Shown here piece by piece: positions 1 through 64,000 of a stretch of DNA of 64,000 nt. Source of the DNA: Faecalibacterium taiwanense (GTDB lineage Bacteria > Bacillota > Clostridia > Oscillospirales > Ruminococcaceae); the NCBI RefSeq assembly GCF_036632915.2, contig NZ_CP155552.1, positions 992,001 through 1,056,000 on the forward strand, in the 5' to 3' direction. Positions within the stretch are counted from its first letter, which is position 1; each line of letters starts with the position of its first letter. A program made the position numbers and the translations under genes. The notes under the pieces are model-generated. The model worked only from the letters and a program-made list of their open reading frames with translations. It was not told where the DNA came from and ran no database searches.

Positions 1-987
1 AACTATGAGGTGGAAGAGGACCACGTGAAGGTGGATATCGACCCCGCCGCAGGCCGCTTTGATGTGGCCCTGATCCAGGACGTTGTGGCCGACGAGGACT
101 GGTACGACGAGCACTCTGAGATCGGCATTACCGAGGCACAGAAGATCCGCAAGAGCTACGAAGTGGGCGACCGCATCGTGACCCCCCTCAAGACCAAGGA
201 CTTCGGCCGCATTGCAGCCCAGACCGCAAAGCATGTGATCCGTCAGGGCATCCGCGAGGCTGAGCGCAGCCAGCAGCTGAGCGAGATCCAGTCCCGTGCA
301 CACGACATCGTGCAGGCCACCGTTACCCGCGTGGACCCGGAGAAGGGCATCGTTGCTCTGGATCTGGGCAAGGGCGGCGAGGCTATCCTGCCCCACAACG
401 AGCAGGTGCCCGGCGAGGTGTACACCGAGGGCCAGACCCTGCAGGTCTACGTTGTGGACGTGGTCAGCACTGAGCGCGGCCCCCGCGTTATGATCAGCCG
501 CACCCACCCCGGCCTTGTCAAGCGCCTGTTTGAGCTGGAAGTGCCCGAAATTTTTGACGGCACTGTGGAGGTCAAGGCCATCAGCCGCGAGGCCGGTGCC
601 CGCACCAAGATGGCTGTTTGGAGCAAGGACCCCAACGTGAACCCTGTTTCCGCCTGCATCGGCGAGCACGGTGCCCGTGTAGCTGCTGTTGTGGAAAAGC
701 TGGGCGGCGAAAAGATCGACATTGTGAAGTGGAGCGAGGATATCTCCGAGTTCATCTCCGCAGCACTCAGCCCGGCCAAGGTGGTCAAGGTGGAACTGCT
801 GCCCGGCGAGACCCGTTCCTGCCGTGTGACCGTGCCCGACCAGCAGCTGAGCCTTGCCATTGGCAACAAGGGCCAGAACGCACGCCTGTGCGCACGCCTG
901 ACCGGCTACAACATTGATATCCGCCCCGAGAGCGGCTATTATGGCGAGGAAGAGCCCAAGAAGGAAGCCGAGACCGACACCGAGTAA
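1..987 (+). CDS. nusA: Transcription termination/antitermination factor NusA, 5' end cut off by the window
   Basis: NusA binds RNA polymerase and nascent RNA and modulates pausing, termination and antitermination, including of rRNA operons. The frame is open from base 1 (Asn-Tyr-Glu-Val-Glu-Glu), so the true start lies upstream. The visible part covers the end of the N-terminal RNAP-binding domain, an S1 domain (about residues 95-165), then KH1 and KH2. The KH2 GNKGQNARLCARLTGY motif is typical of NusA. The C-terminus is short and acidic, as in Firmicutes, without the extra repeats of E. coli NusA. It heads the nusA-ylxR-ylxQ-infB cluster; only 33 bases separate it from ylxR. Confidence 0.97.
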   Translation, partial: NYEVEEDHVKVDIDPAAGRFDVALIQDVVADEDWYDEHSEIGITEAQKIRKSYEVGDRIVTPLKTKDFGRIAAQTAKHVIRQGIREAERSQQLSEIQSRAHDIVQATVTRVDPEKGIVALDLGKGGEAILPHNEQVPGEVYTEGQTLQVYVVDVVSTERGPRVMISRTHPGLVKRLFELEVPEIFDGTVEVKAISREAGARTKMAVWSKDPNVNPVSACIGEHGARVAAVVEKLGGEKIDIVKWSEDISEFISAALSPAKVVKVELLPGETRSCRVTVPDQQLSLAIGNKGQNARLCARLTGYNIDIRPESGYYGEEEPKKEAETDTE

Positions 988-1020
988 TTCTGGCGCAGAT
1001 GGCCAAAGGAGGGAAACCGG

Positions 1021-1320
1021 ATGGCACAGAAAAAGATCCCTTCCCGCCAGTGCATCGGCTGCATGACCAGCCGCCCCAAAAAGGAGCTGGTGCGTGTGGT
1101 GCGTGCACCCAGCGGAGAGATCAGCATTGATCTGGTCGGCAAAAAGCCGGGCCGCGGCGCGTATCTCTGCCCGAACCCCGACTGCCTGACCAAGGCAAAA
1201 AAGAAAAAGGCGCTGGAGCGCTGCTTTGAGCAGCCGGTTCCCGCCGAAGTTTACGAGGCTCTGGCCGCACAGCTGGCCGAAGCCGCAAAGGAGGCAGCAG
1301 CAAATGGCAAAGAAGAATAA
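1021..1320 (+). CDS. ylxR: YlxR (DUF448) nucleic-acid-binding protein
   Basis: A small basic protein of 99 residues in the YlxR/DUF448 family, which is found almost invariably between nusA and infB. Family members bind RNA; the Bacillus protein has also been described as nucleoid-associated. The N-terminal RQCIGCMTSRPKKELVRVVR is the hallmark and is followed by the GRGAYLCPNPDCLTKA segment. The ATG has a purine-rich ribosome site (AAAGGAGGG) just upstream. The last bases overlap the start of the next gene, so translation is probably coupled. Confidence 0.95.
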   Translation: MAQKKIPSRQCIGCMTSRPKKELVRVVRAPSGEISIDLVGKKPGRGAYLCPNPDCLTKAKKKKALERCFEQPVPAEVYEALAAQLAEAAKEAAANGKEE

Positions 1321-1681
1321 CACCCCCGCAAAGCCCAAGCTGCCGCCGGAGGAAGCGCTGTATCAGGCGCTGAGCCTGTGCCGCAAGGCGGGCGCACTGA
1401 CCATGGGCTTTGATGCCGTGGAAGATGCCTGTGTCAAGAGCAAGGCATGGCTGGTGATGGTGGCAAGCGATGCCAGCGCCAAGACCGTGCAGCGCCTCGA
1501 CTATTCTGTGGGCGATCTGGTGGATGTGATCACCATGCCGCTTACGCAGGATAAACTGGCCGATATCAGCCGCAAGCCTGTGGCTGTTTACGCGGTGACT
1601 GACCGCAACCTCGCAAAGCTCTGCTTTGACCGCCTGTCGGACTGCGGAGCAATCAAAAATGAGGAGGATATGACCGAATGA
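1304..1681 (+). CDS. ylxQ: YlxQ-like ribosomal protein L7Ae/L30e family
   Basis: A 125-residue protein of the L7Ae/L30e/S12e/Gadd45 fold, which recognises RNA kink-turns. I chose the ATG at 1304 (MAKKNNTPAKPK), inside the end of ylxR, because AAAGGAGG lies about 8 bases upstream and the family similarity starts shortly after it. The core ALYQALSLCRKAGALTMGFD matches YlxQ. The Ala- and Asp-rich middle contains the usual VASDASAKT segment. The stop overlaps the infB start as ATGA. Its precise cellular role is not known; co-transcription with nusA and infB suggests a translation-linked RNA-binding function. Confidence 0.92.
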   Translation: MAKKNNTPAKPKLPPEEALYQALSLCRKAGALTMGFDAVEDACVKSKAWLVMVASDASAKTVQRLDYSVGDLVDVITMPLTQDKLADISRKPVAVYAVTDRNLAKLCFDRLSDCGAIKNEEDMTE

Positions 1682-4146
1682 TCGTAAAATATAAAGTGAG
1701 TGATTTTGCAAAGGACCTGAACCTTTCCGCCAAGAAGGTCCTGGATGAGCTGAACGCCATGGGCAGCACCGGCAAGAAGAACAGCTCCAATCTGGAAGAG
1801 AACGAGCTGAACTACCTGCTGGAAAAGTTCAGCAAGGATAACAGCGTGGCAAATCTGGACGAATTCCTGAACAGCGCCAAGGCCGCAAAGGAAGAGCCGA
1901 AGCCCACTGAGAAGAAGGCCGAGAAGAAGGCCGAGAAAAAGCCCGAAGCTCCCAAGGCGGAAAAGAAGCCGGAGCAGCCTGCCGCCAAAAAGGCAGAGCC
2001 TGCCCAGCAGGATAAGAACGGCAATAAGCATAACGAAAAGAAGAACGAGCAGCACAAGAAGCGCGAGGAAAAGACCGTTTCTCTCAGTGAGCTGGCTCGT
2101 GAGACCGGTGCCAAGGCATCCGCTGCTCCGGCACAGGCTGTGTCCGTGCGCCGCGAGGACAATCAGGTCACCGTGGATACCCGCACTGTGGATATGAACG
2201 TGGACCGCTTCGATGCCCGTTACGATGATCTGGCTTCCACCAAGAACACCGAGAACCGCCGCAAGCCCACCCCGCAGGGCAACAAGCAAAAGTTCACCCA
2301 GCGCGGTCAGCGCCAGCGCCAGCAGTTCCAGAAGGGCAAGCGCGAGACCGAGTTCGAGCGTCTGCAGCGCATCCAGCTGGAAAAGGCCCGCAGCGCACAG
2401 CTGAAGGTGATGATCCCCGACGAGATCACCGTGGGCGAGCTGGCTGCCCGCCTGAAGCAGCAGGCCGGCAAGGTCATTGCCAAGTTCATGCAGATGGGTG
2501 AGATGCACGCCATCAACGATGTGATCGATTTCGATACCGCTTCTCTGCTGGCAGAGGAGTTCCACGCAAAGGTCGAGCACGAGGTGCATGTGACCATCGA
2601 GGAGCGCCTGTTCACGCAGGAAGAGGATTCGCAGGAGGATCTGGTGGAGCGTCCCCCGGTGGTCTGCGTCATGGGCCACGTTGACCACGGCAAGACCAGT
2701 ATTCTGGATGCCATCCGCAAGACCAACGTTACCGCAGGCGAGGCCGGCGGCATCACGCAGGCCATCGGTGCATATCAGGTCAAGGTCAACGACAGCCTCA
2801 TCACCTTCCTGGATACCCCGGGCCATGAGGCATTCACCTCCATGCGTGCCCGCGGTGCCAATATGACCGATATCGCCGTTCTGGTGGTTGCTGCCGACGA
2901 CGGCATCATGCCCCAGACCATCGAGTCCATCAACCACGCCAAGGCTGCAAATGTCAAGATTATCGTGGCAATGAACAAGATGGATAAGCCCACCGCAAAC
3001 CCCGAGCGCGTGATGGAAGGCCTGACCAAGTACGGCATCATCACCGAGGACTGGGGCGGCGATGTGGCCTGCATCCCGGTGTCTGCCCTGACCGGCATGG
3101 GCATCAACGACCTGCTGGAGCGCATTGCTCTGGAAGCTGAGGTCATGGAGCTGAAGGCAAACCCCAACCGCCGCGCCAAGGGTGCGGTCGTCGAGGCCCG
3201 TCTGGACAAGGGCCAGGGCCCCATTGCCACCATTCTGGTGCAGAACGGCACCCTGCACTCCGGCGATGTGATCATTGCCGGCACCGCTGTGGGCCGCGTG
3301 CGCACCATGCGCAGCGACAAGGGCCAGCTGCTGAGCGATGCCGGCCCCTCTACCCCTGTGGAGATCACCGGCCTGACCGCAGTGCCGGAAGCAGGCGACC
3401 TGTTCGAGGCTGTTGAGGACGAGCGTCTGGCCCGTGAGCTGGCCGAACAGCGCGTTGCTGCCGCCAAGGAAAAGCAGTTCTCCTCCTTCCAGAAGGTCAC
3501 GCTGGATAACCTGTTCAGCCAGATGGCTCAGAACGACATGAAGGAACTGGCCATCGTGGTCAAGGCCGATGTGCAGGGCTCTGCCGAGGCTGTGAAGCAG
3601 AGTCTGGAGAAGATCTCCAACGAAGAGGTGCGCGTGCGTGTCATCCATGCCGGCGTCGGTGCCATCAGCAAGTCCGACGTGGATCTGGCCGATGCCTCCA
3701 ACGCCATCATCATCGGCTTCAACGTCCGCCCGGACAATGTGGCCAAGGAAGAAGCTGCTGCCACCAAGGTGGAAATGCGTATGTACCGCGTCATCTATGA
3801 TGCCATCAACGATGTCACCGACGCTATGAAGGGCATGCTGGCTCCCAAGTTCCGCGAGGTGTCTCTGGGCGAGCTGCAGGTCCGTCAGGTGTACAAGATC
3901 TCCAATGTGGGCACCGTTGCAGGCTGCCGCGTGACCAGCGGCAAGATCACCCGCGACAGCAAGGTGCGCGTGGTGCGTGACGGCATCGTGATCACCGAGG
4001 ACGAGATCGCATCCCTGAAGCGCTTCAAGGATGATGCCAAGGAAGTGGCCGAGGGCTACGAGTGCGGCGTTACTCTGGCAAAGTTTGCCGACGTTAAGGA
4101 AGGCGACGTGTACGAAGCCTTCAAGATGGAAGAGTACCGCGATTAA
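1678..4146 (+). CDS. infB: Translation initiation factor IF-2
   Basis: IF-2 is the GTPase that brings fMet-tRNA to the 30S subunit and promotes 70S joining. The protein has 822 residues. An N-terminal IF2_N helix module is followed by a Lys/Glu/Ala-rich low-complexity linker (about residues 70-150), a second IF2_N-like region, and the GTPase domain. G1 is GHVDHGKT near residue 332, G3 is DTPGHE, and G4 is NKMDK. Domains II-IV follow, ending in the fMet-tRNA-binding C2 domain. The start overlaps the preceding stop (ATGA). All diagnostic motifs are intact. Confidence 0.98.
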   Translation: MIVKYKVSDFAKDLNLSAKKVLDELNAMGSTGKKNSSNLEENELNYLLEKFSKDNSVANLDEFLNSAKAAKEEPKPTEKKAEKKAEKKPEAPKAEKKPEQPAAKKAEPAQQDKNGNKHNEKKNEQHKKREEKTVSLSELARETGAKASAAPAQAVSVRREDNQVTVDTRTVDMNVDRFDARYDDLASTKNTENRRKPTPQGNKQKFTQRGQRQRQQFQKGKRETEFERLQRIQLEKARSAQLKVMIPDEITVGELAARLKQQAGKVIAKFMQMGEMHAINDVIDFDTASLLAEEFHAKVEHEVHVTIEERLFTQEEDSQEDLVERPPVVCVMGHVDHGKTSILDAIRKTNVTAGEAGGITQAIGAYQVKVNDSLITFLDTPGHEAFTSMRARGANMTDIAVLVVAADDGIMPQTIESINHAKAANVKIIVAMNKMDKPTANPERVMEGLTKYGIITEDWGGDVACIPVSALTGMGINDLLERIALEAEVMELKANPNRRAKGAVVEARLDKGQGPIATILVQNGTLHSGDVIIAGTAVGRVRTMRSDKGQLLSDAGPSTPVEITGLTAVPEAGDLFEAVEDERLARELAEQRVAAAKEKQFSSFQKVTLDNLFSQMAQNDMKELAIVVKADVQGSAEAVKQSLEKISNEEVRVRVIHAGVGAISKSDVDLADASNAIIIGFNVRPDNVAKEEAAATKVEMRMYRVIYDAINDVTDAMKGMLAPKFREVSLGELQVRQVYKISNVGTVAGCRVTSGKITRDSKVRVVRDGIVITEDEIASLKRFKDDAKEVAEGYECGVTLAKFADVKEGDVYEAFKMEEYRD

Positions 4147-4158
4147 GATCTGAAATAT

Positions 4159-4291
4159 CCCTCTCCGTCATTGCTGGCGCAATGCCACCTCCCCCGAGGT
4201 GGGAGGTTTGCAGAGAAACGGAACGTTTGCCGTATCCACGCAAAAAGCTCGTCCCTCGGGAGAGCTGCCGAGCGAAGCGAGGCTGAGAGGG
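4159..4291. repeat. Palindromic intergenic repeat between infB and rbfA
   Basis: This 133-bp non-coding block begins CCCTCTCCGTC and ends GGCTGAGAGGG, so the ends are imperfect inverted repeats. Inside it are smaller stems such as CACCTCCCCCGAGGTGGGAGG. It lies within the otherwise tightly packed infB-rbfA operon. It looks like a short MITE-like or REP-like repeat of the kind common in Faecalibacterium genomes; that resemblance is from memory and was not tested here. No second copy was seen in this window. Confidence 0.6.
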
Positions 4292-4315
4292 TTTTCTTTT
4301 ATAGGGAGAAATACT

Positions 4316-4708
4316 ATGTCTCAGAAGAATATGGGCCGTCTGGCGCAGGATATGAAGCGCGAGATCATTGCCATCATCGGCAGGCTGAAGGACCCGCGTC
4401 TGGAGGGCGGTCTGCTCACCGTCACCCGTCTGGATGTGACCCCTGATCTGGATGTGGCCAAGGTGTATGTGAGCGTGATGGGCCGCGAGGACGGCCCAAA
4501 GCCCGCCATCGAGGCACTGAACCGCGCGGCAGGCCATGTGCGCACTGAAGTGAGCAAGAAAATGCACATCCGCAAGGCTCCCCGCTTCATCTTCGTAGAG
4601 GATGACGGTGCCGCCTATGCAGCCCACATCAACGAGCTGCTCCGCACGCTGAACGTGAACGGCGACGCTGACACCGAAGCCAGCGCACCGGAGGAGACCG
4701 AAGAATAA
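4316..4708 (+). CDS. rbfA: 30S ribosome-binding factor RbfA
   Basis: RbfA is a cold-shock KH-fold protein that binds the 5' end of 16S rRNA and helps 30S maturation. The ATG at 4316 (MSQKNMGRLAQDMKREI) follows the ribosome site AGGGAGAA; the frame is open further upstream, but only through the palindromic repeat. Typical family segments are DPRLEGGLLTVTRLDVTPDL and LNRAAGHVRTEVSKKMHIRK. The 130-residue length is normal, and the C-terminus is acidic. It belongs to the infB operon, although a repeat element now separates it from infB. Confidence 0.96.
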   Translation: MSQKNMGRLAQDMKREIIAIIGRLKDPRLEGGLLTVTRLDVTPDLDVAKVYVSVMGREDGPKPAIEALNRAAGHVRTEVSKKMHIRKAPRFIFVEDDGAAYAAHINELLRTLNVNGDADTEASAPEETEE

Positions 4709-4725
4709 TTCCGCCTGCGGAAAGG

Positions 4726-5715
4726 ATGGATCATGGAATGACAGAACAGTTGAATGTGCAGCAGATGGCCCAGCGCCTGATGACGGCGGACAACATTTTG
4801 ATTCTGTGTCACAAAAACCCGGATGGCGATACCATTGGCTGCGGCAGCGCGCTGTATTGTGCACTGAAAGCACTGGATAAAAATGTGGCAGTGCTTTGCT
4901 CCGATGCCATTCCCAACCGGTATGCGTTTACCAACGCACATATGTTCAAAGGTGAGTTTGAGCCGCAGACGGTGGTAGCGGTGGATGTCGCCAGCGTGCA
5001 ACTGTTTGGAGAAAACAACGGTATGACGCAGTTCTCGCGCCATGTGGACCTGTGCATCGACCATCACGCAGGCAACAGCGGCTATGCCGACTTCACCCTG
5101 CTGGATGGCAGCGCTGCAGCGGCGGCAGAGCTGCTGTACGAGGTAATCAACGCCATGGGCGTTGCCATTACGCCGCACATTGCAGACTGCCTTTACACCG
5201 GCCTTGCAACCGACACCGGCTGCTTCCGGTTCTCTTCCACCACGGCAAACACCCACATTGTGGCGGCAAAGCTCATTGAGGCGGGCTGTCATGTGGAAGA
5301 GCTGAACACCCTGCTGTTCGATACCAAGCCCCGTGAGCGCATGGAGGCCGAGCGCATTGCCCGCAACCATCTGGAATACTATCTGGACGGCCGATGCGCG
5401 CTCATCTACCTCACCCGGGACGAGATCGAGCAGAGCGGGGTGGACCCGGCCGATCTGGAAGAACTGACCAGCCTGCCTGTGAGCATTGAGGGCGTAAAGG
5501 TGGGCCTGACTCTGCGGCAACAGCCCGGCGGCAGCTACCGTATCAGTGTGCGCACCGCAAAGGGCGTGGACGCCTGCGCCATCGCCCGGCGTCTGGGCGG
5601 AGGCGGTCACAGCCGCGCTGCAGGCTGTGAGCTGCTGGGCAATCTGGAAAACGCAAAAAATGCAATTCTGGCAGAGGTGGAAGCCGAGCTGGACGCACCG
5701 CAGGAGGAAGCATAA
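4726..5715 (+). CDS. nrnA: DHH-family phosphoesterase NrnA (nanoRNase / pAp phosphatase)
   Basis: NrnA-type enzymes degrade 2-5-mer RNAs and dephosphorylate 3'-phosphoadenosine 5'-phosphate, using two Mn ions. The N-terminal DHH domain has NPDGDTIGCGSAL (metal ligands), VDVAS and the eponymous CIDHHAGN. The C-terminal DHHA1 domain ends with the substrate-binding GGGGHSRAAGC. The ATG at 4726 gives 329 residues. An in-frame ATG at 4738 is better spaced from AAAGGA and may be the real start. Placement between rbfA and truB is the usual Firmicutes arrangement. Confidence 0.93.
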   Translation: MDHGMTEQLNVQQMAQRLMTADNILILCHKNPDGDTIGCGSALYCALKALDKNVAVLCSDAIPNRYAFTNAHMFKGEFEPQTVVAVDVASVQLFGENNGMTQFSRHVDLCIDHHAGNSGYADFTLLDGSAAAAAELLYEVINAMGVAITPHIADCLYTGLATDTGCFRFSSTTANTHIVAAKLIEAGCHVEELNTLLFDTKPRERMEAERIARNHLEYYLDGRCALIYLTRDEIEQSGVDPADLEELTSLPVSIEGVKVGLTLRQQPGGSYRISVRTAKGVDACAIARRLGGGGHSRAAGCELLGNLENAKNAILAEVEAELDAPQEEA

Positions 5716-6600
5716 ATGCAGGGCATCCTGATCGTTGACAAGCCCATGGACTGGACCAGCTTTGATGTGGTGGCAAAGCTGCGCGGCGTGCTGGGCACCC
5801 GCAAGCTGGGCCACAGCGGCACGCTGGACCCCATGGCCACCGGCGTGCTGCCGGTGTTCTGCGGCGGTGCCAGCAAGGCAGTGGACCTGCAGCTGAACCA
5901 CGATAAAAGCTACCGTGCGGTTTTAAAACTGGGCGCACGCACCGACACCGGCGATGTGACCGGCACTGTGCTGGAAACGGCTCCGGTCACGGCGGGCGAA
6001 GGGGAACTGCTGGCCGTGCTGCCACAATTCATCGGCCCGCAGATGCAGGTGCCGCCCATGTACTCGGCCATCAAGCTGAACGGTCAGCCGCTGTATAAGC
6101 TGGCCCGTGAGGGCGTGACCGTGGAGCGCAAGGCGCGCCCCATTGAAATTTACAGCATCACCTACGGCGGCAGCCCTGCCGAAAATGAGTATGTGCTGGA
6201 TGTAACGTGCTCCAAGGGCACCTATATCCGCACATTGCTGGAAGACATTGCCGCCGCCATGGGCCAGAAGGGCACCATGAGCGCACTGCGCCGCACCTCG
6301 GCGGGCGTGTACACCGAAGCCGATGCCCACACGCTGGAGGAAATTCTTGCCGCAAAAGAGCAGGGCATGGACGCACTGGAAGCGCTGATGCTGCCGGTGG
6401 AAAGCGTGTTTGAAAGCCTGCCGCTGCTGGTGGTGGAGCCTTGGGTGGAACAGCATTTGTACAACGGCTGCCCCACCAGCCGGTATCCGGCAGCAGATGG
6501 CCGCTACCGGGTGCGCAATGCCGCCGGACAGTTTTTGGGCCTTGCCAATATCGTACAGGGTGTGCTGCGGGTGGAAAAACTGTTCGTAGAACGTAATTGA
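5716..6600 (+). CDS. truB: tRNA pseudouridine-55 synthase TruB
   Basis: TruB makes pseudouridine 55 in the T-loop of nearly all tRNAs. The 294-residue protein has the N-terminal GILIVDKPMDWTSFDVVAKL and the catalytic-Asp motif GHSGTLDPMATGVLP. Later come the family segments GARTDTGDVTG and CSKGTYIRTL, and a C-terminal PUA-like domain. The ATG immediately follows the nrnA stop codon, which indicates translational coupling. Confidence 0.97.
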   Translation: MQGILIVDKPMDWTSFDVVAKLRGVLGTRKLGHSGTLDPMATGVLPVFCGGASKAVDLQLNHDKSYRAVLKLGARTDTGDVTGTVLETAPVTAGEGELLAVLPQFIGPQMQVPPMYSAIKLNGQPLYKLAREGVTVERKARPIEIYSITYGGSPAENEYVLDVTCSKGTYIRTLLEDIAAAMGQKGTMSALRRTSAGVYTEADAHTLEEILAAKEQGMDALEALMLPVESVFESLPLLVVEPWVEQHLYNGCPTSRYPAADGRYRVRNAAGQFLGLANIVQGVLRVEKLFVERN

Positions 6601-6617
6601 AAAAGGAAACAAAACCC

Positions 6618-7535
6618 ATGCAGATCATTTCACAATTTGCACCGCTGCCGCTGGCGCAGCCGGAAAAAGGCACCGCAGTGGCAATGGGCTTTTTTGACGG
6701 CATCCACATCGGCCACCGTGCGGTGATCGAAAGCGCCGTGCAGTGGGCCAAAGAACACGATGCCGCCCCGGCGGTGTTTACCTTCAAGCTGCCGATGGTG
6801 AATAAGATGAAGGGCAAGCGCCTGCTTTCCACAGCGGATAAGCATGCTCTGATCGCAAGCCTTGGCGTGGAGTATTACCTCACGCCGGACTTTGAGGAGA
6901 TCAAGGGCCTGACCCCGGAGCAGTTCGTGCTGGGCATCGTGCGGGACTGCAATGCCCGTGCGCTGGTCTGCGGCGAAAACTTTACCTTTGGTGCCAAAGC
7001 GGCCGGCAACCCGGAGCTGCTGCGCACCCTCTGCGCTCCGTTGGGCGTGGAGGTGATCGTGGTGCCCATGGCGCAGTTTGAGGAAAAGCCGGTGTCTTCC
7101 ACCCGCATCCGCACCGCGCTGGAAGGCGGCGACATCCCGGCAGCAAACGCCATGCTGGGGATGCCCTACGCCATCCGGTTCGAGGTGCAGCACGGTGCAG
7201 GTCTGGGCCACACGCTGGGGGTGCCCACCATCAACCAGCTGTATCCCGAGGGCTTTCAGCTGCCCCGCAGCGGCATTTATATCACCCGCACCCACATTGG
7301 CGGGGTGTGGTATCCTTCGGCCACCGGCCTTGGCAGCCGCCCTACCGTCAATGATGATGCCACCAAGGTGACCTGCGAGACCTTTATCCCGGGCTTTTCC
7401 GGCGACCTCTACGGCACCGACCCGGTGGTGGAGTTCCACGCCTACCTCAGCCCCAGCAAAAAGTTTGATACGCTGGACGAGCTGCGGGCCTGCATCAACA
7501 ACGCTGCAAAGCGTGCACAGGAATATTTTGCATAA
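6618..7535 (+). CDS. ribF: Bifunctional riboflavin kinase / FAD synthetase
   Basis: RibF phosphorylates riboflavin to FMN and adenylylates FMN to FAD. I chose ATG 6618 (MQIISQF) because AAAAGGAAAC lies about 8 bases upstream; an upstream TTG in the same frame is less likely. The N-terminal FAD-synthetase (nucleotidyltransferase) domain has the GFFDGIHIGHRAVI motif and VCGENFTFGAKAAGN. SSTRIRTAL closes this domain. The C-terminal flavokinase domain has LGVPTINQLYP and ATGLGSRPTVN. It is the last gene of the operon and ends at a strong terminator. Confidence 0.96.
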   Translation: MQIISQFAPLPLAQPEKGTAVAMGFFDGIHIGHRAVIESAVQWAKEHDAAPAVFTFKLPMVNKMKGKRLLSTADKHALIASLGVEYYLTPDFEEIKGLTPEQFVLGIVRDCNARALVCGENFTFGAKAAGNPELLRTLCAPLGVEVIVVPMAQFEEKPVSSTRIRTALEGGDIPAANAMLGMPYAIRFEVQHGAGLGHTLGVPTINQLYPEGFQLPRSGIYITRTHIGGVWYPSATGLGSRPTVNDDATKVTCETFIPGFSGDLYGTDPVVEFHAYLSPSKKFDTLDELRACINNAAKRAQEYFA

Positions 7536-7536
7536 G

Positions 7537-7581
7537 AAAAAGACCTGTCCTTCCGGAGATCCCGGAAAGGCAGGTCTTTTT
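7537..7581. terminator. Bidirectional intrinsic terminator between ribF and tsaD
   Basis: The near-perfect stem AAAAAGACCTGTCCTTCCGG pairs with CCGGAAAGGCAGGTCTTTTT. A-tract and T-tract flank it, so it can work for both converging genes. Confidence 0.9.
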
Positions 7582-7588
7582 ATACTGC

Positions 7589-8596
7589 TTATTCGTAGTC
7601 GATGGGTAAAGTGGGCAGACCGTTCAGTTCAAGGCCCGCTGTGTGGCCTGCAATGTACTGGTAATACCCCTGCGCCGCGATCATAGCGCCGTTGTCACCG
7701 CAGAATTTCAGCTCCGGCAGATAAACTTTTGCACCCAGCTTCTGGGCACCGTCGTTCACCAGCTGACGCAGCCGTCCGTTGGCGGCAACGCCGCCTGCCA
7801 GACACACCTGCTTTGCGCCGGTGTCCGCTGCGGCCAGCAGCAGCTTTTCGGCCAGAATGCCCGCAATGCGGTCCTGAAAGCTGGCGGCAAGGTCGGGCAC
7901 ATTCACTTCTTCGCCCTTCATCTGGGCCTTGTTCACCTCATTGAGCACGGCGGTTTTCAGGCCGGAAAAGCTCACGTTGTACTTGCCGTCCACATGGGGC
8001 ACCGGCAGGCGATAGGCCTTGGGGTTGCCGGTCTTGGCGGCATTGGCCACGCTGGGGCCGCCGGGATAGGGCAGACCCAGCGTGCGGGCCACCTTGTCAA
8101 AGGCTTCACTGGCGGCATCGTCCACCGTGTGGCCGAGGATGTGGTAATGGGTGTAGTCCTGCACCTCCACAATGTGGCTGTGGCCGCCGGAGGCCACAAG
8201 GCAGAGGAAGGGAGGCTTCAGCTCCGGGTGGGTGAGGTACAGTGCGGCAATGTGTCCGCGCAGGTGGTGCACCGGCACCAAAGGCTTATTGGCCGAGTAG
8301 GCCAGACCCTTGGCAAAATTCACGCCCACCAGCACTGCACCGATCAGGCCCGGCGCAAAGGTGACGGCCACGGCATCCACATCGTCGATGGTCTTGCCTG
8401 CATCCAGCAGGGCTTTTTTGACCGTAGCGCTGATAAATTCGCAGTGGCGGCGGCTGGCGATCTCCGGCACAACGCCGCCGTAAAGAGCCTGTTCTTTTAC
8501 GCTGGTGGAAATGACGTTGCTCAGCAGGTGCCGGCCGTCCTCCACCAGAGCTGCGGCGGTCTCGTCGCAGGTGGATTCAATTCCCAAAATAATCAT
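7589..8596 (-). CDS. tsaD: tRNA N6-threonylcarbamoyladenosine transferase TsaD
   Basis: TsaD (formerly Gcp) transfers the threonylcarbamoyl group from TC-AMP to A37 of ANN-decoding tRNAs, together with TsaB and TsaE. The 335-residue ASKHA protein starts MIILGIESTCDETAAALVED. The metal-binding histidines are in VPVHHLRGHI, and the phosphate segment LVASGGHSHIV follows. The C-terminal LAGGVAANGRLRQL and the Asp in FCGDNGAMIAAQGYY are conserved. It lies just downstream of polA with 3 bases between them, probably in one operon. Confidence 0.97.
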   Translation of the reverse strand: MIILGIESTCDETAAALVEDGRHLLSNVISTSVKEQALYGGVVPEIASRRHCEFISATVKKALLDAGKTIDDVDAVAVTFAPGLIGAVLVGVNFAKGLAYSANKPLVPVHHLRGHIAALYLTHPELKPPFLCLVASGGHSHIVEVQDYTHYHILGHTVDDAASEAFDKVARTLGLPYPGGPSVANAAKTGNPKAYRLPVPHVDGKYNVSFSGLKTAVLNEVNKAQMKGEEVNVPDLAASFQDRIAGILAEKLLLAAADTGAKQVCLAGGVAANGRLRQLVNDGAQKLGAKVYLPELKFCGDNGAMIAAQGYYQYIAGHTAGLELNGLPTLPIDYE

Positions 8597-8599
8597 GTT

Positions 8600-11173
8600 T
8601 TAGTGGGCCTCCAGCCAGTTTTTGCCTGCGTGCACATCGGTGCTCAGGGGCACGGCATACTGCACGCAGCCTTCCATTTCCTCCCGCAGGATCTGCGCAG
8701 CCTTTTCGGCTTCAGCCTGCGGTGCTTCCACGATCAGTTCATCATGGACGGTCAGGATCAGGCGGCTTTCCATCTTTTCGTTCCGCAGCCGCTTCCATAC
8801 CCGCACCATAGCCAGCTTGATCACGTCGGCCGCAGTGCCCTGAATGGGGGTGTTGCGGGCCATGCGTTCGCCGCTGGAACGCACATTGAAGTTGCTGCTT
8901 GCCAGCTCCGGCAGAGCACGGCGGCGGCCGAACAGGGTGGATACATAGCCCACGGCCTTGGCATCGGCAATGGTCTTATCCATGTAGCCGCTCACCTTGG
9001 GGAACGCGGCCAGATAGTTCTTGAGGAAGGCATCTGCCTCCTTCACACTCACGCCGATGTCCTTGGCAAGGCTGTAAGCGCCCTTGCCGTACATGATGCC
9101 AAAGTTGATGGCCTTGGCAGAAGAGCGCAGCCGGGAGGTGACTTCTTCCTGCGGGATGCCGTAAATTTTTGCGGCGGTGCTGCGGTGGATGTCCTCGCCG
9201 TTCAAAAACGCCTGCTGCATGTGCTCATCGCCGGTAATGTGGGCCAGAATGCGCAGCTCGATCTGGCTGTAGTCGGCATCCACCAGCACACAGCCCGGCT
9301 TTGCAATAAAGTAGGCGCGCAGCTGGCTGCCCAGCTCGGTGCGGATGGGGATGTTCTGCAGGTTGGGGTTATCGGACGAGAGCCGTCCGGTGCGGGCCTC
9401 GGTCTGGTTGAAGGTGGAGTGGATGCGGCCATCCTCGCCAATCACCTTGAGCAGGCCCTCCACGTAGGTGGAGTTCAGCTTCTGGTAGGCGCGGTACTGC
9501 AGAATGTCCTCCACCAGCGGGTAATCCCGCAGGCTTTCCAGTGTTTCGGCATCCGTGGACCAGCCGCGCTGGGTCTTTTTGCCGTGGGGCAGGCCCATGG
9601 TGTCAAACAGCATTTCGCCCAACTGCTTGGGGCTGTTGGGGTTGAAGCTGGCGCTGCCGGTCTCCATGTGGATGCGGGTGAGCACCTGCTCCAGCTCAGT
9701 GCGCAACTTTACGCCGAACTGCTCGATGCCGTCTTTGTCCACCAGCACACCGGTGCGGGTCATATCGGCCAGCACCTGTGCCAGCGGGAACTCGATCTCA
9801 TTGTAAAGGCTGTCCTCACCGCAGGCGGTGATCTCGGCCTTCATCTTGCAGAACAGGTCTGCAAGGCGGCCTGCATCCGGGTAATCGGCACAGGTAAAGG
9901 CAGCAGCGGCGCGGTAGCTGGCGGTCAGCTCGCTGATCTGATACTTGGAAGCAGATGCATCCAGCAGGTAGGCGGCAAGCTTGCCATCCCACACGATGCT
10001 GCTGCCCCAGCCGCCTGCGGCCATGGCCTTGGCATAGAGGGGCGCTGCGTTGAACACTTCCAGCGTTACGTCTGCGTTGTCCAGCAGGCGCACAAGGTCT
10101 GCATCCTCCAGCGGGTAAACGGTGCAGTCCTGCACGGCGTACCAGTTCTCCGGCTGCAGCACCACGTTGCGGGTGCCCTGCTTGCCCATCACGGCCGGGC
10201 GCGATGCTACCAGATAGGTGCCGGAAGGGGTCAGCGGCAGAGCTTCCAGCTCTGCTTCAGCCAGTTCGATGCCGTCCTCTTCTTCCGGGGCGGCAGGTGC
10301 AATGCCGTCCAGCCCAAAGCGAGGGATCAGAGAGTGGATCTCCAATTCCTGCAAAAGGCGCACGGCCTCGGCTTTGTTGCCCTCGCCCACGGCATAGGTG
10401 CCCTCGGCCGTGTCGATGGGGGCATCGGTGCGGATGGTGCCAAGGGTGTGGCTCAGCTGGGCCATCTCGCGGCATTCCAGCAAATGTTCCCGCTGTTTGG
10501 GCTTGATGAGCTTATCGTCGATGTGCTCGTACACGCCTTCCAGCGTGCCAAAGTTCTGCACAAGGGTCAGGGCGGTCTTTTCACCAATGCCCTTCACGCC
10601 CGGAATATTATCCGAAGCATCGCCCATCAGGCTCTTCACCTCAATGAGCTGTCTGGGCTGGATGCCGTATTTTTCCTGAATGGCATCCACGTCCATCGTC
10701 ACCGTCTTGCTGCGTCCCATGACAGTGGCGGCAAGCAGCACAGTGGTGGTGTCACTGACCAGCTGCAGGCTGTCCCGGTCTCCCGTAGCAAGGAAGCAGT
10801 CGTCCTTCCGGGCGGCGCAGGCAGCGGCCAGCGTGCCAAGAATATCATCCGCTTCCCAGCCTTCGGCGGTGACGGTGCGGTAGCCGAGGTCTGCCAGAAG
10901 TTCCTTGAGCACCGGCATCTGCTGGGCCAGCTCTTCGGGCATGCCATGGCGGGTGGCCTTGTAGCCATCGTACATTTTGTGGCGGAAGGTGGGAGCCTTC
11001 AGGTCAAAGGCAACCGCCACCTCGTCGGGTTCGCACTCCTTAAGCAGGGAGAGCAGGATATTCAGAAAGCCATAGATGGCGTTGGTGTATCGTCCGTCCT
11101 TGGTGGTCAGCAGCTTGATGCCAAAAAAAGCACGGTTGGCAATGCTGTTGCCGTCAATGACCAGTAAACGCAT
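8600..11173 (-). CDS. polA: DNA polymerase I
   Basis: Pol I fills gaps and removes RNA primers during repair and lagging-strand synthesis. I chose the ATG at 11173 (MRLLVIDGNSIANRAFFGIK), with GGAGG upstream, giving 857 residues. Residues 1-290 are the 5'-3' exonuclease (FEN) domain. Residues 300-480 resemble a 3'-5' exonuclease domain, but I see no DxE motif at its start, so proofreading is probably absent, as in Bacillus Pol I. The polymerase domain has motif A DADYSQIELR, motif B RSSAKAINFGIMYGKG and motif C LTVHDELIVEAP (about residue 807). Confidence 0.97.
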   Translation of the reverse strand: MRLLVIDGNSIANRAFFGIKLLTTKDGRYTNAIYGFLNILLSLLKECEPDEVAVAFDLKAPTFRHKMYDGYKATRHGMPEELAQQMPVLKELLADLGYRTVTAEGWEADDILGTLAAACAARKDDCFLATGDRDSLQLVSDTTTVLLAATVMGRSKTVTMDVDAIQEKYGIQPRQLIEVKSLMGDASDNIPGVKGIGEKTALTLVQNFGTLEGVYEHIDDKLIKPKQREHLLECREMAQLSHTLGTIRTDAPIDTAEGTYAVGEGNKAEAVRLLQELEIHSLIPRFGLDGIAPAAPEEEDGIELAEAELEALPLTPSGTYLVASRPAVMGKQGTRNVVLQPENWYAVQDCTVYPLEDADLVRLLDNADVTLEVFNAAPLYAKAMAAGGWGSSIVWDGKLAAYLLDASASKYQISELTASYRAAAAFTCADYPDAGRLADLFCKMKAEITACGEDSLYNEIEFPLAQVLADMTRTGVLVDKDGIEQFGVKLRTELEQVLTRIHMETGSASFNPNSPKQLGEMLFDTMGLPHGKKTQRGWSTDAETLESLRDYPLVEDILQYRAYQKLNSTYVEGLLKVIGEDGRIHSTFNQTEARTGRLSSDNPNLQNIPIRTELGSQLRAYFIAKPGCVLVDADYSQIELRILAHITGDEHMQQAFLNGEDIHRSTAAKIYGIPQEEVTSRLRSSAKAINFGIMYGKGAYSLAKDIGVSVKEADAFLKNYLAAFPKVSGYMDKTIADAKAVGYVSTLFGRRRALPELASSNFNVRSSGERMARNTPIQGTAADVIKLAMVRVWKRLRNEKMESRLILTVHDELIVEAPQAEAEKAAQILREEMEGCVQYAVPLSTDVHAGKNWLEAH

Positions 11174-11209
11174 AGTCGTGTTCCTCCATTGCATTATTAC
11201 ACATTCTGC

Positions 11210-11218
11210 ATTATACCA
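11210..11218 (-). promoter_or_regulatory. Extended -10 promoter of polA
   Basis: Read on the minus strand, TGGTATAAT gives a perfect -10 hexamer with the TG extension. It lies 37 bases before the polA ATG. No good -35 is visible, as is common for extended -10 promoters. Confidence 0.55.
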
Positions 11219-11249
11219 CAAAACCGTGCCCAGCGGGGGATTTTTGCGT

Positions 11250-11293
11250 AAAAAAGAGAGAAAGCCGCCAACATGGTTGACGGCCTTCCCTCT
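11250..11293 (-). terminator. Terminator of the ferredoxin gene
   Basis: Read on the minus strand, AGAGGGAAGGCCG pairs with CGGCTTTCTCTCT and is followed by a T-run. The stem starts at the ferredoxin stop codon and separates this gene from polA. Confidence 0.8.
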
Positions 11294-11481
11294 TACTCCT
11301 CGATGCGGATCGCGCTTACCGGGCAGGCGTTGGCTGCGTCCACAGCCTGCGGCACCTCCTCCGGTGGGATCGGCCCGGGCTGGGCCACGGCCAGCGTGCC
11401 TTCCATCTGGAACACGGCGGGGCAAAGCCCGGCGCACTGGGTGCAGCCAATGCACAGATCAGGGTCAACGTATGCGTTCAT
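11293..11481 (-). CDS. Small [4Fe-4S] ferredoxin
   Basis: A 62-residue acidic electron carrier. The cluster-binding motif is CIGCTQCAGLCP, and a further Cys-Pro lies near the C-terminus (NACPVSAI). This is the single-cluster Thermotoga-type ferredoxin pattern rather than the 2[4Fe-4S] clostridial type. The ATG at 11481 (MNAYVDPDL) is preceded by an excellent AAGGAGG. The frame continues upstream, but that part has no similarity to ferredoxins. It sits alone between terminators, so its partner enzyme is not indicated by the context. Confidence 0.93.
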   Translation of the reverse strand: MNAYVDPDLCIGCTQCAGLCPAVFQMEGTLAVAQPGPIPPEEVPQAVDAANACPVSAIRIEE

Positions 11482-11596
11482 AGAAAAACCTCCTTCTGAT
11501 AATGCCCTGCGGGCAGTATGGCCCATCCGGCTGCGAATTATGCCTATGCAGAGGGCACAGGATGTGGTACAATAAAAATTCAGGAGGGTACAGACC

Positions 11597-11938
11597 ATGA
11601 ATATTCAGATCTTTGGCACAAGCAAGTGCTTTGATACCAAAAAGGCCCAGCGCTATTTCAAGGAGCGCGGCATCAAGTTCCAGATGATCGACCTCAAGGA
11701 AAAAGAGATGAGCCGCGGCGAGTTCGAGAACGTGGCCCGCGCTCTTGGCGGCTGGGAAAAGCTGGTGGACCCCAATGCGAAGGACAAGCAGACCCTTGCA
11801 CTTCTGGACGCACTGGTGGACTGGCAGAAGGAGGACAAGCTGTTTGAGAACCAGCAGCTGTTTTTAACGCCCATTGTACGCAATGGCCGCAAGGCCACCG
11901 TGGGCTACCAGCCCGATGTGTGGAAGACATGGGAATAA
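11597..11938 (+). CDS. ArsC/Spx-family thioredoxin-fold protein
   Basis: A 113-residue protein of the ArsC/Spx/YffB superfamily: MNIQIFGTSKCFDTKKAQRY, then a helical insert, then TPIVRNGRKATVGYQPDVW. Only one Cys is present in the active-site position (SKCFDTK), instead of the CxxC of Bacillus Spx. A redox or glutaredoxin-like role is possible, but arsenate reduction is not supported by context. GGAGGG lies before the ATG, and a TGGTACAAT extended -10 lies at 11565-11573. Confidence 0.85.
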   Translation: MNIQIFGTSKCFDTKKAQRYFKERGIKFQMIDLKEKEMSRGEFENVARALGGWEKLVDPNAKDKQTLALLDALVDWQKEDKLFENQQLFLTPIVRNGRKATVGYQPDVWKTWE

Positions 11939-11975
11939 GGAATGCGCTTTTCACAAAAAAACCACGGGCATAGTT

Positions 11976-12004
11976 TTGCACAATGGGCCGGTATGTGGTA
12001 TACT
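11976..12004 (+). promoter_or_regulatory. Sigma-A promoter
   Basis: TTGCAC (11976-11981), 17-bp spacer, TATACT (11999-12004) with a TG extension. It would start transcription about 35 bases before the gene at 12046. Confidence 0.75.
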
Positions 12005-12045
12005 GGACACTGTAGCATTTGAGAACCCTGGGAGATAAAACAACT

Positions 12046-12960
12046 ATGAAACATTATATTACCCCTGAAGAACATGCCCGGATGCAGCGCCGCCGCGGGC
12101 GGCAGGCACTGGGCCTTCTGGTTGCCATTCTGGTGATCGTGGGCTTTGTTACCGTGCTGCGGGCCGGTGTGGGCGCGGTGGCGAACCTGTTCGATGATAC
12201 CGCCCAAAAGCAGGAATATGAAGATAAGCTGGAAGGGCTTGTGCTGTTTGACCCCATGCCATTTGACGGCATTGAGAACATCGACGACCTGACTCTGCGC
12301 GAAGCTGCGGTGTGGGGCTGCATCTATAATATTCAGGAAACGCAGGGCGGTTTTGACAACTACAATACCGACCCCGACACCGAACAGCTGCTGCTGCCCT
12401 CGCTGGATGTGGATGCCTACCTTGCAAAGCTGCTTGGCCCCGGCTTCAAGCTGACCCACCGCAGCTTTGAGATGGAGGATATGACCATCGAGTTTGACGA
12501 TGCCACCCAGTGCTATAAGATCCCGGTCACCGGCACGGTGGGCTACTACCGCGCTGTAGTCACCAAGCTGTTCAAGCGCAGCGGCAAGCTGCATGTGACC
12601 GTGGGCTATATCCCCACCACCAGCACGGACGACAGCATCATCAATGTTTCTTCGGATACGCCCACCAAGTACATGGATTATCTGTTCGAGCGCCAGAGCG
12701 GCAGCTGGTATCTCACCGGCCTGACCGAGAGCGAGACCAAGGCCGAGAGCACGGAAAGCACACCGGCCGCGAATGTGCCGGAACCCATGGCAGAAAGCGA
12801 TGTGCAGGATGCCATTCTTGCAGCAGCCGGTTCAGATTCTGCTTCGGCTGAGGCAGACAGCACCGCTGCAGACGAGGGCGTGGATACACAGGCGGAGGAA
12901 CAGTCCGCCGACAGCACCGAGGCACAGGCGGACGAAAGCACAGCCAGCCCGGCGGCATAA
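12046..12960 (+). CDS. Membrane-anchored protein of unknown function
   Basis: I do not recognise this 304-residue protein. After a basic N-terminus (residues 1-20, Arg-rich) comes one transmembrane helix (LGLLVAILVIVGFVTVL, about residues 23-40). A soluble domain of about 190 residues follows and should lie outside the cell. It contains FDPMPFDGIENIDDLTLREA and ends in ERQSGSWYLTGL. The last 70 residues are a Ser/Thr/Ala/Glu-rich tail, possibly a wall-spanning or flexible segment. The ATG at 12046 is preceded by GGGAGA, and a good promoter lies upstream. It appears to be transcribed alone and ends at a terminator. Confidence 0.8.
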   Translation: MKHYITPEEHARMQRRRGRQALGLLVAILVIVGFVTVLRAGVGAVANLFDDTAQKQEYEDKLEGLVLFDPMPFDGIENIDDLTLREAAVWGCIYNIQETQGGFDNYNTDPDTEQLLLPSLDVDAYLAKLLGPGFKLTHRSFEMEDMTIEFDDATQCYKIPVTGTVGYYRAVVTKLFKRSGKLHVTVGYIPTTSTDDSIINVSSDTPTKYMDYLFERQSGSWYLTGLTESETKAESTESTPAANVPEPMAESDVQDAILAAAGSDSASAEADSTAADEGVDTQAEEQSADSTEAQADESTASPAA

Positions 12961-12967
12961 TACAAAA

Positions 12968-13016
12968 CAAAAATACCGGATACAAGGCAGATGCTTCGTA
13001 TCCGGTATTTTTTATT
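12968..13016. terminator. Bidirectional terminator
   Basis: AAATACCGGATAC pairs perfectly with GTATCCGGTATTT, with T-runs on either side. It lies between two converging genes and overlaps the stop codon of the glycosyltransferase. Confidence 0.9.
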
Positions 13017-14013
13017 TGAGGTCAAATTTTACGATCACCAGCCGGTACCACAGGTACGGCACCATGTTCCAGATCATCCACAGCTCCATCAGGATGTAGT
13101 TGGGCAGATCCTTCAGGCGGAAAGGCCGCTTGCCCAGCCTGCCGCTTTTCAGCAGGGCAAAGGCTTCGTGCATCCCCTTGTCCCATGCCTCGCCAAAGCC
13201 CTGTTTGTGGAACTTGTAGCACTTGAGCAGGTAGCCCACGGCCAGCGGGATGAAGTTTAAAATCAGCATCAGCAGCGGTTCGTTCTTGAGGGGCAGCAGG
13301 ATGCTGTTGCGGCCGCTCTGCTGGCTTTTGAAGGCGTTGTACTTCACCGCGCCGGTGCTGGCACCGCAGATGTGGTAGCACTTGGCGGTGGGGCAGAGCA
13401 GGTTTTTATAGCCTGCATTGTTGGCGCGCCAGCTCAGGTCCACATCCTCAAAGTAGGCAAAGAAGTTCTCGTCAAAATTGCCGATCTCGTCCAGAATGCT
13501 CTTGCGGTAGAGCGCCGCACCGCCGCAGGCCGAGAAGATGCGCTTTTGCCGGGTATAGCGGCTGGCGCGGCGGCCATCGCCGGTCTTGCAGGCAAAGCCC
13601 ATCCATGTGACATAATCGCCGGCATCGTCGGCCAGCTCCCGGTCAAAGTGTCGGATCATCAGGCTCTGCACTGCAAAGATTTTCGGGTCGGTCTCAGCGG
13701 TGCGGATCAGCTCTTCCAGCCACTGGGGTTCGGCAAAGGCATCGTTGTTGAACAGCACCACATATTCACTGTCCGCCAGCGCAATGCCCTGATTCACTGC
13801 ATGGGAAAAGCCGGTATTGGTGCCGTTTTCGATGAGGGTGAAATTTTCGCGGCTGCAATAGCTGCGGGCCTGCTCCAGACTTTCGTCGGTGGAACCGTTG
13901 TCCACCACAATGAGACGGAAGTTCTGTTCGGTCTGGGCATAGACCGACTCGATAGAATCCTTCAGCCAGCCCTTGCCGTTGATATTCGGGATCACGATAG
14001 TCGCTTTATACAT
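13012..14013 (-). CDS. Family 2 glycosyltransferase
   Basis: A 333-residue GT-A-fold glycosyltransferase, similar to rhamnosyltransferases and WcaA/WcaE-type enzymes. The N-terminus TIVIPNINGKGWLKDSIESV and VVDNGSTDES bind the nucleotide-sugar. VLFNNDAF provides the metal-binding Asp in place of a classic DxD. YFEDVDLSWRANNAGY is the typical acceptor-side ED motif of this subgroup. The C-terminal 90 residues are hydrophobic and basic and may associate with the membrane. It stands alone, so the polysaccharide it helps build is not indicated. Confidence 0.92.
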   Translation of the reverse strand: MYKATIVIPNINGKGWLKDSIESVYAQTEQNFRLIVVDNGSTDESLEQARSYCSRENFTLIENGTNTGFSHAVNQGIALADSEYVVLFNNDAFAEPQWLEELIRTAETDPKIFAVQSLMIRHFDRELADDAGDYVTWMGFACKTGDGRRASRYTRQKRIFSACGGAALYRKSILDEIGNFDENFFAYFEDVDLSWRANNAGYKNLLCPTAKCYHICGASTGAVKYNAFKSQQSGRNSILLPLKNEPLLMLILNFIPLAVGYLLKCYKFHKQGFGEAWDKGMHEAFALLKSGRLGKRPFRLKDLPNYILMELWMIWNMVPYLWYRLVIVKFDLK

Positions 14014-14069
14014 AAATACTCCTGTATTTCAGTGCAAGTTCACGGGAACAGTATAGCATATCTGCACAC

Positions 14070-14104
14070 AAAAAGAAACCGCATCCCGGCAGGATGCGGC
14101 TTCG
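14070..14104 (-). terminator. Terminator of the DUF4358 lipoprotein gene
   Basis: On the minus strand CCGCATCC-TGCC-GGGATGCGG is followed by TTTCTTTTT. Confidence 0.85.
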
Positions 14105-14116
14105 GCAGGGCAAAAA

Positions 14117-14674
14117 TTATGCGGCAAGGGCTTTCTCGATGTTGGAAAGAATGGTGTCGTGATCCTCGGCGCACACCAGAACCACCTCACCGGTGGGAGC
14201 TACGGTGACGGTGGCCGCCTTGGCGACCAGATACTGATCCTCAAGGTAGTGCTCCATGGACTGCTGCTCACTCTGCACATAGGCTTCCAGTGCGGCTTTC
14301 ACGGCATCGGTCTTGCCCTCGGCTGGCTTTACGATGGCAACGGCGTAGCTGCGCACCATCATGGAGGAAACAGAGGCGGCAAAGCTCTCGTAGCTGCCGT
14401 CCTCAAGGCCCAGCAGGGGGAACACGATGTCTTTCAGCTCGTCATTCAGCTGGTCGGCCTCATACTCGGCGCTGTAGCCGTCGATGGCGGTGAATTTGCC
14501 GTCCTCACCTTTGGTAAAGATCATATCGTATTCGTTGTCCTCGTCGGTGCGGGCATCGTGGATGATCTGGGAGTAGTCCTTCGGGGCGGAAGAGTCGGCC
14601 TTGCTGCCGGCAGAGCAGCCCACCAGAGCAAGCAGGCACAGACCGGCAAGCAGGGAAGCAATGATACGTTTCAT
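14117..14674 (-). CDS. DUF4358-domain lipoprotein
   Basis: A 185-residue secreted lipoprotein. The signal peptide MKRIIASLLAGLCLLALVGC ends in the lipobox LVGC, so Cys20 should be lipidated. The mature part matches the DUF4358 family, which is abundant in gut Clostridia: NDELKDIVFPLLGLEDGSYE, then KPAEGKTDAVKAALEAYVQS, and VAPTGEVVLVCAEDHD near the end. The family function is unknown. Good AAAGGACTT ribosome site. It has its own terminator. Confidence 0.88.
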   Translation of the reverse strand: MKRIIASLLAGLCLLALVGCSAGSKADSSAPKDYSQIIHDARTDEDNEYDMIFTKGEDGKFTAIDGYSAEYEADQLNDELKDIVFPLLGLEDGSYESFAASVSSMMVRSYAVAIVKPAEGKTDAVKAALEAYVQSEQQSMEHYLEDQYLVAKAATVTVAPTGEVVLVCAEDHDTILSNIEKALAA

Positions 14675-14825
14675 AAATGAAGTCCTTTCGTGTGTGAAAA
14701 TCTTCGTGTGAAAGCGGGCGCAGCGGTTTTGAAGCTATTGTGTGCTGTTTTACGCCTGCTATCCATAATACGAAAGAACGCCCCGGCAGAATTGCACCGC
14801 AAACGTAACTATTTTATGAACAGCG

Positions 14826-15266
14826 TTACAGCATAAGGGCATCCAGCTCGCCGTGGTTCACCGGCGTGGAAAGGATGATCTGGGTGCTGGTGGTGCCCAG
14901 CTTCTGGAACTGCAGGATCAGGTGTTCCAGCTGGGGCATGCTGCCGCAGCTCACCTTGACAAGGAAGGTGTATGCACCCGTGACGTGGTAGCACTGCAGC
15001 ACTTCCTTGCTGCTTTGCAGCAGCTCCAGAAAGGCATCCTGCTTGGAAGGTGCTACCGAAAGGCTGATGAGGGCATCCACATACATCCGGTCAGCGGGGC
15101 GGTTCAGGGTGACGGTGTAGCCGCTGATGATGCCATCCGTTTCCAGCTTGTGAATGCGGCTGGAAACAGCAGGACTGGTCAGCGATACCTGCTCGGCGAT
15201 CTCCTTGACCGGCATCCGTGCGTTCTTTGCCAGCAGGGAGAGAATCTTACGATCCAGATCATCCAT
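14826..15266 (-). CDS. Lrp/AsnC-family transcriptional regulator
   Basis: A 146-residue regulator with an N-terminal HTH (MDDLDRKILSLLAKNARMPV, then EIAEQVSLTSPAVSSRIHKL) and a C-terminal RAM domain (ISLSVAPSKQDAFLELL, YHVTGAYTFLVKV). Such proteins usually respond to amino acids. I chose ATG 15266, with AAGGAGTATTCCCC upstream; the frame extends upstream but is not Lrp-like there. The upstream region is very AT-rich, which suits autoregulation. No adjacent transport or amino-acid gene shows the target. Confidence 0.93.
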   Translation of the reverse strand: MDDLDRKILSLLAKNARMPVKEIAEQVSLTSPAVSSRIHKLETDGIISGYTVTLNRPADRMYVDALISLSVAPSKQDAFLELLQSSKEVLQCYHVTGAYTFLVKVSCGSMPQLEHLILQFQKLGTTSTQIILSTPVNHGELDALML

Positions 15267-15447
15267 GGGGAATACTCCTTTTTGAAAATATGTTGGATTG
15301 TATAAAATTTTTTGAAAGTAAAGTTTTATTGTTGGTGCAAACATACAAAAGCCAAAAAATTTTGCTTTTGCTTTGCTTTGCGTTAATTATATAAAGTTTT
15401 ATCGAAAAAGTAAAGACTTAATTTAAAGCAAAACCGGAAAATTTTGT

Positions 15448-15475
15448 TTGACAAGAAAACAAAAAGGGGTATAAT
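15448..15475 (+). promoter_or_regulatory. Strong promoter with no gene behind it
   Basis: Perfect TTGACA (15448-15453), 16-bp spacer, perfect TATAAT (15470-15475). It points away from the Lrp gene into a non-coding stretch that ends in a terminator. Confidence 0.8.
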
Positions 15476-15481
15476 ACATCA

Positions 15482-15596
15482 TGCAAGGCAGCGCAAAACA
15501 GAAAGCGCCTGCCGCTTTGAATTTGAGATTCACCACTTTATATACTTTCCCACCCCTCTATACACAAAAGCCCGCTGCCAGGCGGGTTTTTGTGTT
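15482..15596 (+). ncRNA. Candidate small RNA of about 115 nt
   Basis: This stretch lies between a consensus promoter and an intrinsic terminator. The terminator stem (ACACAAAAGCCCGC with GCGGGTTTTTGTGT) spans 15562-15596. Near the 5' end GGCAGCGC and GCGCCTGCC form a second hairpin. The only ATG lies at the expected transcription start with no ribosome site, so translation is unlikely. It does not match 6S, SRP or tmRNA as I know them. The 530-base gap between the Lrp gene and hflX otherwise holds only AT-rich DNA and a second hairpin at 15694. Confidence 0.5.
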
Positions 15597-15693
15597 TGTT
15601 GGGGATTTTTTCTTTTTGAAAAAAGCAGTGGCAGACAATGTACTCGACCCATAGAGCAGCTGCTTTCGGCTGCGACCCCGCCCGTGAAAATGC

Positions 15694-15730
15694 AAGCCCG
15701 GAAAGTCCGCAGACTTTCCGGGCTTGTTCT
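15694..15730. terminator. Hairpin downstream of hflX
   Basis: AAGCCCGGAAAGT pairs perfectly with ACTTTCCGGGCTT. It lies about 70 bases past the hflX stop, with modest T-rich flanks in both directions. Confidence 0.65.
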
Positions 15731-15798
15731 ATCTCAAAATATTATTCCGCTGATGATAGCCGGAGCACAGCGGAGGCGATTTAGATCGTGTACGCCTA

Positions 15799-17064
15799 TC
15801 AGACCAGATACCCTTCAAAGCAGTGCAGGTCTTCCGTCTTGACGATGCCCTCCAGATACAGCCCGTCCTCCCGGTATTCCTCCACCTGCACGCTGCCGCG
15901 CTCCCGCATGGGGGCGGCAAGGCCCAGTTTATCGTAGGGCAGCAGCACCTTTAAGGTGTGCACCCGGTCGCTGAGCACCTCGTCCAGCTTTGCCAGCAGG
16001 GTGTCCAGACCGTAGCCGGTCTTGGCACTGGTGAGCAGGATGTCCGGGTCAAAGCTCATGGCACCCGGCTTATCGCACTTGTTGTAGACGGTCAGGCGGG
16101 GGATGTCCGCACAGTCCAGCCCGTCCAGAACCTCGTCCGTGACGGCCAGCTGCTCTTCCCGCTGCTCATCGCCTGCGTCTGCCACACGGATGATCACGTC
16201 CGACCATGCCGCTTCTTCCAGCGTGGACTTGAAGGCTTCCACCAGATTGTGGGGCAGGCGGGACACAAAGCCCACCGTGTCCACCAGCAGCACCGCCATG
16301 CCGCTGGGCAGTATCAGCTTGCGGCTGGTGGGGTCCAGTGTGGCGAACAGCATGTCCGCTTCGGCTACGCTGGGGCCGCACAGAGCATTCATCAGGCTGG
16401 ATTTGCCCACGTTGGTATAGCCTACAAGGCTGACCACCGGCATCCCGGTCTTGGCACGGGCCTTGCGGCTCTCGCCCCGGCGCTTTTCCATTTCGGCCAG
16501 CTTTTCAGCCAGCGCATCGATGCGGGCATGCACATGGCGGCGGTCCAGTTCCAGCTTGGTCTCACCGGCACCGCGGCGGGCACCACCACCGCCGCCGCCA
16601 CCGCCGCCCTGACGGCTGAGCGCTTCGCCCATGCCCTGCAGACGGGGCAGGCGGTAGCGCAGAAGGGCCAGTTCGGTCTGCAGCTTGCCCTCGTTGGTGA
16701 CGGCGCGGCTGCGGAAAATTTCAAGGATCAGCATGGTGCGGTCGATCACTTCCAGTCCGCCCAGCGCATTGGAGATGTTGCGGATCTGGCTGCCGGTCAG
16801 TTCGCCGTCAAATACGGCGCATTCCGCGCCCAGCGTTTCGGCGGCAAGGGATGCTTCCTCCAGCTTGCCGCTACCCAGCACGATGCCGGTCTCCGGGGTC
16901 TGGCGCTTCTGGGTCACCTGTGCCACGGCTTCCATGTGGTTTGCTTCGCACAGGGCGGAAAGCTCTGCAAGGCTGCGCTCGCAGTCCCACAGGCCCTGAT
17001 CCAGCGCCAGCAGAATGACCTTCGTCGGGGGTGTTTCTACCAAAATATCGTAAAGTTCGCTCAA
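15799..17064 (-). CDS. hflX: GTPase HflX
   Basis: HflX is a ribosome-associated GTPase that splits stalled 70S ribosomes under stress. The 421-residue protein has the N-terminal HflX domain (TGIVLGSGKLEE, FDGELTGSQIRNI), then a linker with nine consecutive Gly, ahead of GAGETKLELDRR. The G domain has GYTNVGKSS (G1), DTVGFVSRLP (G3) and YNKCDK (G4). Translation appears to start at a TTG (17062-17064), preceded by AGAAAGGA at good spacing. The start overlaps the stop of the acetyltransferase gene, so the two are coupled. Confidence 0.95.
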   Translation of the reverse strand: MSELYDILVETPPTKVILLALDQGLWDCERSLAELSALCEANHMEAVAQVTQKRQTPETGIVLGSGKLEEASLAAETLGAECAVFDGELTGSQIRNISNALGGLEVIDRTMLILEIFRSRAVTNEGKLQTELALLRYRLPRLQGMGEALSRQGGGGGGGGGARRGAGETKLELDRRHVHARIDALAEKLAEMEKRRGESRKARAKTGMPVVSLVGYTNVGKSSLMNALCGPSVAEADMLFATLDPTSRKLILPSGMAVLLVDTVGFVSRLPHNLVEAFKSTLEEAAWSDVIIRVADAGDEQREEQLAVTDEVLDGLDCADIPRLTVYNKCDKPGAMSFDPDILLTSAKTGYGLDTLLAKLDEVLSDRVHTLKVLLPYDKLGLAAPMRERGSVQVEEYREDGLYLEGIVKTEDLHCFEGYLV

Positions 17065-17666
17065 AGTAAGTCCTTTCTGTTATATCGTTCTCTTGTCAGC
17101 AGATAGCTTCTGCACTCCACCGGTGTGCCGTCAAACTTGTGATCAACGGTGTCGTGGTGGTACACAAAACCGGCTTTTTCCATCACCCGGCCGCTGGCAG
17201 GGTTCTCTTTTGCGTGGCAGCAGGTGAGCCAGCCGCCGTCTGTATTCTCAAACCAGTAGTTTACTGCTGCTTTTAAAGCTTCGGTTGCAAAACCATGGTT
17301 CCACCAGTGCTTCCCGATGCAGTAGCCTGCTTCCCAGATGCCGTCTGTGCAGTCCTGTTGCGGCCAGAGCGCTTTCTGTGCCGGGTCACCGAGCAGAGCA
17401 TTGAAGATGCTGATGCTGCCAAACACCTGCCCGGAAGCCTTTTCCACAATGGCCCACTGGTAGTAGTCCGGGTTCGGGTAAAGGGTGGCCCATGCCGCCA
17501 GCAGACCTACGGTCTCCAGCGCGTTTTTGTGCGGCTCCCACCGCAGAAAGCGGGTCACTTCCGGGTCGGATGCCCAGTTCGTATACATCTGCTCGGCATC
17601 CTCGGGCAGAAGCTGGCGCAGGAAAAGCCGGTCGGTCTCAAGCGTTTGCGTTCCGGCATGGCGCAT
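17061..17666 (-). CDS. GNAT-family N-acetyltransferase (RimJ/RimL-like)
   Basis: A 201-residue Acetyltransf_3-type protein with TDRLFLRQLLPEDAEQMY at the N-terminus. The acetyl-CoA site follows (EAGYCIGKHWWNHGFATEAL), then NPASGRVMEKAGFVY. Family members acetylate protein N-termini, antibiotics or small amines; the substrate is not predictable here. I chose ATG 17666 because GGGGAGG lies 8 bases upstream; a GTG three codons earlier is possible. It is co-transcribed with hflX, whose start it overlaps. Confidence 0.9.
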   Translation of the reverse strand: MRHAGTQTLETDRLFLRQLLPEDAEQMYTNWASDPEVTRFLRWEPHKNALETVGLLAAWATLYPNPDYYQWAIVEKASGQVFGSISIFNALLGDPAQKALWPQQDCTDGIWEAGYCIGKHWWNHGFATEALKAAVNYWFENTDGGWLTCCHAKENPASGRVMEKAGFVYHHDTVDHKFDGTPVECRSYLLTRERYNRKDLL

Positions 17667-17748
17667 GGCACACACCTCCCCACTTTATAAAGTATGCATA
17701 GGATAGCACAAATTTTGCGTTCCTGCAAGCGCCGCCGTGAAAAAACGC

Positions 17749-17777
17749 TTGACCGGACGGCATTTGTGCATTAAACT
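17749..17777 (+). promoter_or_regulatory. Promoter of the homocysteine methyltransferase gene
   Basis: TTGACC (17749-17754), 17-bp spacer, TAAACT (17772-17777). The gene starts about 34 bases after the predicted transcription start, too short a leader for a SAM riboswitch. Confidence 0.6.
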
Positions 17778-17817
17778 GAAAGCCAAGCGTTTTTGTAGGA
17801 AAAAGGAGAACTCCCTC

Positions 17818-19605
17818 ATGAAGGATGTGCGTGAAATTTTAAAAAAGCGCCCGCTGCTGTTCGATGGCGGCATGGGTACATATTATAAGGCAAAGCCCGG
17901 GCAGGAATGTGAGCAGGCAAACCTGCTGGACCCGGATGGCATTTTGACCGTGCACCGCGCGTATCTGGAAGCGGGTGCCGATGCGATCAAGACCAACACC
18001 TTCGGCCTGCCGCGCATGGCAGCAGCGCAGAACCCCATGTGGGAGGCCATGGCGGACGAAGGCTGGAAACTGGCTGCACAGGCCGCTGCAAAGACCAGCG
18101 CTGCCGTGTTTGCCGATCTTGGCCCGGCCCCGGACACCGAGGCACTCCCGGCGGCACAGATCTATACGGCCCTTGCCGAGCGGTTTGTCGCATTGGGTGC
18201 AAAGAACTTTTTGTTTGAGACGCTGAGCAGCGATGCCGGTGTGGCCGAAGCCGCGCGGCAGATCAAAGAAGCAGTGCCGGATGCCTTTGTGCTGGTGTCC
18301 TTTGCAGTGCTGCCGGACGGCTACACCCGCGAGGGCCGTCACTGCGCAGAGCTTGTGCGCAGCATGACTGCCTGCGGTGCAGTGGATGCTGTGGGCCTGA
18401 ACTGCGTTTCTGCTCCCGGTGCCATGCGTGCGCTGGTGCAGCAGCTTGGCGAGACAAAGCTGCCGCTTGCAGTGATGCCCAACGCGGGCTACCCGGTGGT
18501 CACACGCACCCGGGTGCAGTATCAGGGCAGGCCGGAATATTTTGCACGGGAGCTGGCCCGCCTTGCTGCCGAGGGTGTGCGCATTCTGGGCGGCTGCTGC
18601 GGCACTACGCCTGCCCACATTGCGGCCCTGCGTGCGGCACTGGATGCCTTGCCGGAAACACTGCCTGCAGCCCCGGCAGTAGCAGTCTCCACTGCCGCAA
18701 AGCCGGAGGTGGAAAAAGACGATGCCTTCCTGCGCAAGCTGAACGCGGGCAAAAAGGTGATCGCCATTGAGCTGGACAGCCCCAAGGATGCCGACCTGAC
18801 CGGCTATCTGGACGGTGCACGCCGCCTGCAGGCTGCTGGTGCAGACCTTTTGACCATTGCGGACTGTCCCATTGCCCGGGCACGGATGGATTCTTCGCTG
18901 GTGGCCTGCCGGGTGCACCGGGAGCTGGGGCTGAACGTGCTGCCCCACATGACCTGCCGCGACCGCAATCTGAACGCCACCAAGGCCCTGCTGCTGGGCC
19001 TGTACGCCGAGGGCGTGCGGGAGGTGCTGGCCATCACCGGCGACCCCATCCCCACCGCGGAGCGGGACGAGGTGAAAAACGTGTACCAGTTCAACTCCCG
19101 CAAGCTGGCGCAGTACATCGTCTCGCTGGCAGGGGAGGGCCGGGAGATGCCCTCGCCCCTCACCGTGTTCGGTGCGCTGAACCTGAACGCCCGCAACTTT
19201 GATGTGGAGCTGCGCCGCGCACAGGAAAAGCTGCAAAATGGCATGAGCGGCTTCCTTACCCAGCCGGTGCTCTCCGCACAGGCGGTGGTGAACCTGAAAA
19301 AGACCCGCGAAACGCTGGGCGAAAAGGCGAAAATTCTGGCCGGCATCATGCCGGTGGTGAGCCAGCGCAACGCCATCTTTATGGAGAACGAGGTCAACGG
19401 CATCCATGTGGATGCGGAGATCATTGAGCGTTTTGCCGGGCTGGACCGTGCGCAGGGCGAAGAGCTGGGGTTGGAAGTCTCGGTGAAGGCCGCGCAGGCT
19501 GCAGCGCCCTATGCAGACGGCTTTTACCTGATGACCCCCTTCAACCGCATCGCCCTGATGGAGCGGCTCATTGCAAGGCTGAAGGATGAAGGGATCGCGG
19601 ATTGA
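17818..19605 (+). CDS. Bifunctional homocysteine S-methyltransferase / methylenetetrahydrofolate reductase
   Basis: A 595-residue fusion. Residues 1-290 are a homocysteine S-methyltransferase domain: LLFDGGMGTYY, the zinc ligand Cys in VGLNCVSAPG, and the paired zinc Cys in LGGCCGTTPAHI. Residues 300-595 are a MetF-type TIM barrel (KVIAIELDSPKDAD, VLAITGDPIP, FLTQPVL) that reduces methylene-THF using a flavin. Together they make methyl-THF and methylate homocysteine to methionine. ATG 17818 follows AAAAAGGAGAA. Fused forms of this kind occur in many Firmicutes. Confidence 0.93.
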   Translation: MKDVREILKKRPLLFDGGMGTYYKAKPGQECEQANLLDPDGILTVHRAYLEAGADAIKTNTFGLPRMAAAQNPMWEAMADEGWKLAAQAAAKTSAAVFADLGPAPDTEALPAAQIYTALAERFVALGAKNFLFETLSSDAGVAEAARQIKEAVPDAFVLVSFAVLPDGYTREGRHCAELVRSMTACGAVDAVGLNCVSAPGAMRALVQQLGETKLPLAVMPNAGYPVVTRTRVQYQGRPEYFARELARLAAEGVRILGGCCGTTPAHIAALRAALDALPETLPAAPAVAVSTAAKPEVEKDDAFLRKLNAGKKVIAIELDSPKDADLTGYLDGARRLQAAGADLLTIADCPIARARMDSSLVACRVHRELGLNVLPHMTCRDRNLNATKALLLGLYAEGVREVLAITGDPIPTAERDEVKNVYQFNSRKLAQYIVSLAGEGREMPSPLTVFGALNLNARNFDVELRRAQEKLQNGMSGFLTQPVLSAQAVVNLKKTRETLGEKAKILAGIMPVVSQRNAIFMENEVNGIHVDAEIIERFAGLDRAQGEELGLEVSVKAAQAAAPYADGFYLMTPFNRIALMERLIARLKDEGIAD

Positions 19606-19662
19606 AAATGGCCGATGCGTTTGCTCTGGCCATTGATAGCGGAAAAAATATTTTTTATATTT

Positions 19663-19700
19663 GCGTTTGTCGTGGCCTGCGGGCCACTCCAAACGCGTTT
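19663..19700 (+). terminator. Hairpin after the MetF fusion gene
   Basis: GCGTTTG...TGGCC pairs with GGCCA...CAAACGC, followed by a short GTTTTC. It is a plausible but weak terminator. Confidence 0.45.
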
Positions 19701-19760
19701 TCACGAATAAGGCCCAAACCGTAAGATGCAGTGGGATAAATTCTTTTGAAGAAAAAGTAA

Positions 19761-19789
19761 TTGACAAATCGCACAAAAAACGCTATATT
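19761..19789 (+). promoter_or_regulatory. Promoter of the valS T-box leader
   Basis: Perfect TTGACA (19761-19766), 17-bp spacer, TATATT (19784-19789). Confidence 0.85.
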
Positions 19790-19799
19790 CTTTTTATAA

Positions 19800-20042
19800 A
19801 TGCGTTGAAGAAGAGTGTGCACTGCATTTGCCGTTCAGAGAGCCGGAGAATGCTGCGAATCCGGTACGGTCGGGCGGTGTGCTGTCACTTTGGAGCAGGA
19901 GTGGTGAGCTGAAGAGCAAGCCGCTCTCGGAGCTGTCCCACGTTACCGGGGCATCAAGGGGCGCAGGATGCTCTGCGCAATTTGGGTGGTACCGCGGTTA
20001 TTACAGCCGTCCCATGGAACGTTCCGTGGGACGGCTTTTTTC
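19800..20042 (+). promoter_or_regulatory. T-box riboswitch controlling valS
   Basis: The leader has the conserved T-box core TTTGGGTGGTACCGCGG (19981-19997), which pairs with the uncharged tRNA acceptor end. An intrinsic terminator follows: AGCCGTCCCA with TGGGACGGCT plus a T-run, 20005-20042. Stem I carries CAGAGAGCCGG, and CACTTTGGAGC follows the likely specifier GTC (19884-19886), a valine codon. Uncharged tRNA-Val should favour the antiterminator and raise valS expression. Confidence 0.92.
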
Positions 20043-20076
20043 GTCCCACTTCATCATTTTTTACTGGGAGGACCCT

Positions 20077-22782
20077 ATGAAAGAACTTGCAAAACAGTAC
20101 GATCCCAGCCAGGTGGAAGACCGCATCTACCAGTTCTGGCTGGACGGCGGCTACTTCCACACGAAGGCAGACCCCGACAAGAAACCCTACACCATCGTCA
20201 TGCCGCCCCCGAACGTCACCGGTCAGCTGCACATGGGCCATGCGGTGGATAACACCATGCAGGACATCCTCATCCGCACCAAGCGGATGCAGGGCTATGC
20301 TGCCCTGTGGGTGCCCGGTACCGACCATGCATCCATCGCTACCGAAGCCAAGGTGGTGGAGGCCATGCGTGCCGAGGGCCTGACCAAGGAGATGGTGGGC
20401 CGCGATGGTTTTCTGGACCGTGCATGGGCATGGAAGACCAAGTACGGCAACCGCATCGTCAGCCAGCTGAAGAAGCTGGGCAGCAGCTGCGACTGGGATC
20501 GTGAGCGCTTTACTATGGACGAGGGCTGCTCCGAGGCTGTCAAAGAAGTGTTCGTGCGCCTGTACGACAAGGGCCTGATCTACCGCGGCAACCGCATGGT
20601 CAACTGGTGCCCCCACTGCAACACCTCCATTTCTGATGCCGAGGTGGAGTACGAGGAGAAGGACGGCAGCTTCTGGCACCTGCTGTACCCGGTCAAGGAG
20701 ACCGGCGAGATGCTGGAGCTGGCTACTACCCGTCCCGAGACCATGCTGGGCGATACCGCTGTTGCCATCAACGGCGATGACCCCCGCTATGCCCATCTGC
20801 ACGGCTGCCATGTGGTGCTGCCCCTGCTGAACAAGGAGATCCCCATTGTGTGCGACGAGCACGCCGACATGACCAAGGGCACCGGTGTGGTCAAGATCAC
20901 CCCCGCCCACGACCCCAACGACTTTGAAGTGGGTCTGCGCCACGGCCTGCCCATCGTGCGTGTGTTCACCTACGACGGCCACATGACCGGTGCTGCCGAC
21001 AAGGCTGCTGCCGATGCCCTGTTCGCCGCCGGCAAGAACGCCATCAATGAGCCGGAGGTGCTGGACTGCGGCAAGTACGCCGGCATGACCACCCTCGAGG
21101 CCCGCAAGGCCATTCTGGCCGATCTGGAAGCAGGCGGCTTCCTGAAGGAGATCGAGCCCCTCAAGCACGAGGTGGGCACCTGCTACCGCTGCCACTCCAC
21201 CATCGAGCCGATGGTGTCCAAGCAGTGGTTCGTCAAGATGGAGCCGCTGGCAAAGCCCGCCATCGAAAGCGTGGAAAAGGGCGAGATCAAGTTCGTGCCC
21301 GAGCGCTTCACCAAGAACTATATGAACTGGATGAAGAACACCCGCGACTGGTGCATCAGCCGTCAGCTGTGGTGGGGCCATCAGATCCCGGCATGGTACT
21401 GCGACGACTGCGGCGAGACCGTGGTGGCAAAGTCCGCTCCCTGCGCCTGCCCCAAGTGCGGCAGCGCAAAGCTGACCCAGGACCCCGATACGCTGGATAC
21501 CTGGTTCTCCTCCGCTCTGTGGCCCTTCAGCACGCTGGGCTGGCCCAATGAAGAGAGCGAAGACCTCAAGTATTTCTACCCCACCAACACCCTCGTTACC
21601 GGCTACGACATCATCGGCTTCTGGGTCAGCCGCATGATCTTCTCCGGTCTGGCCTACACCGGCAAGGCACCCTTCAGCACTGTCTGCATCCACGGTATCG
21701 TGCGCGACAGTCAGGGCCGCAAGATGTCCAAGAGTCTGGGCAACGGCATCGACCCGCTGGAAGTCATTGCCCAGTACGGTGCAGATGCCCTGCGCTTTAT
21801 GCTGGTGGATGGCTCCACCCCGGGCAACGACATGCGTTATATCGAAAAGAAGGTGGAGGCTGCCCGCAACTTTGCCAATAAGCTGTGGAATGCTACCCGC
21901 TTTGTGCTGATGAACCTGCCCGAGGACTTTACCCCGGGTCTGCCCAGTGAGGACAAGCTGGACATGAGCGACAAGTGGGTGCTCACCAAGCTGAATCAGG
22001 TGGCCGGTGCCATGACCGACAACCTCGACCACTACGAGATGGGTCTGGCCGCCGCCAAGATCAACAGCTTTATCTGGGATGTCTACTGTGACTGGTTCAT
22101 CGAGATTGCAAAGCCCCGCCTGAACTCCGGCGATGCCGAGCAGGCCGACACCGCCCGCCGTGTGCTGGTGTATGTGCTGGACAAGGCCCTCAAGCTGCTG
22201 CATCCCTTCATGCCCTTCATCACCGAGGAGCTGTATCAGGCTCTGCCCGGCTCTGCCGAGACCATCATGACCCAGAGCTGGCCCACCTTTGACGAAGCTC
22301 ACAACTGGGCCGACGAAGAGGAAGCTTTTGAAAAGGTCATGGACTACATCAAGGCCGTGCGTACCATGCGCACCGAGATGAATGTCCACCCCGCCAAAAA
22401 GACCAGCATGATCATCGAGACCGCCGACGCAGCACCCTTCCAGAAGGCACAGGTCTATCTGGCAAAGTTCGCCTTTGCCACCGACGTGACCTTTACCGAG
22501 AAGTACGAGGGCAGCACCGACGGCATGGCGCAGGTGTCCACCCACGCCGCCCGCGGCTTCATCCCCATGATGGAGCTGATCGACCGCGACAAGGAACTGG
22601 CCCGCCTGAACAAGGAAAAGGCCAAGGCCGAAAAGGAAATGGCCATGTTCGCGAACCAGCTGAACAACCCCAAGTTCGTGGAGCGCGCCCCGGCGGCACT
22701 GGTGGAGGATATCCGCAATAAGTACGCCAAGAGCCAGGATAAGCTGGCCAACATCGAGCAGAGCATCAAGGCTCTGGGCTGA
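20077..22782 (+). CDS. valS: Valyl-tRNA synthetase
   Basis: A class Ia aminoacyl-tRNA synthetase of 901 residues that charges tRNA-Val. The HIGH-type motif is HMGH (residues 52-55) after MPPPNVTGQL. The CP1 editing domain contains TTRPETMLGDTAV. KMSKSLGNGIDPLE starts near residue 549. An anticodon-binding domain and a C-terminal coiled-coil (KELARLNKEKAKAEKEMAMF) complete it. ATG 20077 follows GGGAGGA, 35 bases after the T-box terminator. Confidence 0.98.
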   Translation: MKELAKQYDPSQVEDRIYQFWLDGGYFHTKADPDKKPYTIVMPPPNVTGQLHMGHAVDNTMQDILIRTKRMQGYAALWVPGTDHASIATEAKVVEAMRAEGLTKEMVGRDGFLDRAWAWKTKYGNRIVSQLKKLGSSCDWDRERFTMDEGCSEAVKEVFVRLYDKGLIYRGNRMVNWCPHCNTSISDAEVEYEEKDGSFWHLLYPVKETGEMLELATTRPETMLGDTAVAINGDDPRYAHLHGCHVVLPLLNKEIPIVCDEHADMTKGTGVVKITPAHDPNDFEVGLRHGLPIVRVFTYDGHMTGAADKAAADALFAAGKNAINEPEVLDCGKYAGMTTLEARKAILADLEAGGFLKEIEPLKHEVGTCYRCHSTIEPMVSKQWFVKMEPLAKPAIESVEKGEIKFVPERFTKNYMNWMKNTRDWCISRQLWWGHQIPAWYCDDCGETVVAKSAPCACPKCGSAKLTQDPDTLDTWFSSALWPFSTLGWPNEESEDLKYFYPTNTLVTGYDIIGFWVSRMIFSGLAYTGKAPFSTVCIHGIVRDSQGRKMSKSLGNGIDPLEVIAQYGADALRFMLVDGSTPGNDMRYIEKKVEAARNFANKLWNATRFVLMNLPEDFTPGLPSEDKLDMSDKWVLTKLNQVAGAMTDNLDHYEMGLAAAKINSFIWDVYCDWFIEIAKPRLNSGDAEQADTARRVLVYVLDKALKLLHPFMPFITEELYQALPGSAETIMTQSWPTFDEAHNWADEEEAFEKVMDYIKAVRTMRTEMNVHPAKKTSMIIETADAAPFQKAQVYLAKFAFATDVTFTEKYEGSTDGMAQVSTHAARGFIPMMELIDRDKELARLNKEKAKAEKEMAMFANQLNNPKFVERAPAALVEDIRNKYAKSQDKLANIEQSIKALG

Positions 22783-22783
22783 T

Positions 22784-23296
22784 TTGAGCGGGGAATATAA
22801 CAGCAGCGCACAGCGCACTTCGCCGTGGGTGACCGCAGGGCGGGTGATCTTTACCCTTGCTCTCATCGGCTGCATCGCGTTCATCTTTTCCAATTCCATG
22901 AAGATCGCCTCGGTGTCTACTGTGTCCAGCAGCCGGGTGCTCACTCTGCTGCAGGCGGCTCTGCGCCGTCTGGGCCATCCGGCCCTTGCCCAGCGCCTGA
23001 CCGACCACATCGTGCGCAAGCTGGCACACTTCTGCGAGTATATGCTGGAGGGCTTTCTGCTCATGCTGTGTATGCGGGTGTATACCCGGCAGTATATCTG
23101 GCACATCAGCGTGCCCATGCTGGGCGGCGTGCTCACTGCGCTGACCGATGAGACCATCCAGATCTTTTCGCCCGGACGCAGCAGTCAGGTCACCGATGTG
23201 TGGCTGGATTCAGCCGGTGTTCTGGCGGGCATCCTTACGGCGCTGGTGCTCATGGCGCTGTGCAGATTGTTGTTCAACCATCGTAATAAGGAGTAA
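22784..23296 (+). CDS. VanZ-like membrane protein
   Basis: A 170-residue protein of the VanZ-like family. It has three or four predicted transmembrane helices (VIFTLALIGCIAFIFSNS; YMLEGFLLMLCMRVY; VLAGILTALVLMALC). The family signature is VRKLAHFCEYMLEG, then LTDETIQIFSPGRSSQVTDV and WLDSAGVLAG. VanZ itself gives low-level teicoplanin resistance, but most homologues have no assigned role. Translation probably starts at a TTG two bases after the valS stop, with no good ribosome site, implying coupling; a GTG at 22829 is an alternative. Confidence 0.88.
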   Translation: MSGEYNSSAQRTSPWVTAGRVIFTLALIGCIAFIFSNSMKIASVSTVSSSRVLTLLQAALRRLGHPALAQRLTDHIVRKLAHFCEYMLEGFLLMLCMRVYTRQYIWHISVPMLGGVLTALTDETIQIFSPGRSSQVTDVWLDSAGVLAGILTALVLMALCRLLFNHRNKE

Positions 23297-23299
23297 CCA

Positions 23300-24565
23300 A
23301 TGACCATCGAACAGGCAAATCAGTATTTTGCCGCCCTGCCGGACGGTTTTGCCTCCACCGAACAGCTGCGCGCCGCGTTCACCGCGCCGGTGCAGAAGGT
23401 GCAGTTCGTGGGCGTGGCAGGCACGGCAGGCAAGACCGTGACGGCCCGCCTGCTGGCGGCCATCCTGCACGCACAGGGGATCCATGCCGGCCTGTACCAT
23501 GCCGGGTGCCGCCCGCTGTCGGAGCGCATCTGCATCGATGATGCCCCGGTGGACGAGGGCCTGCTGGCTCTGACTGCGGATACCCTTTCCGCAGCCGAAG
23601 CCCTGCCGCAGGATGCAGCGGAGCTGGCCGCTGCGGCCAACTGCTTTGGCGCAGCGGGCTGCACGCTGGCCGTGGTGGAACTGCCGGATGCGGGCCTTGC
23701 GGAAGCACTGCCCGGCATGCCGGTGTGCGCCGTCACGTCGGTCGGCCCGGACGGTGTGAGCCGCTCGGTGGAGCGCCTTGCGGCTTTGGCAGCAGGTGTC
23801 ATGCGCAAGGAAAGCATCTGCGTCACCGCGCCGGAGCAGCCCAAGTCTGTGCTCAGCGAGCTGATCGTGGCCGCAGGCAAGTGCGGCTGTGAGCTGGTGG
23901 TGCCGGACCCGGAGGATATCACCTTTCTGGAGGCAGAAAAGTTTGCCAGCAAGGTGGACTACGGCGGATATACCGTGCCGCTGGCTTTTCTGGGCCGTCA
24001 TGCGGCGGGCAGCGCTGCCATGGCTGTGGAGCTTTCGCTGGCGCTGTGCCGCAAGGGCTTTGATATTACCGACGATGCCATTCTGGAAGGTCTGGCTGCG
24101 GTGGAGAACCGCAGCAGCATCCGGGTCATCTCGCAGCGCCCACTCATCATTCTGGATGCCTGCCGCACCCCGCAGCAGGCAGCGGCCTTGCTGCGTGTGC
24201 TCAACATGGCCAAGGTGCGCCATATGAGCGCCATCATCGGTCTGGCAGAGGAGGAGGGAGCCGAAGCGTTCTTCTCCGCACTGGAGACCGGCCTGACCCC
24301 TGAAGAGCAGAAAAAGGATAAGTCCACCATGCCCGGCATGAGTGAGAACCCCTTTGATAAGGTGTATCTTGTCACCCCGGCAGGCGGCGATGACGAGATG
24401 ACGGCCCGTTTGACCGAAAAGGCAAAGTATCATTTTGATGCCGAGATGTGCACCAGCATTGCCGAAGCTGTGGAGTTGGCTCATGCCAACACCCGCCGCG
24501 GCCTGCTGGTCTGCGGCGGTGAAGCTGCCGCGCTGGAAGCGGCCGAACTGCTGGTGAACAGCTGA
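23300..24565 (+). CDS. Mur-ligase/FolC-like protein with altered active-site motifs
   Basis: A 421-residue protein with the overall plan of Mur ligases and folylpolyglutamate synthase. The ATP loop reads VGVAGTAGKTVTARLLAAIL, where FolC has GTNGKGS. The C-terminal ligase domain has LDACRTPQQAAALLRVL, where FolC has D-(G/S)-A-H-NP. The missing His-Asn pair and the changed loop suggest altered or lost ligase activity, or a different substrate. AAGGAG precedes the ATG, 3 bases after the VanZ-like gene. I cannot name its substrate. Confidence 0.75.
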   Translation: MTIEQANQYFAALPDGFASTEQLRAAFTAPVQKVQFVGVAGTAGKTVTARLLAAILHAQGIHAGLYHAGCRPLSERICIDDAPVDEGLLALTADTLSAAEALPQDAAELAAAANCFGAAGCTLAVVELPDAGLAEALPGMPVCAVTSVGPDGVSRSVERLAALAAGVMRKESICVTAPEQPKSVLSELIVAAGKCGCELVVPDPEDITFLEAEKFASKVDYGGYTVPLAFLGRHAAGSAAMAVELSLALCRKGFDITDDAILEGLAAVENRSSIRVISQRPLIILDACRTPQQAAALLRVLNMAKVRHMSAIIGLAEEEGAEAFFSALETGLTPEEQKKDKSTMPGMSENPFDKVYLVTPAGGDDEMTARLTEKAKYHFDAEMCTSIAEAVELAHANTRRGLLVCGGEAAALEAAELLVNS

Positions 24566-24593
24566 GCCGACACGCTTCCCTAAAAAATAAACG

Positions 24594-24640
24594 AAAGATC
24601 CCGTACACTGAAACCATGTGTACGGGATCTTTTTATTTTT
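24594..24640 (+). terminator. Terminator between the ligase-like gene and spoIIAA
   Basis: AAGATCCCGTACAC pairs perfectly with GTGTACGGGATCTT, followed by TTTATTTTT. The spoIIA operon therefore needs its own promoter or readthrough. Confidence 0.9.
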
Positions 24641-24661
24641 GGCAAAGGAGATGGACAAACC

Positions 24662-24979
24662 ATGGCAACGGTAAGCTTCAGCCCGGCGGGCGATGTGCTT
24701 TATGCCTACCTTGCGGGCGAGATCGATCACGATGCGGCGCAAAGCCTGCGCATCCAGCTGGATGATGCACTGGTCAGCCGTGCCCCGCAGACCATGATCC
24801 TGGATTTTGGCGGGGTCGGATTTATGGATTCATCCGGTGTAGGGCTGATCCTGGGGCGGCAGCGCATTGCCCGCACACTGGGCACGGCACTGCGGGTGCA
24901 GCACACACCGTCCCAGCTGGCAAAGGTGCTGCAGCTGGCGCGCATCCCCTGCACGGATGCAGGACAGAAGGAGGAATAA
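24662..24979 (+). CDS. spoIIAA: Anti-anti-sigma factor SpoIIAA (STAS domain)
   Basis: A 105-residue STAS protein. In spore formers, unphosphorylated SpoIIAA binds SpoIIAB and frees sigma-F. The phosphorylatable serine lies in GFMDSSGVGLILGRQRIA, the diagnostic motif. The ribosome site AAAGGAGATG precedes the ATG. It is the first gene of a three-gene operon with the anti-sigma factor and sigma factor, in the same order as the Bacillus spoIIA operon. Confidence 0.93.
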   Translation: MATVSFSPAGDVLYAYLAGEIDHDAAQSLRIQLDDALVSRAPQTMILDFGGVGFMDSSGVGLILGRQRIARTLGTALRVQHTPSQLAKVLQLARIPCTDAGQKEE

Positions 24980-24982
24980 ACC

Positions 24983-25417
24983 ATGAAAGCGGAAAACACA
25001 ACAAAGATCCAGTTCGATTCCCTCAGTGTGAACGAAAGCTACGCCCGGGGCGCAGCGGCGGCCTTTCTTGCCCGGTACGACCCCACCGTGCCGCAGCTGG
25101 CCGATATCAAAACGGCAGTGTCTGAGGCGGTGACCAACTGCATCGTCCATGCCTACCCGGACCACATCGGGCCGGTGGCCATGAGCATTGCAGTCTATCC
25201 CGGGCGGGAGGTGCACATCACGGTGGCAGATAAGGGCATCGGCATCCCGGATATCCCGCAGGCCATGGAACCGCTGTTTACCACCGGAAACCCGGAGGAA
25301 CGCTCCGGGCTGGGCTTTGCGGTGATGCAGAGCTTTATGGATAAGGTCAAGGTCATCTCAAAGCCCGGCAAGGGTACAAAGGTGCTGCTCATCAAGCGTC
25401 TGGCCCAGAGAGAATGA
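24983..25417 (+). CDS. spoIIAB: Anti-sigma-F factor and serine kinase SpoIIAB
   Basis: A 144-residue GHKL-type kinase that holds sigma-F inactive and phosphorylates SpoIIAA. The N-box is KTAVSEAVTNCIVHAY. The G1 box is VADKGIGIPDI, and the lid/G2 region is SGLGFAVMQSFMD. Only 3 bases separate it from spoIIAA. All nucleotide-binding motifs are intact, so the gene is under selection. Confidence 0.94.
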   Translation: MKAENTTKIQFDSLSVNESYARGAAAAFLARYDPTVPQLADIKTAVSEAVTNCIVHAYPDHIGPVAMSIAVYPGREVHITVADKGIGIPDIPQAMEPLFTTGNPEERSGLGFAVMQSFMDKVKVISKPGKGTKVLLIKRLAQRE

Positions 25418-25444
25418 TACATAACAGGAAAGGCAGGCAGGAGC

Positions 25445-26116
25445 ATGGTATCGGATAAGACCCGGCGGGACGCATTCATTGAGCAGAATCTGGGGCTGGT
25501 GCACGCCTGCGCCGGGCGCTTCCGCGGGCGGGGCATAGAGTACGATGACCTGTACAGTGCCGGATGCATGGGACTTGTAAAAGCCTGCGATAATTTTGAT
25601 GAGAGCCGCGGCGTATGCTTTTCTACCTATGCAGTGCCGGTAATTTTAGGCGAGATCAAAAAGCTGTTCCGGGACAGCGGCACAGTCAAGGTGAGCCGCT
25701 CCTTAAAAGAATTGGGGATGCGCGTACAGGCGGCACGGGAGCATCACATGAAAGTGTGCGGTACGGAGCCGACCCTTTCTCAGCTGGCGGAAGAATTGAA
25801 TGAACCTACAGAGAACATCACACTTGCCATTCAGGCGGCACAGCCCGCCATGAGCCTGACCCCGGAAAATGAAGAAGAGGACCGGCAGATGGATATTCCA
25901 GTAGAATCCCCGGAAGAAGCATTGGCAGAACGCATCAGTCTGGAAGAGGTGCTTCACGCTTTGCCGGAACAGGACAGGCAATTGATCCGCCTGCGGTTTT
26001 ATGGCAACAAGACCCAGAGTGAAACTGCAAAGGTGCTGCATACCACACAGGTGCAGATCTCCCGGCGGGAACGCAAGATACTGGTGCAGCTGCGCCGCCG
26101 ACTTTTAGAAGATTAG
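25445..26116 (+). CDS. sigF: Sporulation sigma factor SigF
   Basis: A 223-residue sigma-70 family factor of the sigma-F/G type; sigma-F is the first forespore-specific factor in Bacillus. Region 2 has EYDDLYSAGCMGLVKACDNF and FSTYAVPVILGEIKKLFRD. Region 3 has LSQLAEELN. Region 4 has LPEQDRQLIRLRFYGNKTQS and a C-terminal HTH. It is complete, with GGCAGGAG before the ATG. The genus is usually regarded as non-sporulating, so its current role is uncertain. Confidence 0.93.
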   Translation: MVSDKTRRDAFIEQNLGLVHACAGRFRGRGIEYDDLYSAGCMGLVKACDNFDESRGVCFSTYAVPVILGEIKKLFRDSGTVKVSRSLKELGMRVQAAREHHMKVCGTEPTLSQLAEELNEPTENITLAIQAAQPAMSLTPENEEEDRQMDIPVESPEEALAERISLEEVLHALPEQDRQLIRLRFYGNKTQSETAKVLHTTQVQISRRERKILVQLRRRLLED

Positions 26117-26198
26117 ATGTCATACTTTCCAGATTAAAAGGAAAAAACTGGGCAAAAAGCCAAAAGCCGGATTTTTGCGAAAAATATGAAGAAAATGC

Positions 26199-26227
26199 TT
26201 GCTTTTTGCAAAAGGCTGTGCTAAAAT
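26199..26227 (+). promoter_or_regulatory. rrn P1: rRNA operon promoter P1
   Basis: TTGCTT (26199-26204), 17-bp spacer, TAAAAT (26222-26227), in an AT-rich stretch upstream of the 16S gene. Confidence 0.65.
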
Positions 26228-26338
26228 ATATTACTGTCAGGCGGACATCCGACAGAATGAAACACTTCAGAAGGAACGTCCTAACGTGAAGAATCGATGA
26301 GCTTCGACAAGAAACTCAAAAATAATTCAAAAAAGTGC

Positions 26339-26367
26339 TTGACAACTTATCACGAAAGTGATAAAAT
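26339..26367 (+). promoter_or_regulatory. rrn P2: rRNA operon promoter P2
   Basis: Perfect TTGACA (26339-26344), 17-bp spacer, TAAAAT (26362-26367). It lies about 190 bases before mature 16S. Tandem promoters are usual for Firmicutes rRNA operons. Confidence 0.85.
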
Positions 26368-26406
26368 AAATAAGCTTTCAGCCGCAAGGCTGAGGCGCAC
26401 AGGACC

Positions 26407-28156
<1,750 letters not shown>

Positions 28157-28187
28157 GGCCCTGAAAAGGGAACTCAATTCCTAATGT

Positions 28188-28263
28188 GGGGGTTTAGCTC
28201 AGCTGGGAGAGCACCTGCTTTGCAAGCAGGGGGTCAAGGGTTCGATTCCCTTAATCTCCACCA
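28188..28263 (+). tRNA. tRNA-Ala (anticodon TGC)
   Basis: A 76-nt cloverleaf with the anticodon in CCTGCTTTGCAAGCAGG. It has the G3:U70 pair that specifies alanine, the TTCGATT T-loop and an encoded CCA. Confidence 0.97.
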
Positions 28264-28266
28264 CAT

Positions 28267-28343
28267 GGGCCAATAGCTCAGCTGGCTAGAGCACACGACT
28301 GATAATCGTGAGGTCGATGGTTCGAGTCCATTTTGGCCCACCA
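28267..28343 (+). tRNA. tRNA-Ile (anticodon GAT)
   Basis: A 77-nt cloverleaf with the anticodon in ACGACTGATAATCGT, the TTCGAGT T-loop and an encoded CCA. The order Ala-Ile within the 16S-23S spacer is the reverse of that in E. coli. Confidence 0.97.
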
Positions 28344-28400
28344 TGTGATGTTTCTCAAAGTTCTGGGAGACCGGGCTTTGAAGAACATCACCAAGACGTA

Positions 28401-31450
<3,050 letters not shown>

Positions 31451-31513
31451 ACGTCCTTCTAAGAAACACTGGACAAAGTACGACAAACATGTTATACTGG
31501 TTCAGTCAGATCG

Positions 31514-31629
<116 letters not shown>

Positions 31630-31637
31630 TTTTATAT

Positions 31638-31709
31638 GGCCCGTTGGTCAAGCGGTTAAGACAGAGGCCTCTCACGCCTTTAACATCGGTTCGATTCCGG
31701 TACGGGTCA
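31638..31709 (+). tRNA. tRNA-Glu (anticodon CTC)
   Basis: A 72-nt cloverleaf starting GGCCCGT and ending ACGGGTCA, with anticodon loop CTCTCAC. Unlike its neighbours, the CCA end is not encoded. Confidence 0.92.
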
Positions 31710-31714
31710 TATTT

Positions 31715-31790
31715 GCACCTCTAGCTCAGTTGGTAGAGCAACTGACTCTTAATCAGTGGGCCCAGGGTTCGAGTCCCTGGAGGTGCACCA
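31715..31790 (+). tRNA. tRNA-Lys (anticodon CTT), integration target
   Basis: A 76-nt cloverleaf with anticodon loop CTCTTAA and an encoded CCA. Its last 45 bases, from the anticodon loop onward, are repeated exactly at 57392-57436. The copy next to the integrase keeps the tRNA complete. Confidence 0.96.
31746..31790 (+). repeat. attL: attL: 45-bp repeat at the 3' end of tRNA-Lys
   Basis: Identical to 57392-57436. It runs from CTCTTAATCAG in the anticodon loop to GTGCACCA at the tRNA end. Confidence 0.92.
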
Positions 31791-31793
31791 ATA

Positions 31794-31829
31794 AAAGAGC
31801 GTTGAATCGTAAGATTTGACGCTCTTTTT
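31794..31829. terminator. Terminator just inside the element
   Basis: AAAGAGCGT pairs with ACGCTCTTT, followed by TT. It would end the rRNA-tRNA transcript inside the element. Confidence 0.75.
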
Positions 31830-31857
31830 CGTTATGTAACCCCGAAAAATCGGGGTC

Positions 31858-31887
31858 TGCACGGTCAATGCACGGTTTTTGCACGGT
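31858..31887 (+). repeat. Left array of integrase arm-type sites
   Basis: Three TGCACGGT repeats at 31858, 31869 and 31880, exactly 11 bp apart and all in the same orientation. A matching array lies near the right end (57222-57251). Confidence 0.7.
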
Positions 31888-31952
31888 CGGCTTTTTCGTG
31901 GGAATCCTCTGCATGGGCTGGAATTGCTTTGAAATGCGTGGTAAATTTTGCA

Positions 31953-33341
31953 TCAGGTCAGCAGTGCCAGACGGAGCTGTGCCTTTACTTCAGGGTCGGC
32001 GTTCTTCAGAAGTTCCAGCAGAGCGGTCATAGAGATGGTCGGTTCGCCTGCGGCATTTACAGCCTGCGGGCTGGGGTTTTCCTGTTTGGCATAGAACCCT
32101 TCCTCAAACTTTTTCCCAAGTTCTACACGAGAGGACTGCTGGATATGAGCGTAGGTGTTTACCAGCATATCTGCCGTAGCGTGTCCTGTGGTGCCCTGAA
32201 CGGCCTTCACATCGCCGCCGGAGATCATCAGCTGATAGGTTGCACTGGAATGGCGCAGACCGTGGAACACGATACGTGGGAACTCCGGGTGTGCATCCTG
32301 CCATTTGAGGAACTTTTTACGGATGAGCACCGGCTCTACCGCCAGACCGTTGGGCAGGCGGAACAGCATCCCACTGTCATGGTAACGTTCCGGGTCTTTC
32401 GATTCGTCTGCCGCTAACTGATTCAGCCACTTCTTCAATTCCTCTTTAAGAGCAGAGGTCATGAAGATGGTGCGGCAGGAGGATGCGGTCTTGGTGCTTT
32501 TCAGGATGAGGGAAGTGGTACTGCGCTCCAGCTTGTCCGGGAATACCTTGATGATGCAGCCATCATCTACTTGATTCAGGGCTTCTTTTCGCACCCGCTG
32601 CATGGACTTGTTGATACGGAACGTTCCGATGCCATCTGCGGCATCAAAATCGAGATCTTCCGGGGTCAGACCTGCGATCTCGCCCTCTCGCAGTGCGCCC
32701 ACCAATGTGAGGTGGACTGCCAGATGCAGGATAGGATCCTCCATGCTGTCCAGAGCCGCTCGCATTTCCTCTACCGTCCAGATGGTACGCTCCTGTGTGG
32801 ACTTCTTGGGGCTGTCCACGGGAACAGGGCTTTTGACAAGGATGCCCCATTCTACAGCGTACTGGAATGCGGTGCCCAGCAGCCGATGAACCTCGTGGAT
32901 GGTGGTGCCGGAAAGGAACCGCTGCTTCTGCTTTTCGGTCAGTTCCTGCTTCTTTCCCTCGATATACGAACCGCAGGGCGTTTTGCTCAGGGTCGTGTAG
33001 AGGTTCTCCATGTGGTAGGGCTTGAGCTTCTGCATCTCCATGCTGCCGATATAGGGGATGATCAGATTCTGGATGGTGGAAAGGTTGGATTCGTAGGTCT
33101 TGGGTGCCCACTTGTGCTTGCTGCACTGCTTGGGCAGCCAATCCATCAGGAACTCTGCCACCGTCACCGAGGACGGAATCAGAAAAGTGCCGGCCGCCAG
33201 CTCATGCTCGATCTGCTTTTTTCGGTTCGTTGCCTCCTCTTTGGTGGGAAAGCTCTCCCATTTGTCGCAGCTCTTGCCGTGCTCGTCTTCGTAGGTGTAG
33301 CGGACGCTGTAAGAGTTGCCACGCTTCGTAATATATGCCAT
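31953..33341 (-). CDS. int: Tyrosine recombinase (integrase)
   Basis: A 462-residue phage/ICE-type integrase that should recombine the tRNA-Lys att sites. ATG 33341 (MAYITKRGNSYSVRY) follows GGAGGC. Residues 1-60 form the arm-binding domain and about 65-190 the core-binding SAM-like domain. The catalytic set is Arg in GALREGEIAGL, His-x-x-Arg in FHGLRHSSATY, His in GTTGHAT, and the nucleophile Tyr in VNTYAHIQQ. It is intact and reads towards the tRNA. A C-terminal Ala/Leu-rich tail extends beyond the catalytic Tyr. Confidence 0.96.
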   Translation of the reverse strand: MAYITKRGNSYSVRYTYEDEHGKSCDKWESFPTKEEATNRKKQIEHELAAGTFLIPSSVTVAEFLMDWLPKQCSKHKWAPKTYESNLSTIQNLIIPYIGSMEMQKLKPYHMENLYTTLSKTPCGSYIEGKKQELTEKQKQRFLSGTTIHEVHRLLGTAFQYAVEWGILVKSPVPVDSPKKSTQERTIWTVEEMRAALDSMEDPILHLAVHLTLVGALREGEIAGLTPEDLDFDAADGIGTFRINKSMQRVRKEALNQVDDGCIIKVFPDKLERSTTSLILKSTKTASSCRTIFMTSALKEELKKWLNQLAADESKDPERYHDSGMLFRLPNGLAVEPVLIRKKFLKWQDAHPEFPRIVFHGLRHSSATYQLMISGGDVKAVQGTTGHATADMLVNTYAHIQQSSRVELGKKFEEGFYAKQENPSPQAVNAAGEPTISMTALLELLKNADPEVKAQLRLALLT

Positions 33342-33357
33342 ACTGTTTGCCTCCTTA

Positions 33358-33672
33358 TCAAGCTGCCCGGTTGAGCCACGCATCGAAGCTGTCTTTCGGG
33401 ATGCGGATGCTTCCGCCTACCCGCAGGACACGGAATTCGGTGGTGCTGTTGCACAGGTTGTAAGCAGAGCGCAGGCTGATGGCCAGCATTCGTGCGATCT
33501 CTTCCACCGTGTACACCAGCTTCGTGGTTTTCGGGCTGTCAGTCGGAGACTTGACGGCATTGGTTTGAGTGACCACCTCCATTGTAGTCGTGGTCGAGTC
33601 CATTTGCAAGGACTCATTCGTATAATCTTTATATTTCACATCTTCGGTCATGTCAGGCCGATTCATATTCAT
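33358..33672 (-). CDS. Excisionase-like helix-turn-helix protein
   Basis: A 104-residue protein with a C-terminal MerR/excisionase-type HTH: LVYTVEEIARMLAISLRSAY, then VLRVGGSIRIPKDSFDAWLN. ATG 33672 (MNMNRPDMTED) is preceded by GGAGG. The N-terminal half is Thr/Ser-rich and probably unstructured. It lies 16 bases upstream of int in the same orientation, as expected for a recombination directionality factor. Repeated GTAACC boxes lie in its promoter region. Confidence 0.85.
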   Translation of the reverse strand: MNMNRPDMTEDVKYKDYTNESLQMDSTTTTMEVVTQTNAVKSPTDSPKTTKLVYTVEEIARMLAISLRSAYNLCNSTTEFRVLRVGGSIRIPKDSFDAWLNRAA

Positions 33673-33692
33673 AGGCAGACCTCCAATTCCTT

Positions 33693-33876
33693 GTAACCGA
33701 ACGCCTGTAACCGGGCAGGAAAATTCTCTTTTTCTGCACACAGAGCATCCGGTGAGCTTTATACTTTTTCTTATCTTTTTAAGGTTACATGGTTACAGAA
33801 AGAGGAAAACGCAGAAGTCATGCGGATTTTTCGGTGTAACTGCGGCGTAACCAAATCTGTAACCAGACGTGTAACC
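33693..33876. repeat. Cluster of GTAAC boxes upstream of the excisionase gene
   Basis: Between the VirE remnant and the excisionase gene, GTAAC(C) occurs at 33693, 33707, 33836, 33847, 33859 and 33871. It occurs inverted (GGTTAC) at 33783 and 33791. The last four are 11-12 bp apart, about one helical turn. They could bind a regulator of the xis-int transcript. Confidence 0.55.
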
Positions 33877-33884
33877 GCTGTCCA

Positions 33885-34513
33885 TCAGAAGGGAAAGCCC
33901 AGTTGCTTGGCTTCCGCATCCGTTATTTCGGAGAAATTTTCAGCCCCGGTTTCGGGGCTGGTTACGCGCTCCCAGCCTTTCTGGACACCGTACTTCGGGT
34001 AACGCTTGGCGGTCTTGTGCGCCTGCTAGCCTTGGATATCGCCGCGCGAAATTCCTGTGTTCATAATCTCGCAGATAGCACGGGTCTCCCACTCTGCCGG
34101 GATGTTGGTGTTGCCCAGCGCCTCCGCATAGAGCTGCTTGGAACACACCCGGTCCCCTGTGTAGTCCTCCAGAAAAGCATAAATCATGCCAGCCTGTGCA
34201 TCCTCCTGCATGAAGTCCTGCTGGTGGGCTTGCAGCGTTTCCTGCATGGCAGGGCTGAATGCCAGCTTATAATTTCCGCTGTTGTAGATGGTCATGGCTT
34301 CTGCCCAGAGCTGGTCGATATAGGCGCGGGATTCCTCCTCGTTGTCCAGAATGTGGACTTCGGCCAGTTCTGCATCCACCGGGACAGGAATGAAGCGGCG
34401 GTTGCCTGTGCGGTCACGGGGCAAAAATCCTGCCGGTTGGTCGTGCCGGCAAAAACGCACTGGCGCAGACGGTCGGCAGGATGGGTCTCGTAGGGGACTT
34501 TATAGGTTGGCTC
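33885..34513 (-). pseudogene. VirE/primase-like replication protein, broken remnant
   Basis: The C-terminal third of a virulence-associated-E family (P-loop/primase-associated) protein, common on Firmicutes plasmids and elements. The recognisable order is ETHPADRLRQCVFAGTTNRQ, LPRDRTGNRRFIPVPVDAEL, then a helical tail ending KRYPKYGVQKGWERV. One frameshift lies in a run of five A at 34423-34427. An in-frame TAG at 34026-34028 (minus strand) replaces what is probably a Trp codon. The N-terminal ATPase part is missing, and its place is taken by a relaxase fragment. Clearly non-functional. Confidence 0.8.
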
Positions 34514-34640
34514 GTTCCGGGTCGATGTGCTCACTGTTGGCAAGGTTGAAGCTGCGGTCATTGTGCTTGGGGTTATAGGTGCCGTGTTTTCCGGCTCGTC
34601 CATTGTGTCGTGTCAGCTTCAGATAAACATCTCTCCATTT
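34510..34640 (-). pseudogene. N-terminal fragment of a plasmid-type relaxase
   Basis: About 43 residues with LKLTRHNGRAGKHGTYNPKH and SFNLANSEHIDPERAN. These match the start of mobilisation relaxases found on Firmicutes mobilisable elements. The frame ends at 34500-34502, and similarity stops near 34513, where the VirE remnant begins. A deletion seems to have fused the two genes. No catalytic relaxase domain remains. Confidence 0.6.
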
Positions 34641-34816
34641 CAACGTCTTGGTGGGGTGGGTGCGCAGCAGCTTTGCTGCTGAATCTGCCGCCTGCGGTGC
34701 GCCAGATAATACCCAGTAGGATATGACGCACAGCATCATATCACTGGGGCAAAGGACTACGTCCTCTGCACTCCTGCTCGGGCAAGCTGTCTCGAATGGA
34801 CAGCTCGTCCGGTTTT

Positions 34817-34841
34817 TCAGAGGGTCATTTTGACCCTCTGA
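34817..34841. repeat. Palindrome A of the GTTAC family
   Basis: TCAGAGGGTCA-TTT-TGACCCTCTGA, perfect 11-bp arms, followed by CCGTTAC on the right only. It shares the GGTCA/TGACC core with palindrome D. Confidence 0.6.
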
Positions 34842-34903
34842 TTCCGTTACGGGTAAAATCAAGTGCCGGGTGGCGGCACCTGATTTTCAACAGACCTTGC
34901 AGT

Positions 34904-34950
34904 GTTACGGAAAACGATGTGCTCATTTTGACCACTTGGTTTTCCGTAAC
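34904..34950. repeat. Palindrome B of the GTTAC family
   Basis: Outer arms GTTACGGAAAAC and GTTTTCCGTAAC are perfect inverted repeats. The inner core is GTGCTCATTTTGACCAC. Confidence 0.65.
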
Positions 34951-34994
34951 AGGTTGATGAATTTCCGTTCCCGCATTCGGGAGGAGATTGAGTT

Positions 34995-35387
34995 TCATTT
35001 GGCAGATGCGTTACGCTTAACCAAGTGCTCATTTTGAGCACTTGCAGCATCCGTAACACGTTTTCGATAGTCTTTTTGCCGACAGGCATTGCTGCAATAA
35101 CGGGCACCTGCGCGTTTGGGCGTGAATTTTTCGCCGCAGCACTGGCAGACTAAATCTTGACGGCGCATTTGGCGGTATTCCCGCTGCCGCCGATTGTTGG
35201 CCTGATTGCCGCACCAGTAGCTGTGACAGTATTTCTTGGTGTAGATGGTGGTGTAGAACACCCGACCGCAGCCGCCGCAGATAAGTTTGCGGATAGCGTA
35301 TCCTCCGGTGGTAAAACCCGTTTCCTCATACGATTCTTTCAAATAATCCTGATTGTTCTGCTCCCATTCTTCGTTTGTCACATACAT
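34995..35387 (-). CDS. Small zinc-ribbon protein of mobile elements
   Basis: A 130-residue basic protein with several CxxC pairs: CGGCGRVFYTTIYTKKYC in the first half and VCQCCGEKFTPKRAGARYC with SNACRQKDYRKR in the second. It probably forms two treble-clef or zinc-ribbon modules that bind nucleic acid. ATG 35387 (MYVTNEEWEQNNQ) follows AAAGGAGGG. Similar small Cys-rich proteins lie near relaxases in Firmicutes elements, but the function is unknown. Palindrome C lies inside the C-terminal codons and palindrome D just upstream of the start, which suggests autoregulation. Confidence 0.7.
   Translation of the reverse strand: MYVTNEEWEQNNQDYLKESYEETGFTTGGYAIRKLICGGCGRVFYTTIYTKKYCHSYWCGNQANNRRQREYRQMRRQDLVCQCCGEKFTPKRAGARYCSNACRQKDYRKRVTDAASAQNEHLVKRNASAK
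35010..35057. repeat. Palindrome C of the GTTAC family
   Basis: Outer GTTACG and CGTAAC with inner AAGTGCTCA-TTT-TGAGCACTT, a perfect 9-bp inner palindrome. It lies within the 3' end of the zinc-ribbon gene. Confidence 0.65.
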
Positions 35388-35411
35388 GGAGAGGACCCTC
35401 CTTTCACTGGC

Positions 35412-35460
35412 GTTACAGAAAAACAATGTGGTCAATTTGACCACATTGTTTTCTGGTAAC
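35412..35460. repeat. Palindrome D of the GTTAC family
   Basis: Outer GTTAC and GTAAC with the inner arms CAATGTGGTCAA and TTGACCACATTG. It lies 25-73 bases upstream of the zinc-ribbon start, where an operator would be. Confidence 0.7.
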
Positions 35461-35614
35461 TGAAGAATCAACGTTTAGCCGTTCTCTCTGCATGGATTTC
35501 CTGCCCCCTTCCGGCGGCGTTTTCCGGCTCTCCCTCGTGAGGGGTCATCGCCGGGTATCCCATGCAGACGGTCATGCGGTTGTCAAGGTTCGGTGCTGGA
35601 TTTGGCAATAAAAA

Positions 35615-35686
35615 ATCGCCACACAACAACCTGAACCTGACCATCCCTTCCGGGGTGGCCTTGGTTCGGGTTCGTTATGTAGCGAT
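35615..35686. repeat. Large imperfect hairpin
   Basis: ATCGCCACACAACAACC...GAACC pairs with GGTTC...GGTTCGTTATGTAGCGAT over about 23 bases with a few mismatches. It lies in the 660-base gap between the zinc-ribbon gene and the GtrA-like gene. That gap otherwise shows no coding signal I can support. It could be an element end or an origin-of-transfer structure. Confidence 0.45.
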
Positions 35687-36050
35687 AAGAAAGTCAAAAA
35701 CTTGCTCCGACTCCTTCGGGAGCCGGGCTGGAACTCTAAGTAAATATGTTATATTAAATTGTTGGGATAGATTACCACAAAAATCGAGCCGTGTCAACAA
35801 AAACTTTTGAGAATACGCCGATTTCGGCAGCTTGCAAGAAAACACAAGGGGAACTTTGGTAAAAAGAGAGCTTGACGGCTCGTTCTGTTTGCAATGGAAT
35901 GCCAACCCGGAACTTTTGCGAGCAAAAAAACAACCGTCCGCTTCAAGTTGAGCTAGAAAACGGACGATCATTCTTGCAAAGCGATATTCAAATTTGGGAG
36001 GCGTTTTGAGAGGTTTCATAGTGCTAGCTTGCATTGTGCGGTATTGCCCT

Positions 36051-36749
36051 ATGAATTTTTGGAATACCTTTGCGGCAAAGCACCCCGCCGCTGCCAAGTG
36101 GGTGCGTGAGGGCGGACTGCTTGTCATCGTGTCCAATCTCATCACCGTGTTCAAATATCTGCTGCTGCAGTTTCTGCCCAAGGCATTCGCAAGCCTGCCG
36201 GTGGTGGATTTCGGCTGGCCGGGCATTGACATCACCCTCTTCGGCGAGACCTTCAAGTGGAACATTCTGGGCTACGATGCCGCTCACGGAGGTCTGCCCT
36301 ACTTCTGTGCTTACATGATCGCCATGGTCATCGGTGAGTGCATCAACTTCCCTATCCAGCGCAATTTCGTGTTCCGCAGCAAAGGCAACATTGCAAATCA
36401 GGTGGGCTGGTATCTGCTGGCGTTCTGCATCATTACCTGCATCGTCAACTCCATCAACTGCATCTGGGTGGCGGTGGCTGGGCTGCTGGTGCCAGACTTC
36501 ATCTACAACATTGGCACCACCGTGCTCAACAGCGGCATCTCCATGGTCATCTTCTTCTTTGTGAATAAGGTCATCTTCCCGGAAGGCGAGCAGGCAAAAC
36601 AAAGCTCGACAGGAGCACGGGTGGTTTTTCCGGTATTCGCCCGGCGCAAGGTGCACATGGGCTCTGAACAACCCGGAAAAGCGGCTGGGAGGAGAAAATC
36701 CAAAACAAGAGCGGATGGGCTTATCGGAAGAGCGGAGAAGGTGTTTTGA
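36051..36749 (+). CDS. GtrA-like multi-pass membrane protein
   Basis: A 232-residue protein with about four transmembrane helices (GGLLVIVSNLITVFKYLLLQF; YFCAYMIAMVIGECINF; WYLLAFCIITCIVNSINCIW; TTVLNSGISMVIFFFVNKVI). NFPIQRNFVFRSKGN between helices is the characteristic GtrA motif. GtrA proteins help move lipid-linked sugars across the membrane. The ATG at 36051 lacks a strong ribosome site. The last 50 residues are basic and not family-like, so the C-terminus may be altered. A link to the downstream sulfo-sugar genes is not evident. Confidence 0.7.
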   Translation: MNFWNTFAAKHPAAAKWVREGGLLVIVSNLITVFKYLLLQFLPKAFASLPVVDFGWPGIDITLFGETFKWNILGYDAAHGGLPYFCAYMIAMVIGECINFPIQRNFVFRSKGNIANQVGWYLLAFCIITCIVNSINCIWVAVAGLLVPDFIYNIGTTVLNSGISMVIFFFVNKVIFPEGEQAKQSSTGARVVFPVFARRKVHMGSEQPGKAAGRRKSKTRADGLIGRAEKVF

Positions 36750-36766
36750 TTCCTCCGCTTTTCCGG
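36726..36766 (+). terminator. Weak hairpin at the GtrA-like stop codon
   Basis: GGAAGAGCGGAG pairs with CTCCGCTTTTCC, with the stop codon in the loop. No clear T-run follows. The next 240 bases hold no gene I can support. Confidence 0.4.
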
Positions 36767-37003
36767 CTTTGCATAAAAATCGAGCTCTGTTTTAAGGGGC
36801 TGATTTTGGCGCTGCACCGGGACCGTTTGTCAAACTGCTTGCGGCAGAGCAGGTGCGGAAAACCACAAAGCAGGGAGGATTTTCCGCAGAAAAGGAGGAA
36901 AAAACCGCATGAGACGGATAGTTAGTATGGACTAATGTGCAATAAGCACAAAAGTAATCCGTAAACATTGGAAGATAATGTGGTTAAAGTTGATGTTAAG
37001 GTA

Positions 37004-37033
37004 TTGACAATCTCCTTTGGACGGCGGTATAAT
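37004..37033 (+). promoter_or_regulatory. Promoter of the sulfoquinovose cluster
   Basis: Perfect TTGACA (37004-37009), 18-bp spacer, perfect TATAAT (37028-37033). Transcription should start near 37040, leaving a 150-base leader. Confidence 0.88.
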
Positions 37034-37043
37034 GCAGGTACAA

Positions 37044-37070
37044 CAATTGATTAACGCTATTAATCAATTG
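37044..37070. promoter_or_regulatory. Operator 1: 27-bp perfect palindrome at the transcription start
   Basis: CAATTGATTAA-CGCTA-TTAATCAATTG. It covers about +4 to +30, so a bound protein would block initiation. The ROK-family protein encoded at 47134 is the obvious candidate. Confidence 0.8.
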
Positions 37071-37135
37071 AAGGGATTTGACCGGACGAAAAATCAAGAA
37101 CCAAAAAAGAAACGTACCGCTGATGAAAATAAAAA

Positions 37136-37158
37136 ATCAATTGCGGGACGCAATTAAT
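37136..37158. promoter_or_regulatory. Operator 2: second palindrome in the leader
   Basis: ATCAATTGC-GGGAC-GCAATTAAT, sharing the AATCAATTG and CAATT words with operator 1. It lies 33-55 bases before the first gene. A pair of sites suggests cooperative binding or looping. Confidence 0.6.
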
Positions 37159-37190
37159 CAACACTTTTAATCAAAGAAGGAGAAACGACT

Positions 37191-37877
37191 ATGAAGTACT
37201 TTCTGGACAGCGCAAAACTCGACGAGATCAAGCTTGCTTACAACACCTTCGGTATTGACGGCGTTACCACCAATCCCCGCCACATCATGCTGAGCGGCAA
37301 GCCTTTCCTGACTGCCATCACCGACATTGCCAACTGGATCAAAGAAGAGGGTCTGGAAGGCTACGATAAATTCCCGGTCTCTGTGGAGATCAACCCCCAT
37401 CTGGATGACACCGAGGAGATGATCGCTGCTGCCAGAAAGGTTTCTGCCATCTGCAGCAACTTTGTCATCAAGATCCCCTGCACCGAGGCTGGCGTGGCTG
37501 CGGCCCGCCGTCTGGAGAAGGAAGGCATCCGCACCAATGTGACGCTGGTGTTCAGCCCGGCACAGGCCATCTGGCCCGCCAAGAATGGTTCTCTCTTCGT
37601 TTCTCCCTTCCTGGGCTGGAAGGAAGCCAACGGTGAGGACTGCAAGCAGTATATCAAGGACATCGTGGACATCTACAAGAACTACGGTTTCTACGGCAAG
37701 ACGCAGATTATCTGCGCCGCCATCCGCACACCCAAGCAGATCGTGGACTGCGCTGTGGCAGGTGCCGACATCGTCACCACCGGACTGGCAGTCTATCAGG
37801 ACGCGATCAAGCACGCTTACACCCGTCAGGGCATTGAGACCTTCATCAATGCGTGGGACAACACCGTGACAGAGTAA
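37191..37877 (+). CDS. sftT: FSA-type transaldolase, probable 6-deoxy-6-sulfofructose transaldolase
   Basis: A 228-residue class I aldolase of the fructose-6-phosphate aldolase/small transaldolase family. The Schiff-base Lys is in NFVIKIPCTEAG; FLDSAKLDEI and GIDGVTTNPRHIM are family motifs. In the sulfo-TAL pathway this enzyme splits sulfofructose, passes dihydroxyacetone to glyceraldehyde-3-phosphate to give fructose-6-phosphate, and releases sulfolactaldehyde. The specific role rests on its neighbours: DUF4867 isomerase, YihU-like reductase and GH31 sulfoquinovosidase. AAGGAGAAACG precedes the ATG. First gene of the cluster; intact. Confidence 0.82.
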   Translation: MKYFLDSAKLDEIKLAYNTFGIDGVTTNPRHIMLSGKPFLTAITDIANWIKEEGLEGYDKFPVSVEINPHLDDTEEMIAAARKVSAICSNFVIKIPCTEAGVAAARRLEKEGIRTNVTLVFSPAQAIWPAKNGSLFVSPFLGWKEANGEDCKQYIKDIVDIYKNYGFYGKTQIICAAIRTPKQIVDCAVAGADIVTTGLAVYQDAIKHAYTRQGIETFINAWDNTVTE

Positions 37878-37921
37878 GTCCGGGACAAAGGAAATTGCGG
37901 AGAGCTAAAGGAGAAAAGGCT

Positions 37922-38779
37922 ATGGAGATCGGTTTTATTGGTTTGGGCATCATGGGCGAGTCCATGTGCGAAAACATTGTCAAGAAGCATGACGACACAG
38001 TCTACTGCTTCGATTTCGTCCCCGCAAAGGTGGAGCTGCTGGCTTCCAAGGGAGCGGTGCCCTGCAAGGATTCCGTGGAGCTGGCAACCAAAGCCGATGT
38101 CATCATCTCCATGGTCCCCAAGTCCGAGCATTCCATGAGCGTCTACAAGACCATCCTTCCGGTGCTGTGTGCGGGCAAGACCTGCATCGATATGTCCACC
38201 ATCGACCCCAGTGTTTCGGTAGAGATCAGCAAAATAGTCAAGGCCACAGGTGCTGCCTTTATGGATGCCCCGGTGGTCAAGAGCAAGCCCGCCGCCATTG
38301 CCGGCAAGCTGGGCATCTACATGGGCGGCGACGAAGCTACCTGTGAAGCTATGCGCCCCATCCTTGCTTACATGGGCGAGAACATCATCCGCATGGGCGG
38401 CAACGGCAAGGGGCTGGTGATGAAAATCTGCCACAATGCGCTGGTCACCCAGATCCAGAACGGTGTCAACGAGACGCTGTCTCTGGCACAGCTCAACGGC
38501 ATCACGGTGGAGGATTATGCCACAGCCATCTCCTACGGCGGCGGGCAGAACTTCTATCTGGATGGTCAGTGGCAGAAGCTGCGGGATGAGGACTATACCA
38601 CTGCTTTCTCTCTGGCAAATGCCGCCAAGGACGTGGGTATCTGCATGGAGCTTGCAAAGGAGTGCAGGCTGGAGATGCCCGGCGAGGCCAATGTGAAAAA
38701 GGTCTATGACAAGGGCATGGAGGCCGGCATGGGCGGCGACGACTGGCGCTCGACCTTCAAGCTGGTCCGCGGCCACTGA
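37922..38779 (+). CDS. sftF: Beta-hydroxyacid dehydrogenase, probable sulfolactaldehyde reductase
   Basis: A 285-residue protein of the 3-hydroxyisobutyrate dehydrogenase family, to which E. coli YihU belongs. The Rossmann motif is MEIGFIGLGIMGESMCENI. The substrate-side segment is DAPVVKSKPAAIAGKL, where typical members have DAPVSGG, and the catalytic Lys is in GNGKGLVMKICHNAL. In this cluster the likely reaction is NADH-dependent reduction of sulfolactaldehyde to 2,3-dihydroxypropane-1-sulfonate, which regenerates NAD in fermentation. ATG 37922 follows AAAGGAG. The altered substrate loop suits an unusual acid such as a sulfonate, but that is inference. Confidence 0.8.
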   Translation: MEIGFIGLGIMGESMCENIVKKHDDTVYCFDFVPAKVELLASKGAVPCKDSVELATKADVIISMVPKSEHSMSVYKTILPVLCAGKTCIDMSTIDPSVSVEISKIVKATGAAFMDAPVVKSKPAAIAGKLGIYMGGDEATCEAMRPILAYMGENIIRMGGNGKGLVMKICHNALVTQIQNGVNETLSLAQLNGITVEDYATAISYGGGQNFYLDGQWQKLRDEDYTTAFSLANAAKDVGICMELAKECRLEMPGEANVKKVYDKGMEAGMGGDDWRSTFKLVRGH

Positions 38780-38794
38780 AAAGGGAGAACAGGA

Positions 38795-39469
38795 ATGGAA
38801 AACTTGTTGGAGCATCTGAATCAGGTCAATGATGTTCCGGTGTACAGCGTGCTGGACCCGGAGTTTGCCCCCTACGGTCGGGTGGTCACAGGCTATGATC
38901 TCAGTGAGATGATCGCCTACATGGAGCAGAACACCTCCATCCCGGAAAACGGCAATGTCTATGTTGCCAGTGTGCCGGAGATGGAAGCTCTGCCCGCAGC
39001 CACCGGGCTGCAGAAGAAGTTCTACGGCGATATGCCCATTGAGGTGGGCTACTGCAACGGGCGCAACACTACATGGAACGGCTTTGAGTACCACAAGGGC
39101 AGCGAGATCAATGTGGCAGTCACGGACTTCATGCTGATCCTGGGCCATGTGTGGCAGATCGAGAACAATACCTATCGCTTCGAGAACGCCAAGGTGTTCT
39201 TTGTGCCGCAGGGCACGGCGGTGGAAATGTACCAGACCACCCTCCACCTGTCTCCCTGCCGGGTCTGCGATGCAGGCTTCAAGGGCATAGTCATCCTGCC
39301 CCGAGGCACTAACACACCGCTGGAGGACAAGACCCCGGGCGACGACCCGGAGAGCAGACTGCTGCTCCAGCGCAACAAGTGGGTCATCGCCCACCCGGAG
39401 CGGGAGCCGCTCATCAAGCAGGGAGCCTATCCCGGCTTGCTGGGCGAGAACCGGGAACTCCACTATTAA
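38795..39469 (+). CDS. sftI: DUF4867 family protein, probable sulfoquinovose isomerase
   Basis: A 224-residue cupin-like protein of the DUF4867 family, recognised from GYCNGRNTTWNGFEYHKGSE, FFVPQGTAVEMYQTTLHLSP and RNKWVIAHPE. His in EYHKGSE, Glu in AVEMYQ and His in TLHLSP look like cupin metal ligands. In sulfo-TAL gene clusters of Firmicutes the isomerase converting sulfoquinovose to sulfofructose is of this type, as I recall it. Position directly after the transaldolase and reductase fits that role. GGGAGAACAGG precedes the ATG; intact. Confidence 0.78.
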   Translation: MENLLEHLNQVNDVPVYSVLDPEFAPYGRVVTGYDLSEMIAYMEQNTSIPENGNVYVASVPEMEALPAATGLQKKFYGDMPIEVGYCNGRNTTWNGFEYHKGSEINVAVTDFMLILGHVWQIENNTYRFENAKVFFVPQGTAVEMYQTTLHLSPCRVCDAGFKGIVILPRGTNTPLEDKTPGDDPESRLLLQRNKWVIAHPEREPLIKQGAYPGLLGENRELHY

Positions 39470-39497
39470 AGAGCCGAATGGCTGAGAAAGGGCAACC

Positions 39498-41504
39498 ATG
39501 GAGATCATTTGCAAAGAACGGGTCTTTACCCTGAAAAACGGCAGCGATGTGCTGCTGCATACCGACGCCGATACCCCCATGGTCTATGTCGGTTGCGGCG
39601 AGGAGCGGGTGGAGATGTACCGCGGCAACTTCAAGCTGGAGGATCATCTGTTGGAGCGCCGCCCCTGACGCTGACCGCGACCCGTGCGACACAACAGGGG
39701 ACAGAGCTGGATCTGGAAGGCCGGCTCAAGCTGCTGGTCACCGAAAAAACGGCGCAGTCACCCTAACCGTGACTGAGAAGGCGGAGGAGATCAACCGCTT
39801 CTGGCTTCGGGTGGAAGCGGCCGAGGACGAGCATGTCTACGGCTGCGGCGAGCAGATGAGTTACTTCGATCTGCGGGGCCGTCATTTCCCCTGTGGTCCA
39901 GCGAGCCGGGCGTCGGGCGCGACAAGACTACCTATGTGACATGGCGCAGCAACGTGGAAAACGGCGGCGCGGGCGGTGACTATTACAACACCAACTACCC
40001 GGAGCCTACCTACGTTTCCAGCCGTCACTACTACCTCCACATGGATACCACCGCTTACGGCGATTTCGATTTTCGCAATCTCCACTACCACGAGCTGCAG
40101 TGCTGGAATGTGCCGGGCTTTATCCGCATCGAGGCAGCGCCCACCTTTGTGGAGCTGCTGGAAAAGCTCACTGCTTTTCTTGGACGTCAGCCGGAGCTGC
40201 CGGAGTGGGTCTATAACGGCCTGATCATTGGTGCGCAGGGCGGCAGCCAGCGCAGCTTTGACATCGTGGACAGAAGCTTGGAAAAAGGCATCAAGGTCTC
40301 CGGCCTGTGGTGTCAGGACTGGTGCGGCAAGCGGGTGACCAGCTTTGGCAAGCGCCTCCAGTGGGATTGGCATTACCACAAGGAGATGTACCCCGATCTG
40401 CCCCGGCACATTGAAGAGCTCCACGCCCGGGGCATCCGGTTCCTTGGCTACATCAACCCGTACCTCGTCAAGGACGGAGAACTTTATGCCGAGGGCAAAA
40501 AACGGGGCGTCTTTGCCAAAAAGGCCGACGGGTCCGATTATCTGGTAGACTTTGGCGAGTTCTATTGCGGCGTGGTGGATTTCACCAACCCGGAGGCCTA
40601 CCGCTGGTTCAAGGACGAGGTCATCAAAAAGTATACGCTGGACATTGGCATCGACGGCTGGATGGCGGACTTTGGCGAGTATCTCCCTACCGACGATCTG
40701 GTGCTTTCCAACGGGGTCAGCCCCATGATCGAGCACAACCACTGGCCGGCGCTCTGGGCAAAATGCAACTACGATGCCGTTACCGAAAGCGGCAAGCTGG
40801 GGCAGGTAGTCTACTTTATGCGTGCCGGCGGCACCGGCAGCCAGAAGTACTGCACGCTGCTGTGGGCCGGTGACCAGAGCGTGGATTTCAGCCGCCACGA
40901 TGGTCTGTGCACCGTCATCTGCGCGGCCCTCAGCTCCGGCATGGTCGGCTGCGGACTGAACCACTGCGACATCGGCGGCTACACCTCTCTGTTCGACAAC
41001 TGCCGCACCAAGGAGGTATTCCTCCGCTGGGCAGAGATGGCGGCCTTCATGCCGGTGATGCGCACCCACGAGGGCAACCGCCCGGACACCAACTTCCAGT
41101 ATTACGATGATGAAGATTGCATGACGCAGCTGGCGCGGCTGGTGGATATCTATACCATGCTGGCACCTTACACCAAAACGCTGGTGGCTGAAAACGCCGC
41201 CAAGGGCACCCCGGTCATGCGTCCCCTCTTCCTTCATTACGAAGATGACCCCCGCAGCTATACCGAGCAGTTCGAATACCTCTACGGTTCGGACCTGCTG
41301 GTGGCTCCGGTGTGGCACAGCGGAGCGACCGAGTGGGAGGTCTACCTGCCCGGTGACGCGTGGGTCCACCTGTGGACCGGCAAGGTCTACGGTAAGGGCA
41401 CCCACACCGTTCCCGCAGAGATGGGCGACATCCCGGTATTCTGCCGCAAGGGCTCCCAGTGGACGGAGCTGTTTGACAGCATCCGGGAAAAATACGGGAA
41501 GTAA
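39498..41504 (+). pseudogene. sftG: GH31 sulfoquinovosidase, three frameshifts as sequenced
   Basis: A YihQ-type glycosidase that would release sulfoquinovose from its glycosides. It should be about 670 residues. The catalytic half (39936-41504) is intact: WCQDWCGKRVTSFGKRLQWD, the nucleophile region GIDGWMADFGEYLPTDDLV, and the acid/base Asp in LLWAGDQSVDFSRHDGL. These segments follow the YihQ sulfoquinovosidase pattern more than ordinary alpha-glucosidases. The N-terminal domain is broken by one-base losses at C-run 39662-39665, A-run 39744-39749 and C-run 39888-39891. Restoring one base at each gives a continuous GH31 protein through HFPLWSSEPGVGRDKTTYVT. Confidence 0.85.
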
Positions 41505-41507
41505 ACT

Positions 41508-42265
41508 ATGGAAAATCAGATCCTGTTTTACATCGTTATCCTGTTGACCAATATCATCCACGGCATCACAGGCTTTGCAGGCACCATTCTGGCAATGCCT
41601 CCCAGCCTGATGCTGGTGGGCTACGACATCGCAAAGCCCATCCTGAACGTGCTGGCGATCTTCTCCGGGGTGTACGTCTTTGTGGGAAACTACAAAAGCA
41701 TCAACTGGAAAGAGTTTGCCCGGATAGTTGTGGTGATGGCACTGGGCATCGTTGGTGCCGTGTATATCAAGGGACTGTTCATAGGCAAGGAGCATCTGCT
41801 CTACAAACTGCTGGGGCTGCTGGTCATCGGGCTTTCAGTGCAGGGACTTTACAAGCTCGTGCACAAGCCGGAGCCGGATACAAAAAAGCCTGCAGAGAGG
41901 CAGACCGCCGCGCGCAATGCAGGAACCTGCGCACTGCTGGTGCTGGCAGGCATCATTCATGGATTGTTTGTCAGCGGCGGCCCGCTACTGACGGGGTATA
42001 TGACCAAGAGGATCCAGGACAAGACCGTTTTCCGTGCGACCATTTCCACGGTATGGATCTTTTTGAACACCCTTGTTTTTTGGAAGATGTGCAGGCGGGG
42101 CTGTGGGTGCCCTCTACTGTAAAGATGCTTGGCATCTCGGTGCCGTTTCTGCTGGCGGGGATGTTCATCGGCAGCAAGCTGGTGACCCGTATGAGCCAGC
42201 TGGTCTTTATGAAACTGACCTATGTTCTACTGTTTATTTCGGGGCTTTCGCTTCTGGTGAAATAA
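41508..42265 (+). pseudogene. TauE/SafE-family anion permease, one frameshift
   Basis: A membrane protein of about 252 residues with seven or eight hydrophobic helices. The TauE/SafE family exports sulfite, sulfoacetate and other organosulfonates. Typical features are the N-terminal NIIHGITGFAGTILAMP and the second repeat GIIHGLFVSGGPLLTGYM. The frame breaks at a run of six T (42076-42081); restoring one T gives LVFLEDVQAG and continues to the normal C-terminus GLSLLVK. In this cluster it would export the sulfonate end product. It starts 3 bases after the glycosidase. Confidence 0.8.
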
Positions 42266-42335
42266 CCCCCGCAAAGATCGCAACCTGAATGTACGCAAGA
42301 CACGAAAAAGTAAAAATTTGAAGGAGAACACTACT

Positions 42336-43408
42336 ATGAAACGTCGCGAATTTCTGTCCATGAGCGCTGTTCTGGCTGCCGCCGGGCTGTTTGCAGGCTG
42401 TGCCGCTTCCAATGCAGGCAGCACTGCTTCTTCCACCGCAGGCTCTGCTGCATCGGAGCAGCCCAGCAACGGCGGCGAAACCATCAAGATCATCTGTCCC
42501 TACGGTGTCGGCGGCACGGCAGACATCGTGGCGCGCAAGTACGGTCAGGTGGCAAACCAGCTCCAGAAGAAGTACAACTTCATCGTGGAGAACATGACTG
42601 GCGGTGATGGCTTTGCCGCGGCAACCTACTTTGCAGACAACGATACCTCTGTTACCAAAGAGCTGCTGGTCTTTGGCTATGGCGTGTGCTACCGCCACGA
42701 TCTGGGCAAGGAGTTCGGTACCGAAGAAGTGGACTTTGACCGCAATGAGATGTATCCCATCGGCACCATTGACGACCGTACCTGGATCATCTACACCAAG
42801 CCGGATCAGTCTCTGGCTTCCATTCTGGAAAAGGCCAAGAACGGCGGCATCAAGATGTCCGGCGGCAACCCCTGTCCGACTGCCACCTGTCCTGGGGTTC
42901 TCTGATCGCCATGGAGGGCGGCAAGGTGTCCGTCGTTCCGTATGACGGCGGTGCAAACCAGAAGAAGGGTCTGACCGATGGCGAGGTCGATGTCTTTGTG
43001 GGCACCACGCAGGCCGCCAAGGACGAGGTCGAGGCCGGCACCCTGATCCCCATTCTGGCAATGAATGACCGTCCCTTTGAGGGCTTCGTCACGCCGAACG
43101 GTGCCATCACCGTTCCTACCTGCGCCGGTGAGTCCAAAGCTCCCGAGCTGAACGCCGCCAACGATTACGCAAGCTGCATCCTGCCTGCAGGCGGCGTGTT
43201 GGCGGTGCATAAGGGCACCGATCAGGCATTCATTGATGAGATGGTGGAGATCACAAAGGACGTCTGGAATGAGCCGGACTACAACGAGTGGATCGCTTCC
43301 ATCCTTCTGAACCGCTTTGAGCTCTACGGCGATGAGGCCGAGGCATTCATCAATGAGGCCTGCGAGAAAGCCATCAACGCTTACAAGAACCTGAGCGGTC
43401 AGGCCTGA
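42336..43408 (+). pseudogene. tctC: Tripartite tricarboxylate transporter solute-binding lipoprotein (TctC), one frameshift
   Basis: A Bug/TctC-type periplasmic-binding protein, here a lipoprotein: signal MKRREFLSMSAVLAAAGLFAGC with lipobox FAGC. VENMTGGDGFAAATYFADND and a Ser/Asn-rich linker after the Cys fit the family. TctC proteins capture the solute for the TctAB permease. The frame is broken at a C-run (42869-42872); one extra C gives GGNPLSDCHLSWGSLIAMEG, as expected. AAGGAGA precedes the ATG. The substrate is unknown; the context suggests sulfoquinovose, its glycoside or another sulfonate. Confidence 0.8.
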
Positions 43409-43463
43409 GCGCTGAACTCATCCAGAAACAAGTGCCGGACCGGTCACGTTTCGCATGGATCTT

Positions 43464-43503
43464 GTGCAGACGGGCTGCCGATGCAGCCCGTCTGCATTTT
43501 TTG
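43464..43503 (+). terminator. Internal terminator between tctC and tctB
   Basis: GCAGACGGGCTG pairs with CAGCCCGTCTGC, followed by ATTTTTT. It would lower transcription of the permease genes relative to the binding protein. Confidence 0.85.
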
Positions 43504-43580
43504 TCAGAAAAAATAAAAGCAGGATTCCCCAAATGGGGGAGCCTGCACTGGTTTGCCGTATGAAAGGAGAATGGATTTCG

Positions 43581-44057
43581 ATGAAGAAATTCAAAATCAA
43601 GACCAATCTGGTCTCGGGCATCATCATGGGTGTGATCGCATTGATCCTGATCCTGTGCATTCCCAGCCAGATCCGCGTACCGGCCTATGATTCCGGTGCA
43701 CCCAGTCCCCGCATCATCCCTGGAATCTGTCTGGCCATCATGCTGGTGTCGTCCATTGCCCTGCTCATCCAGAGCCTTGTCCTCAAGCAGGAAAAGGTGG
43801 TGGAGTTCGACTGGGAGAAGGAAAAGCCCGCCATCCTGCTCATTGTGGGAATGTGCGTCTATATCGGTCTGATGCTCAGCATCGGCTATGTGCTGGCTTC
43901 CATCATTGTCTTTCCGCTGGTACTGTTCTATGTGGGCGAACGCAAGCCCGGTCCCTACATCGTGGTCCTGATCTCGGCGTTCGTCATCTTCCTGCTTTTC
44001 AAGAACGTCTTTAACATTTCGCTGCCCGCTCTGGGCCTGCTGGGAGGGATCATCTGA
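43581..44057 (+). CDS. tctB: Tripartite tricarboxylate transporter small membrane subunit (TctB)
   Basis: A 158-residue protein with four transmembrane helices (LVSGIIMGVIALILILC; IPGICLAIMLVSSIALLIQS; AILLIVGMCVYIGLMLSIGY; IVVLISAFVIFLLF). Size, topology and position before TctA identify the small subunit; its sequence is poorly conserved. I chose ATG 43581 (MKKFKIKTNL), with AAAGGAGA upstream; the frame runs on upstream through the terminator. The last codon overlaps the tctA start (ATG within TGATG). Confidence 0.82.
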   Translation: MKKFKIKTNLVSGIIMGVIALILILCIPSQIRVPAYDSGAPSPRIIPGICLAIMLVSSIALLIQSLVLKQEKVVEFDWEKEKPAILLIVGMCVYIGLMLSIGYVLASIIVFPLVLFYVGERKPGPYIVVLISAFVIFLLFKNVFNISLPALGLLGGII

Positions 44058-45606
44058 TGTCGGATTTTGCAATGATTTCGCAGGCTGTTCCGCAGGTGTT
44101 CACCCTGTACAACATGCTGCTCATCTTCGGCGGTCTGATCCTTGGAATGGTCATCGGCTGCGTCCCCGGTCTGAGTGTGACGCTGGGCATCATCCTGATG
44201 CTGCCCCTGACCTATACCTTCAGTGACCCGGCCTCTGCCATTATCCTGCTGCTGGCGGTCTACGTCGGCGGCATGTACGGCGGCTCCATTTCCGCCATCA
44301 CCCTCAACACCCCGGGCACCAACTCCGCCATTGCGACCACCTTCGACGGCTACCCGCTGGCAAAGAAGGGCAAGGTCAAGAAAGCGCTGGATACCTCCCT
44401 GTTCGCTTCGGTGTTCGGCGGCCTGTTCTCGGCGGTTCTGCTGATGCTCTGCGCCTCCCTCATCACCAAGCTGGTGGCAAACTTCACCTCGGTGGAGTAC
44501 TTCTCACTGGGCATCATGGGCATCAGCCTCATCGCCGGTGTCTCCGGCAGCAGCCTGCCCAAGAGCCTCATCTCCGGCATGATCGGTCTGCTGATGGCCT
44601 GCGTCGGTATGGATGCCGTCACGGGTGTCACCCGCTTCTCCTTTGGCTCCGCCACCCTGAAATACGGCATTGATATGCTGCCCGCCATGATCGCCCTCAT
44701 TGCGCTGACGCAGGTGGTGCAGAAGCTCCGGGACTTTAAGGTGGCCCGCGGCAAGCTGGACGATGCCCGCAAGATCGACAAGCAGGGCATCACCAAGAAA
44801 GAGATGATCAGCATCCTGCCCGCCTGTCTCCGCTCCTCTGCCATCGCCAGCATTCTGGGCGCCATGCCCGGTGTCGGCGGCGGCGTGGCCCAGTTCCTGT
44901 GCTACAACGAGGTCCGCCGCACGTCCAAGCACCCCGAAGAGTTCGGCAAGGGTTGTCTGGAGGGCATTGCCGCGGCAGAGTCCTCCAACAATGCGGTGGT
45001 CGGCTCTGCCATGATCCCCTGCTGACGCTGGGCATCCCCGGTGACGGCGTCACCGCTCTGCTGCTGGGCGCGTTCGTGCTCCACGGCATCCAGCCCGGCC
45101 CCACCATGTTCACCAAGCAGGGTGTGATGGCCTACACCATTATCGTCGGCTGTCTGGTCGCCAATGTGCTGCTGGCTCCTCTGGGTCTGGGCACGACCCG
45201 CATTGTGGCAAAGATCGTGCAGGTGCGCTATACCTACCTGGCACCCGTCATCATCATGTTCTGCTTTGCAGGTGCCTTTGCCGCCACCGGCAACACCAAG
45301 GAGCTGATCCTCTGCGCCGGCATCCTGATCTTCAGCTACATCCTCACCGTTCTGGATATCGACAACACCCCGCTGATGCTGGGCATGATTTTGGAGGACA
45401 TCATGGAGCAGAACTTCGTTACTGCTTCCATGAGCTACGACCGCAATTACAGCATCTTCCTCACCCGCCCCATTTCTGCAGTCATCCTGATCATCACCAT
45501 CGTGCTGCTGGTCTCCATGATCCGTGTCAACCGCCGTGTGGCAAAGCTGAACGAGGAGCAGGAGGCGCAGATGGCCTCTGAGCACGCAAAGATGGAGAAT
45601 GCATAA
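44057..45606 (+). pseudogene. tctA: Tripartite tricarboxylate transporter large membrane subunit (TctA), one frameshift
   Basis: TctA is the 11-12-helix permease driven by an ion gradient. The family motif GGLILGMVIGCVPGLSVTLG near the N-terminus and LNTPGTNSAIATTFDGYPLA are clear. The second repeat has ASILGAMPGVGGGVAQFLCY and LTLGIPGDGVTALLLGAF. The frame breaks at C-run 45016-45019; one more C restores SAMIPLLTLGIPG. Total length would be about 516 residues, normal for the family. It completes a tctCBA set in the sulfo-sugar operon. Confidence 0.85.
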
Positions 45607-45657
45607 GCGGTGGGAGCCGAATGTCAAAAAGAGAGTCATCAAAAGGAGTAATATATT

Positions 45658-46996
45658 ATGGGATTTCAAGTAGCGTATGTGCCCATTGGTGTTGGCACCT
45701 TCCACCTGGAAAGCGCACAGGATCAGTTTGAAAAATCGGTCTCCATGCTCAGGGCCTGACGGCGGACTGCGCGGTGCCTGAGAAGATGCTGCTGACCATC
45801 AACGATCTGGACGCGTATCTGGATACCATTTCCCCGACCTCATCGTGTTGCAGAACATCACCTTTGCCAATGCCGCCTACGCCAGCGAGGTGCTCAAGCG
45901 GTTTGACTGCCCCATCGTCCTATGGACGCTGCGGGAGCCGGTCATCGACGGCACCCGCCTGCGCCTCAACAGCCTGACGGGCGCATACTCTGCCGGCAAT
46001 GCCATCACAGCGTTCCGCGGCGAGGGCAGGTTTGAGTATATCTTCGGTGCGCCCACCGAGGAGGAAGTGAAAGCGGAGATCGGTGCTGCCATCCGTGCAG
46101 CCAAGGTCAAATACGACCTGCGCCGCCTGAAGATGATCTCCATCGGACACACCCCGCAGGGCTTCGGATTTGGCCGTGCGCTGGACGCCGAGATGATGAG
46201 CACCTTCGGCACCACGCTGGATTCCATTGAGGCCCGGGAGCTTATCAACAAGGCCAAGGGCTACACCGAGGAGGAACTGGCAGACGAGCTGACCGAGGCC
46301 CGCAGGACCATCGTGGGGCTGGACACCATCCCCGAAAAGAACGTCGTCAACTTTGCCCGCCTGTACAAGGCCTATAAGAGCTATGTGGGCGAGAATCGGA
46401 TCGGCGCTCTGTGCTCCCGCTGCTGGCCGGATTTCTTCACCGAGTTCGGCACCCCGGTGTGCAGCGTGCTCTCGCTGCTCAACGCCAACGGTGTTTCTGC
46501 CAGCTGCGAGTCGGACGCTTACGGTGCACTCTCCATGTTCATTGGCAGCGATCTGACCGGCCGTTCCTGCTTCTTTGGCGATCCCGTCTCGATGAACGAG
46601 CAGGAGAGCACCATCACCTTCTGGCACTGCGGCATGGCTGCCTGTGATCTGGCCCGCAAGGACACCGGTGCGCAGGTGGGCGTCCACCCCAACCGCAAGA
46701 TCGGCCCGGTCATGGACTTTGGCTGCGAGGCCTGCGAGTGCGTCACCCTCTTCCGGGTGGGCCGCAAGCCCGACGGCAGCTTCCGCTTCTTCGTTGCAGA
46801 GGGCGCTGCACTGGACAAGCCCAAGCAGTTCAACGGCACCTCGGTGGTCGTCAAGACCGCAGCCAGCGCCAAAGAGGTGGTCTACGGCACCGTCAAGGGC
46901 GGCTGGGAGCCCCACTTTGTAGTGGTGTACGGACAGGTCGCCAACGAGCTGGAAAAACTGGGCAATATGCTGGGCGTCGAGGTCTGCAAGTTCTGA
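45658..46996 (+). pseudogene. L-fucose isomerase-like protein, two frameshifts
   Basis: About 446 residues when repaired, in the L-fucose/L-arabinose isomerase superfamily, whose members interconvert aldoses and ketoses with Mn. FGFGRALDAEMMSTFGTTLD, the Glu/Asp in CESDAYGALSMFIGSDLTG and the His in TFWHCGMAACDLA resemble active-site segments of that family. Frameshifts lie at G-run 45752-45754 and C-run 45832-45835; the large part after 45845 is intact. AAAAGGAG precedes ATG 45658. Its substrate is unknown; a second isomerase or epimerase for the sulfo-sugar is possible. Confidence 0.7.
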
Positions 46997-47055
46997 AAAT
47001 AATTTCCAAAAATAAAGATCGAAAACCGTAAAAACAGAGAAAACGCCTGATGTTC

Positions 47056-47084
47056 TTGCGAATGCGGTCAGGCGGCGCTATACT
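47056..47084 (+). promoter_or_regulatory. Internal promoter before the ROK gene
   Basis: TTGCGA (47056-47061), 17-bp spacer, TATACT (47079-47084). An inverted repeat CGCCTGA/TCAGGCG (47044-47074) overlaps it and may be an operator. Confidence 0.6.
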
Positions 47085-47133
47085 GAACATGACGGTCAAA
47101 GATTGGAAAAATTCCGAAGAAAGGGGGGACGGG

Positions 47134-48338
47134 ATGGCATACAATGGGCTCAATCTGGAGAATGTCAAAAACCAGAACCGCAGCTCCATCCTGAAGCTGC
47201 TGAACGACCACGGTCCCATGTCCCGCAAGGACATCTCGGCCCGGCTGGGTCTGACCCCTGCCAGTGTGACCACGCTGTGCGCAGAACTGCTGGCGCAGAA
47301 CATTCTGGTCGAGCTGGGCGAGGTGCAGCAGGGCAATCGGGCCGGACGGCGGAAGATCCTGCTGGGGATCAACTACACCTACCGCTATGTCCTTTCCATC
47401 AGCATCGAGATGCCGTCCACCTGCATCACCCTGTGTGACCTGCGGGGCGAGCACTGCAGCACCCGGCGCATCCCCACCGACATTGCTGCGCCGCCGGAAC
47501 TGTTCCTGAAGCAGGTGGCAAACGTGGGGAAGGCGCTGCTCTGGGAAAACAGCATCGGGCGCGAACAGCTGCTGGGGGCGGGGGTCTCCGTCCCCGGTCC
47601 GGTGGACCGGGAAAAGGGGTCAGCACCCACGCCTACCGCATCTGGAACCAGTCGGTGCAGGTGGCGTCCCTGCTGGCGCAGGCGCTGGAGTGCACGATCC
47701 TGTTGGAAAACAACGTCAAGGCATTTGCCCGTGCAGAACTGACCTACGGCTTGGGCCGGACGCAGGAGAACCTGCTGCTGCTGAAGTGGGGTCCAGGCGT
47801 TGGCTCTGCGATCATTGCACAGGGGCACATCTATGACAGCGGAAAGTACCGGTCAGCAGAGATCGGACATGTGCGGGTGGAAAAGAACGGCAGGCTCTGC
47901 CGCTGCGGGCGGTACGGCTGTCTGGAGACCCGGGTGGCCAGCCACCCCATTGCCCGGCATCTGCGGCAGGTCTGCAGCCCGGAAAAGACCCCGCTGCTGT
48001 GGGCTGCGGTGGATGGACACCCCGAAAAGATCACAGTGCACGATCTGGAGGCACTTGCTGCGCTGGACGAGCCCGCCATGTGGGAGGCGCTGGATGCAGA
48101 CATCGAACTGCTGGCAGACGTGGTGGGCGGGATGCTCACCATGCTGACGCCGGATCACCTGATCCTGTACGGCGATATGTTCAAGCTGCCGCATTTCCGG
48201 GAGAAATTCCTCGCCGCCTGCAAGCGGTACGACCCCGCCTACGATGAGGACTATGTCCGCATCTCGGAGCTGGACCAGAGGATCGCCTACATCGGTCCGC
48301 TGGCGGTGGTGACCAACGAGCTGTTCTATCAGGGATAA
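47134..48338 (+). pseudogene. ROK-family transcriptional repressor, one frameshift
   Basis: About 401 residues when repaired. The N-terminal winged HTH is LKLLNDHGPMSRKDISARLG. The ROK domain has VSVPGPVDREKG, a sugar-binding EIGHVRVE, and the zinc motif CRCGRYGCLET. XylR/NagC-type ROK proteins release long AT-rich palindromes when bound to a sugar, so the operators at 37044 and 37136 are likely targets. The frame breaks at G-run 47616-47619; one G restores GVSTHAYRIWNQSVQVASLL. A promoter of its own lies upstream. Confidence 0.83.
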
Positions 48339-49952
<1,614 letters not shown>

Positions 49953-49955
49953 ACC

Positions 49956-51138
49956 ATGAACCGTGCACAGGACGGAGGCCTTCGCTTTTTCTCCGAGCTG
50001 TCGGAGCATCAGATTTCGGCCGATGAGTTTTTCAATGTTGTCCTGCTGGACTCGCTGGCCCGCAATTTCGGGCTGAAGAACGTGCTCATCTCGTATTTTG
50101 ACCCGCAGGGCAGATTCCTCTCGTGGACCCACCGCAACGGCGTGCTGGCGGATCACGAGGGACACCCGTATCGCAGCTGCCTGCCCGAGGATGTGGTGCG
50201 TCAGACCCTGTATCGGGAGGCGGTGCAGGACAACCTGACCTACTACAATGTGACCCCCGACTGTACCATTCCACCCGGCTGATCCCGCCGCAGGATTACG
50301 CCCGAAGCCGCTATGTGCAGTTCATTCAGGAACAGTTCGGAGCGTATTACAGCGTGACCATGGCCTTTGGTATCAATGCCTACATTCAGGTGGCGTTTTT
50401 TAAAAGCTGCGCCGAGGGGGATTTTACCCCCGAGGAGCTTTTTGCAGCTGGAGCAGATCTACGTTTACATCGCCAACGATTACAAGAACTTCAAAAAATA
50501 CGAGCAGGCCCGGATCATCACCAACATCCAGAGCGAGATCATCCTCTCCGGGAGAAAGCCTACCTCGTCACCGACGATTTCATGCACATCATGAGCTGCA
50601 ACCACGCGGCAAAGGTCTGTCTGGACGATATCCTTGGCGCCGCCGCCGAGGGCTGGACGGCAGCAGACCCTGCAGCTGGCTGCCGTTTTTGCTGGGCAGC
50701 GAGCGGGACCACGCCGAAAACAGGGTGCAGACCCGGGTCATCCGGGACTATATCTTTAAGATCTACACCTACGATCAGCGCTATTCCAACGGCATCGTGG
50801 ACCGCTACCACTGGATCACCATTTCCCGGGTGGAGTCGTCGGCGGCGAACGACCGGAGCGGAGAAGCTCTGCCTGCAGGCACAGGTCAGCCGCTGACCAA
50901 AGCGGAACTGCGGGTGGCACGGCTGCTGGCAAAGGGGCTGACCTATCAGGCCGTAGCCGACCAGCTGGTGGTAAGCTACCATACAGTCAAGAAGCATGTG
51001 CAGAATATCTACCAGAAATGCGGGGTCAATTCCCGGTTCCAGCTTTACCGCTGGATGGAGCGGAACGACCCCAAAAATGACCCAGCGCATCCAGAATGGC
51101 ACCCCGTGGGAAAAAGCCGGACAGAATGTCGGAAATGA
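49956..51138 (+). pseudogene. LuxR-type regulator with an unrecognised sensor domain, four frameshifts
   Basis: About 390 residues when repaired. The C-terminal LuxR/GerE HTH is clear: LTKAELRVARLLAKGLTYQA, then LVVSYHTVKKHVQNIYQKCG. The N-terminal 250 residues look like a tandem sensor region, possibly GAF or PAS. Recognisable pieces are NFGLKNVLISYFDPQGRFLS, YSVTMAFGINAYIQVAFFKS and YLVTDDFMHIMSCNHAAKVC; I cannot name the ligand. Frame changes lie at 50254-50258, 50439-50443, 50547-50551 and 50650-50652, all in short homopolymers. It lies directly before the glycyl-radical genes and may activate them. Confidence 0.7.
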
Positions 51139-51298
51139 CGATCCTGTCCGGCTTTTTTCTGTGGATCCACAGGCCCAAAATAGGGAGAGTTCCCTATTCA
51201 AAATCGACCGGTCGTCCACTGTTTCTCCCCGGCGGCATCTGGTAGAATCGAAGCAGAAACAAATGCAGAAACAAACGCAGAAAAAGGAGGCGTCCGCT

Positions 51299-52261
51299 GT
51301 GGATCAGACCGGCATCGTGTTCAATGTCCAGCGCTTCACCATCCACGACGGCCCCGGGGTGCGGACAGAGTTTTTTCTGAAGGGATGCCCCCTGCGGTGC
51401 CAGTGGTGCTCCAACCCCGAAAGCTGGGCGCTGCAGCCGCAGGTGGGGGTCTATCGGACCAAGTGCATCGGGCGCAGGGCCTGCGGTGCCTGCGATGACA
51501 GCTGCCCGCAGGGCGAGATCTTCCGGTTCACCGCAGGCAGGCTGGCAGGCATCGACCGGACAAAGTGCAGCGACTGTCTGGTCTGCGCGGAGGAATGCCC
51601 CTCCGATGCCCTCAAGCAGTGGGGCAGACCGATGAAGGTGGAGGAGTGCATGGAGATCGTCCGGCGGGACAGGGGCTATTACGAGCGCTCGGGCGGGGAG
51701 TCACCGTCTCGGGCGGCGACCCGCTGGTGCAGAGCGATTTTGTGGCAGCCCTGTTCCGGGCCTGCCGGCAGGAGGGTTCCATACCTGCTGCGAGTCCACC
51801 TTCCATGCCGGATGGGATGCGGTGGAAAAAATCCTTCCCTGCACCGACCTCATCATCTCTGACCTCAAACTGATGGACCCGGAGCTTCACCGGCAGTACA
51901 CCGGGGTGAGCAACGAGCGCATCCTGCAAAACCTGCGCCGTCTGGCGCAGGAGGGCCGGAAATGATCCTTCGCATCCCGGTCATCCCGGGCGTTAACGAT
52001 GGGCGGCAGAACATCGAAGCCAGCGCGGATTTCATCCTCAAACAGCTGGGCGGGCAGGTGCGGACCCTGCAGCTGCTGAGCTTTATACGGCTGGGCGAGG
52101 AAAAATACCGGTCGCTGGGCATCCCGTATCAGATGGAGTCCGTGCGCCTGCAGCGCCGGGCTTTTCAGCGGCGGGTCGAGGAGATCGCAAAGTATTTCAA
52201 CAGCCGGGGCATCCACTGTCTGGTGGGTACCCGGGAAAAAGAAGAGAACCGACCGGAATAA
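51299..52261 (+). pseudogene. hpfH: Glycyl-radical enzyme activase (radical SAM), three frameshifts
   Basis: About 320 residues when repaired. The radical-SAM cluster motif is CPLRCQWCSNPES. A ferredoxin-like insert with two Cys clusters follows (CGACDDSCPQG; CSDCLVCAEECPSDAL), as in activases of glycerol-dehydratase-type enzymes. SGGDPLVQ and the downstream segments lie in changing frames. One-base losses are at 51695-51698, 51774-51776 and 51960-51962. The start is probably GTG 51299 after AAAAAGGAGG. It would install the glycyl radical on the enzyme encoded 27 bases downstream. Confidence 0.83.
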
Positions 52262-52287
52262 AGCATCACGCCAAGGAGGAAACCGTT

Positions 52288-54794
52288 ATGGCAGCTGTCC
52301 ACACCAACGCACGCGGCACCGAGCCGTATGATAAAGTTTACTGTCTGGGGTATCAGGTCCATCACGAGGACTGGTCCCCCTATCCCCGCATCAACAAACT
52401 GCGCCAGACGTTTCTGGACCGGGGCTATGACGTGGACGTGGAGCGTCTGCGCCTTGTCACCCAGAGCTACCGGCAGCACGAACACCTGCCCGAAAAGCAG
52501 AAGGTGGCCTACGCCTTTGAAAATGTGCTGCTGCACTGCGGCATAGAGATCTGCGACGACGACTTGATCGTGGGCGAGATCGCTTCGCCCATCAAATCTG
52601 CCCCCATCTACCCGGAGTTCTCGGTCAACTGGATCCTGGACGAAGTGCAGAACCACCCCTTTGAGCAGCGGGAGCATGACCAGTTCACCATCCGCAGCGA
52701 ACAGGAAAAGCAGGAGATCCTGGAGCTGTGCCGCTGGTGGAAGGGCCGCACGCTGGACGATTACATCAACGTCCGTCTGGACGAGGACCAGCTCAAGGGC
52801 TCCGAGGCGGGCAAAAAATCTACCAGACCAACCTCTACCACTACGCCGGCACCGGTCATCTGGCGGTGGATTACGCCCGCCTGATGCAGCTGGGCTTTGA
52901 CGGTCTGCTGCAGCGTGCCCGGGAAAAGCTGGCGGCGCTGGACATGCACGACCCCGAGTTCTGCACCAAGCGGGAGTTCTATCAGGCGGTCACCATCATG
53001 TACGGCGCTGTAAAAAGTACATCCTGCGGTATGCGGTTCTGGCAGAGGAAATGGCAGCCCGCGAGCAGGAAGCCGGGCGGAAGGCCGAGCTGGAACAGAT
53101 CGCCGCCAACTGCCGCGCTGTGGCAGGCGGCACGCCAAAGACCTTCTGGCAGGCGCTGCAGCTGTTCCACTTTGCCACGATGCTCATTTGTGTGGAGTCC
53201 AACGGCCACTCCATCTCCTATGGACGGATGGACCAGTGGCTCTACCCCTATTATCAGGCGGACAAGAGCCTTTCCAAGGAGTTCGCGCTGGAACTGCTGG
53301 AAGTGGAGTATGTCAAGCTCAACAACCCCACCAAGCTCAAGGACCGGGGCAGCATGGCGCTGCGCAACGGCAGGGGCTTTGGCGGCGAGAGCCTGACCAT
53401 TGGCGGCGTGAAGCGGGACGGCACCGACGCCACCAACGACCTGACCATGCTGATGCTGGAAGCCTCTGCCCACACCCGGATGATGAACCCGTGGGTCTGT
53501 GTGCGGATGCACGAGGGCACCCCGGAGGAGCTCCGCATCAAGGCGGTAGAGTGCATCCGCGCCGGCTACGGCCACCCCAAGCTTTTCAACGACAGCGCTG
53601 CGATCAAGGGCATGCTGCGCAAGGGGATGACTCTGGAGGAAGCCCGCGACTACTGCGTGGTGGGCTGTGTGGAGATCAGCCTGCCGGGCCGGGAATACGG
53701 CTGGCACGACGCCGCCTATGTCAACACCGCCAAGATGATGGAGATGGTGCTCAACGGAGGCCGCTGCCTTGACTGCGGCCCGCACTGCCCCGCTGGAGCC
53801 GGTGCGGCGCACTGGGTGGACATCTTGGTCCCGATACCGGCAGGCTGGACCGCTATGCCAGCTTTGAGGAGGTCCGGCAGAGCGTGGATGCCCAGTTTGA
53901 GTACTGGACCAACCAGATGTGCTCCAGCCTCTGCGTCATCGAGAATGCCCACCGGGCGCTCAAACCGCTGCCCTACGTCTCGGCGCTGTTTGAGGACTGC
54001 ATGGAGTCCGGTCACGACCTGACCGAGGGCGGTGCCAAGTACAACGGCATCGGCCCTCAGGCCAGCGGCATTGCCACCTGTGCCGACTCGCTGGCTGCCA
54101 TCCGGCAGCTGGTCTTTGACGAAAAGCGCTGCACAGGCGCCGAACTGCTGGAAGCCGTCAAGCACAACTGGAAGGGCTATGAGAAGCTGTACGCTCTCGT
54201 CAACAGCTCCAAAGTCCACCACTACGGCAACGACGATGATTACGCCGATGCGCTGTTCCGGTTCATGTTCGAGACCTACTGCAGGCACATTGCCGGACGC
54301 AAAACGCCGCGTGGCGGGATCTTCAGCCCCGGTGTCTACTCGGTCAACGCCAACGTTGCCATGGGCCTGAACACCAACGCATCGGTGGACGGACGCAAGG
54401 CGGGGAGGCCATCTCGGACAACATGGGCCCGGTCCATACGGAGCTTGGCTCCCATGACATCAACGGCCCCACCGCCATCGTCAACTCCCTGACCAAGGTG
54501 GACCACAGCCTTGCCACCAACGGTACCCTGATGAACCTCCGCTTCCCGCAGGAGGCGGTGGCGGGCATCGAAGGCCGCGACAATCTGGCAGCCTTTATTG
54601 AGGAATACATCCACAAGGGGGCCATGCACGTCCAGTTCAACATTATGAGCGCCGCCACCATGCGGGCTGCCCAGAAAAAGCCGGAGGACTACAAGGACAT
54701 GCTGGTCCGCGTGGCGGGATACAGCGCCTACTTTGTGGAACTGGGCAAGCCGCTGCAGAAGGATCTGATCCAGAGGACCGAACTCCATTTTTAA
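52288..54794 (+). pseudogene. hpfG: Glycyl-radical diol dehydratase, probable dihydroxypropanesulfonate dehydratase, four frameshifts
   Basis: About 836 residues when repaired. The C-terminal radical loop is VRVAGYSAYF; the catalytic Cys and Glu are in VVGCVEISLPG. GHSISYGRMDQW, GWHDAAYVN and TGHLAVDY match positions that bind the diol in B12-independent glycerol dehydratase. This favours a dehydratase (HpfG-like) over a C-S lyase (HpsG), but substrate cannot be proved from sequence alone. Dehydrating dihydroxypropanesulfonate would give 3-sulfopropionaldehyde. Frame changes: A-runs 52813-52818 and 53012-53016, C-run 53788-53791, G-run 54402-54405. AAGGAGG precedes ATG 52288. Confidence 0.85.
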
Positions 54795-54822
54795 CGGGTA
54801 ACGATAGAAAGGAAGCACAGCG

Positions 54823-55971
54823 ATGAAAGACTTCAACTTTAAGATTCCCCAGAACATCCAGTTTGGCATGGGCAGTCTGAAAAAGCTGCCGGAGATCCTG
54901 ACCGAGAGCCGCTCGGACAAGATCCTGCTGGTGTCGGATCGCGGACTGGAAAAGATCGGCGTCGTCAAAAAGGTGCAGGATATCATTGAGACGGCGGGGC
55001 TGCAGTGCACCAGCTATCTGGATGTGGTGCCCAACCCCACCATGGCGGTGGTCAACGAGGCCGCGGACCTGTACCGGAAATGCGGAGCCACCAGCATCGT
55101 GGCGCTGGGCGGCGGCAGCTCCATGGACGTGGGCAAGGCTGTGGGCATCCTGGCCAACTATGGCGGCAGGATCACCGACTACGAGGGCAACCACAAGGTG
55201 CCCGGCCCCATCGTGCCGATGATCGCCATCCCCACTACGGCAGGCACCGGCAGCGAGGTGACGGCCTCTGCTGTGATCACGGACACCGAGCGCAACTACA
55301 AGCTCTCGGTGTTCAGCTACGAGATCCTGCCCAGATACGCCGTGCTGGACCCCGAGCTGATCATGACGGCTCCCGCTTCCATCGCTGCGTCCTGCGGCGT
55401 GGACGCCCTCATCCACGCCATGGAGGCCTATGTCTCCCGCAACGCTACCCCCTTCTCCGACGCCATGGCGGAAAAGGCCATGGAGCTCATCGGCGGCAGC
55501 CTGCGCCGCTTTGTGGCCAACCGTCAGGACGAGGAAGCCGCCTGCGCCATGATGCTGGGCTCCAACTTTGCAGGCATCGCCTTTGCATGGGCCCGGCTGG
55601 GCAATGTCCACGCCATGAGCCACCCGGTCAGCGCGTATTTCAACGTGCCCCACGGGGTGGCAAACTCCATCCTGCTGCCCAACGTGGTGGAGTACAATGC
55701 ACTGGCGGACCATGGACGCTATGAGGTCATCTACAACTACATCCGGGAAGGCAGCGGCTCCACCGAAAACTTTACCCCGGAGCTGCTGGTGGAGGAGTTG
55801 CGCCGCCTGAACCGGCAGCTTGGCATCCCCGCCACCCTGTCGGAGGTGGGTGTCACCGTCGAAAAGATCCCTGCGATGGCAGAGGATGCCATGAAGAGCG
55901 GCAACATCCCGGCAAACCCCCGCCAGAGCACAGTCAGGGACATTATCAAGCTGTACGAAAAGACCATGTAA
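54823..55971 (+). CDS. hpfD: Iron-containing alcohol dehydrogenase, probable 3-sulfopropionaldehyde reductase
   Basis: A 382-residue group III (iron-dependent) alcohol dehydrogenase, intact. The NAD-binding ALGGGSSMDVGKAVGI and TAGTGSEVTASAVI are typical. Metal ligands are Asp and His in GVDALIHAMEAY, His in NVHAMSHPV and His in VPHGVANSIL. Such enzymes include 1,3-propanediol dehydrogenase. Next to the glycyl-radical dehydratase the likely job is reducing its aldehyde product to 3-hydroxypropanesulfonate, disposing of NADH. It could equally reduce 3-hydroxypropionaldehyde or hydroxyacetone. GAAAGGAAG precedes the ATG. Confidence 0.88.
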   Translation: MKDFNFKIPQNIQFGMGSLKKLPEILTESRSDKILLVSDRGLEKIGVVKKVQDIIETAGLQCTSYLDVVPNPTMAVVNEAADLYRKCGATSIVALGGGSSMDVGKAVGILANYGGRITDYEGNHKVPGPIVPMIAIPTTAGTGSEVTASAVITDTERNYKLSVFSYEILPRYAVLDPELIMTAPASIAASCGVDALIHAMEAYVSRNATPFSDAMAEKAMELIGGSLRRFVANRQDEEAACAMMLGSNFAGIAFAWARLGNVHAMSHPVSAYFNVPHGVANSILLPNVVEYNALADHGRYEVIYNYIREGSGSTENFTPELLVEELRRLNRQLGIPATLSEVGVTVEKIPAMAEDAMKSGNIPANPRQSTVRDIIKLYEKTM

Positions 55972-55985
55972 ACGGGGTGTTTTCC

Positions 55986-56865
55986 ATGCAGGCAGTGCTT
56001 CGGAATGATTTTTTGACCCTTACGGTGGACACCCATGGAGCCGAGGCGGTCAGTTTGAAAAACGATGCCGGGGAGGAGGTGCTCTGGCAGGCTGACCCGG
56101 AGGTCTGGCCCCGTCACGCGCCCATCCTTTTTCCGTGGACAGGGAGCTGCCCGGCAGCTCCTACTCTCACAAAGGCAAGACCTACCATGTGGTCAAGCAG
56201 GGCTTTGCCAGGGATGTGGAACACACGCTGGTGCGGGCTGATGAGAACGAGATCGTCTTGGAGCTGCGTTCCAGCCCGGAGCTTAAGGCGACGCAGTTCC
56301 CTTTGATTTTATTCTGCGCAGCACGTTCCGGTTGGAGAACCGGACGGTCTGCCACACTCTGACCGTGGAAAATCCCGGCAGCGAGGAGCTGCGCTTCGGC
56401 ATCGGCTTTCATCCCGCATTCAACATCCCCTTTGACCGTCACCATACCACAGAGGATTACGAGTTCCGGTTTGACCGGCCGGAAAGCCCGGTCATTCTGG
56501 ATGCCCGGCCCCATGGGCTGCTCAGCGGAAAGTGCTATTACAAATGGAAAAATGCCGAGAAGATCCAGCTGACCGATGATCTGTTTTCCAACGACAGCTT
56601 CTGCATGGCGGGGCTGCGGACCAGAACGTTGGGCATTTATGAAAAAGACAGCGGGCGGCACATCGTCTGCAATGTTGAGGATTTTCCGTACAAGCTGATC
56701 TGGAGCGCGCTGGCAAAGCCGGTCCGCTTTGTCTGCATCGAGCCATGGCACTCTCTGCCCAGCGCAGAGACCGACCCGCAGGAGTGGAGCGAGCGCGCCG
56801 CCGCCGTCTGTCTTGCACCCGGAAAAAGCTGGTCTACGACCCTTTCCACCACCGTCATGCGGTGA
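55986..56865 (+). pseudogene. Aldose 1-epimerase-like protein (possible sulfoquinovose mutarotase), two frameshifts
   Basis: About 293 residues when repaired, of the galactose mutarotase-like family. The N-terminus is FLTLTVDTHGAEAVSLKNDA, then SSYSHKGKTYHVVKQGFARD. The catalytic-type His is in RFGIGFHPAFNIPF, and CIEPWHSLPSAETDP near the end is characteristic. Mutarotases of this kind accompany glycosidases and speed anomer interconversion of the released sugar. One-base losses lie near 56137 and at T-run 56302-56304. It is the last gene of the cluster, followed by a terminator. Confidence 0.75.
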
Positions 56866-56913
56866 AGACCAGCAGCAGTTTCCAAGCACCTGCCGCACAG
56901 CGGGCTGGAAATG

Positions 56914-56960
56914 CAAAAAGTCCCATGCCGCACCGGAAAGGCGGGCGTGGGACTTTTGCT
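56914..56960 (+). terminator. Terminator of the sulfoquinovose cluster
   Basis: CAAAAAGTCCCA pairs with TGGGACTTTTG around a GC-rich inner stem. Between here and 57391 I see no gene, only the right-end repeats of the element. Confidence 0.75.
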
Positions 56961-57221
56961 TTGGGCGTTGCGGGCCGGGGCGTTTGTTTTGCTTCAGCTT
57001 TGGTCAAAAGACCGGTGCACTCCAGAGCCGGGCGCAGGGCTAGGTATAAAAGCACAGCGCAGGCGGTGGAGACCACGCTGTTTACAAAGGTGATTAGCGG
57101 AAGGAAAGCAGGTTCATCATAGTAGTATCCTCCAAGACTTGATTTTTGGTGTGCGGTCACTCGAACTAATGCCGTCAAGTCGTTGTCGGATGAAGTGGTT
57201 TTCAGTTTGTCTGGGAGTAAG

Positions 57222-57264
57222 TGCACGATTTCTGCACGGATTTTGCACGGTTTCAAAACGTGCA
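57222..57264 (+). repeat. Right array of integrase arm-type sites
   Basis: TGCACGAT (57222), TGCACGGA (57233) and TGCACGGT (57244), exactly 11 bp apart, plus an inverted CGTGCA at 57259. Same motif, period and orientation as the left array at 31858. Confidence 0.7.
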
Positions 57265-57391
57265 GAGGGTGCTTTTCGATGCGAAATCCGACAAAGGATG
57301 CAGAAGCTGCCGGGAGAAAAATCACGTTGCTTTGATTGAAAATGACGATAGCTCGAAACTTCCATAAATTGAGACGAACCGGCGGCTTGCT

Positions 57392-57436
57392 CTCTTAATC
57401 AGTGGGCCCAGGGTTCGAGTCCCTGGAGGTGCACCA
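57392..57436 (+). repeat. attR: attR: second copy of the 45-bp tRNA-Lys 3' end
   Basis: Identical to 31746-31790 but without the 5' half of the tRNA, so it is not a functional tRNA gene. It marks the far boundary of the element. Confidence 0.92.
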
Positions 57437-57443
57437 CATCAAC

Positions 57444-57487
57444 AAAATCCGAACTTTTTTCCGATAGGAGAAGGGTTCGGATTTTTT
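57444..57487 (+). terminator. Original terminator of the rRNA-tRNA operon
   Basis: AATCCGAAC pairs with GTTCGGATT, followed by TTTT. It lies directly after attR, where the tRNA-Lys terminator of the uninterrupted chromosome should be. Confidence 0.75.
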
Positions 57488-57550
57488 GTATTCTATGGGA
57501 GAAAAATTTCCATTGACTGTACCGGGGTTGAGGATGCACTGGATGTGACC

Positions 57551-57679
57551 ATGGCGCAGCAGACGGAACTGGACTACCTTATCTACAATGACCCACTGGG
57601 CTATGCGGATTTGATTCTGAACGGCGACCCGAAGGAATATTTGAAGAATGTGTCCGGTAGTCGTACACTAGAAGATTAA
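57551..57679 (+). CDS. Short open frame, probably a gene remnant
   Basis: I do not recognise this. The frame encodes MAQQTELDYLIYNDPLGYAD followed by about 20 more residues ending SGSRTLED. The frame is open about 60 bases further upstream without a start or ribosome site, so it looks like the 3' end of a gene that lost its beginning. The protein-like composition and the terminator right after it argue that it was once coding. Confidence 0.35.
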   Translation: MAQQTELDYLIYNDPLGYADLILNGDPKEYLKNVSGSRTLED

Positions 57680-57682
57680 AAA

Positions 57683-57726
57683 GTAATTGTCTGTCGAACA
57701 AAAACATTCGGCAGACAATTTTTTTC
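57683..57726. terminator. Bidirectional terminator
   Basis: AATTGTCTG-TCGAA pairs with TTCGG-CAGACAATT, followed by TTTTT. It can serve the Crp/Fnr gene on the minus strand as well. Confidence 0.85.
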
Positions 57727-57744
57727 ATAGATTTAGAAGTACTG

Positions 57745-58428
57745 TCAGTTCCAACCATACAAAAACGTTGGATTCAACAGGTGAATCTTTGCACCGGAAA
57801 AATCAAGGATCCTCTCATCGCGCATCCGGCACAGCTCACGGGAAAGAGCACTGCGGTCCACACAGAGGAAATCTGCCAGTTCTGTCCGGGTGTAGGGCAG
57901 ACTGTAACAGCCTTTTTCATCGGGTGTCAAGGTTTGAAGATAAATCTTCAGACGATCTCGAAGCCGTTTTTGTGCTAAAATACGCACTTTGGTGTTAAAA
58001 AAGAGAAGCTGCTGCGCCATATCCTGCATAAGATTTGCTGTGACTTGCATCCGGCAGGGACAGGTCAGCGTTTTCTGTGACAGCAATGCGCTGAAATCCA
58101 GCAGCATTACAGTACAGTCCGAACTGGCACGCAGACAGACCGGACTTGTCGTCCAGCCAGTACAGGCCAGTTCTGCACCAAATATTTCTCCGGGATGAAA
58201 ACGGCAGATGCTGATTTGATTGCCATTTTCATCATAAAAAAATTCTTCCATCGTGCCATCCAGCAGAACACCCGTATTGTGGCTCTGCTCACCCAGCTCG
58301 ACGATGTGCGCACCACGAGGATATTCACGGACAGTCGCATTCAAGCAACTAAGGACTTCCCTATATTTTCGTGGCTGGATGCCGTTGAACATGCCGCATT
58401 GCTGTAAAATTGAATAATATTGCTCCAT
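57745..58428 (-). CDS. Crp/Fnr-family transcriptional regulator
   Basis: A 227-residue regulator. The N-terminal cyclic-nucleotide-binding-like barrel has GVLLDGTMEEFFYDENGNQI and RFHPGEIFGAELACTG. The C-terminal HTH_Crp domain has YTRTELADFLCVDRSALSRE. Several Cys are present, but the spacing does not clearly match the Fnr iron-sulfur set, and cAMP-binding residues are not obvious. It is divergent from the large activase-like gene, and a GTTTGA-N4-TCAAAC palindrome lies between them. An anaerobic or acyl-CoA-related signal is a reasonable guess only. Confidence 0.9.
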   Translation of the reverse strand: MEQYYSILQQCGMFNGIQPRKYREVLSCLNATVREYPRGAHIVELGEQSHNTGVLLDGTMEEFFYDENGNQISICRFHPGEIFGAELACTGWTTSPVCLRASSDCTVMLLDFSALLSQKTLTCPCRMQVTANLMQDMAQQLLFFNTKVRILAQKRLRDRLKIYLQTLTPDEKGCYSLPYTRTELADFLCVDRSALSRELCRMRDERILDFSGAKIHLLNPTFLYGWN

Positions 58429-58537
58429 CTTAAAATTTACTTTGCCGTTGCCATAACAACGGACACTCCGAGGTAGTTGTGTTAAACTCTTGGTTAGAGA
58501 TGTCTAATTAAAAGGCATCATTATTATACGGTATAAA

Positions 58538-58553
58538 GTTTGAAATGTCAAAC
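58538..58553. promoter_or_regulatory. Palindrome in the divergent promoter region
   Basis: GTTTGA-AATG-TCAAAC, perfect, 39 bases before the activase-like gene and next to GGTATAAAG. The half-site resembles Fnr-like TTGA, but the spacer is shorter by two than the Fnr consensus. Confidence 0.5.
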
Positions 58554-58591
58554 CCTATAACGTTCAGGGTTGATATCGAAGGAGTGACACA

Positions 58592-61500
58592 ATGCTTTCG
58601 TTGGGAATGGATATCGGTACATCAACGGTCAAGTTGGTGCTGTTGAAAAATCAAGAAATTGAAAAGCAGTGGATGGCGGTGCATCACGGCAACCCTTTTG
58701 TCTGCCTGAAAAAGGGTCTTTCCACGTTGGAACTGGCGATGGATACTCCGTTTTCACTCTGTGTGACCGGAAGCAACACGGAGGCTCTGCTGGAGCAAGA
58801 TTCAGCCATTCCCTCTTTAGGCGACATCCCAGCTATCGTCGAGGGTGTGCGCTGGATCATTCCGCAGGTGGGTTCGGTCATTGAAATTGGCAGTCAGGGC
58901 GCGCGATTCATCACGGATTTGCAGAGCCGTGCACCGCAGTTCGCAGTCAACGAACACTGTGCAGGCGGCACGGGCTCGTTCTTTGAAGATCAGATGTCCC
59001 GTGTGGGCTGCAAGCTGGAGGATTACTCTTCTCTGGTAAAGCAGGCACAGAGTGTTCCGCGCCTTTCTGGCCGGTGTGCGGTCTTTGCCAAAACAGATAT
59101 CATCCACCGCCAGCAGGAAGGAGTTTCCACACCGGATATCCTGCTAGGATTGTGTTATGCCATGATCCGTAACTATAAGGCGACCATCGTGCGGCGGCTT
59201 CCGGTCTGTAAACCTGTGGTATTCTGCGGCGGTGTTACCTGCAATGCAGGCGTGATCCGAGCCATCCGGGATGTATTCGGGTTGAGTGAGAAAGAACTCA
59301 CCGTTCCGGAGTTTGCCCGATATGAAGCGGCTCTTGGTGCTGCACTCAAAGCATCCGGCTCGTTCACGTTACGTCAACTGAATGATTCTCTGGACCGTAC
59401 ACTAACAACACACCACATGGTCGGAACATTGCCCAAACTGGAACTGCGCCCCGGTACGAGCCTTGCGGAGCCAAACGCTACCAAGATCATTCCAGAAAGT
59501 GGCTGCGCATTAGGCATTGATATTGGTTCGACCAGCACGGACCTCGTTCTGGTTGGTGCTGACGGCGAACTGGTAGACTTTCAATATCTGCGCACCGCAG
59601 GTGACCCGGAAGGAGCTGTCCGCAAAGGCCTTGCAAGTATTCGTCAGCGGTTTGGCGATATCCGGTTCACCGCAGTCGGTGTGACCGGTTCAGGACGAGA
59701 GCGCGTCGGCAAACGCATCGGAGCAGATGCTGTCCGGGATGAGATCACTGCGCAAGCCAAAGGAGCTGCTCATTGGGTGCCGGAAGTCGATACCGTGTTT
59801 GAGATTGGCGGACAGGATAGCAAATACATTAGCATCCAGAACGGTGAAGTTGTGGATTTTCAGATGAACAAGATCTGCGCTGCCGGTACCGGTTCTTTTG
59901 TGGAAGAACAAGCTGCCCGTATGGGCATCCCACTGGCGGAGTTTGGCCCATTGGCCTTATCCTCTGAACATCCGGCATCCTTGGGAGAACGGTGCACGGT
60001 GTTTATCGAAACGGCCATTGCGTCCGCTTCCGCTGAAGGTATTTCACGGGCGGATATTGCCGCAGGCCTTTGTCATTCCATCGTGCAGAACTATCTGCAT
60101 AAAGTGGTTGGTTCTAAACCTGTGGGTCAGCACATCGTTTTGCAGGGTGGTGTCGATTACAACCCCGGCATTGTGGCGGCATTCCAATCCGTATACGGCG
60201 ACCGCGTACAGGTCAGCCCGGTCTTTTCCATCAGTGGTGCGTATGGTGCGGCTTTGCTGGCACAGGAAGCTGTGGGCAACGCACTCAGTCGATTTGTGGG
60301 ATTTGACAGCCCGGCAAAGGACGCAGAGGACAGCCGCAGTGCGGAGATCCAGAAGAACATTGACTTCTACAAGCAGGCGGACAAACTGCTTTTGGAGGGT
60401 TATACCGGCAAACGCGACCCACGTAAAAAGACCGTAGGTGTGCCTTTTGCGTTGATGATCCACAAATTCTTCCCGATGGCGAATGCCTTCTTTACCTCGT
60501 TGGGCTTCAATGTCGTCCTGACCAACCCCACCAGTGAGGAAACGATCCGGCTGGCTCAGCAGACCGCACAAGGGGAGACCTGCTACCCGGTCAAACTTAT
60601 TTACGGCCATATGCAGCAGCTCATCGACCAAAAAGTAGATTATATCTTCCTGCCCACCATCCACACGATGAAGCACGAAAAGAGCCGTGTGAAACACAAC
60701 TACGGCTGCGTCTATATGCAGACGGCAGCCGTATCCATTGCCAAAGCTCTGGACATTGAGAGCAAGGGCATCACCTTGCTCAGTCCGGTGTTTGACCTCG
60801 ATTTTGGGCAGGAAGCTATGGCATCTGCAATGCTGGGACTGAGCAAGATTTTAGGAATCCCGAAACCGTTTTGTGCCAAAGCTCTGCTCAGTGGTGCCAT
60901 GGCGGTGCGCCGCCATACCGCCGCCGTGGAAAAACAGGGCAAAGCTCTGCTGGCGACCCTGAGACCGGACGATAAAGTGTTGGTGCTCATCACCCGCAAC
61001 TACGGCGTTTCCGACCCCATCCTGAACATGGGCATCCCGGAACTGCTGTTGGAACGCGGCTATAAAGTCATTACGCTGAGCCACCTGCCCGGCCATGCGC
61101 TGGACATCTCCGATGAATACGATAATCTTTATTATCCGTTCGGGCAGCATATCCTGTCCGGAGCAAAGCTGATTGCTCACCACCCGAACCTCTACGCTGT
61201 CTACCTGACGAACCACGGCTGCGGCCCGGACACCATGCTCTCACACCTGTTCAAGCAGGAGATGGGCGATAAACCCTACCTGCAAATCGAAGTGGATGAG
61301 CATTTTTCCAATGTGGGTGTCATCACTCGCATTGAAGCGTTCCTGAACAGCTTGCAACACCGCCCGGCGGTGGCTCTGCCGATAGATTTCAACATCGAGC
61401 AGGTCGATATTCACCCCTGTCGTCTGGCACAGACACCATCCCCCAATGTGCCACTCTATCTTCCGGCGATGGGTGCTTATACGCCCTATCTGGCCGCATA

Positions 61501-62466
61501 TTTCAAACAGCAAGGGGCAGATCCCTACGAGCTGCAGCACCTGACGGACGATATTCTAAGCCTTGGCCGAGCAGAGACGAGTGCAAAAGAATACCTGCCT
61601 TTCCCGGCACTGCTGGGCAGTATCCTTGCCGAGCGAAAAAACGACCAGACACATGCGCAGTTCCTGATTCCGCAGACGCAGGGAGCGGAAGCAGACGGTC
61701 AATACGCCCGTGTCATCCGTGCTGTGTTGGACCGCAGAAAAGAGCTGAATGCTCAACTGGTCAGCCCGATGCTGGAAACACTGCCCGAAATGGCGCAGAA
61801 CCGTGATGCTCTCTTCCGCGCACTGTTGGCGGGAGATATCCTCTATGCTGCTCCGGCAGATAAACGTGCAGACATTTCGGCACAGTGGGATGCTCTGCCC
61901 GGCTGGGAGCAGCTGCACGCTGCGGCGAGGGAAATCGGCGCACTTCCCCCACCAAAGGCCGCCGTATCGCTGCTGTTGGTACGCCGCTCTGCCTGACAGA
62001 ACTGGACAGCGGCGTACTTGCCGCGCTGGAAGCCGAAGGCGAACAGGTACTTCGCGCCCCACTCAGCGAGGCACTCTGGTTTCTGTGGAAAGACAATTTG
62101 GATGAAAACAAACCATCGGCTGGTTGGCTTGACCAGATGCAGAGGCAGATGCAGACCCTTGGTAATGAACTTGGAGCGCACAGTGCCTTTGCGGAAGACG
62201 CTGAAACACTGTTCCTCATTGCGGACTCTGCCTTGCCGAATTTTTCAGGCGGGAACGGTCGATATCGGTACGCCAAGGCCGTGGAGCTTTCTGGCCGTAC
62301 CAATGCAGTGCTGACCCTTGCACCCCGGTATGAAAATACCGCTATGATTCTGGATATGCGCGGCCTGCACGATGCCTGCAGTGCCCCACTGTTCCAGCTT
62401 TCCCTTGATAACGACTGGGATGAAACTGCATGGAGCCGCCTGCGCTCGTTCCTCTACTACTGCTGA
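58592..62466 (+). pseudogene. Large 2-hydroxyacyl-CoA dehydratase activase-related protein, one frameshift near the 3' end
   Basis: About 1,291 residues when repaired. Two ASKHA ATPase domains come first: MLSLGMDIGTSTVKLVLLKN with NEHCAGGTGSFFE, then LGIDIGSTSTDLVLVGADGE with VFEIGGQDSKYISI and ICAAGTGSFVEEQ. They resemble the BcrAD/HgdC activators that inject electrons into dehydratases. A DUF2229-type region (GYTGKRDPRKKTVGVPFALM onward) and a Cys-containing C-terminal part follow. The frame is lost at C-run 61946-61950; one C restores the last 170 residues. No dehydratase subunit lies nearby. AAGGAGTGACAC precedes the ATG. Confidence 0.85.
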
Positions 62467-62474
62467 ATCTGGCA

Positions 62475-62519
62475 GACGCAAAGAACCCGTCCGGTACGTC
62501 CGGACGGGTCCTTTGCGTC
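62475..62519. terminator. Strong hairpin between converging genes
   Basis: GACGCAAAG-ACCCGTCCGG pairs with CCGGACGGGT-CTTTGCGTC. There is no long T-run, but the position after two converging genes suggests a terminator. Confidence 0.6.
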
Positions 62520-62540
62520 TGTTATGAAACAGAAAATCGC

Positions 62541-63194
62541 TTATTCGATGACCAGCAGCAGGCTCATTTTGAATTTGCCCTGTGCGGTAACGCTGTGCAG
62601 GCCGTTCTTATCGAAGCGGAAGCTCTCGCCTGCGTTCAGTTCGTAATCCTTACCCTCATAGCCAATAATGGCCTTGCCTTCGAGGGCGGTCAGGATGGCA
62701 TTGCCGGGAGCGCGGTGCGGAGTCAGGCCGGTGCCCTCGTCAAAAGCCATCAGGACAAATTTCATGTTGTCTGCATGAGCGATGTCCAGATTGGCGATGC
62801 TGCCCTCTTCATAAGAAATGAGGTTCTTCAGTTCGGTGGGCTGGCCTGCCTTGATGATATTGTTCATGGTAAAATTCTCCTTTTTCAAAATGATTTCGGT
62901 ATAGATCATTCCACTGTCGGTTTTTGTGCCGCACAGTGTTTTCGGCGGTACATACAGCACTTCTCCGGGTTTGACAGACACTTCCTGCCCATCGACTCCC
63001 AGAAGGAACCTGCCGTTTCCCTCACCACCCAGATAAAGAGTGGTGCAGTCATAGTATTCCGGGGTGATAGAAGTGCCTGCGCCCAAGGAAAACCATGTTA
63101 TCGGCACTCCATAGCCCAGTCCGGAAGGTCGGGAAACGGTCATAGCGTCCCGGATCGGGCGAACCTGGGAAAGTGTAAAAGGGACATTGTTCAT
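62541..63194 (-). CDS. Double-cupin protein with an internal start site
   Basis: A 217-residue protein of two cupin domains. The first (residues 1-108) has TTLYLGGEGNGRFLLGVDGQ and SVKPGEVLYVPPKTLCGT. The second begins MNNIIKAGQPTELKNLISYE and has FDEGTGLTPHRAPGNAIL and NAGESFRFDKNGLHSV, the standard small-cupin pattern. AAAAAGGAG lies just before the internal ATG near 62866, so the second domain can also be made alone. The start overlaps the ABC gene stop as ATGA. Function is unknown; cupins of this kind often bind metals or small ligands. Confidence 0.82.
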   Translation of the reverse strand: MNNVPFTLSQVRPIRDAMTVSRPSGLGYGVPITWFSLGAGTSITPEYYDCTTLYLGGEGNGRFLLGVDGQEVSVKPGEVLYVPPKTLCGTKTDSGMIYTEIILKKENFTMNNIIKAGQPTELKNLISYEEGSIANLDIAHADNMKFVLMAFDEGTGLTPHRAPGNAILTALEGKAIIGYEGKDYELNAGESFRFDKNGLHSVTAQGKFKMSLLLVIE

Positions 63195-63994
63195 ACAGCA
63201 GTTTCCTCCCGCAGAGCAACCGGAACGATGCTGCGCACCGACCGCCCCTGATAATGCAGTTCATCCACCAGCACCTGAACATCAAAAGAATACGAGATGT
63301 TCTCCTCGTTCAAGATCTCCGCAGCTGGACCGTAGAAAAATTCGCCTTTGCGGTTCAGCATCAGGGCTTCGTCCGCTACGCTCATGGCATTGGTGGGATA
63401 GTGGGTATTCATGATGGCACTGATGCCGGATTCATGCGCCAGCCGCTCCACCATATTCAGCACTAAGATCTGATTGTGGAAATCCAGACCGGTTTCCGGC
63501 TCGTCCAGAATGATGAGCTTCGGCTCATTGATGAGGGCACGGGCAATGAGCACCATTTGCAGTTCACCGCCGCTCATCCGGTTGAAGTCTTTGTTGGCAA
63601 GACGGGTGATCCCCACCCGTTCCATCATGGCTTCCGCCATTTCGATTTCCTCTTTGCCGGGTTGCTGAAAGGCTCCGAGATGCGCACTGCGCCCCAGCAG
63701 AACCATTTCCAGACCGGTGTAGGAAAAAGCGAAGCCACGGGACTGCGGAATGTAGGAGATAGTGCTCCAGACATCCTTCGGCTTGAGGGTGTGGATATCC
63801 TTCCCGTAAAGCAGAGTCTTGCCGCTGTGCCATGGCAGCAGACCGATCATGCACTTGAGCAGGGTGGTTTTACCAATGCCGTTTGGACCAAGAATCGCAA
63901 GGATGTGGCCTTCTTCCAGGCTCAAATTGATGCTTTCGAGAATCACAGGCTGCTTCGGGTAGCCGAAGCAACCGTTCTGCACTTCTAAGATCAT
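63191..63994 (-). CDS. ABC transporter ATP-binding protein, FecE/BtuD type
   Basis: A 267-residue ATPase. Walker A is GPNGIGKTT, the Q-loop YIPQSRGFAF, the signature MSGGELQMVLIAR, Walker B LIILDEPETGLD, and the H-loop NTHYPTNAMS. This subfamily energises import of ferric siderophores, haem, cobalamin or molybdate through FecCD-type permeases. The partner permease and binding protein probably lie past the right edge of the window. The gene ends in a four-base overlap with the double-cupin gene, so the two are co-expressed. Confidence 0.92.
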   Translation of the reverse strand: MILEVQNGCFGYPKQPVILESINLSLEEGHILAILGPNGIGKTTLLKCMIGLLPWHSGKTLLYGKDIHTLKPKDVWSTISYIPQSRGFAFSYTGLEMVLLGRSAHLGAFQQPGKEEIEMAEAMMERVGITRLANKDFNRMSGGELQMVLIARALINEPKLIILDEPETGLDFHNQILVLNMVERLAHESGISAIMNTHYPTNAMSVADEALMLNRKGEFFYGPAAEILNEENISYSFDVQVLVDELHYQGRSVRSIVPVALREETAV

Positions 63995-64000
63995 TGCAGA

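Follow-up and report, generated by a model that had tools for sequence, protein, structure and literature searches.

A tRNA-Lys genomic island of Faecalibacterium with a fermentative sulfoglycolysis cluster as its probable cargo

The 64,000 nucleotides of Faecalibacterium taiwanense DNA analysed here (the window; contig NZ_CP155552.1, positions 992,001 to 1,056,000) contain a 25.7 kb segment that, in the reading we consider probable, is a genomic island put into the 3' end of a tRNA-Lys gene by its own tyrosine integrase, with a fermentative sulfoglycolysis cluster as cargo and with frameshifts that are most likely assembly errors. The pathway was known previously, and the new part is its location on a mobile-type island: to judge from the open papers searched, an integrase/tRNA island carrying sulfoglycolysis has no precedent, no such paper having appeared in open-licence PMC full-text searches, judged by title and start of the abstract.

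The limits of the island are set by two perfect 45-bp direct repeats, found by repeat search. The left copy (attL, 31746-31790) forms the last 45 bp of the integration target, a tRNA-Lys (CTT) on the forward strand (31715..31790, ARAGORN), and the right copy (attR, 57392-57436, forward strand) repeats that 3' end, so that the limits 31746..57436 given by a preliminary description of this DNA prove exact. In a related genome, G022, the empty site is seen as a single 349-column match of left flank, att and 58 bp of right flank, at 97% identity with one gap; farther to the right, the one sequence that G022 has in common with the window is a dispersed 185-bp repeat. Repeats, tyrosine integrase and the empty site, which that description had proposed to look for, together bear out its tRNA-Lys-integrated element. 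The left part of the island encodes, on the reverse strand, the integrase (31953..33383; Phage_integrase and Phage_int_SAM_3), an excisionase-like HTH_17 protein (33358..33741; PF12728) and a broken VapE-like remnant (34026..34460; C-terminal part of PF05272), which has three frameshifts and one nonsense codon relative to a covering 284-aa ORF of another genome, G007, and, on the forward strand, a GtrA-like membrane protein (35994..36749; PF04138, score exactly at the cut-off). Among those island ORFs that were scanned with Pfam, a part of the total, there was no conjugation domain and no phage structural domain, and a prophage or VapE-type satellite was rejected, the VapE-like remnant being all that was found of replication and packaging genes.

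The cargo comprises 16 genes in a row, all on the forward strand. Profile searches recovered every gene type that the preliminary description had listed; it had missed the probable sulfoquinovose (SQ) isomerase, the glycerol kinase, the nature of the uptake system (TctABC, 42339-45606) and the frameshifts, and its 'entire pathway' is borne out by the genes present and not by their reading frames, 11 of the 16 being frameshifted in this copy. The first three genes are open: a sulfofructose transaldolase (sftT/sqvA, 37191..37877), which scores 292 bits with the solved sulfofructose transaldolase 8bc3 against about 83 bits with E. coli FSA; a sulfolactaldehyde reductase-type protein of the HIBADH family (sftR, 37922..38779), 94% identical to its homologue in L021, the cluster of F. 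prausnitzii APC923/61-1 (genome G007), with 144 bits to NF012005 (cut-off 348) and 112 bits to 6sm7, which is not its best match; and a DUF4867 cupin (sftX/sqvB, 38804..39469; PF16161) with 251 bits to 9gyy, the SqvB of a sulfo-SFT cluster (PMC11968277). This cupin had been put forward as the isomerase, an assignment that we do not retain, since the available part of PMC11968277 shows no isomerase role for DUF4867; the candidate is instead the frameshifted sftI/sqvD (45658..46996), whose sole NCBIfam match, NF048012, lies below its cut-off of 700 for both the window piece (368 bits) and the L021 homologue (414 bits).

The GH31 gene (39498..41504) has three frameshifts, and its open piece (39936-41501) matches, besides the sulfoquinovosidase YihQ (5aed, 662 bits), two nearer GH31 chains (6pnr, 938 bits; 8r56, 744 bits). 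Counted along the alignment, the window residues are identical at the positions of YihQ D405, D472, R301, W304 and Y508, as expected for a sulfoquinovosidase with a sulfonate pocket, with the roles of D472, R301, W304 and Y508 in YihQ assumed by us. D405 is catalytic (PMC11968277). The prospect that transaldolase, cupin and GH31 enzyme would group firmly with enzymes of non-sulfonated sugars did not materialise, the transaldolase matching 8bc3 best, the cupin matching 9gyy and the GH31 enzyme matching YihQ strongly. There follow a TauE/SafE-type exporter (41508..42265, frameshifted; PF01925), the solute-binding protein TctC (42339..43408, frameshifted), recognised from a weak PF03401 match of one piece and from homology to genes of L021 and of a further locus, L024, the small membrane subunit TctB (43521..44057, open; PF07331) and the large one, TctA (44057..45606, frameshifted; PF01970). 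We claim no novelty for TctABC; a transporter of E. clostridioformis is named 'SftA' (PMC12330013), and sulfoquinovose and 'tripartite tricarboxylate' are co-mentioned for T. muris in the portions of the open-licence literature available.

Beyond sftI lie a ROK-family regulator (47134..48338; ROK PF00480), the glycerol kinase GlpK (48451..49952; NF000756, 778 bits, cut-off 498), a LuxR-type regulator (49956..51138; GerE PF00196 in the L021 homologue), the activating enzyme gene hpfH (51299..52261) and hpfG for the glycyl radical dihydroxypropanesulfonate (DHPS) dehydratase (52288..54794), all five frameshifted, then the open candidate hpfD (54823..55971), an iron alcohol dehydrogenase (PF00465/PF25137) with no equivalog model above cut-off, and a frameshifted aldose-1-epimerase/mutarotase (55986..56865; PF01263 in the L021 homologue). 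The equivalog models for HpfG (NF048009, 1614 bits, cut-off 1000) and HpfH (NF048008, 551 bits, cut-off 500) were scored on the L021 homologues only, to which the window proteins are 94% and 87% identical, respectively, over aligned codons. These scores bear on a very improbable alternative, in which the glycyl radical module would act as a glycerol dehydratase and turn the glycerol released by the sulfoquinovosidase into 1,3-propanediol. A glycerol kinase does lie within the cluster, and the best solved relative is the B12-independent glycerol dehydratase 1r8w (614 bits); however, the L021 homologues pass the HpfG and HpfH models and none of the 37 matched PDB sequences is named HpfG, so that 1r8w is merely the nearest solved enzyme. 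Across 15 cargo genes dN/dS against the L021 homologues is 0.03-0.19, which indicates purifying selection. The island, its protein families and the open homologous clusters in relatives are established.

Substrates, transport, flux and redox role we infer from these assignments. TctABC would import sulfoquinovosyl glycerol or SQ, from which the GH31 enzyme would free SQ along with glycerol, with mutarotase and SftX perhaps helping ring opening; SftI would convert SQ to sulfofructose, and SftT would transfer a C3 unit of sulfofructose to glyceraldehyde-3-phosphate, yielding fructose-6-phosphate and sulfolactaldehyde. SftR would then reduce sulfolactaldehyde to DHPS, HpfG, activated by HpfH, would dehydrate DHPS to sulfopropionaldehyde, and HpfD would reduce the latter to 3-hydroxypropanesulfonate (3-HPS), with TauE exporting the sulfonate, GlpK capturing glycerol and the ROK and LuxR proteins regulating the cluster. 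The two reductions would serve as NADH sinks, letting the reduced glycerol half be used as well. The C3-sulfonate end product of the preliminary description survives as the 3-HPS proposed here, with the qualification that 3-HPS retains the sulfonate and its C-S bond.

That sulfo-TAL and glycyl-radical DHPS genes lie together on one tRNA-Lys island was rightly seen at the outset; their union as such is not new (PMC11489063, PMC9594981, PMC12330013), having been published for Enterococcus gilvus, and a claim to the first union of the two pathways was accordingly dropped. The extended sulfo-TAL pathway of E. gilvus (PMC11489063; PMC9594981) shares with the window sulfoquinovosidase, transaldolase, HpfG, HpfH and TauE, and has counterparts of the window's candidate SQ isomerase, sulfolactaldehyde reductase and HpfD; unlike the 16 cargo genes, it includes HpfXYZ, the 3-sulfopropionate branch, and the available portions of these two papers describe no island. 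The sulfo-SFT cluster of Eubacterium rectale (PMC11968277) likewise resembles the window in SftG, SftT, SftX and glycerol kinase, and in what are candidates here for SftI and the reductase, yet terminates at DHPS. One question then is whether the pathway also halts at DHPS in the cell, with HpfGHD silent or serving DHPS taken up from others, which we regard as rather unlikely. A separate LuxR-type regulator does sit directly upstream of hpfH, and the related gut bacterium E. clostridioformis YL32, which has both gene sets, made DHPS with no 3-HPS detected (PMC12330013). In YL32, however, the locus tags place the two sets at a great distance from each other, whereas the window's cargo genes form one single-strand row, and E. 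gilvus, in which the genes are linked, forms 3-HPS and 3-sulfopropionate (PMC11489063).

The L021 cluster has the same genes in the same order as the window, with 84-97% protein identity over 15 genes, and is open (all 15 genes tested served as open references), in contrast to the mostly frameshifted window cluster; among the neighbouring ORFs listed no integrase was recognised. It is presumably the sulfo-transaldolase cluster reported for F. prausnitzii in GCF_003287495.1 by PMC12330013, which describes this species as a likely carrier of the extended pathway. A recent exchange of the cluster between G007 and the host genome (G000) was rejected, synonymous divergence in the 15 cargo genes (0.44-0.82) being comparable to the range of 0.40-1.12 seen in six ORFs of the left flank.

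Ten of the 15 cargo genes with a usable reference are frameshifted, as is the LuxR-type regulator, which was kept out of this count because its reference was in the wrong frame; the reference for the mutarotase overran its own stop, and the overrun was ignored. Within the 15 genes there are 19 frameshifts, all single-base losses, and no nonsense codon, while the LuxR-type regulator has four losses and one gain. When 22 of the 23 losses were considered (one near the start of the LuxR-type regulator was omitted), 15 fell at runs of at least four, compared with 19% of random positions. An open 669-aa sulfoquinovosidase allele, which has no source label, is the same as the window enzyme at 656 of 657 compared residues, and an open SftI allele, also unlabelled, is nearly as close save for one 7-residue gap. 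On these comparisons assembly error most likely accounts for the cargo frameshifts and is favoured over decay.

A truly decaying island, with real mutations and a strain unable to use SQ, seems to us distinctly unlikely: it fits poorly with frameshifts all of one kind in genes free of nonsense codons, and the single difference in a sulfoquinovosidase with three frameshifts means that decay must have brought many indels and almost no substitutions. Several observations nevertheless count for decay and against assembly error. In the same assembly, 34 chromosomal ORFs (14,560 aa; about 55 kb compared) contain two frameshifts, both in one gene, and four right-flank ORFs contain one, which rules out bad sequence throughout the genome and implies that errors would need to be concentrated in islands. 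A second island of this genome also has some frameshifts, of both signs, and the left part of the present island, with its broken VapE, shows nonsense codons as well as frameshifts in either direction when compared with ORFs of G007 and G061; in this comparison antisense rows were dropped, and the left-island rows were partly judged, some being antisense or partly homologous. Moreover, 11 genes taken together show a nonsynonymous excess on the G000 branch, with an odds ratio of 1.75 (p 0.002); masking around the shifts gives 1.85 (p 0.002), and the excess then reaches significance among broken genes (1.95, p 0.005) and does not do so in the four open genes by themselves (1.74, p 0.20). An island-wide shortening of long runs was also considered and rejected, G/C runs of at least five occurring at 1.09 per kb, compared with 1.20 in the G007 cluster. 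The left-flank ORF 19828-22782 gave four frameshift calls against G007 and none against G061, which we attribute to its listed start within a T-box leader. Another genome, G021, gave one frameshift call each in its sftR and hpfH.

DHPS is food for H2S-forming Bilophila. Of 31 Faecalibacterium genomes, 4 have a close HpfG, and its genomic surroundings are of at least three kinds; G061, a genome of the same species as the window, is not among the four. We tentatively suggest, as a possibility more doubtful than probable, that in Faecalibacterium the ability to use SQ is an exchangeable cargo trait, an integrase island bringing at once TctABC-type SQ-glycerol uptake, use of both sugar and glycerol halves, two sulfonate-linked NADH sinks and the conversion of DHPS to 3-HPS, and that its presence in only part of the cells would explain both presence and absence within a species and the poor sequence quality. 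If the trait rides on such an island, its patchy occurrence gains a concrete cause, and island-bearing strains would route SQ sulfur to 3-HPS, not DHPS. In human faeces, transcription of SQ degradation comes mainly from two organisms, one of which is F. prausnitzii (PMC8397734). Since B. wadsworthia grew with 3-sulfopropionate and not with 3-HPS (in the portion of PMC11489063 available), strain content could set the H2S yield of a green diet.

At the same tRNA-Lys, five relatives (G061, G011, G006, G025 and G007) have islands with the same 45-bp att and an integrase region 92-93% identical to that of the window. Their perfect att copies lie about 6.8, 8.4, 22.0, 14.5 and 45.0 kb apart, respectively; unlike the window, the first four have no close HpfG, and the SQ cluster of G007 sits on a contig other than that of its tRNA-Lys island. 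G006 has an additional degenerate att copy closer in.

The segment from 31746 to 57436 is a real integrated island, whose limits the preliminary description had placed correctly: at either edge lies a perfect 45-bp copy of the tRNA-Lys 3' end (attL, 31746-31790; attR, 57392-57436). The genome, of 2.96 Mb, is represented by one contig. A tyrosine integrase adjoins the tRNA; after it come an HTH_17 excisionase-like ORF and a broken VapE-like ORF, in that order. The empty tRNA-Lys site that a relative might be expected to retain is seen in G022, where a sequence that joins the left flank, the att site and the first 58 bp of the right flank gives a single match of 349 columns (97%, one gap). This site is clean but short on the right side, because beyond these 58 bp the window has in common with G022 only a dispersed 185-bp repeat, which lies directly outside attR (57495-57680) and occurs in many copies across Faecalibacterium genomes. 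Near the VapE remnant a 35-bp repeat occurs in three related copies (34903-34951, 35010-35044 and 35412-35460), two of them within palindromes of about 49 bp; they may serve the island as a signal for replication or regulation.

The cargo comprises 16 genes, all on the plus strand. Its transaldolase scores 292 bits against the solved sulfofructose transaldolase versus about 83 against E. coli FSA, while the open piece of the GH31 gene matches 6pnr (938 bits), 8r56 (744) and YihQ (662) and keeps D405, D472, R301, W304 and Y508 in YihQ numbering. The DUF4867 protein, previously taken for the sulfoquinovose (SQ) isomerase, matches 9gyy, the B. megaterium SqvB in the available text of PMC11968277; the predicted isomerase is instead the fucose-isomerase-like SftI. 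For SftI itself the sole NCBIfam match is the SftI model, at a score under its cut-off, and the three nearest loci in named genomes are all from Faecalibacterium, which places the host in that genus: F. prausnitzii APC923/61-1 (94%), L022 and An121 (both 84%). In APC923/61-1 the counterparts of the glycyl radical enzyme and of the activase exceed the curated cut-offs for HpfG and HpfH, and GlpK reaches 778 bits against a glycerol kinase cut-off of 498.

Transport genes in the cluster are TctABC and TauE. TctABC was not found in the An121 cluster, which instead has an MFS_2 carrier directly upstream of sftT, while an FAD oxidoreductase (DAO, Fer2_BFD), read as GlpA-like, adjoins glpK (L104:14575-16005, L105:5940-7463, the oxidoreductase/MFS_2 loci). 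This replacement points to TctABC as a likely importer of SQ or SQ-glycerol. From it we also suggest that the cluster would exploit the glycerol half of SQ-glycerol, a role that the available text of PMC11968277 likewise assigns to the glycerol kinase of the E. rectale cluster.

The preliminary description treated the sulfo-transaldolase steps and the glycyl-radical dihydroxypropanesulfonate (DHPS) steps as each known separately. The two gene sets do stand together on a tRNA island, but the extended pathway is not new, since the accessible parts of the literature describe such clusters (PMC9594981), report that E. gilvus with linked genes forms 3-HPS and 3-sulfopropionate (PMC11489063), consider F. 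prausnitzii to possess the pathway (PMC12330013) and place it among the main expressers (PMC8397734). PMC12330013 also states that E. clostridioformis YL32, which has the two gene sets, went no further than DHPS. As tRNA islands are also known already, the location of an SQ pathway on one is a modest new point; within open-licence papers, no report of it was evident by title.

The element with an entire pathway stands as to the island and its exact bounds, but not as to its reading frames, most of which are disrupted, nor as to the one gene that had been given the wrong function. Frame-tolerant alignment to the proteins of G007 (taken as APC923/61-1, with an open cluster in the same gene order) gave 19 frameshifts in 10 of 15 cargo genes, every one a single-base loss, with no nonsense codon in these 15; the regulator, whose row was invalid and left out, has four losses and one gain. 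The genes sftT, sftR, sftX, tctB and hpfD have open frames. Runs of at least four identical bases hold 15 of 22 losses, compared with 19% of random positions. Since indels are many, substitutions almost lacking and nearly all shifts of one sign, sequence errors are favoured. A general sequence problem is spoken against by a chromosome clean of shifts: 34 ORFs (14,560 aa) to the left, compared with the same-species genome G061, have two, both in one gene, and four ORFs of the right flank have one. An island partly lost or at low coverage would explain both patterns together. Open counterparts exist in the protein collection: an SQase of 669 aa, in a 90% cluster that numbers 1,055 sequences, equals the window's copy at 656 of 657 residues compared away from shifts. 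A 439-aa SftI has, over 387 columns, two mismatches plus a single 7-residue gap, and in 29 more columns one mismatch; its first segment agrees as far as the shift. Both are alleles of nearly the same lineage as the window's copies. If the island were truly decaying, the frameshifts would be real, and a nonsynonymous excess on the branch of the window's genome, G000 (11 genes), argues in that direction; in the SQase gene this excess predates the shifts, because the near-identical SQase is still open. We flag doubt about the intactness of this copy. In the island's left part, four shifts fall in four ORFs when G007 is the reference and five in three when G061 is; both signs occur, as do nonsense codons, some of the ORFs compared not being true counterparts. 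Elsewhere in this genome, another island-like stretch (L149, C1:1545001-1565000), related to the 33.7-36.0k part of the window, also has frameshifts of both signs against three relatives.

Of 31 Faecalibacterium genomes, four have a close HpfG (at least 85% identity): G007, An121, G002 and G000, where it is in five pieces. The other 27, including G061, lack one, three without a match and 24 with distant ones at no more than 37%. A close SftI was sought in 30 members of the genus, namely G000 with 29 more but not G061, and occurs in the same four. The G007 cluster is on a different contig from that genome's tRNA-Lys island: no tRNA was found in the 60 kb taken, and no integrase was recognised among neighbouring ORFs, which, read by eye, include RecD2 and MreB. 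An121 offers a third context, since its RecD2/MreB stretch is on another contig. Named genomes contributed 155 SftI loci. Among the 80 best of these, many represented by stretches too short to judge, hpfG lies inside the stretch at three (L021 of APC923/61-1, L023 of An121, and L048), and hpfD at 75-76% precedes sftT in two Oribacterium loci (L033, L043). On L048, an uncultured Eubacteriales contig, the sulfo-transaldolase genes are followed by hpfH, hpfG and hpfD.

The same tRNA-Lys is occupied in five other genomes by islands with an integrase region 92-93% identical and differing lengths, measured between perfect att copies: about 6.8 kb in G061, 8.4 kb in G011, 14.5 kb in G025, 22.0 kb in G006 and 45.0 kb in G007. 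Behind this tRNA-Lys in G061 (C1:2430001-2462000; L136, L137), att copies lie at about 2435.8k and 2457.9k, as if a tandem pair of islands were present. In the right flank of the window, a stretch with a BcrAD/BadF activase-DUF2229 gene (58592-61996) shares 95-96% identity with G007 and with G011; relative to either, the reading frame is disrupted towards its end (about 61946). As its G007 counterpart lies inside the 45 kb interval between the two att copies, this flank, too, may belong to an island. L175, an IMG/VR contig of 7.7 kb, bears the att site and a relative of this integrase (best protein segment 99%, DNA 92% over 1.9 kb); ends of such islands have accordingly been catalogued as viral sequences.
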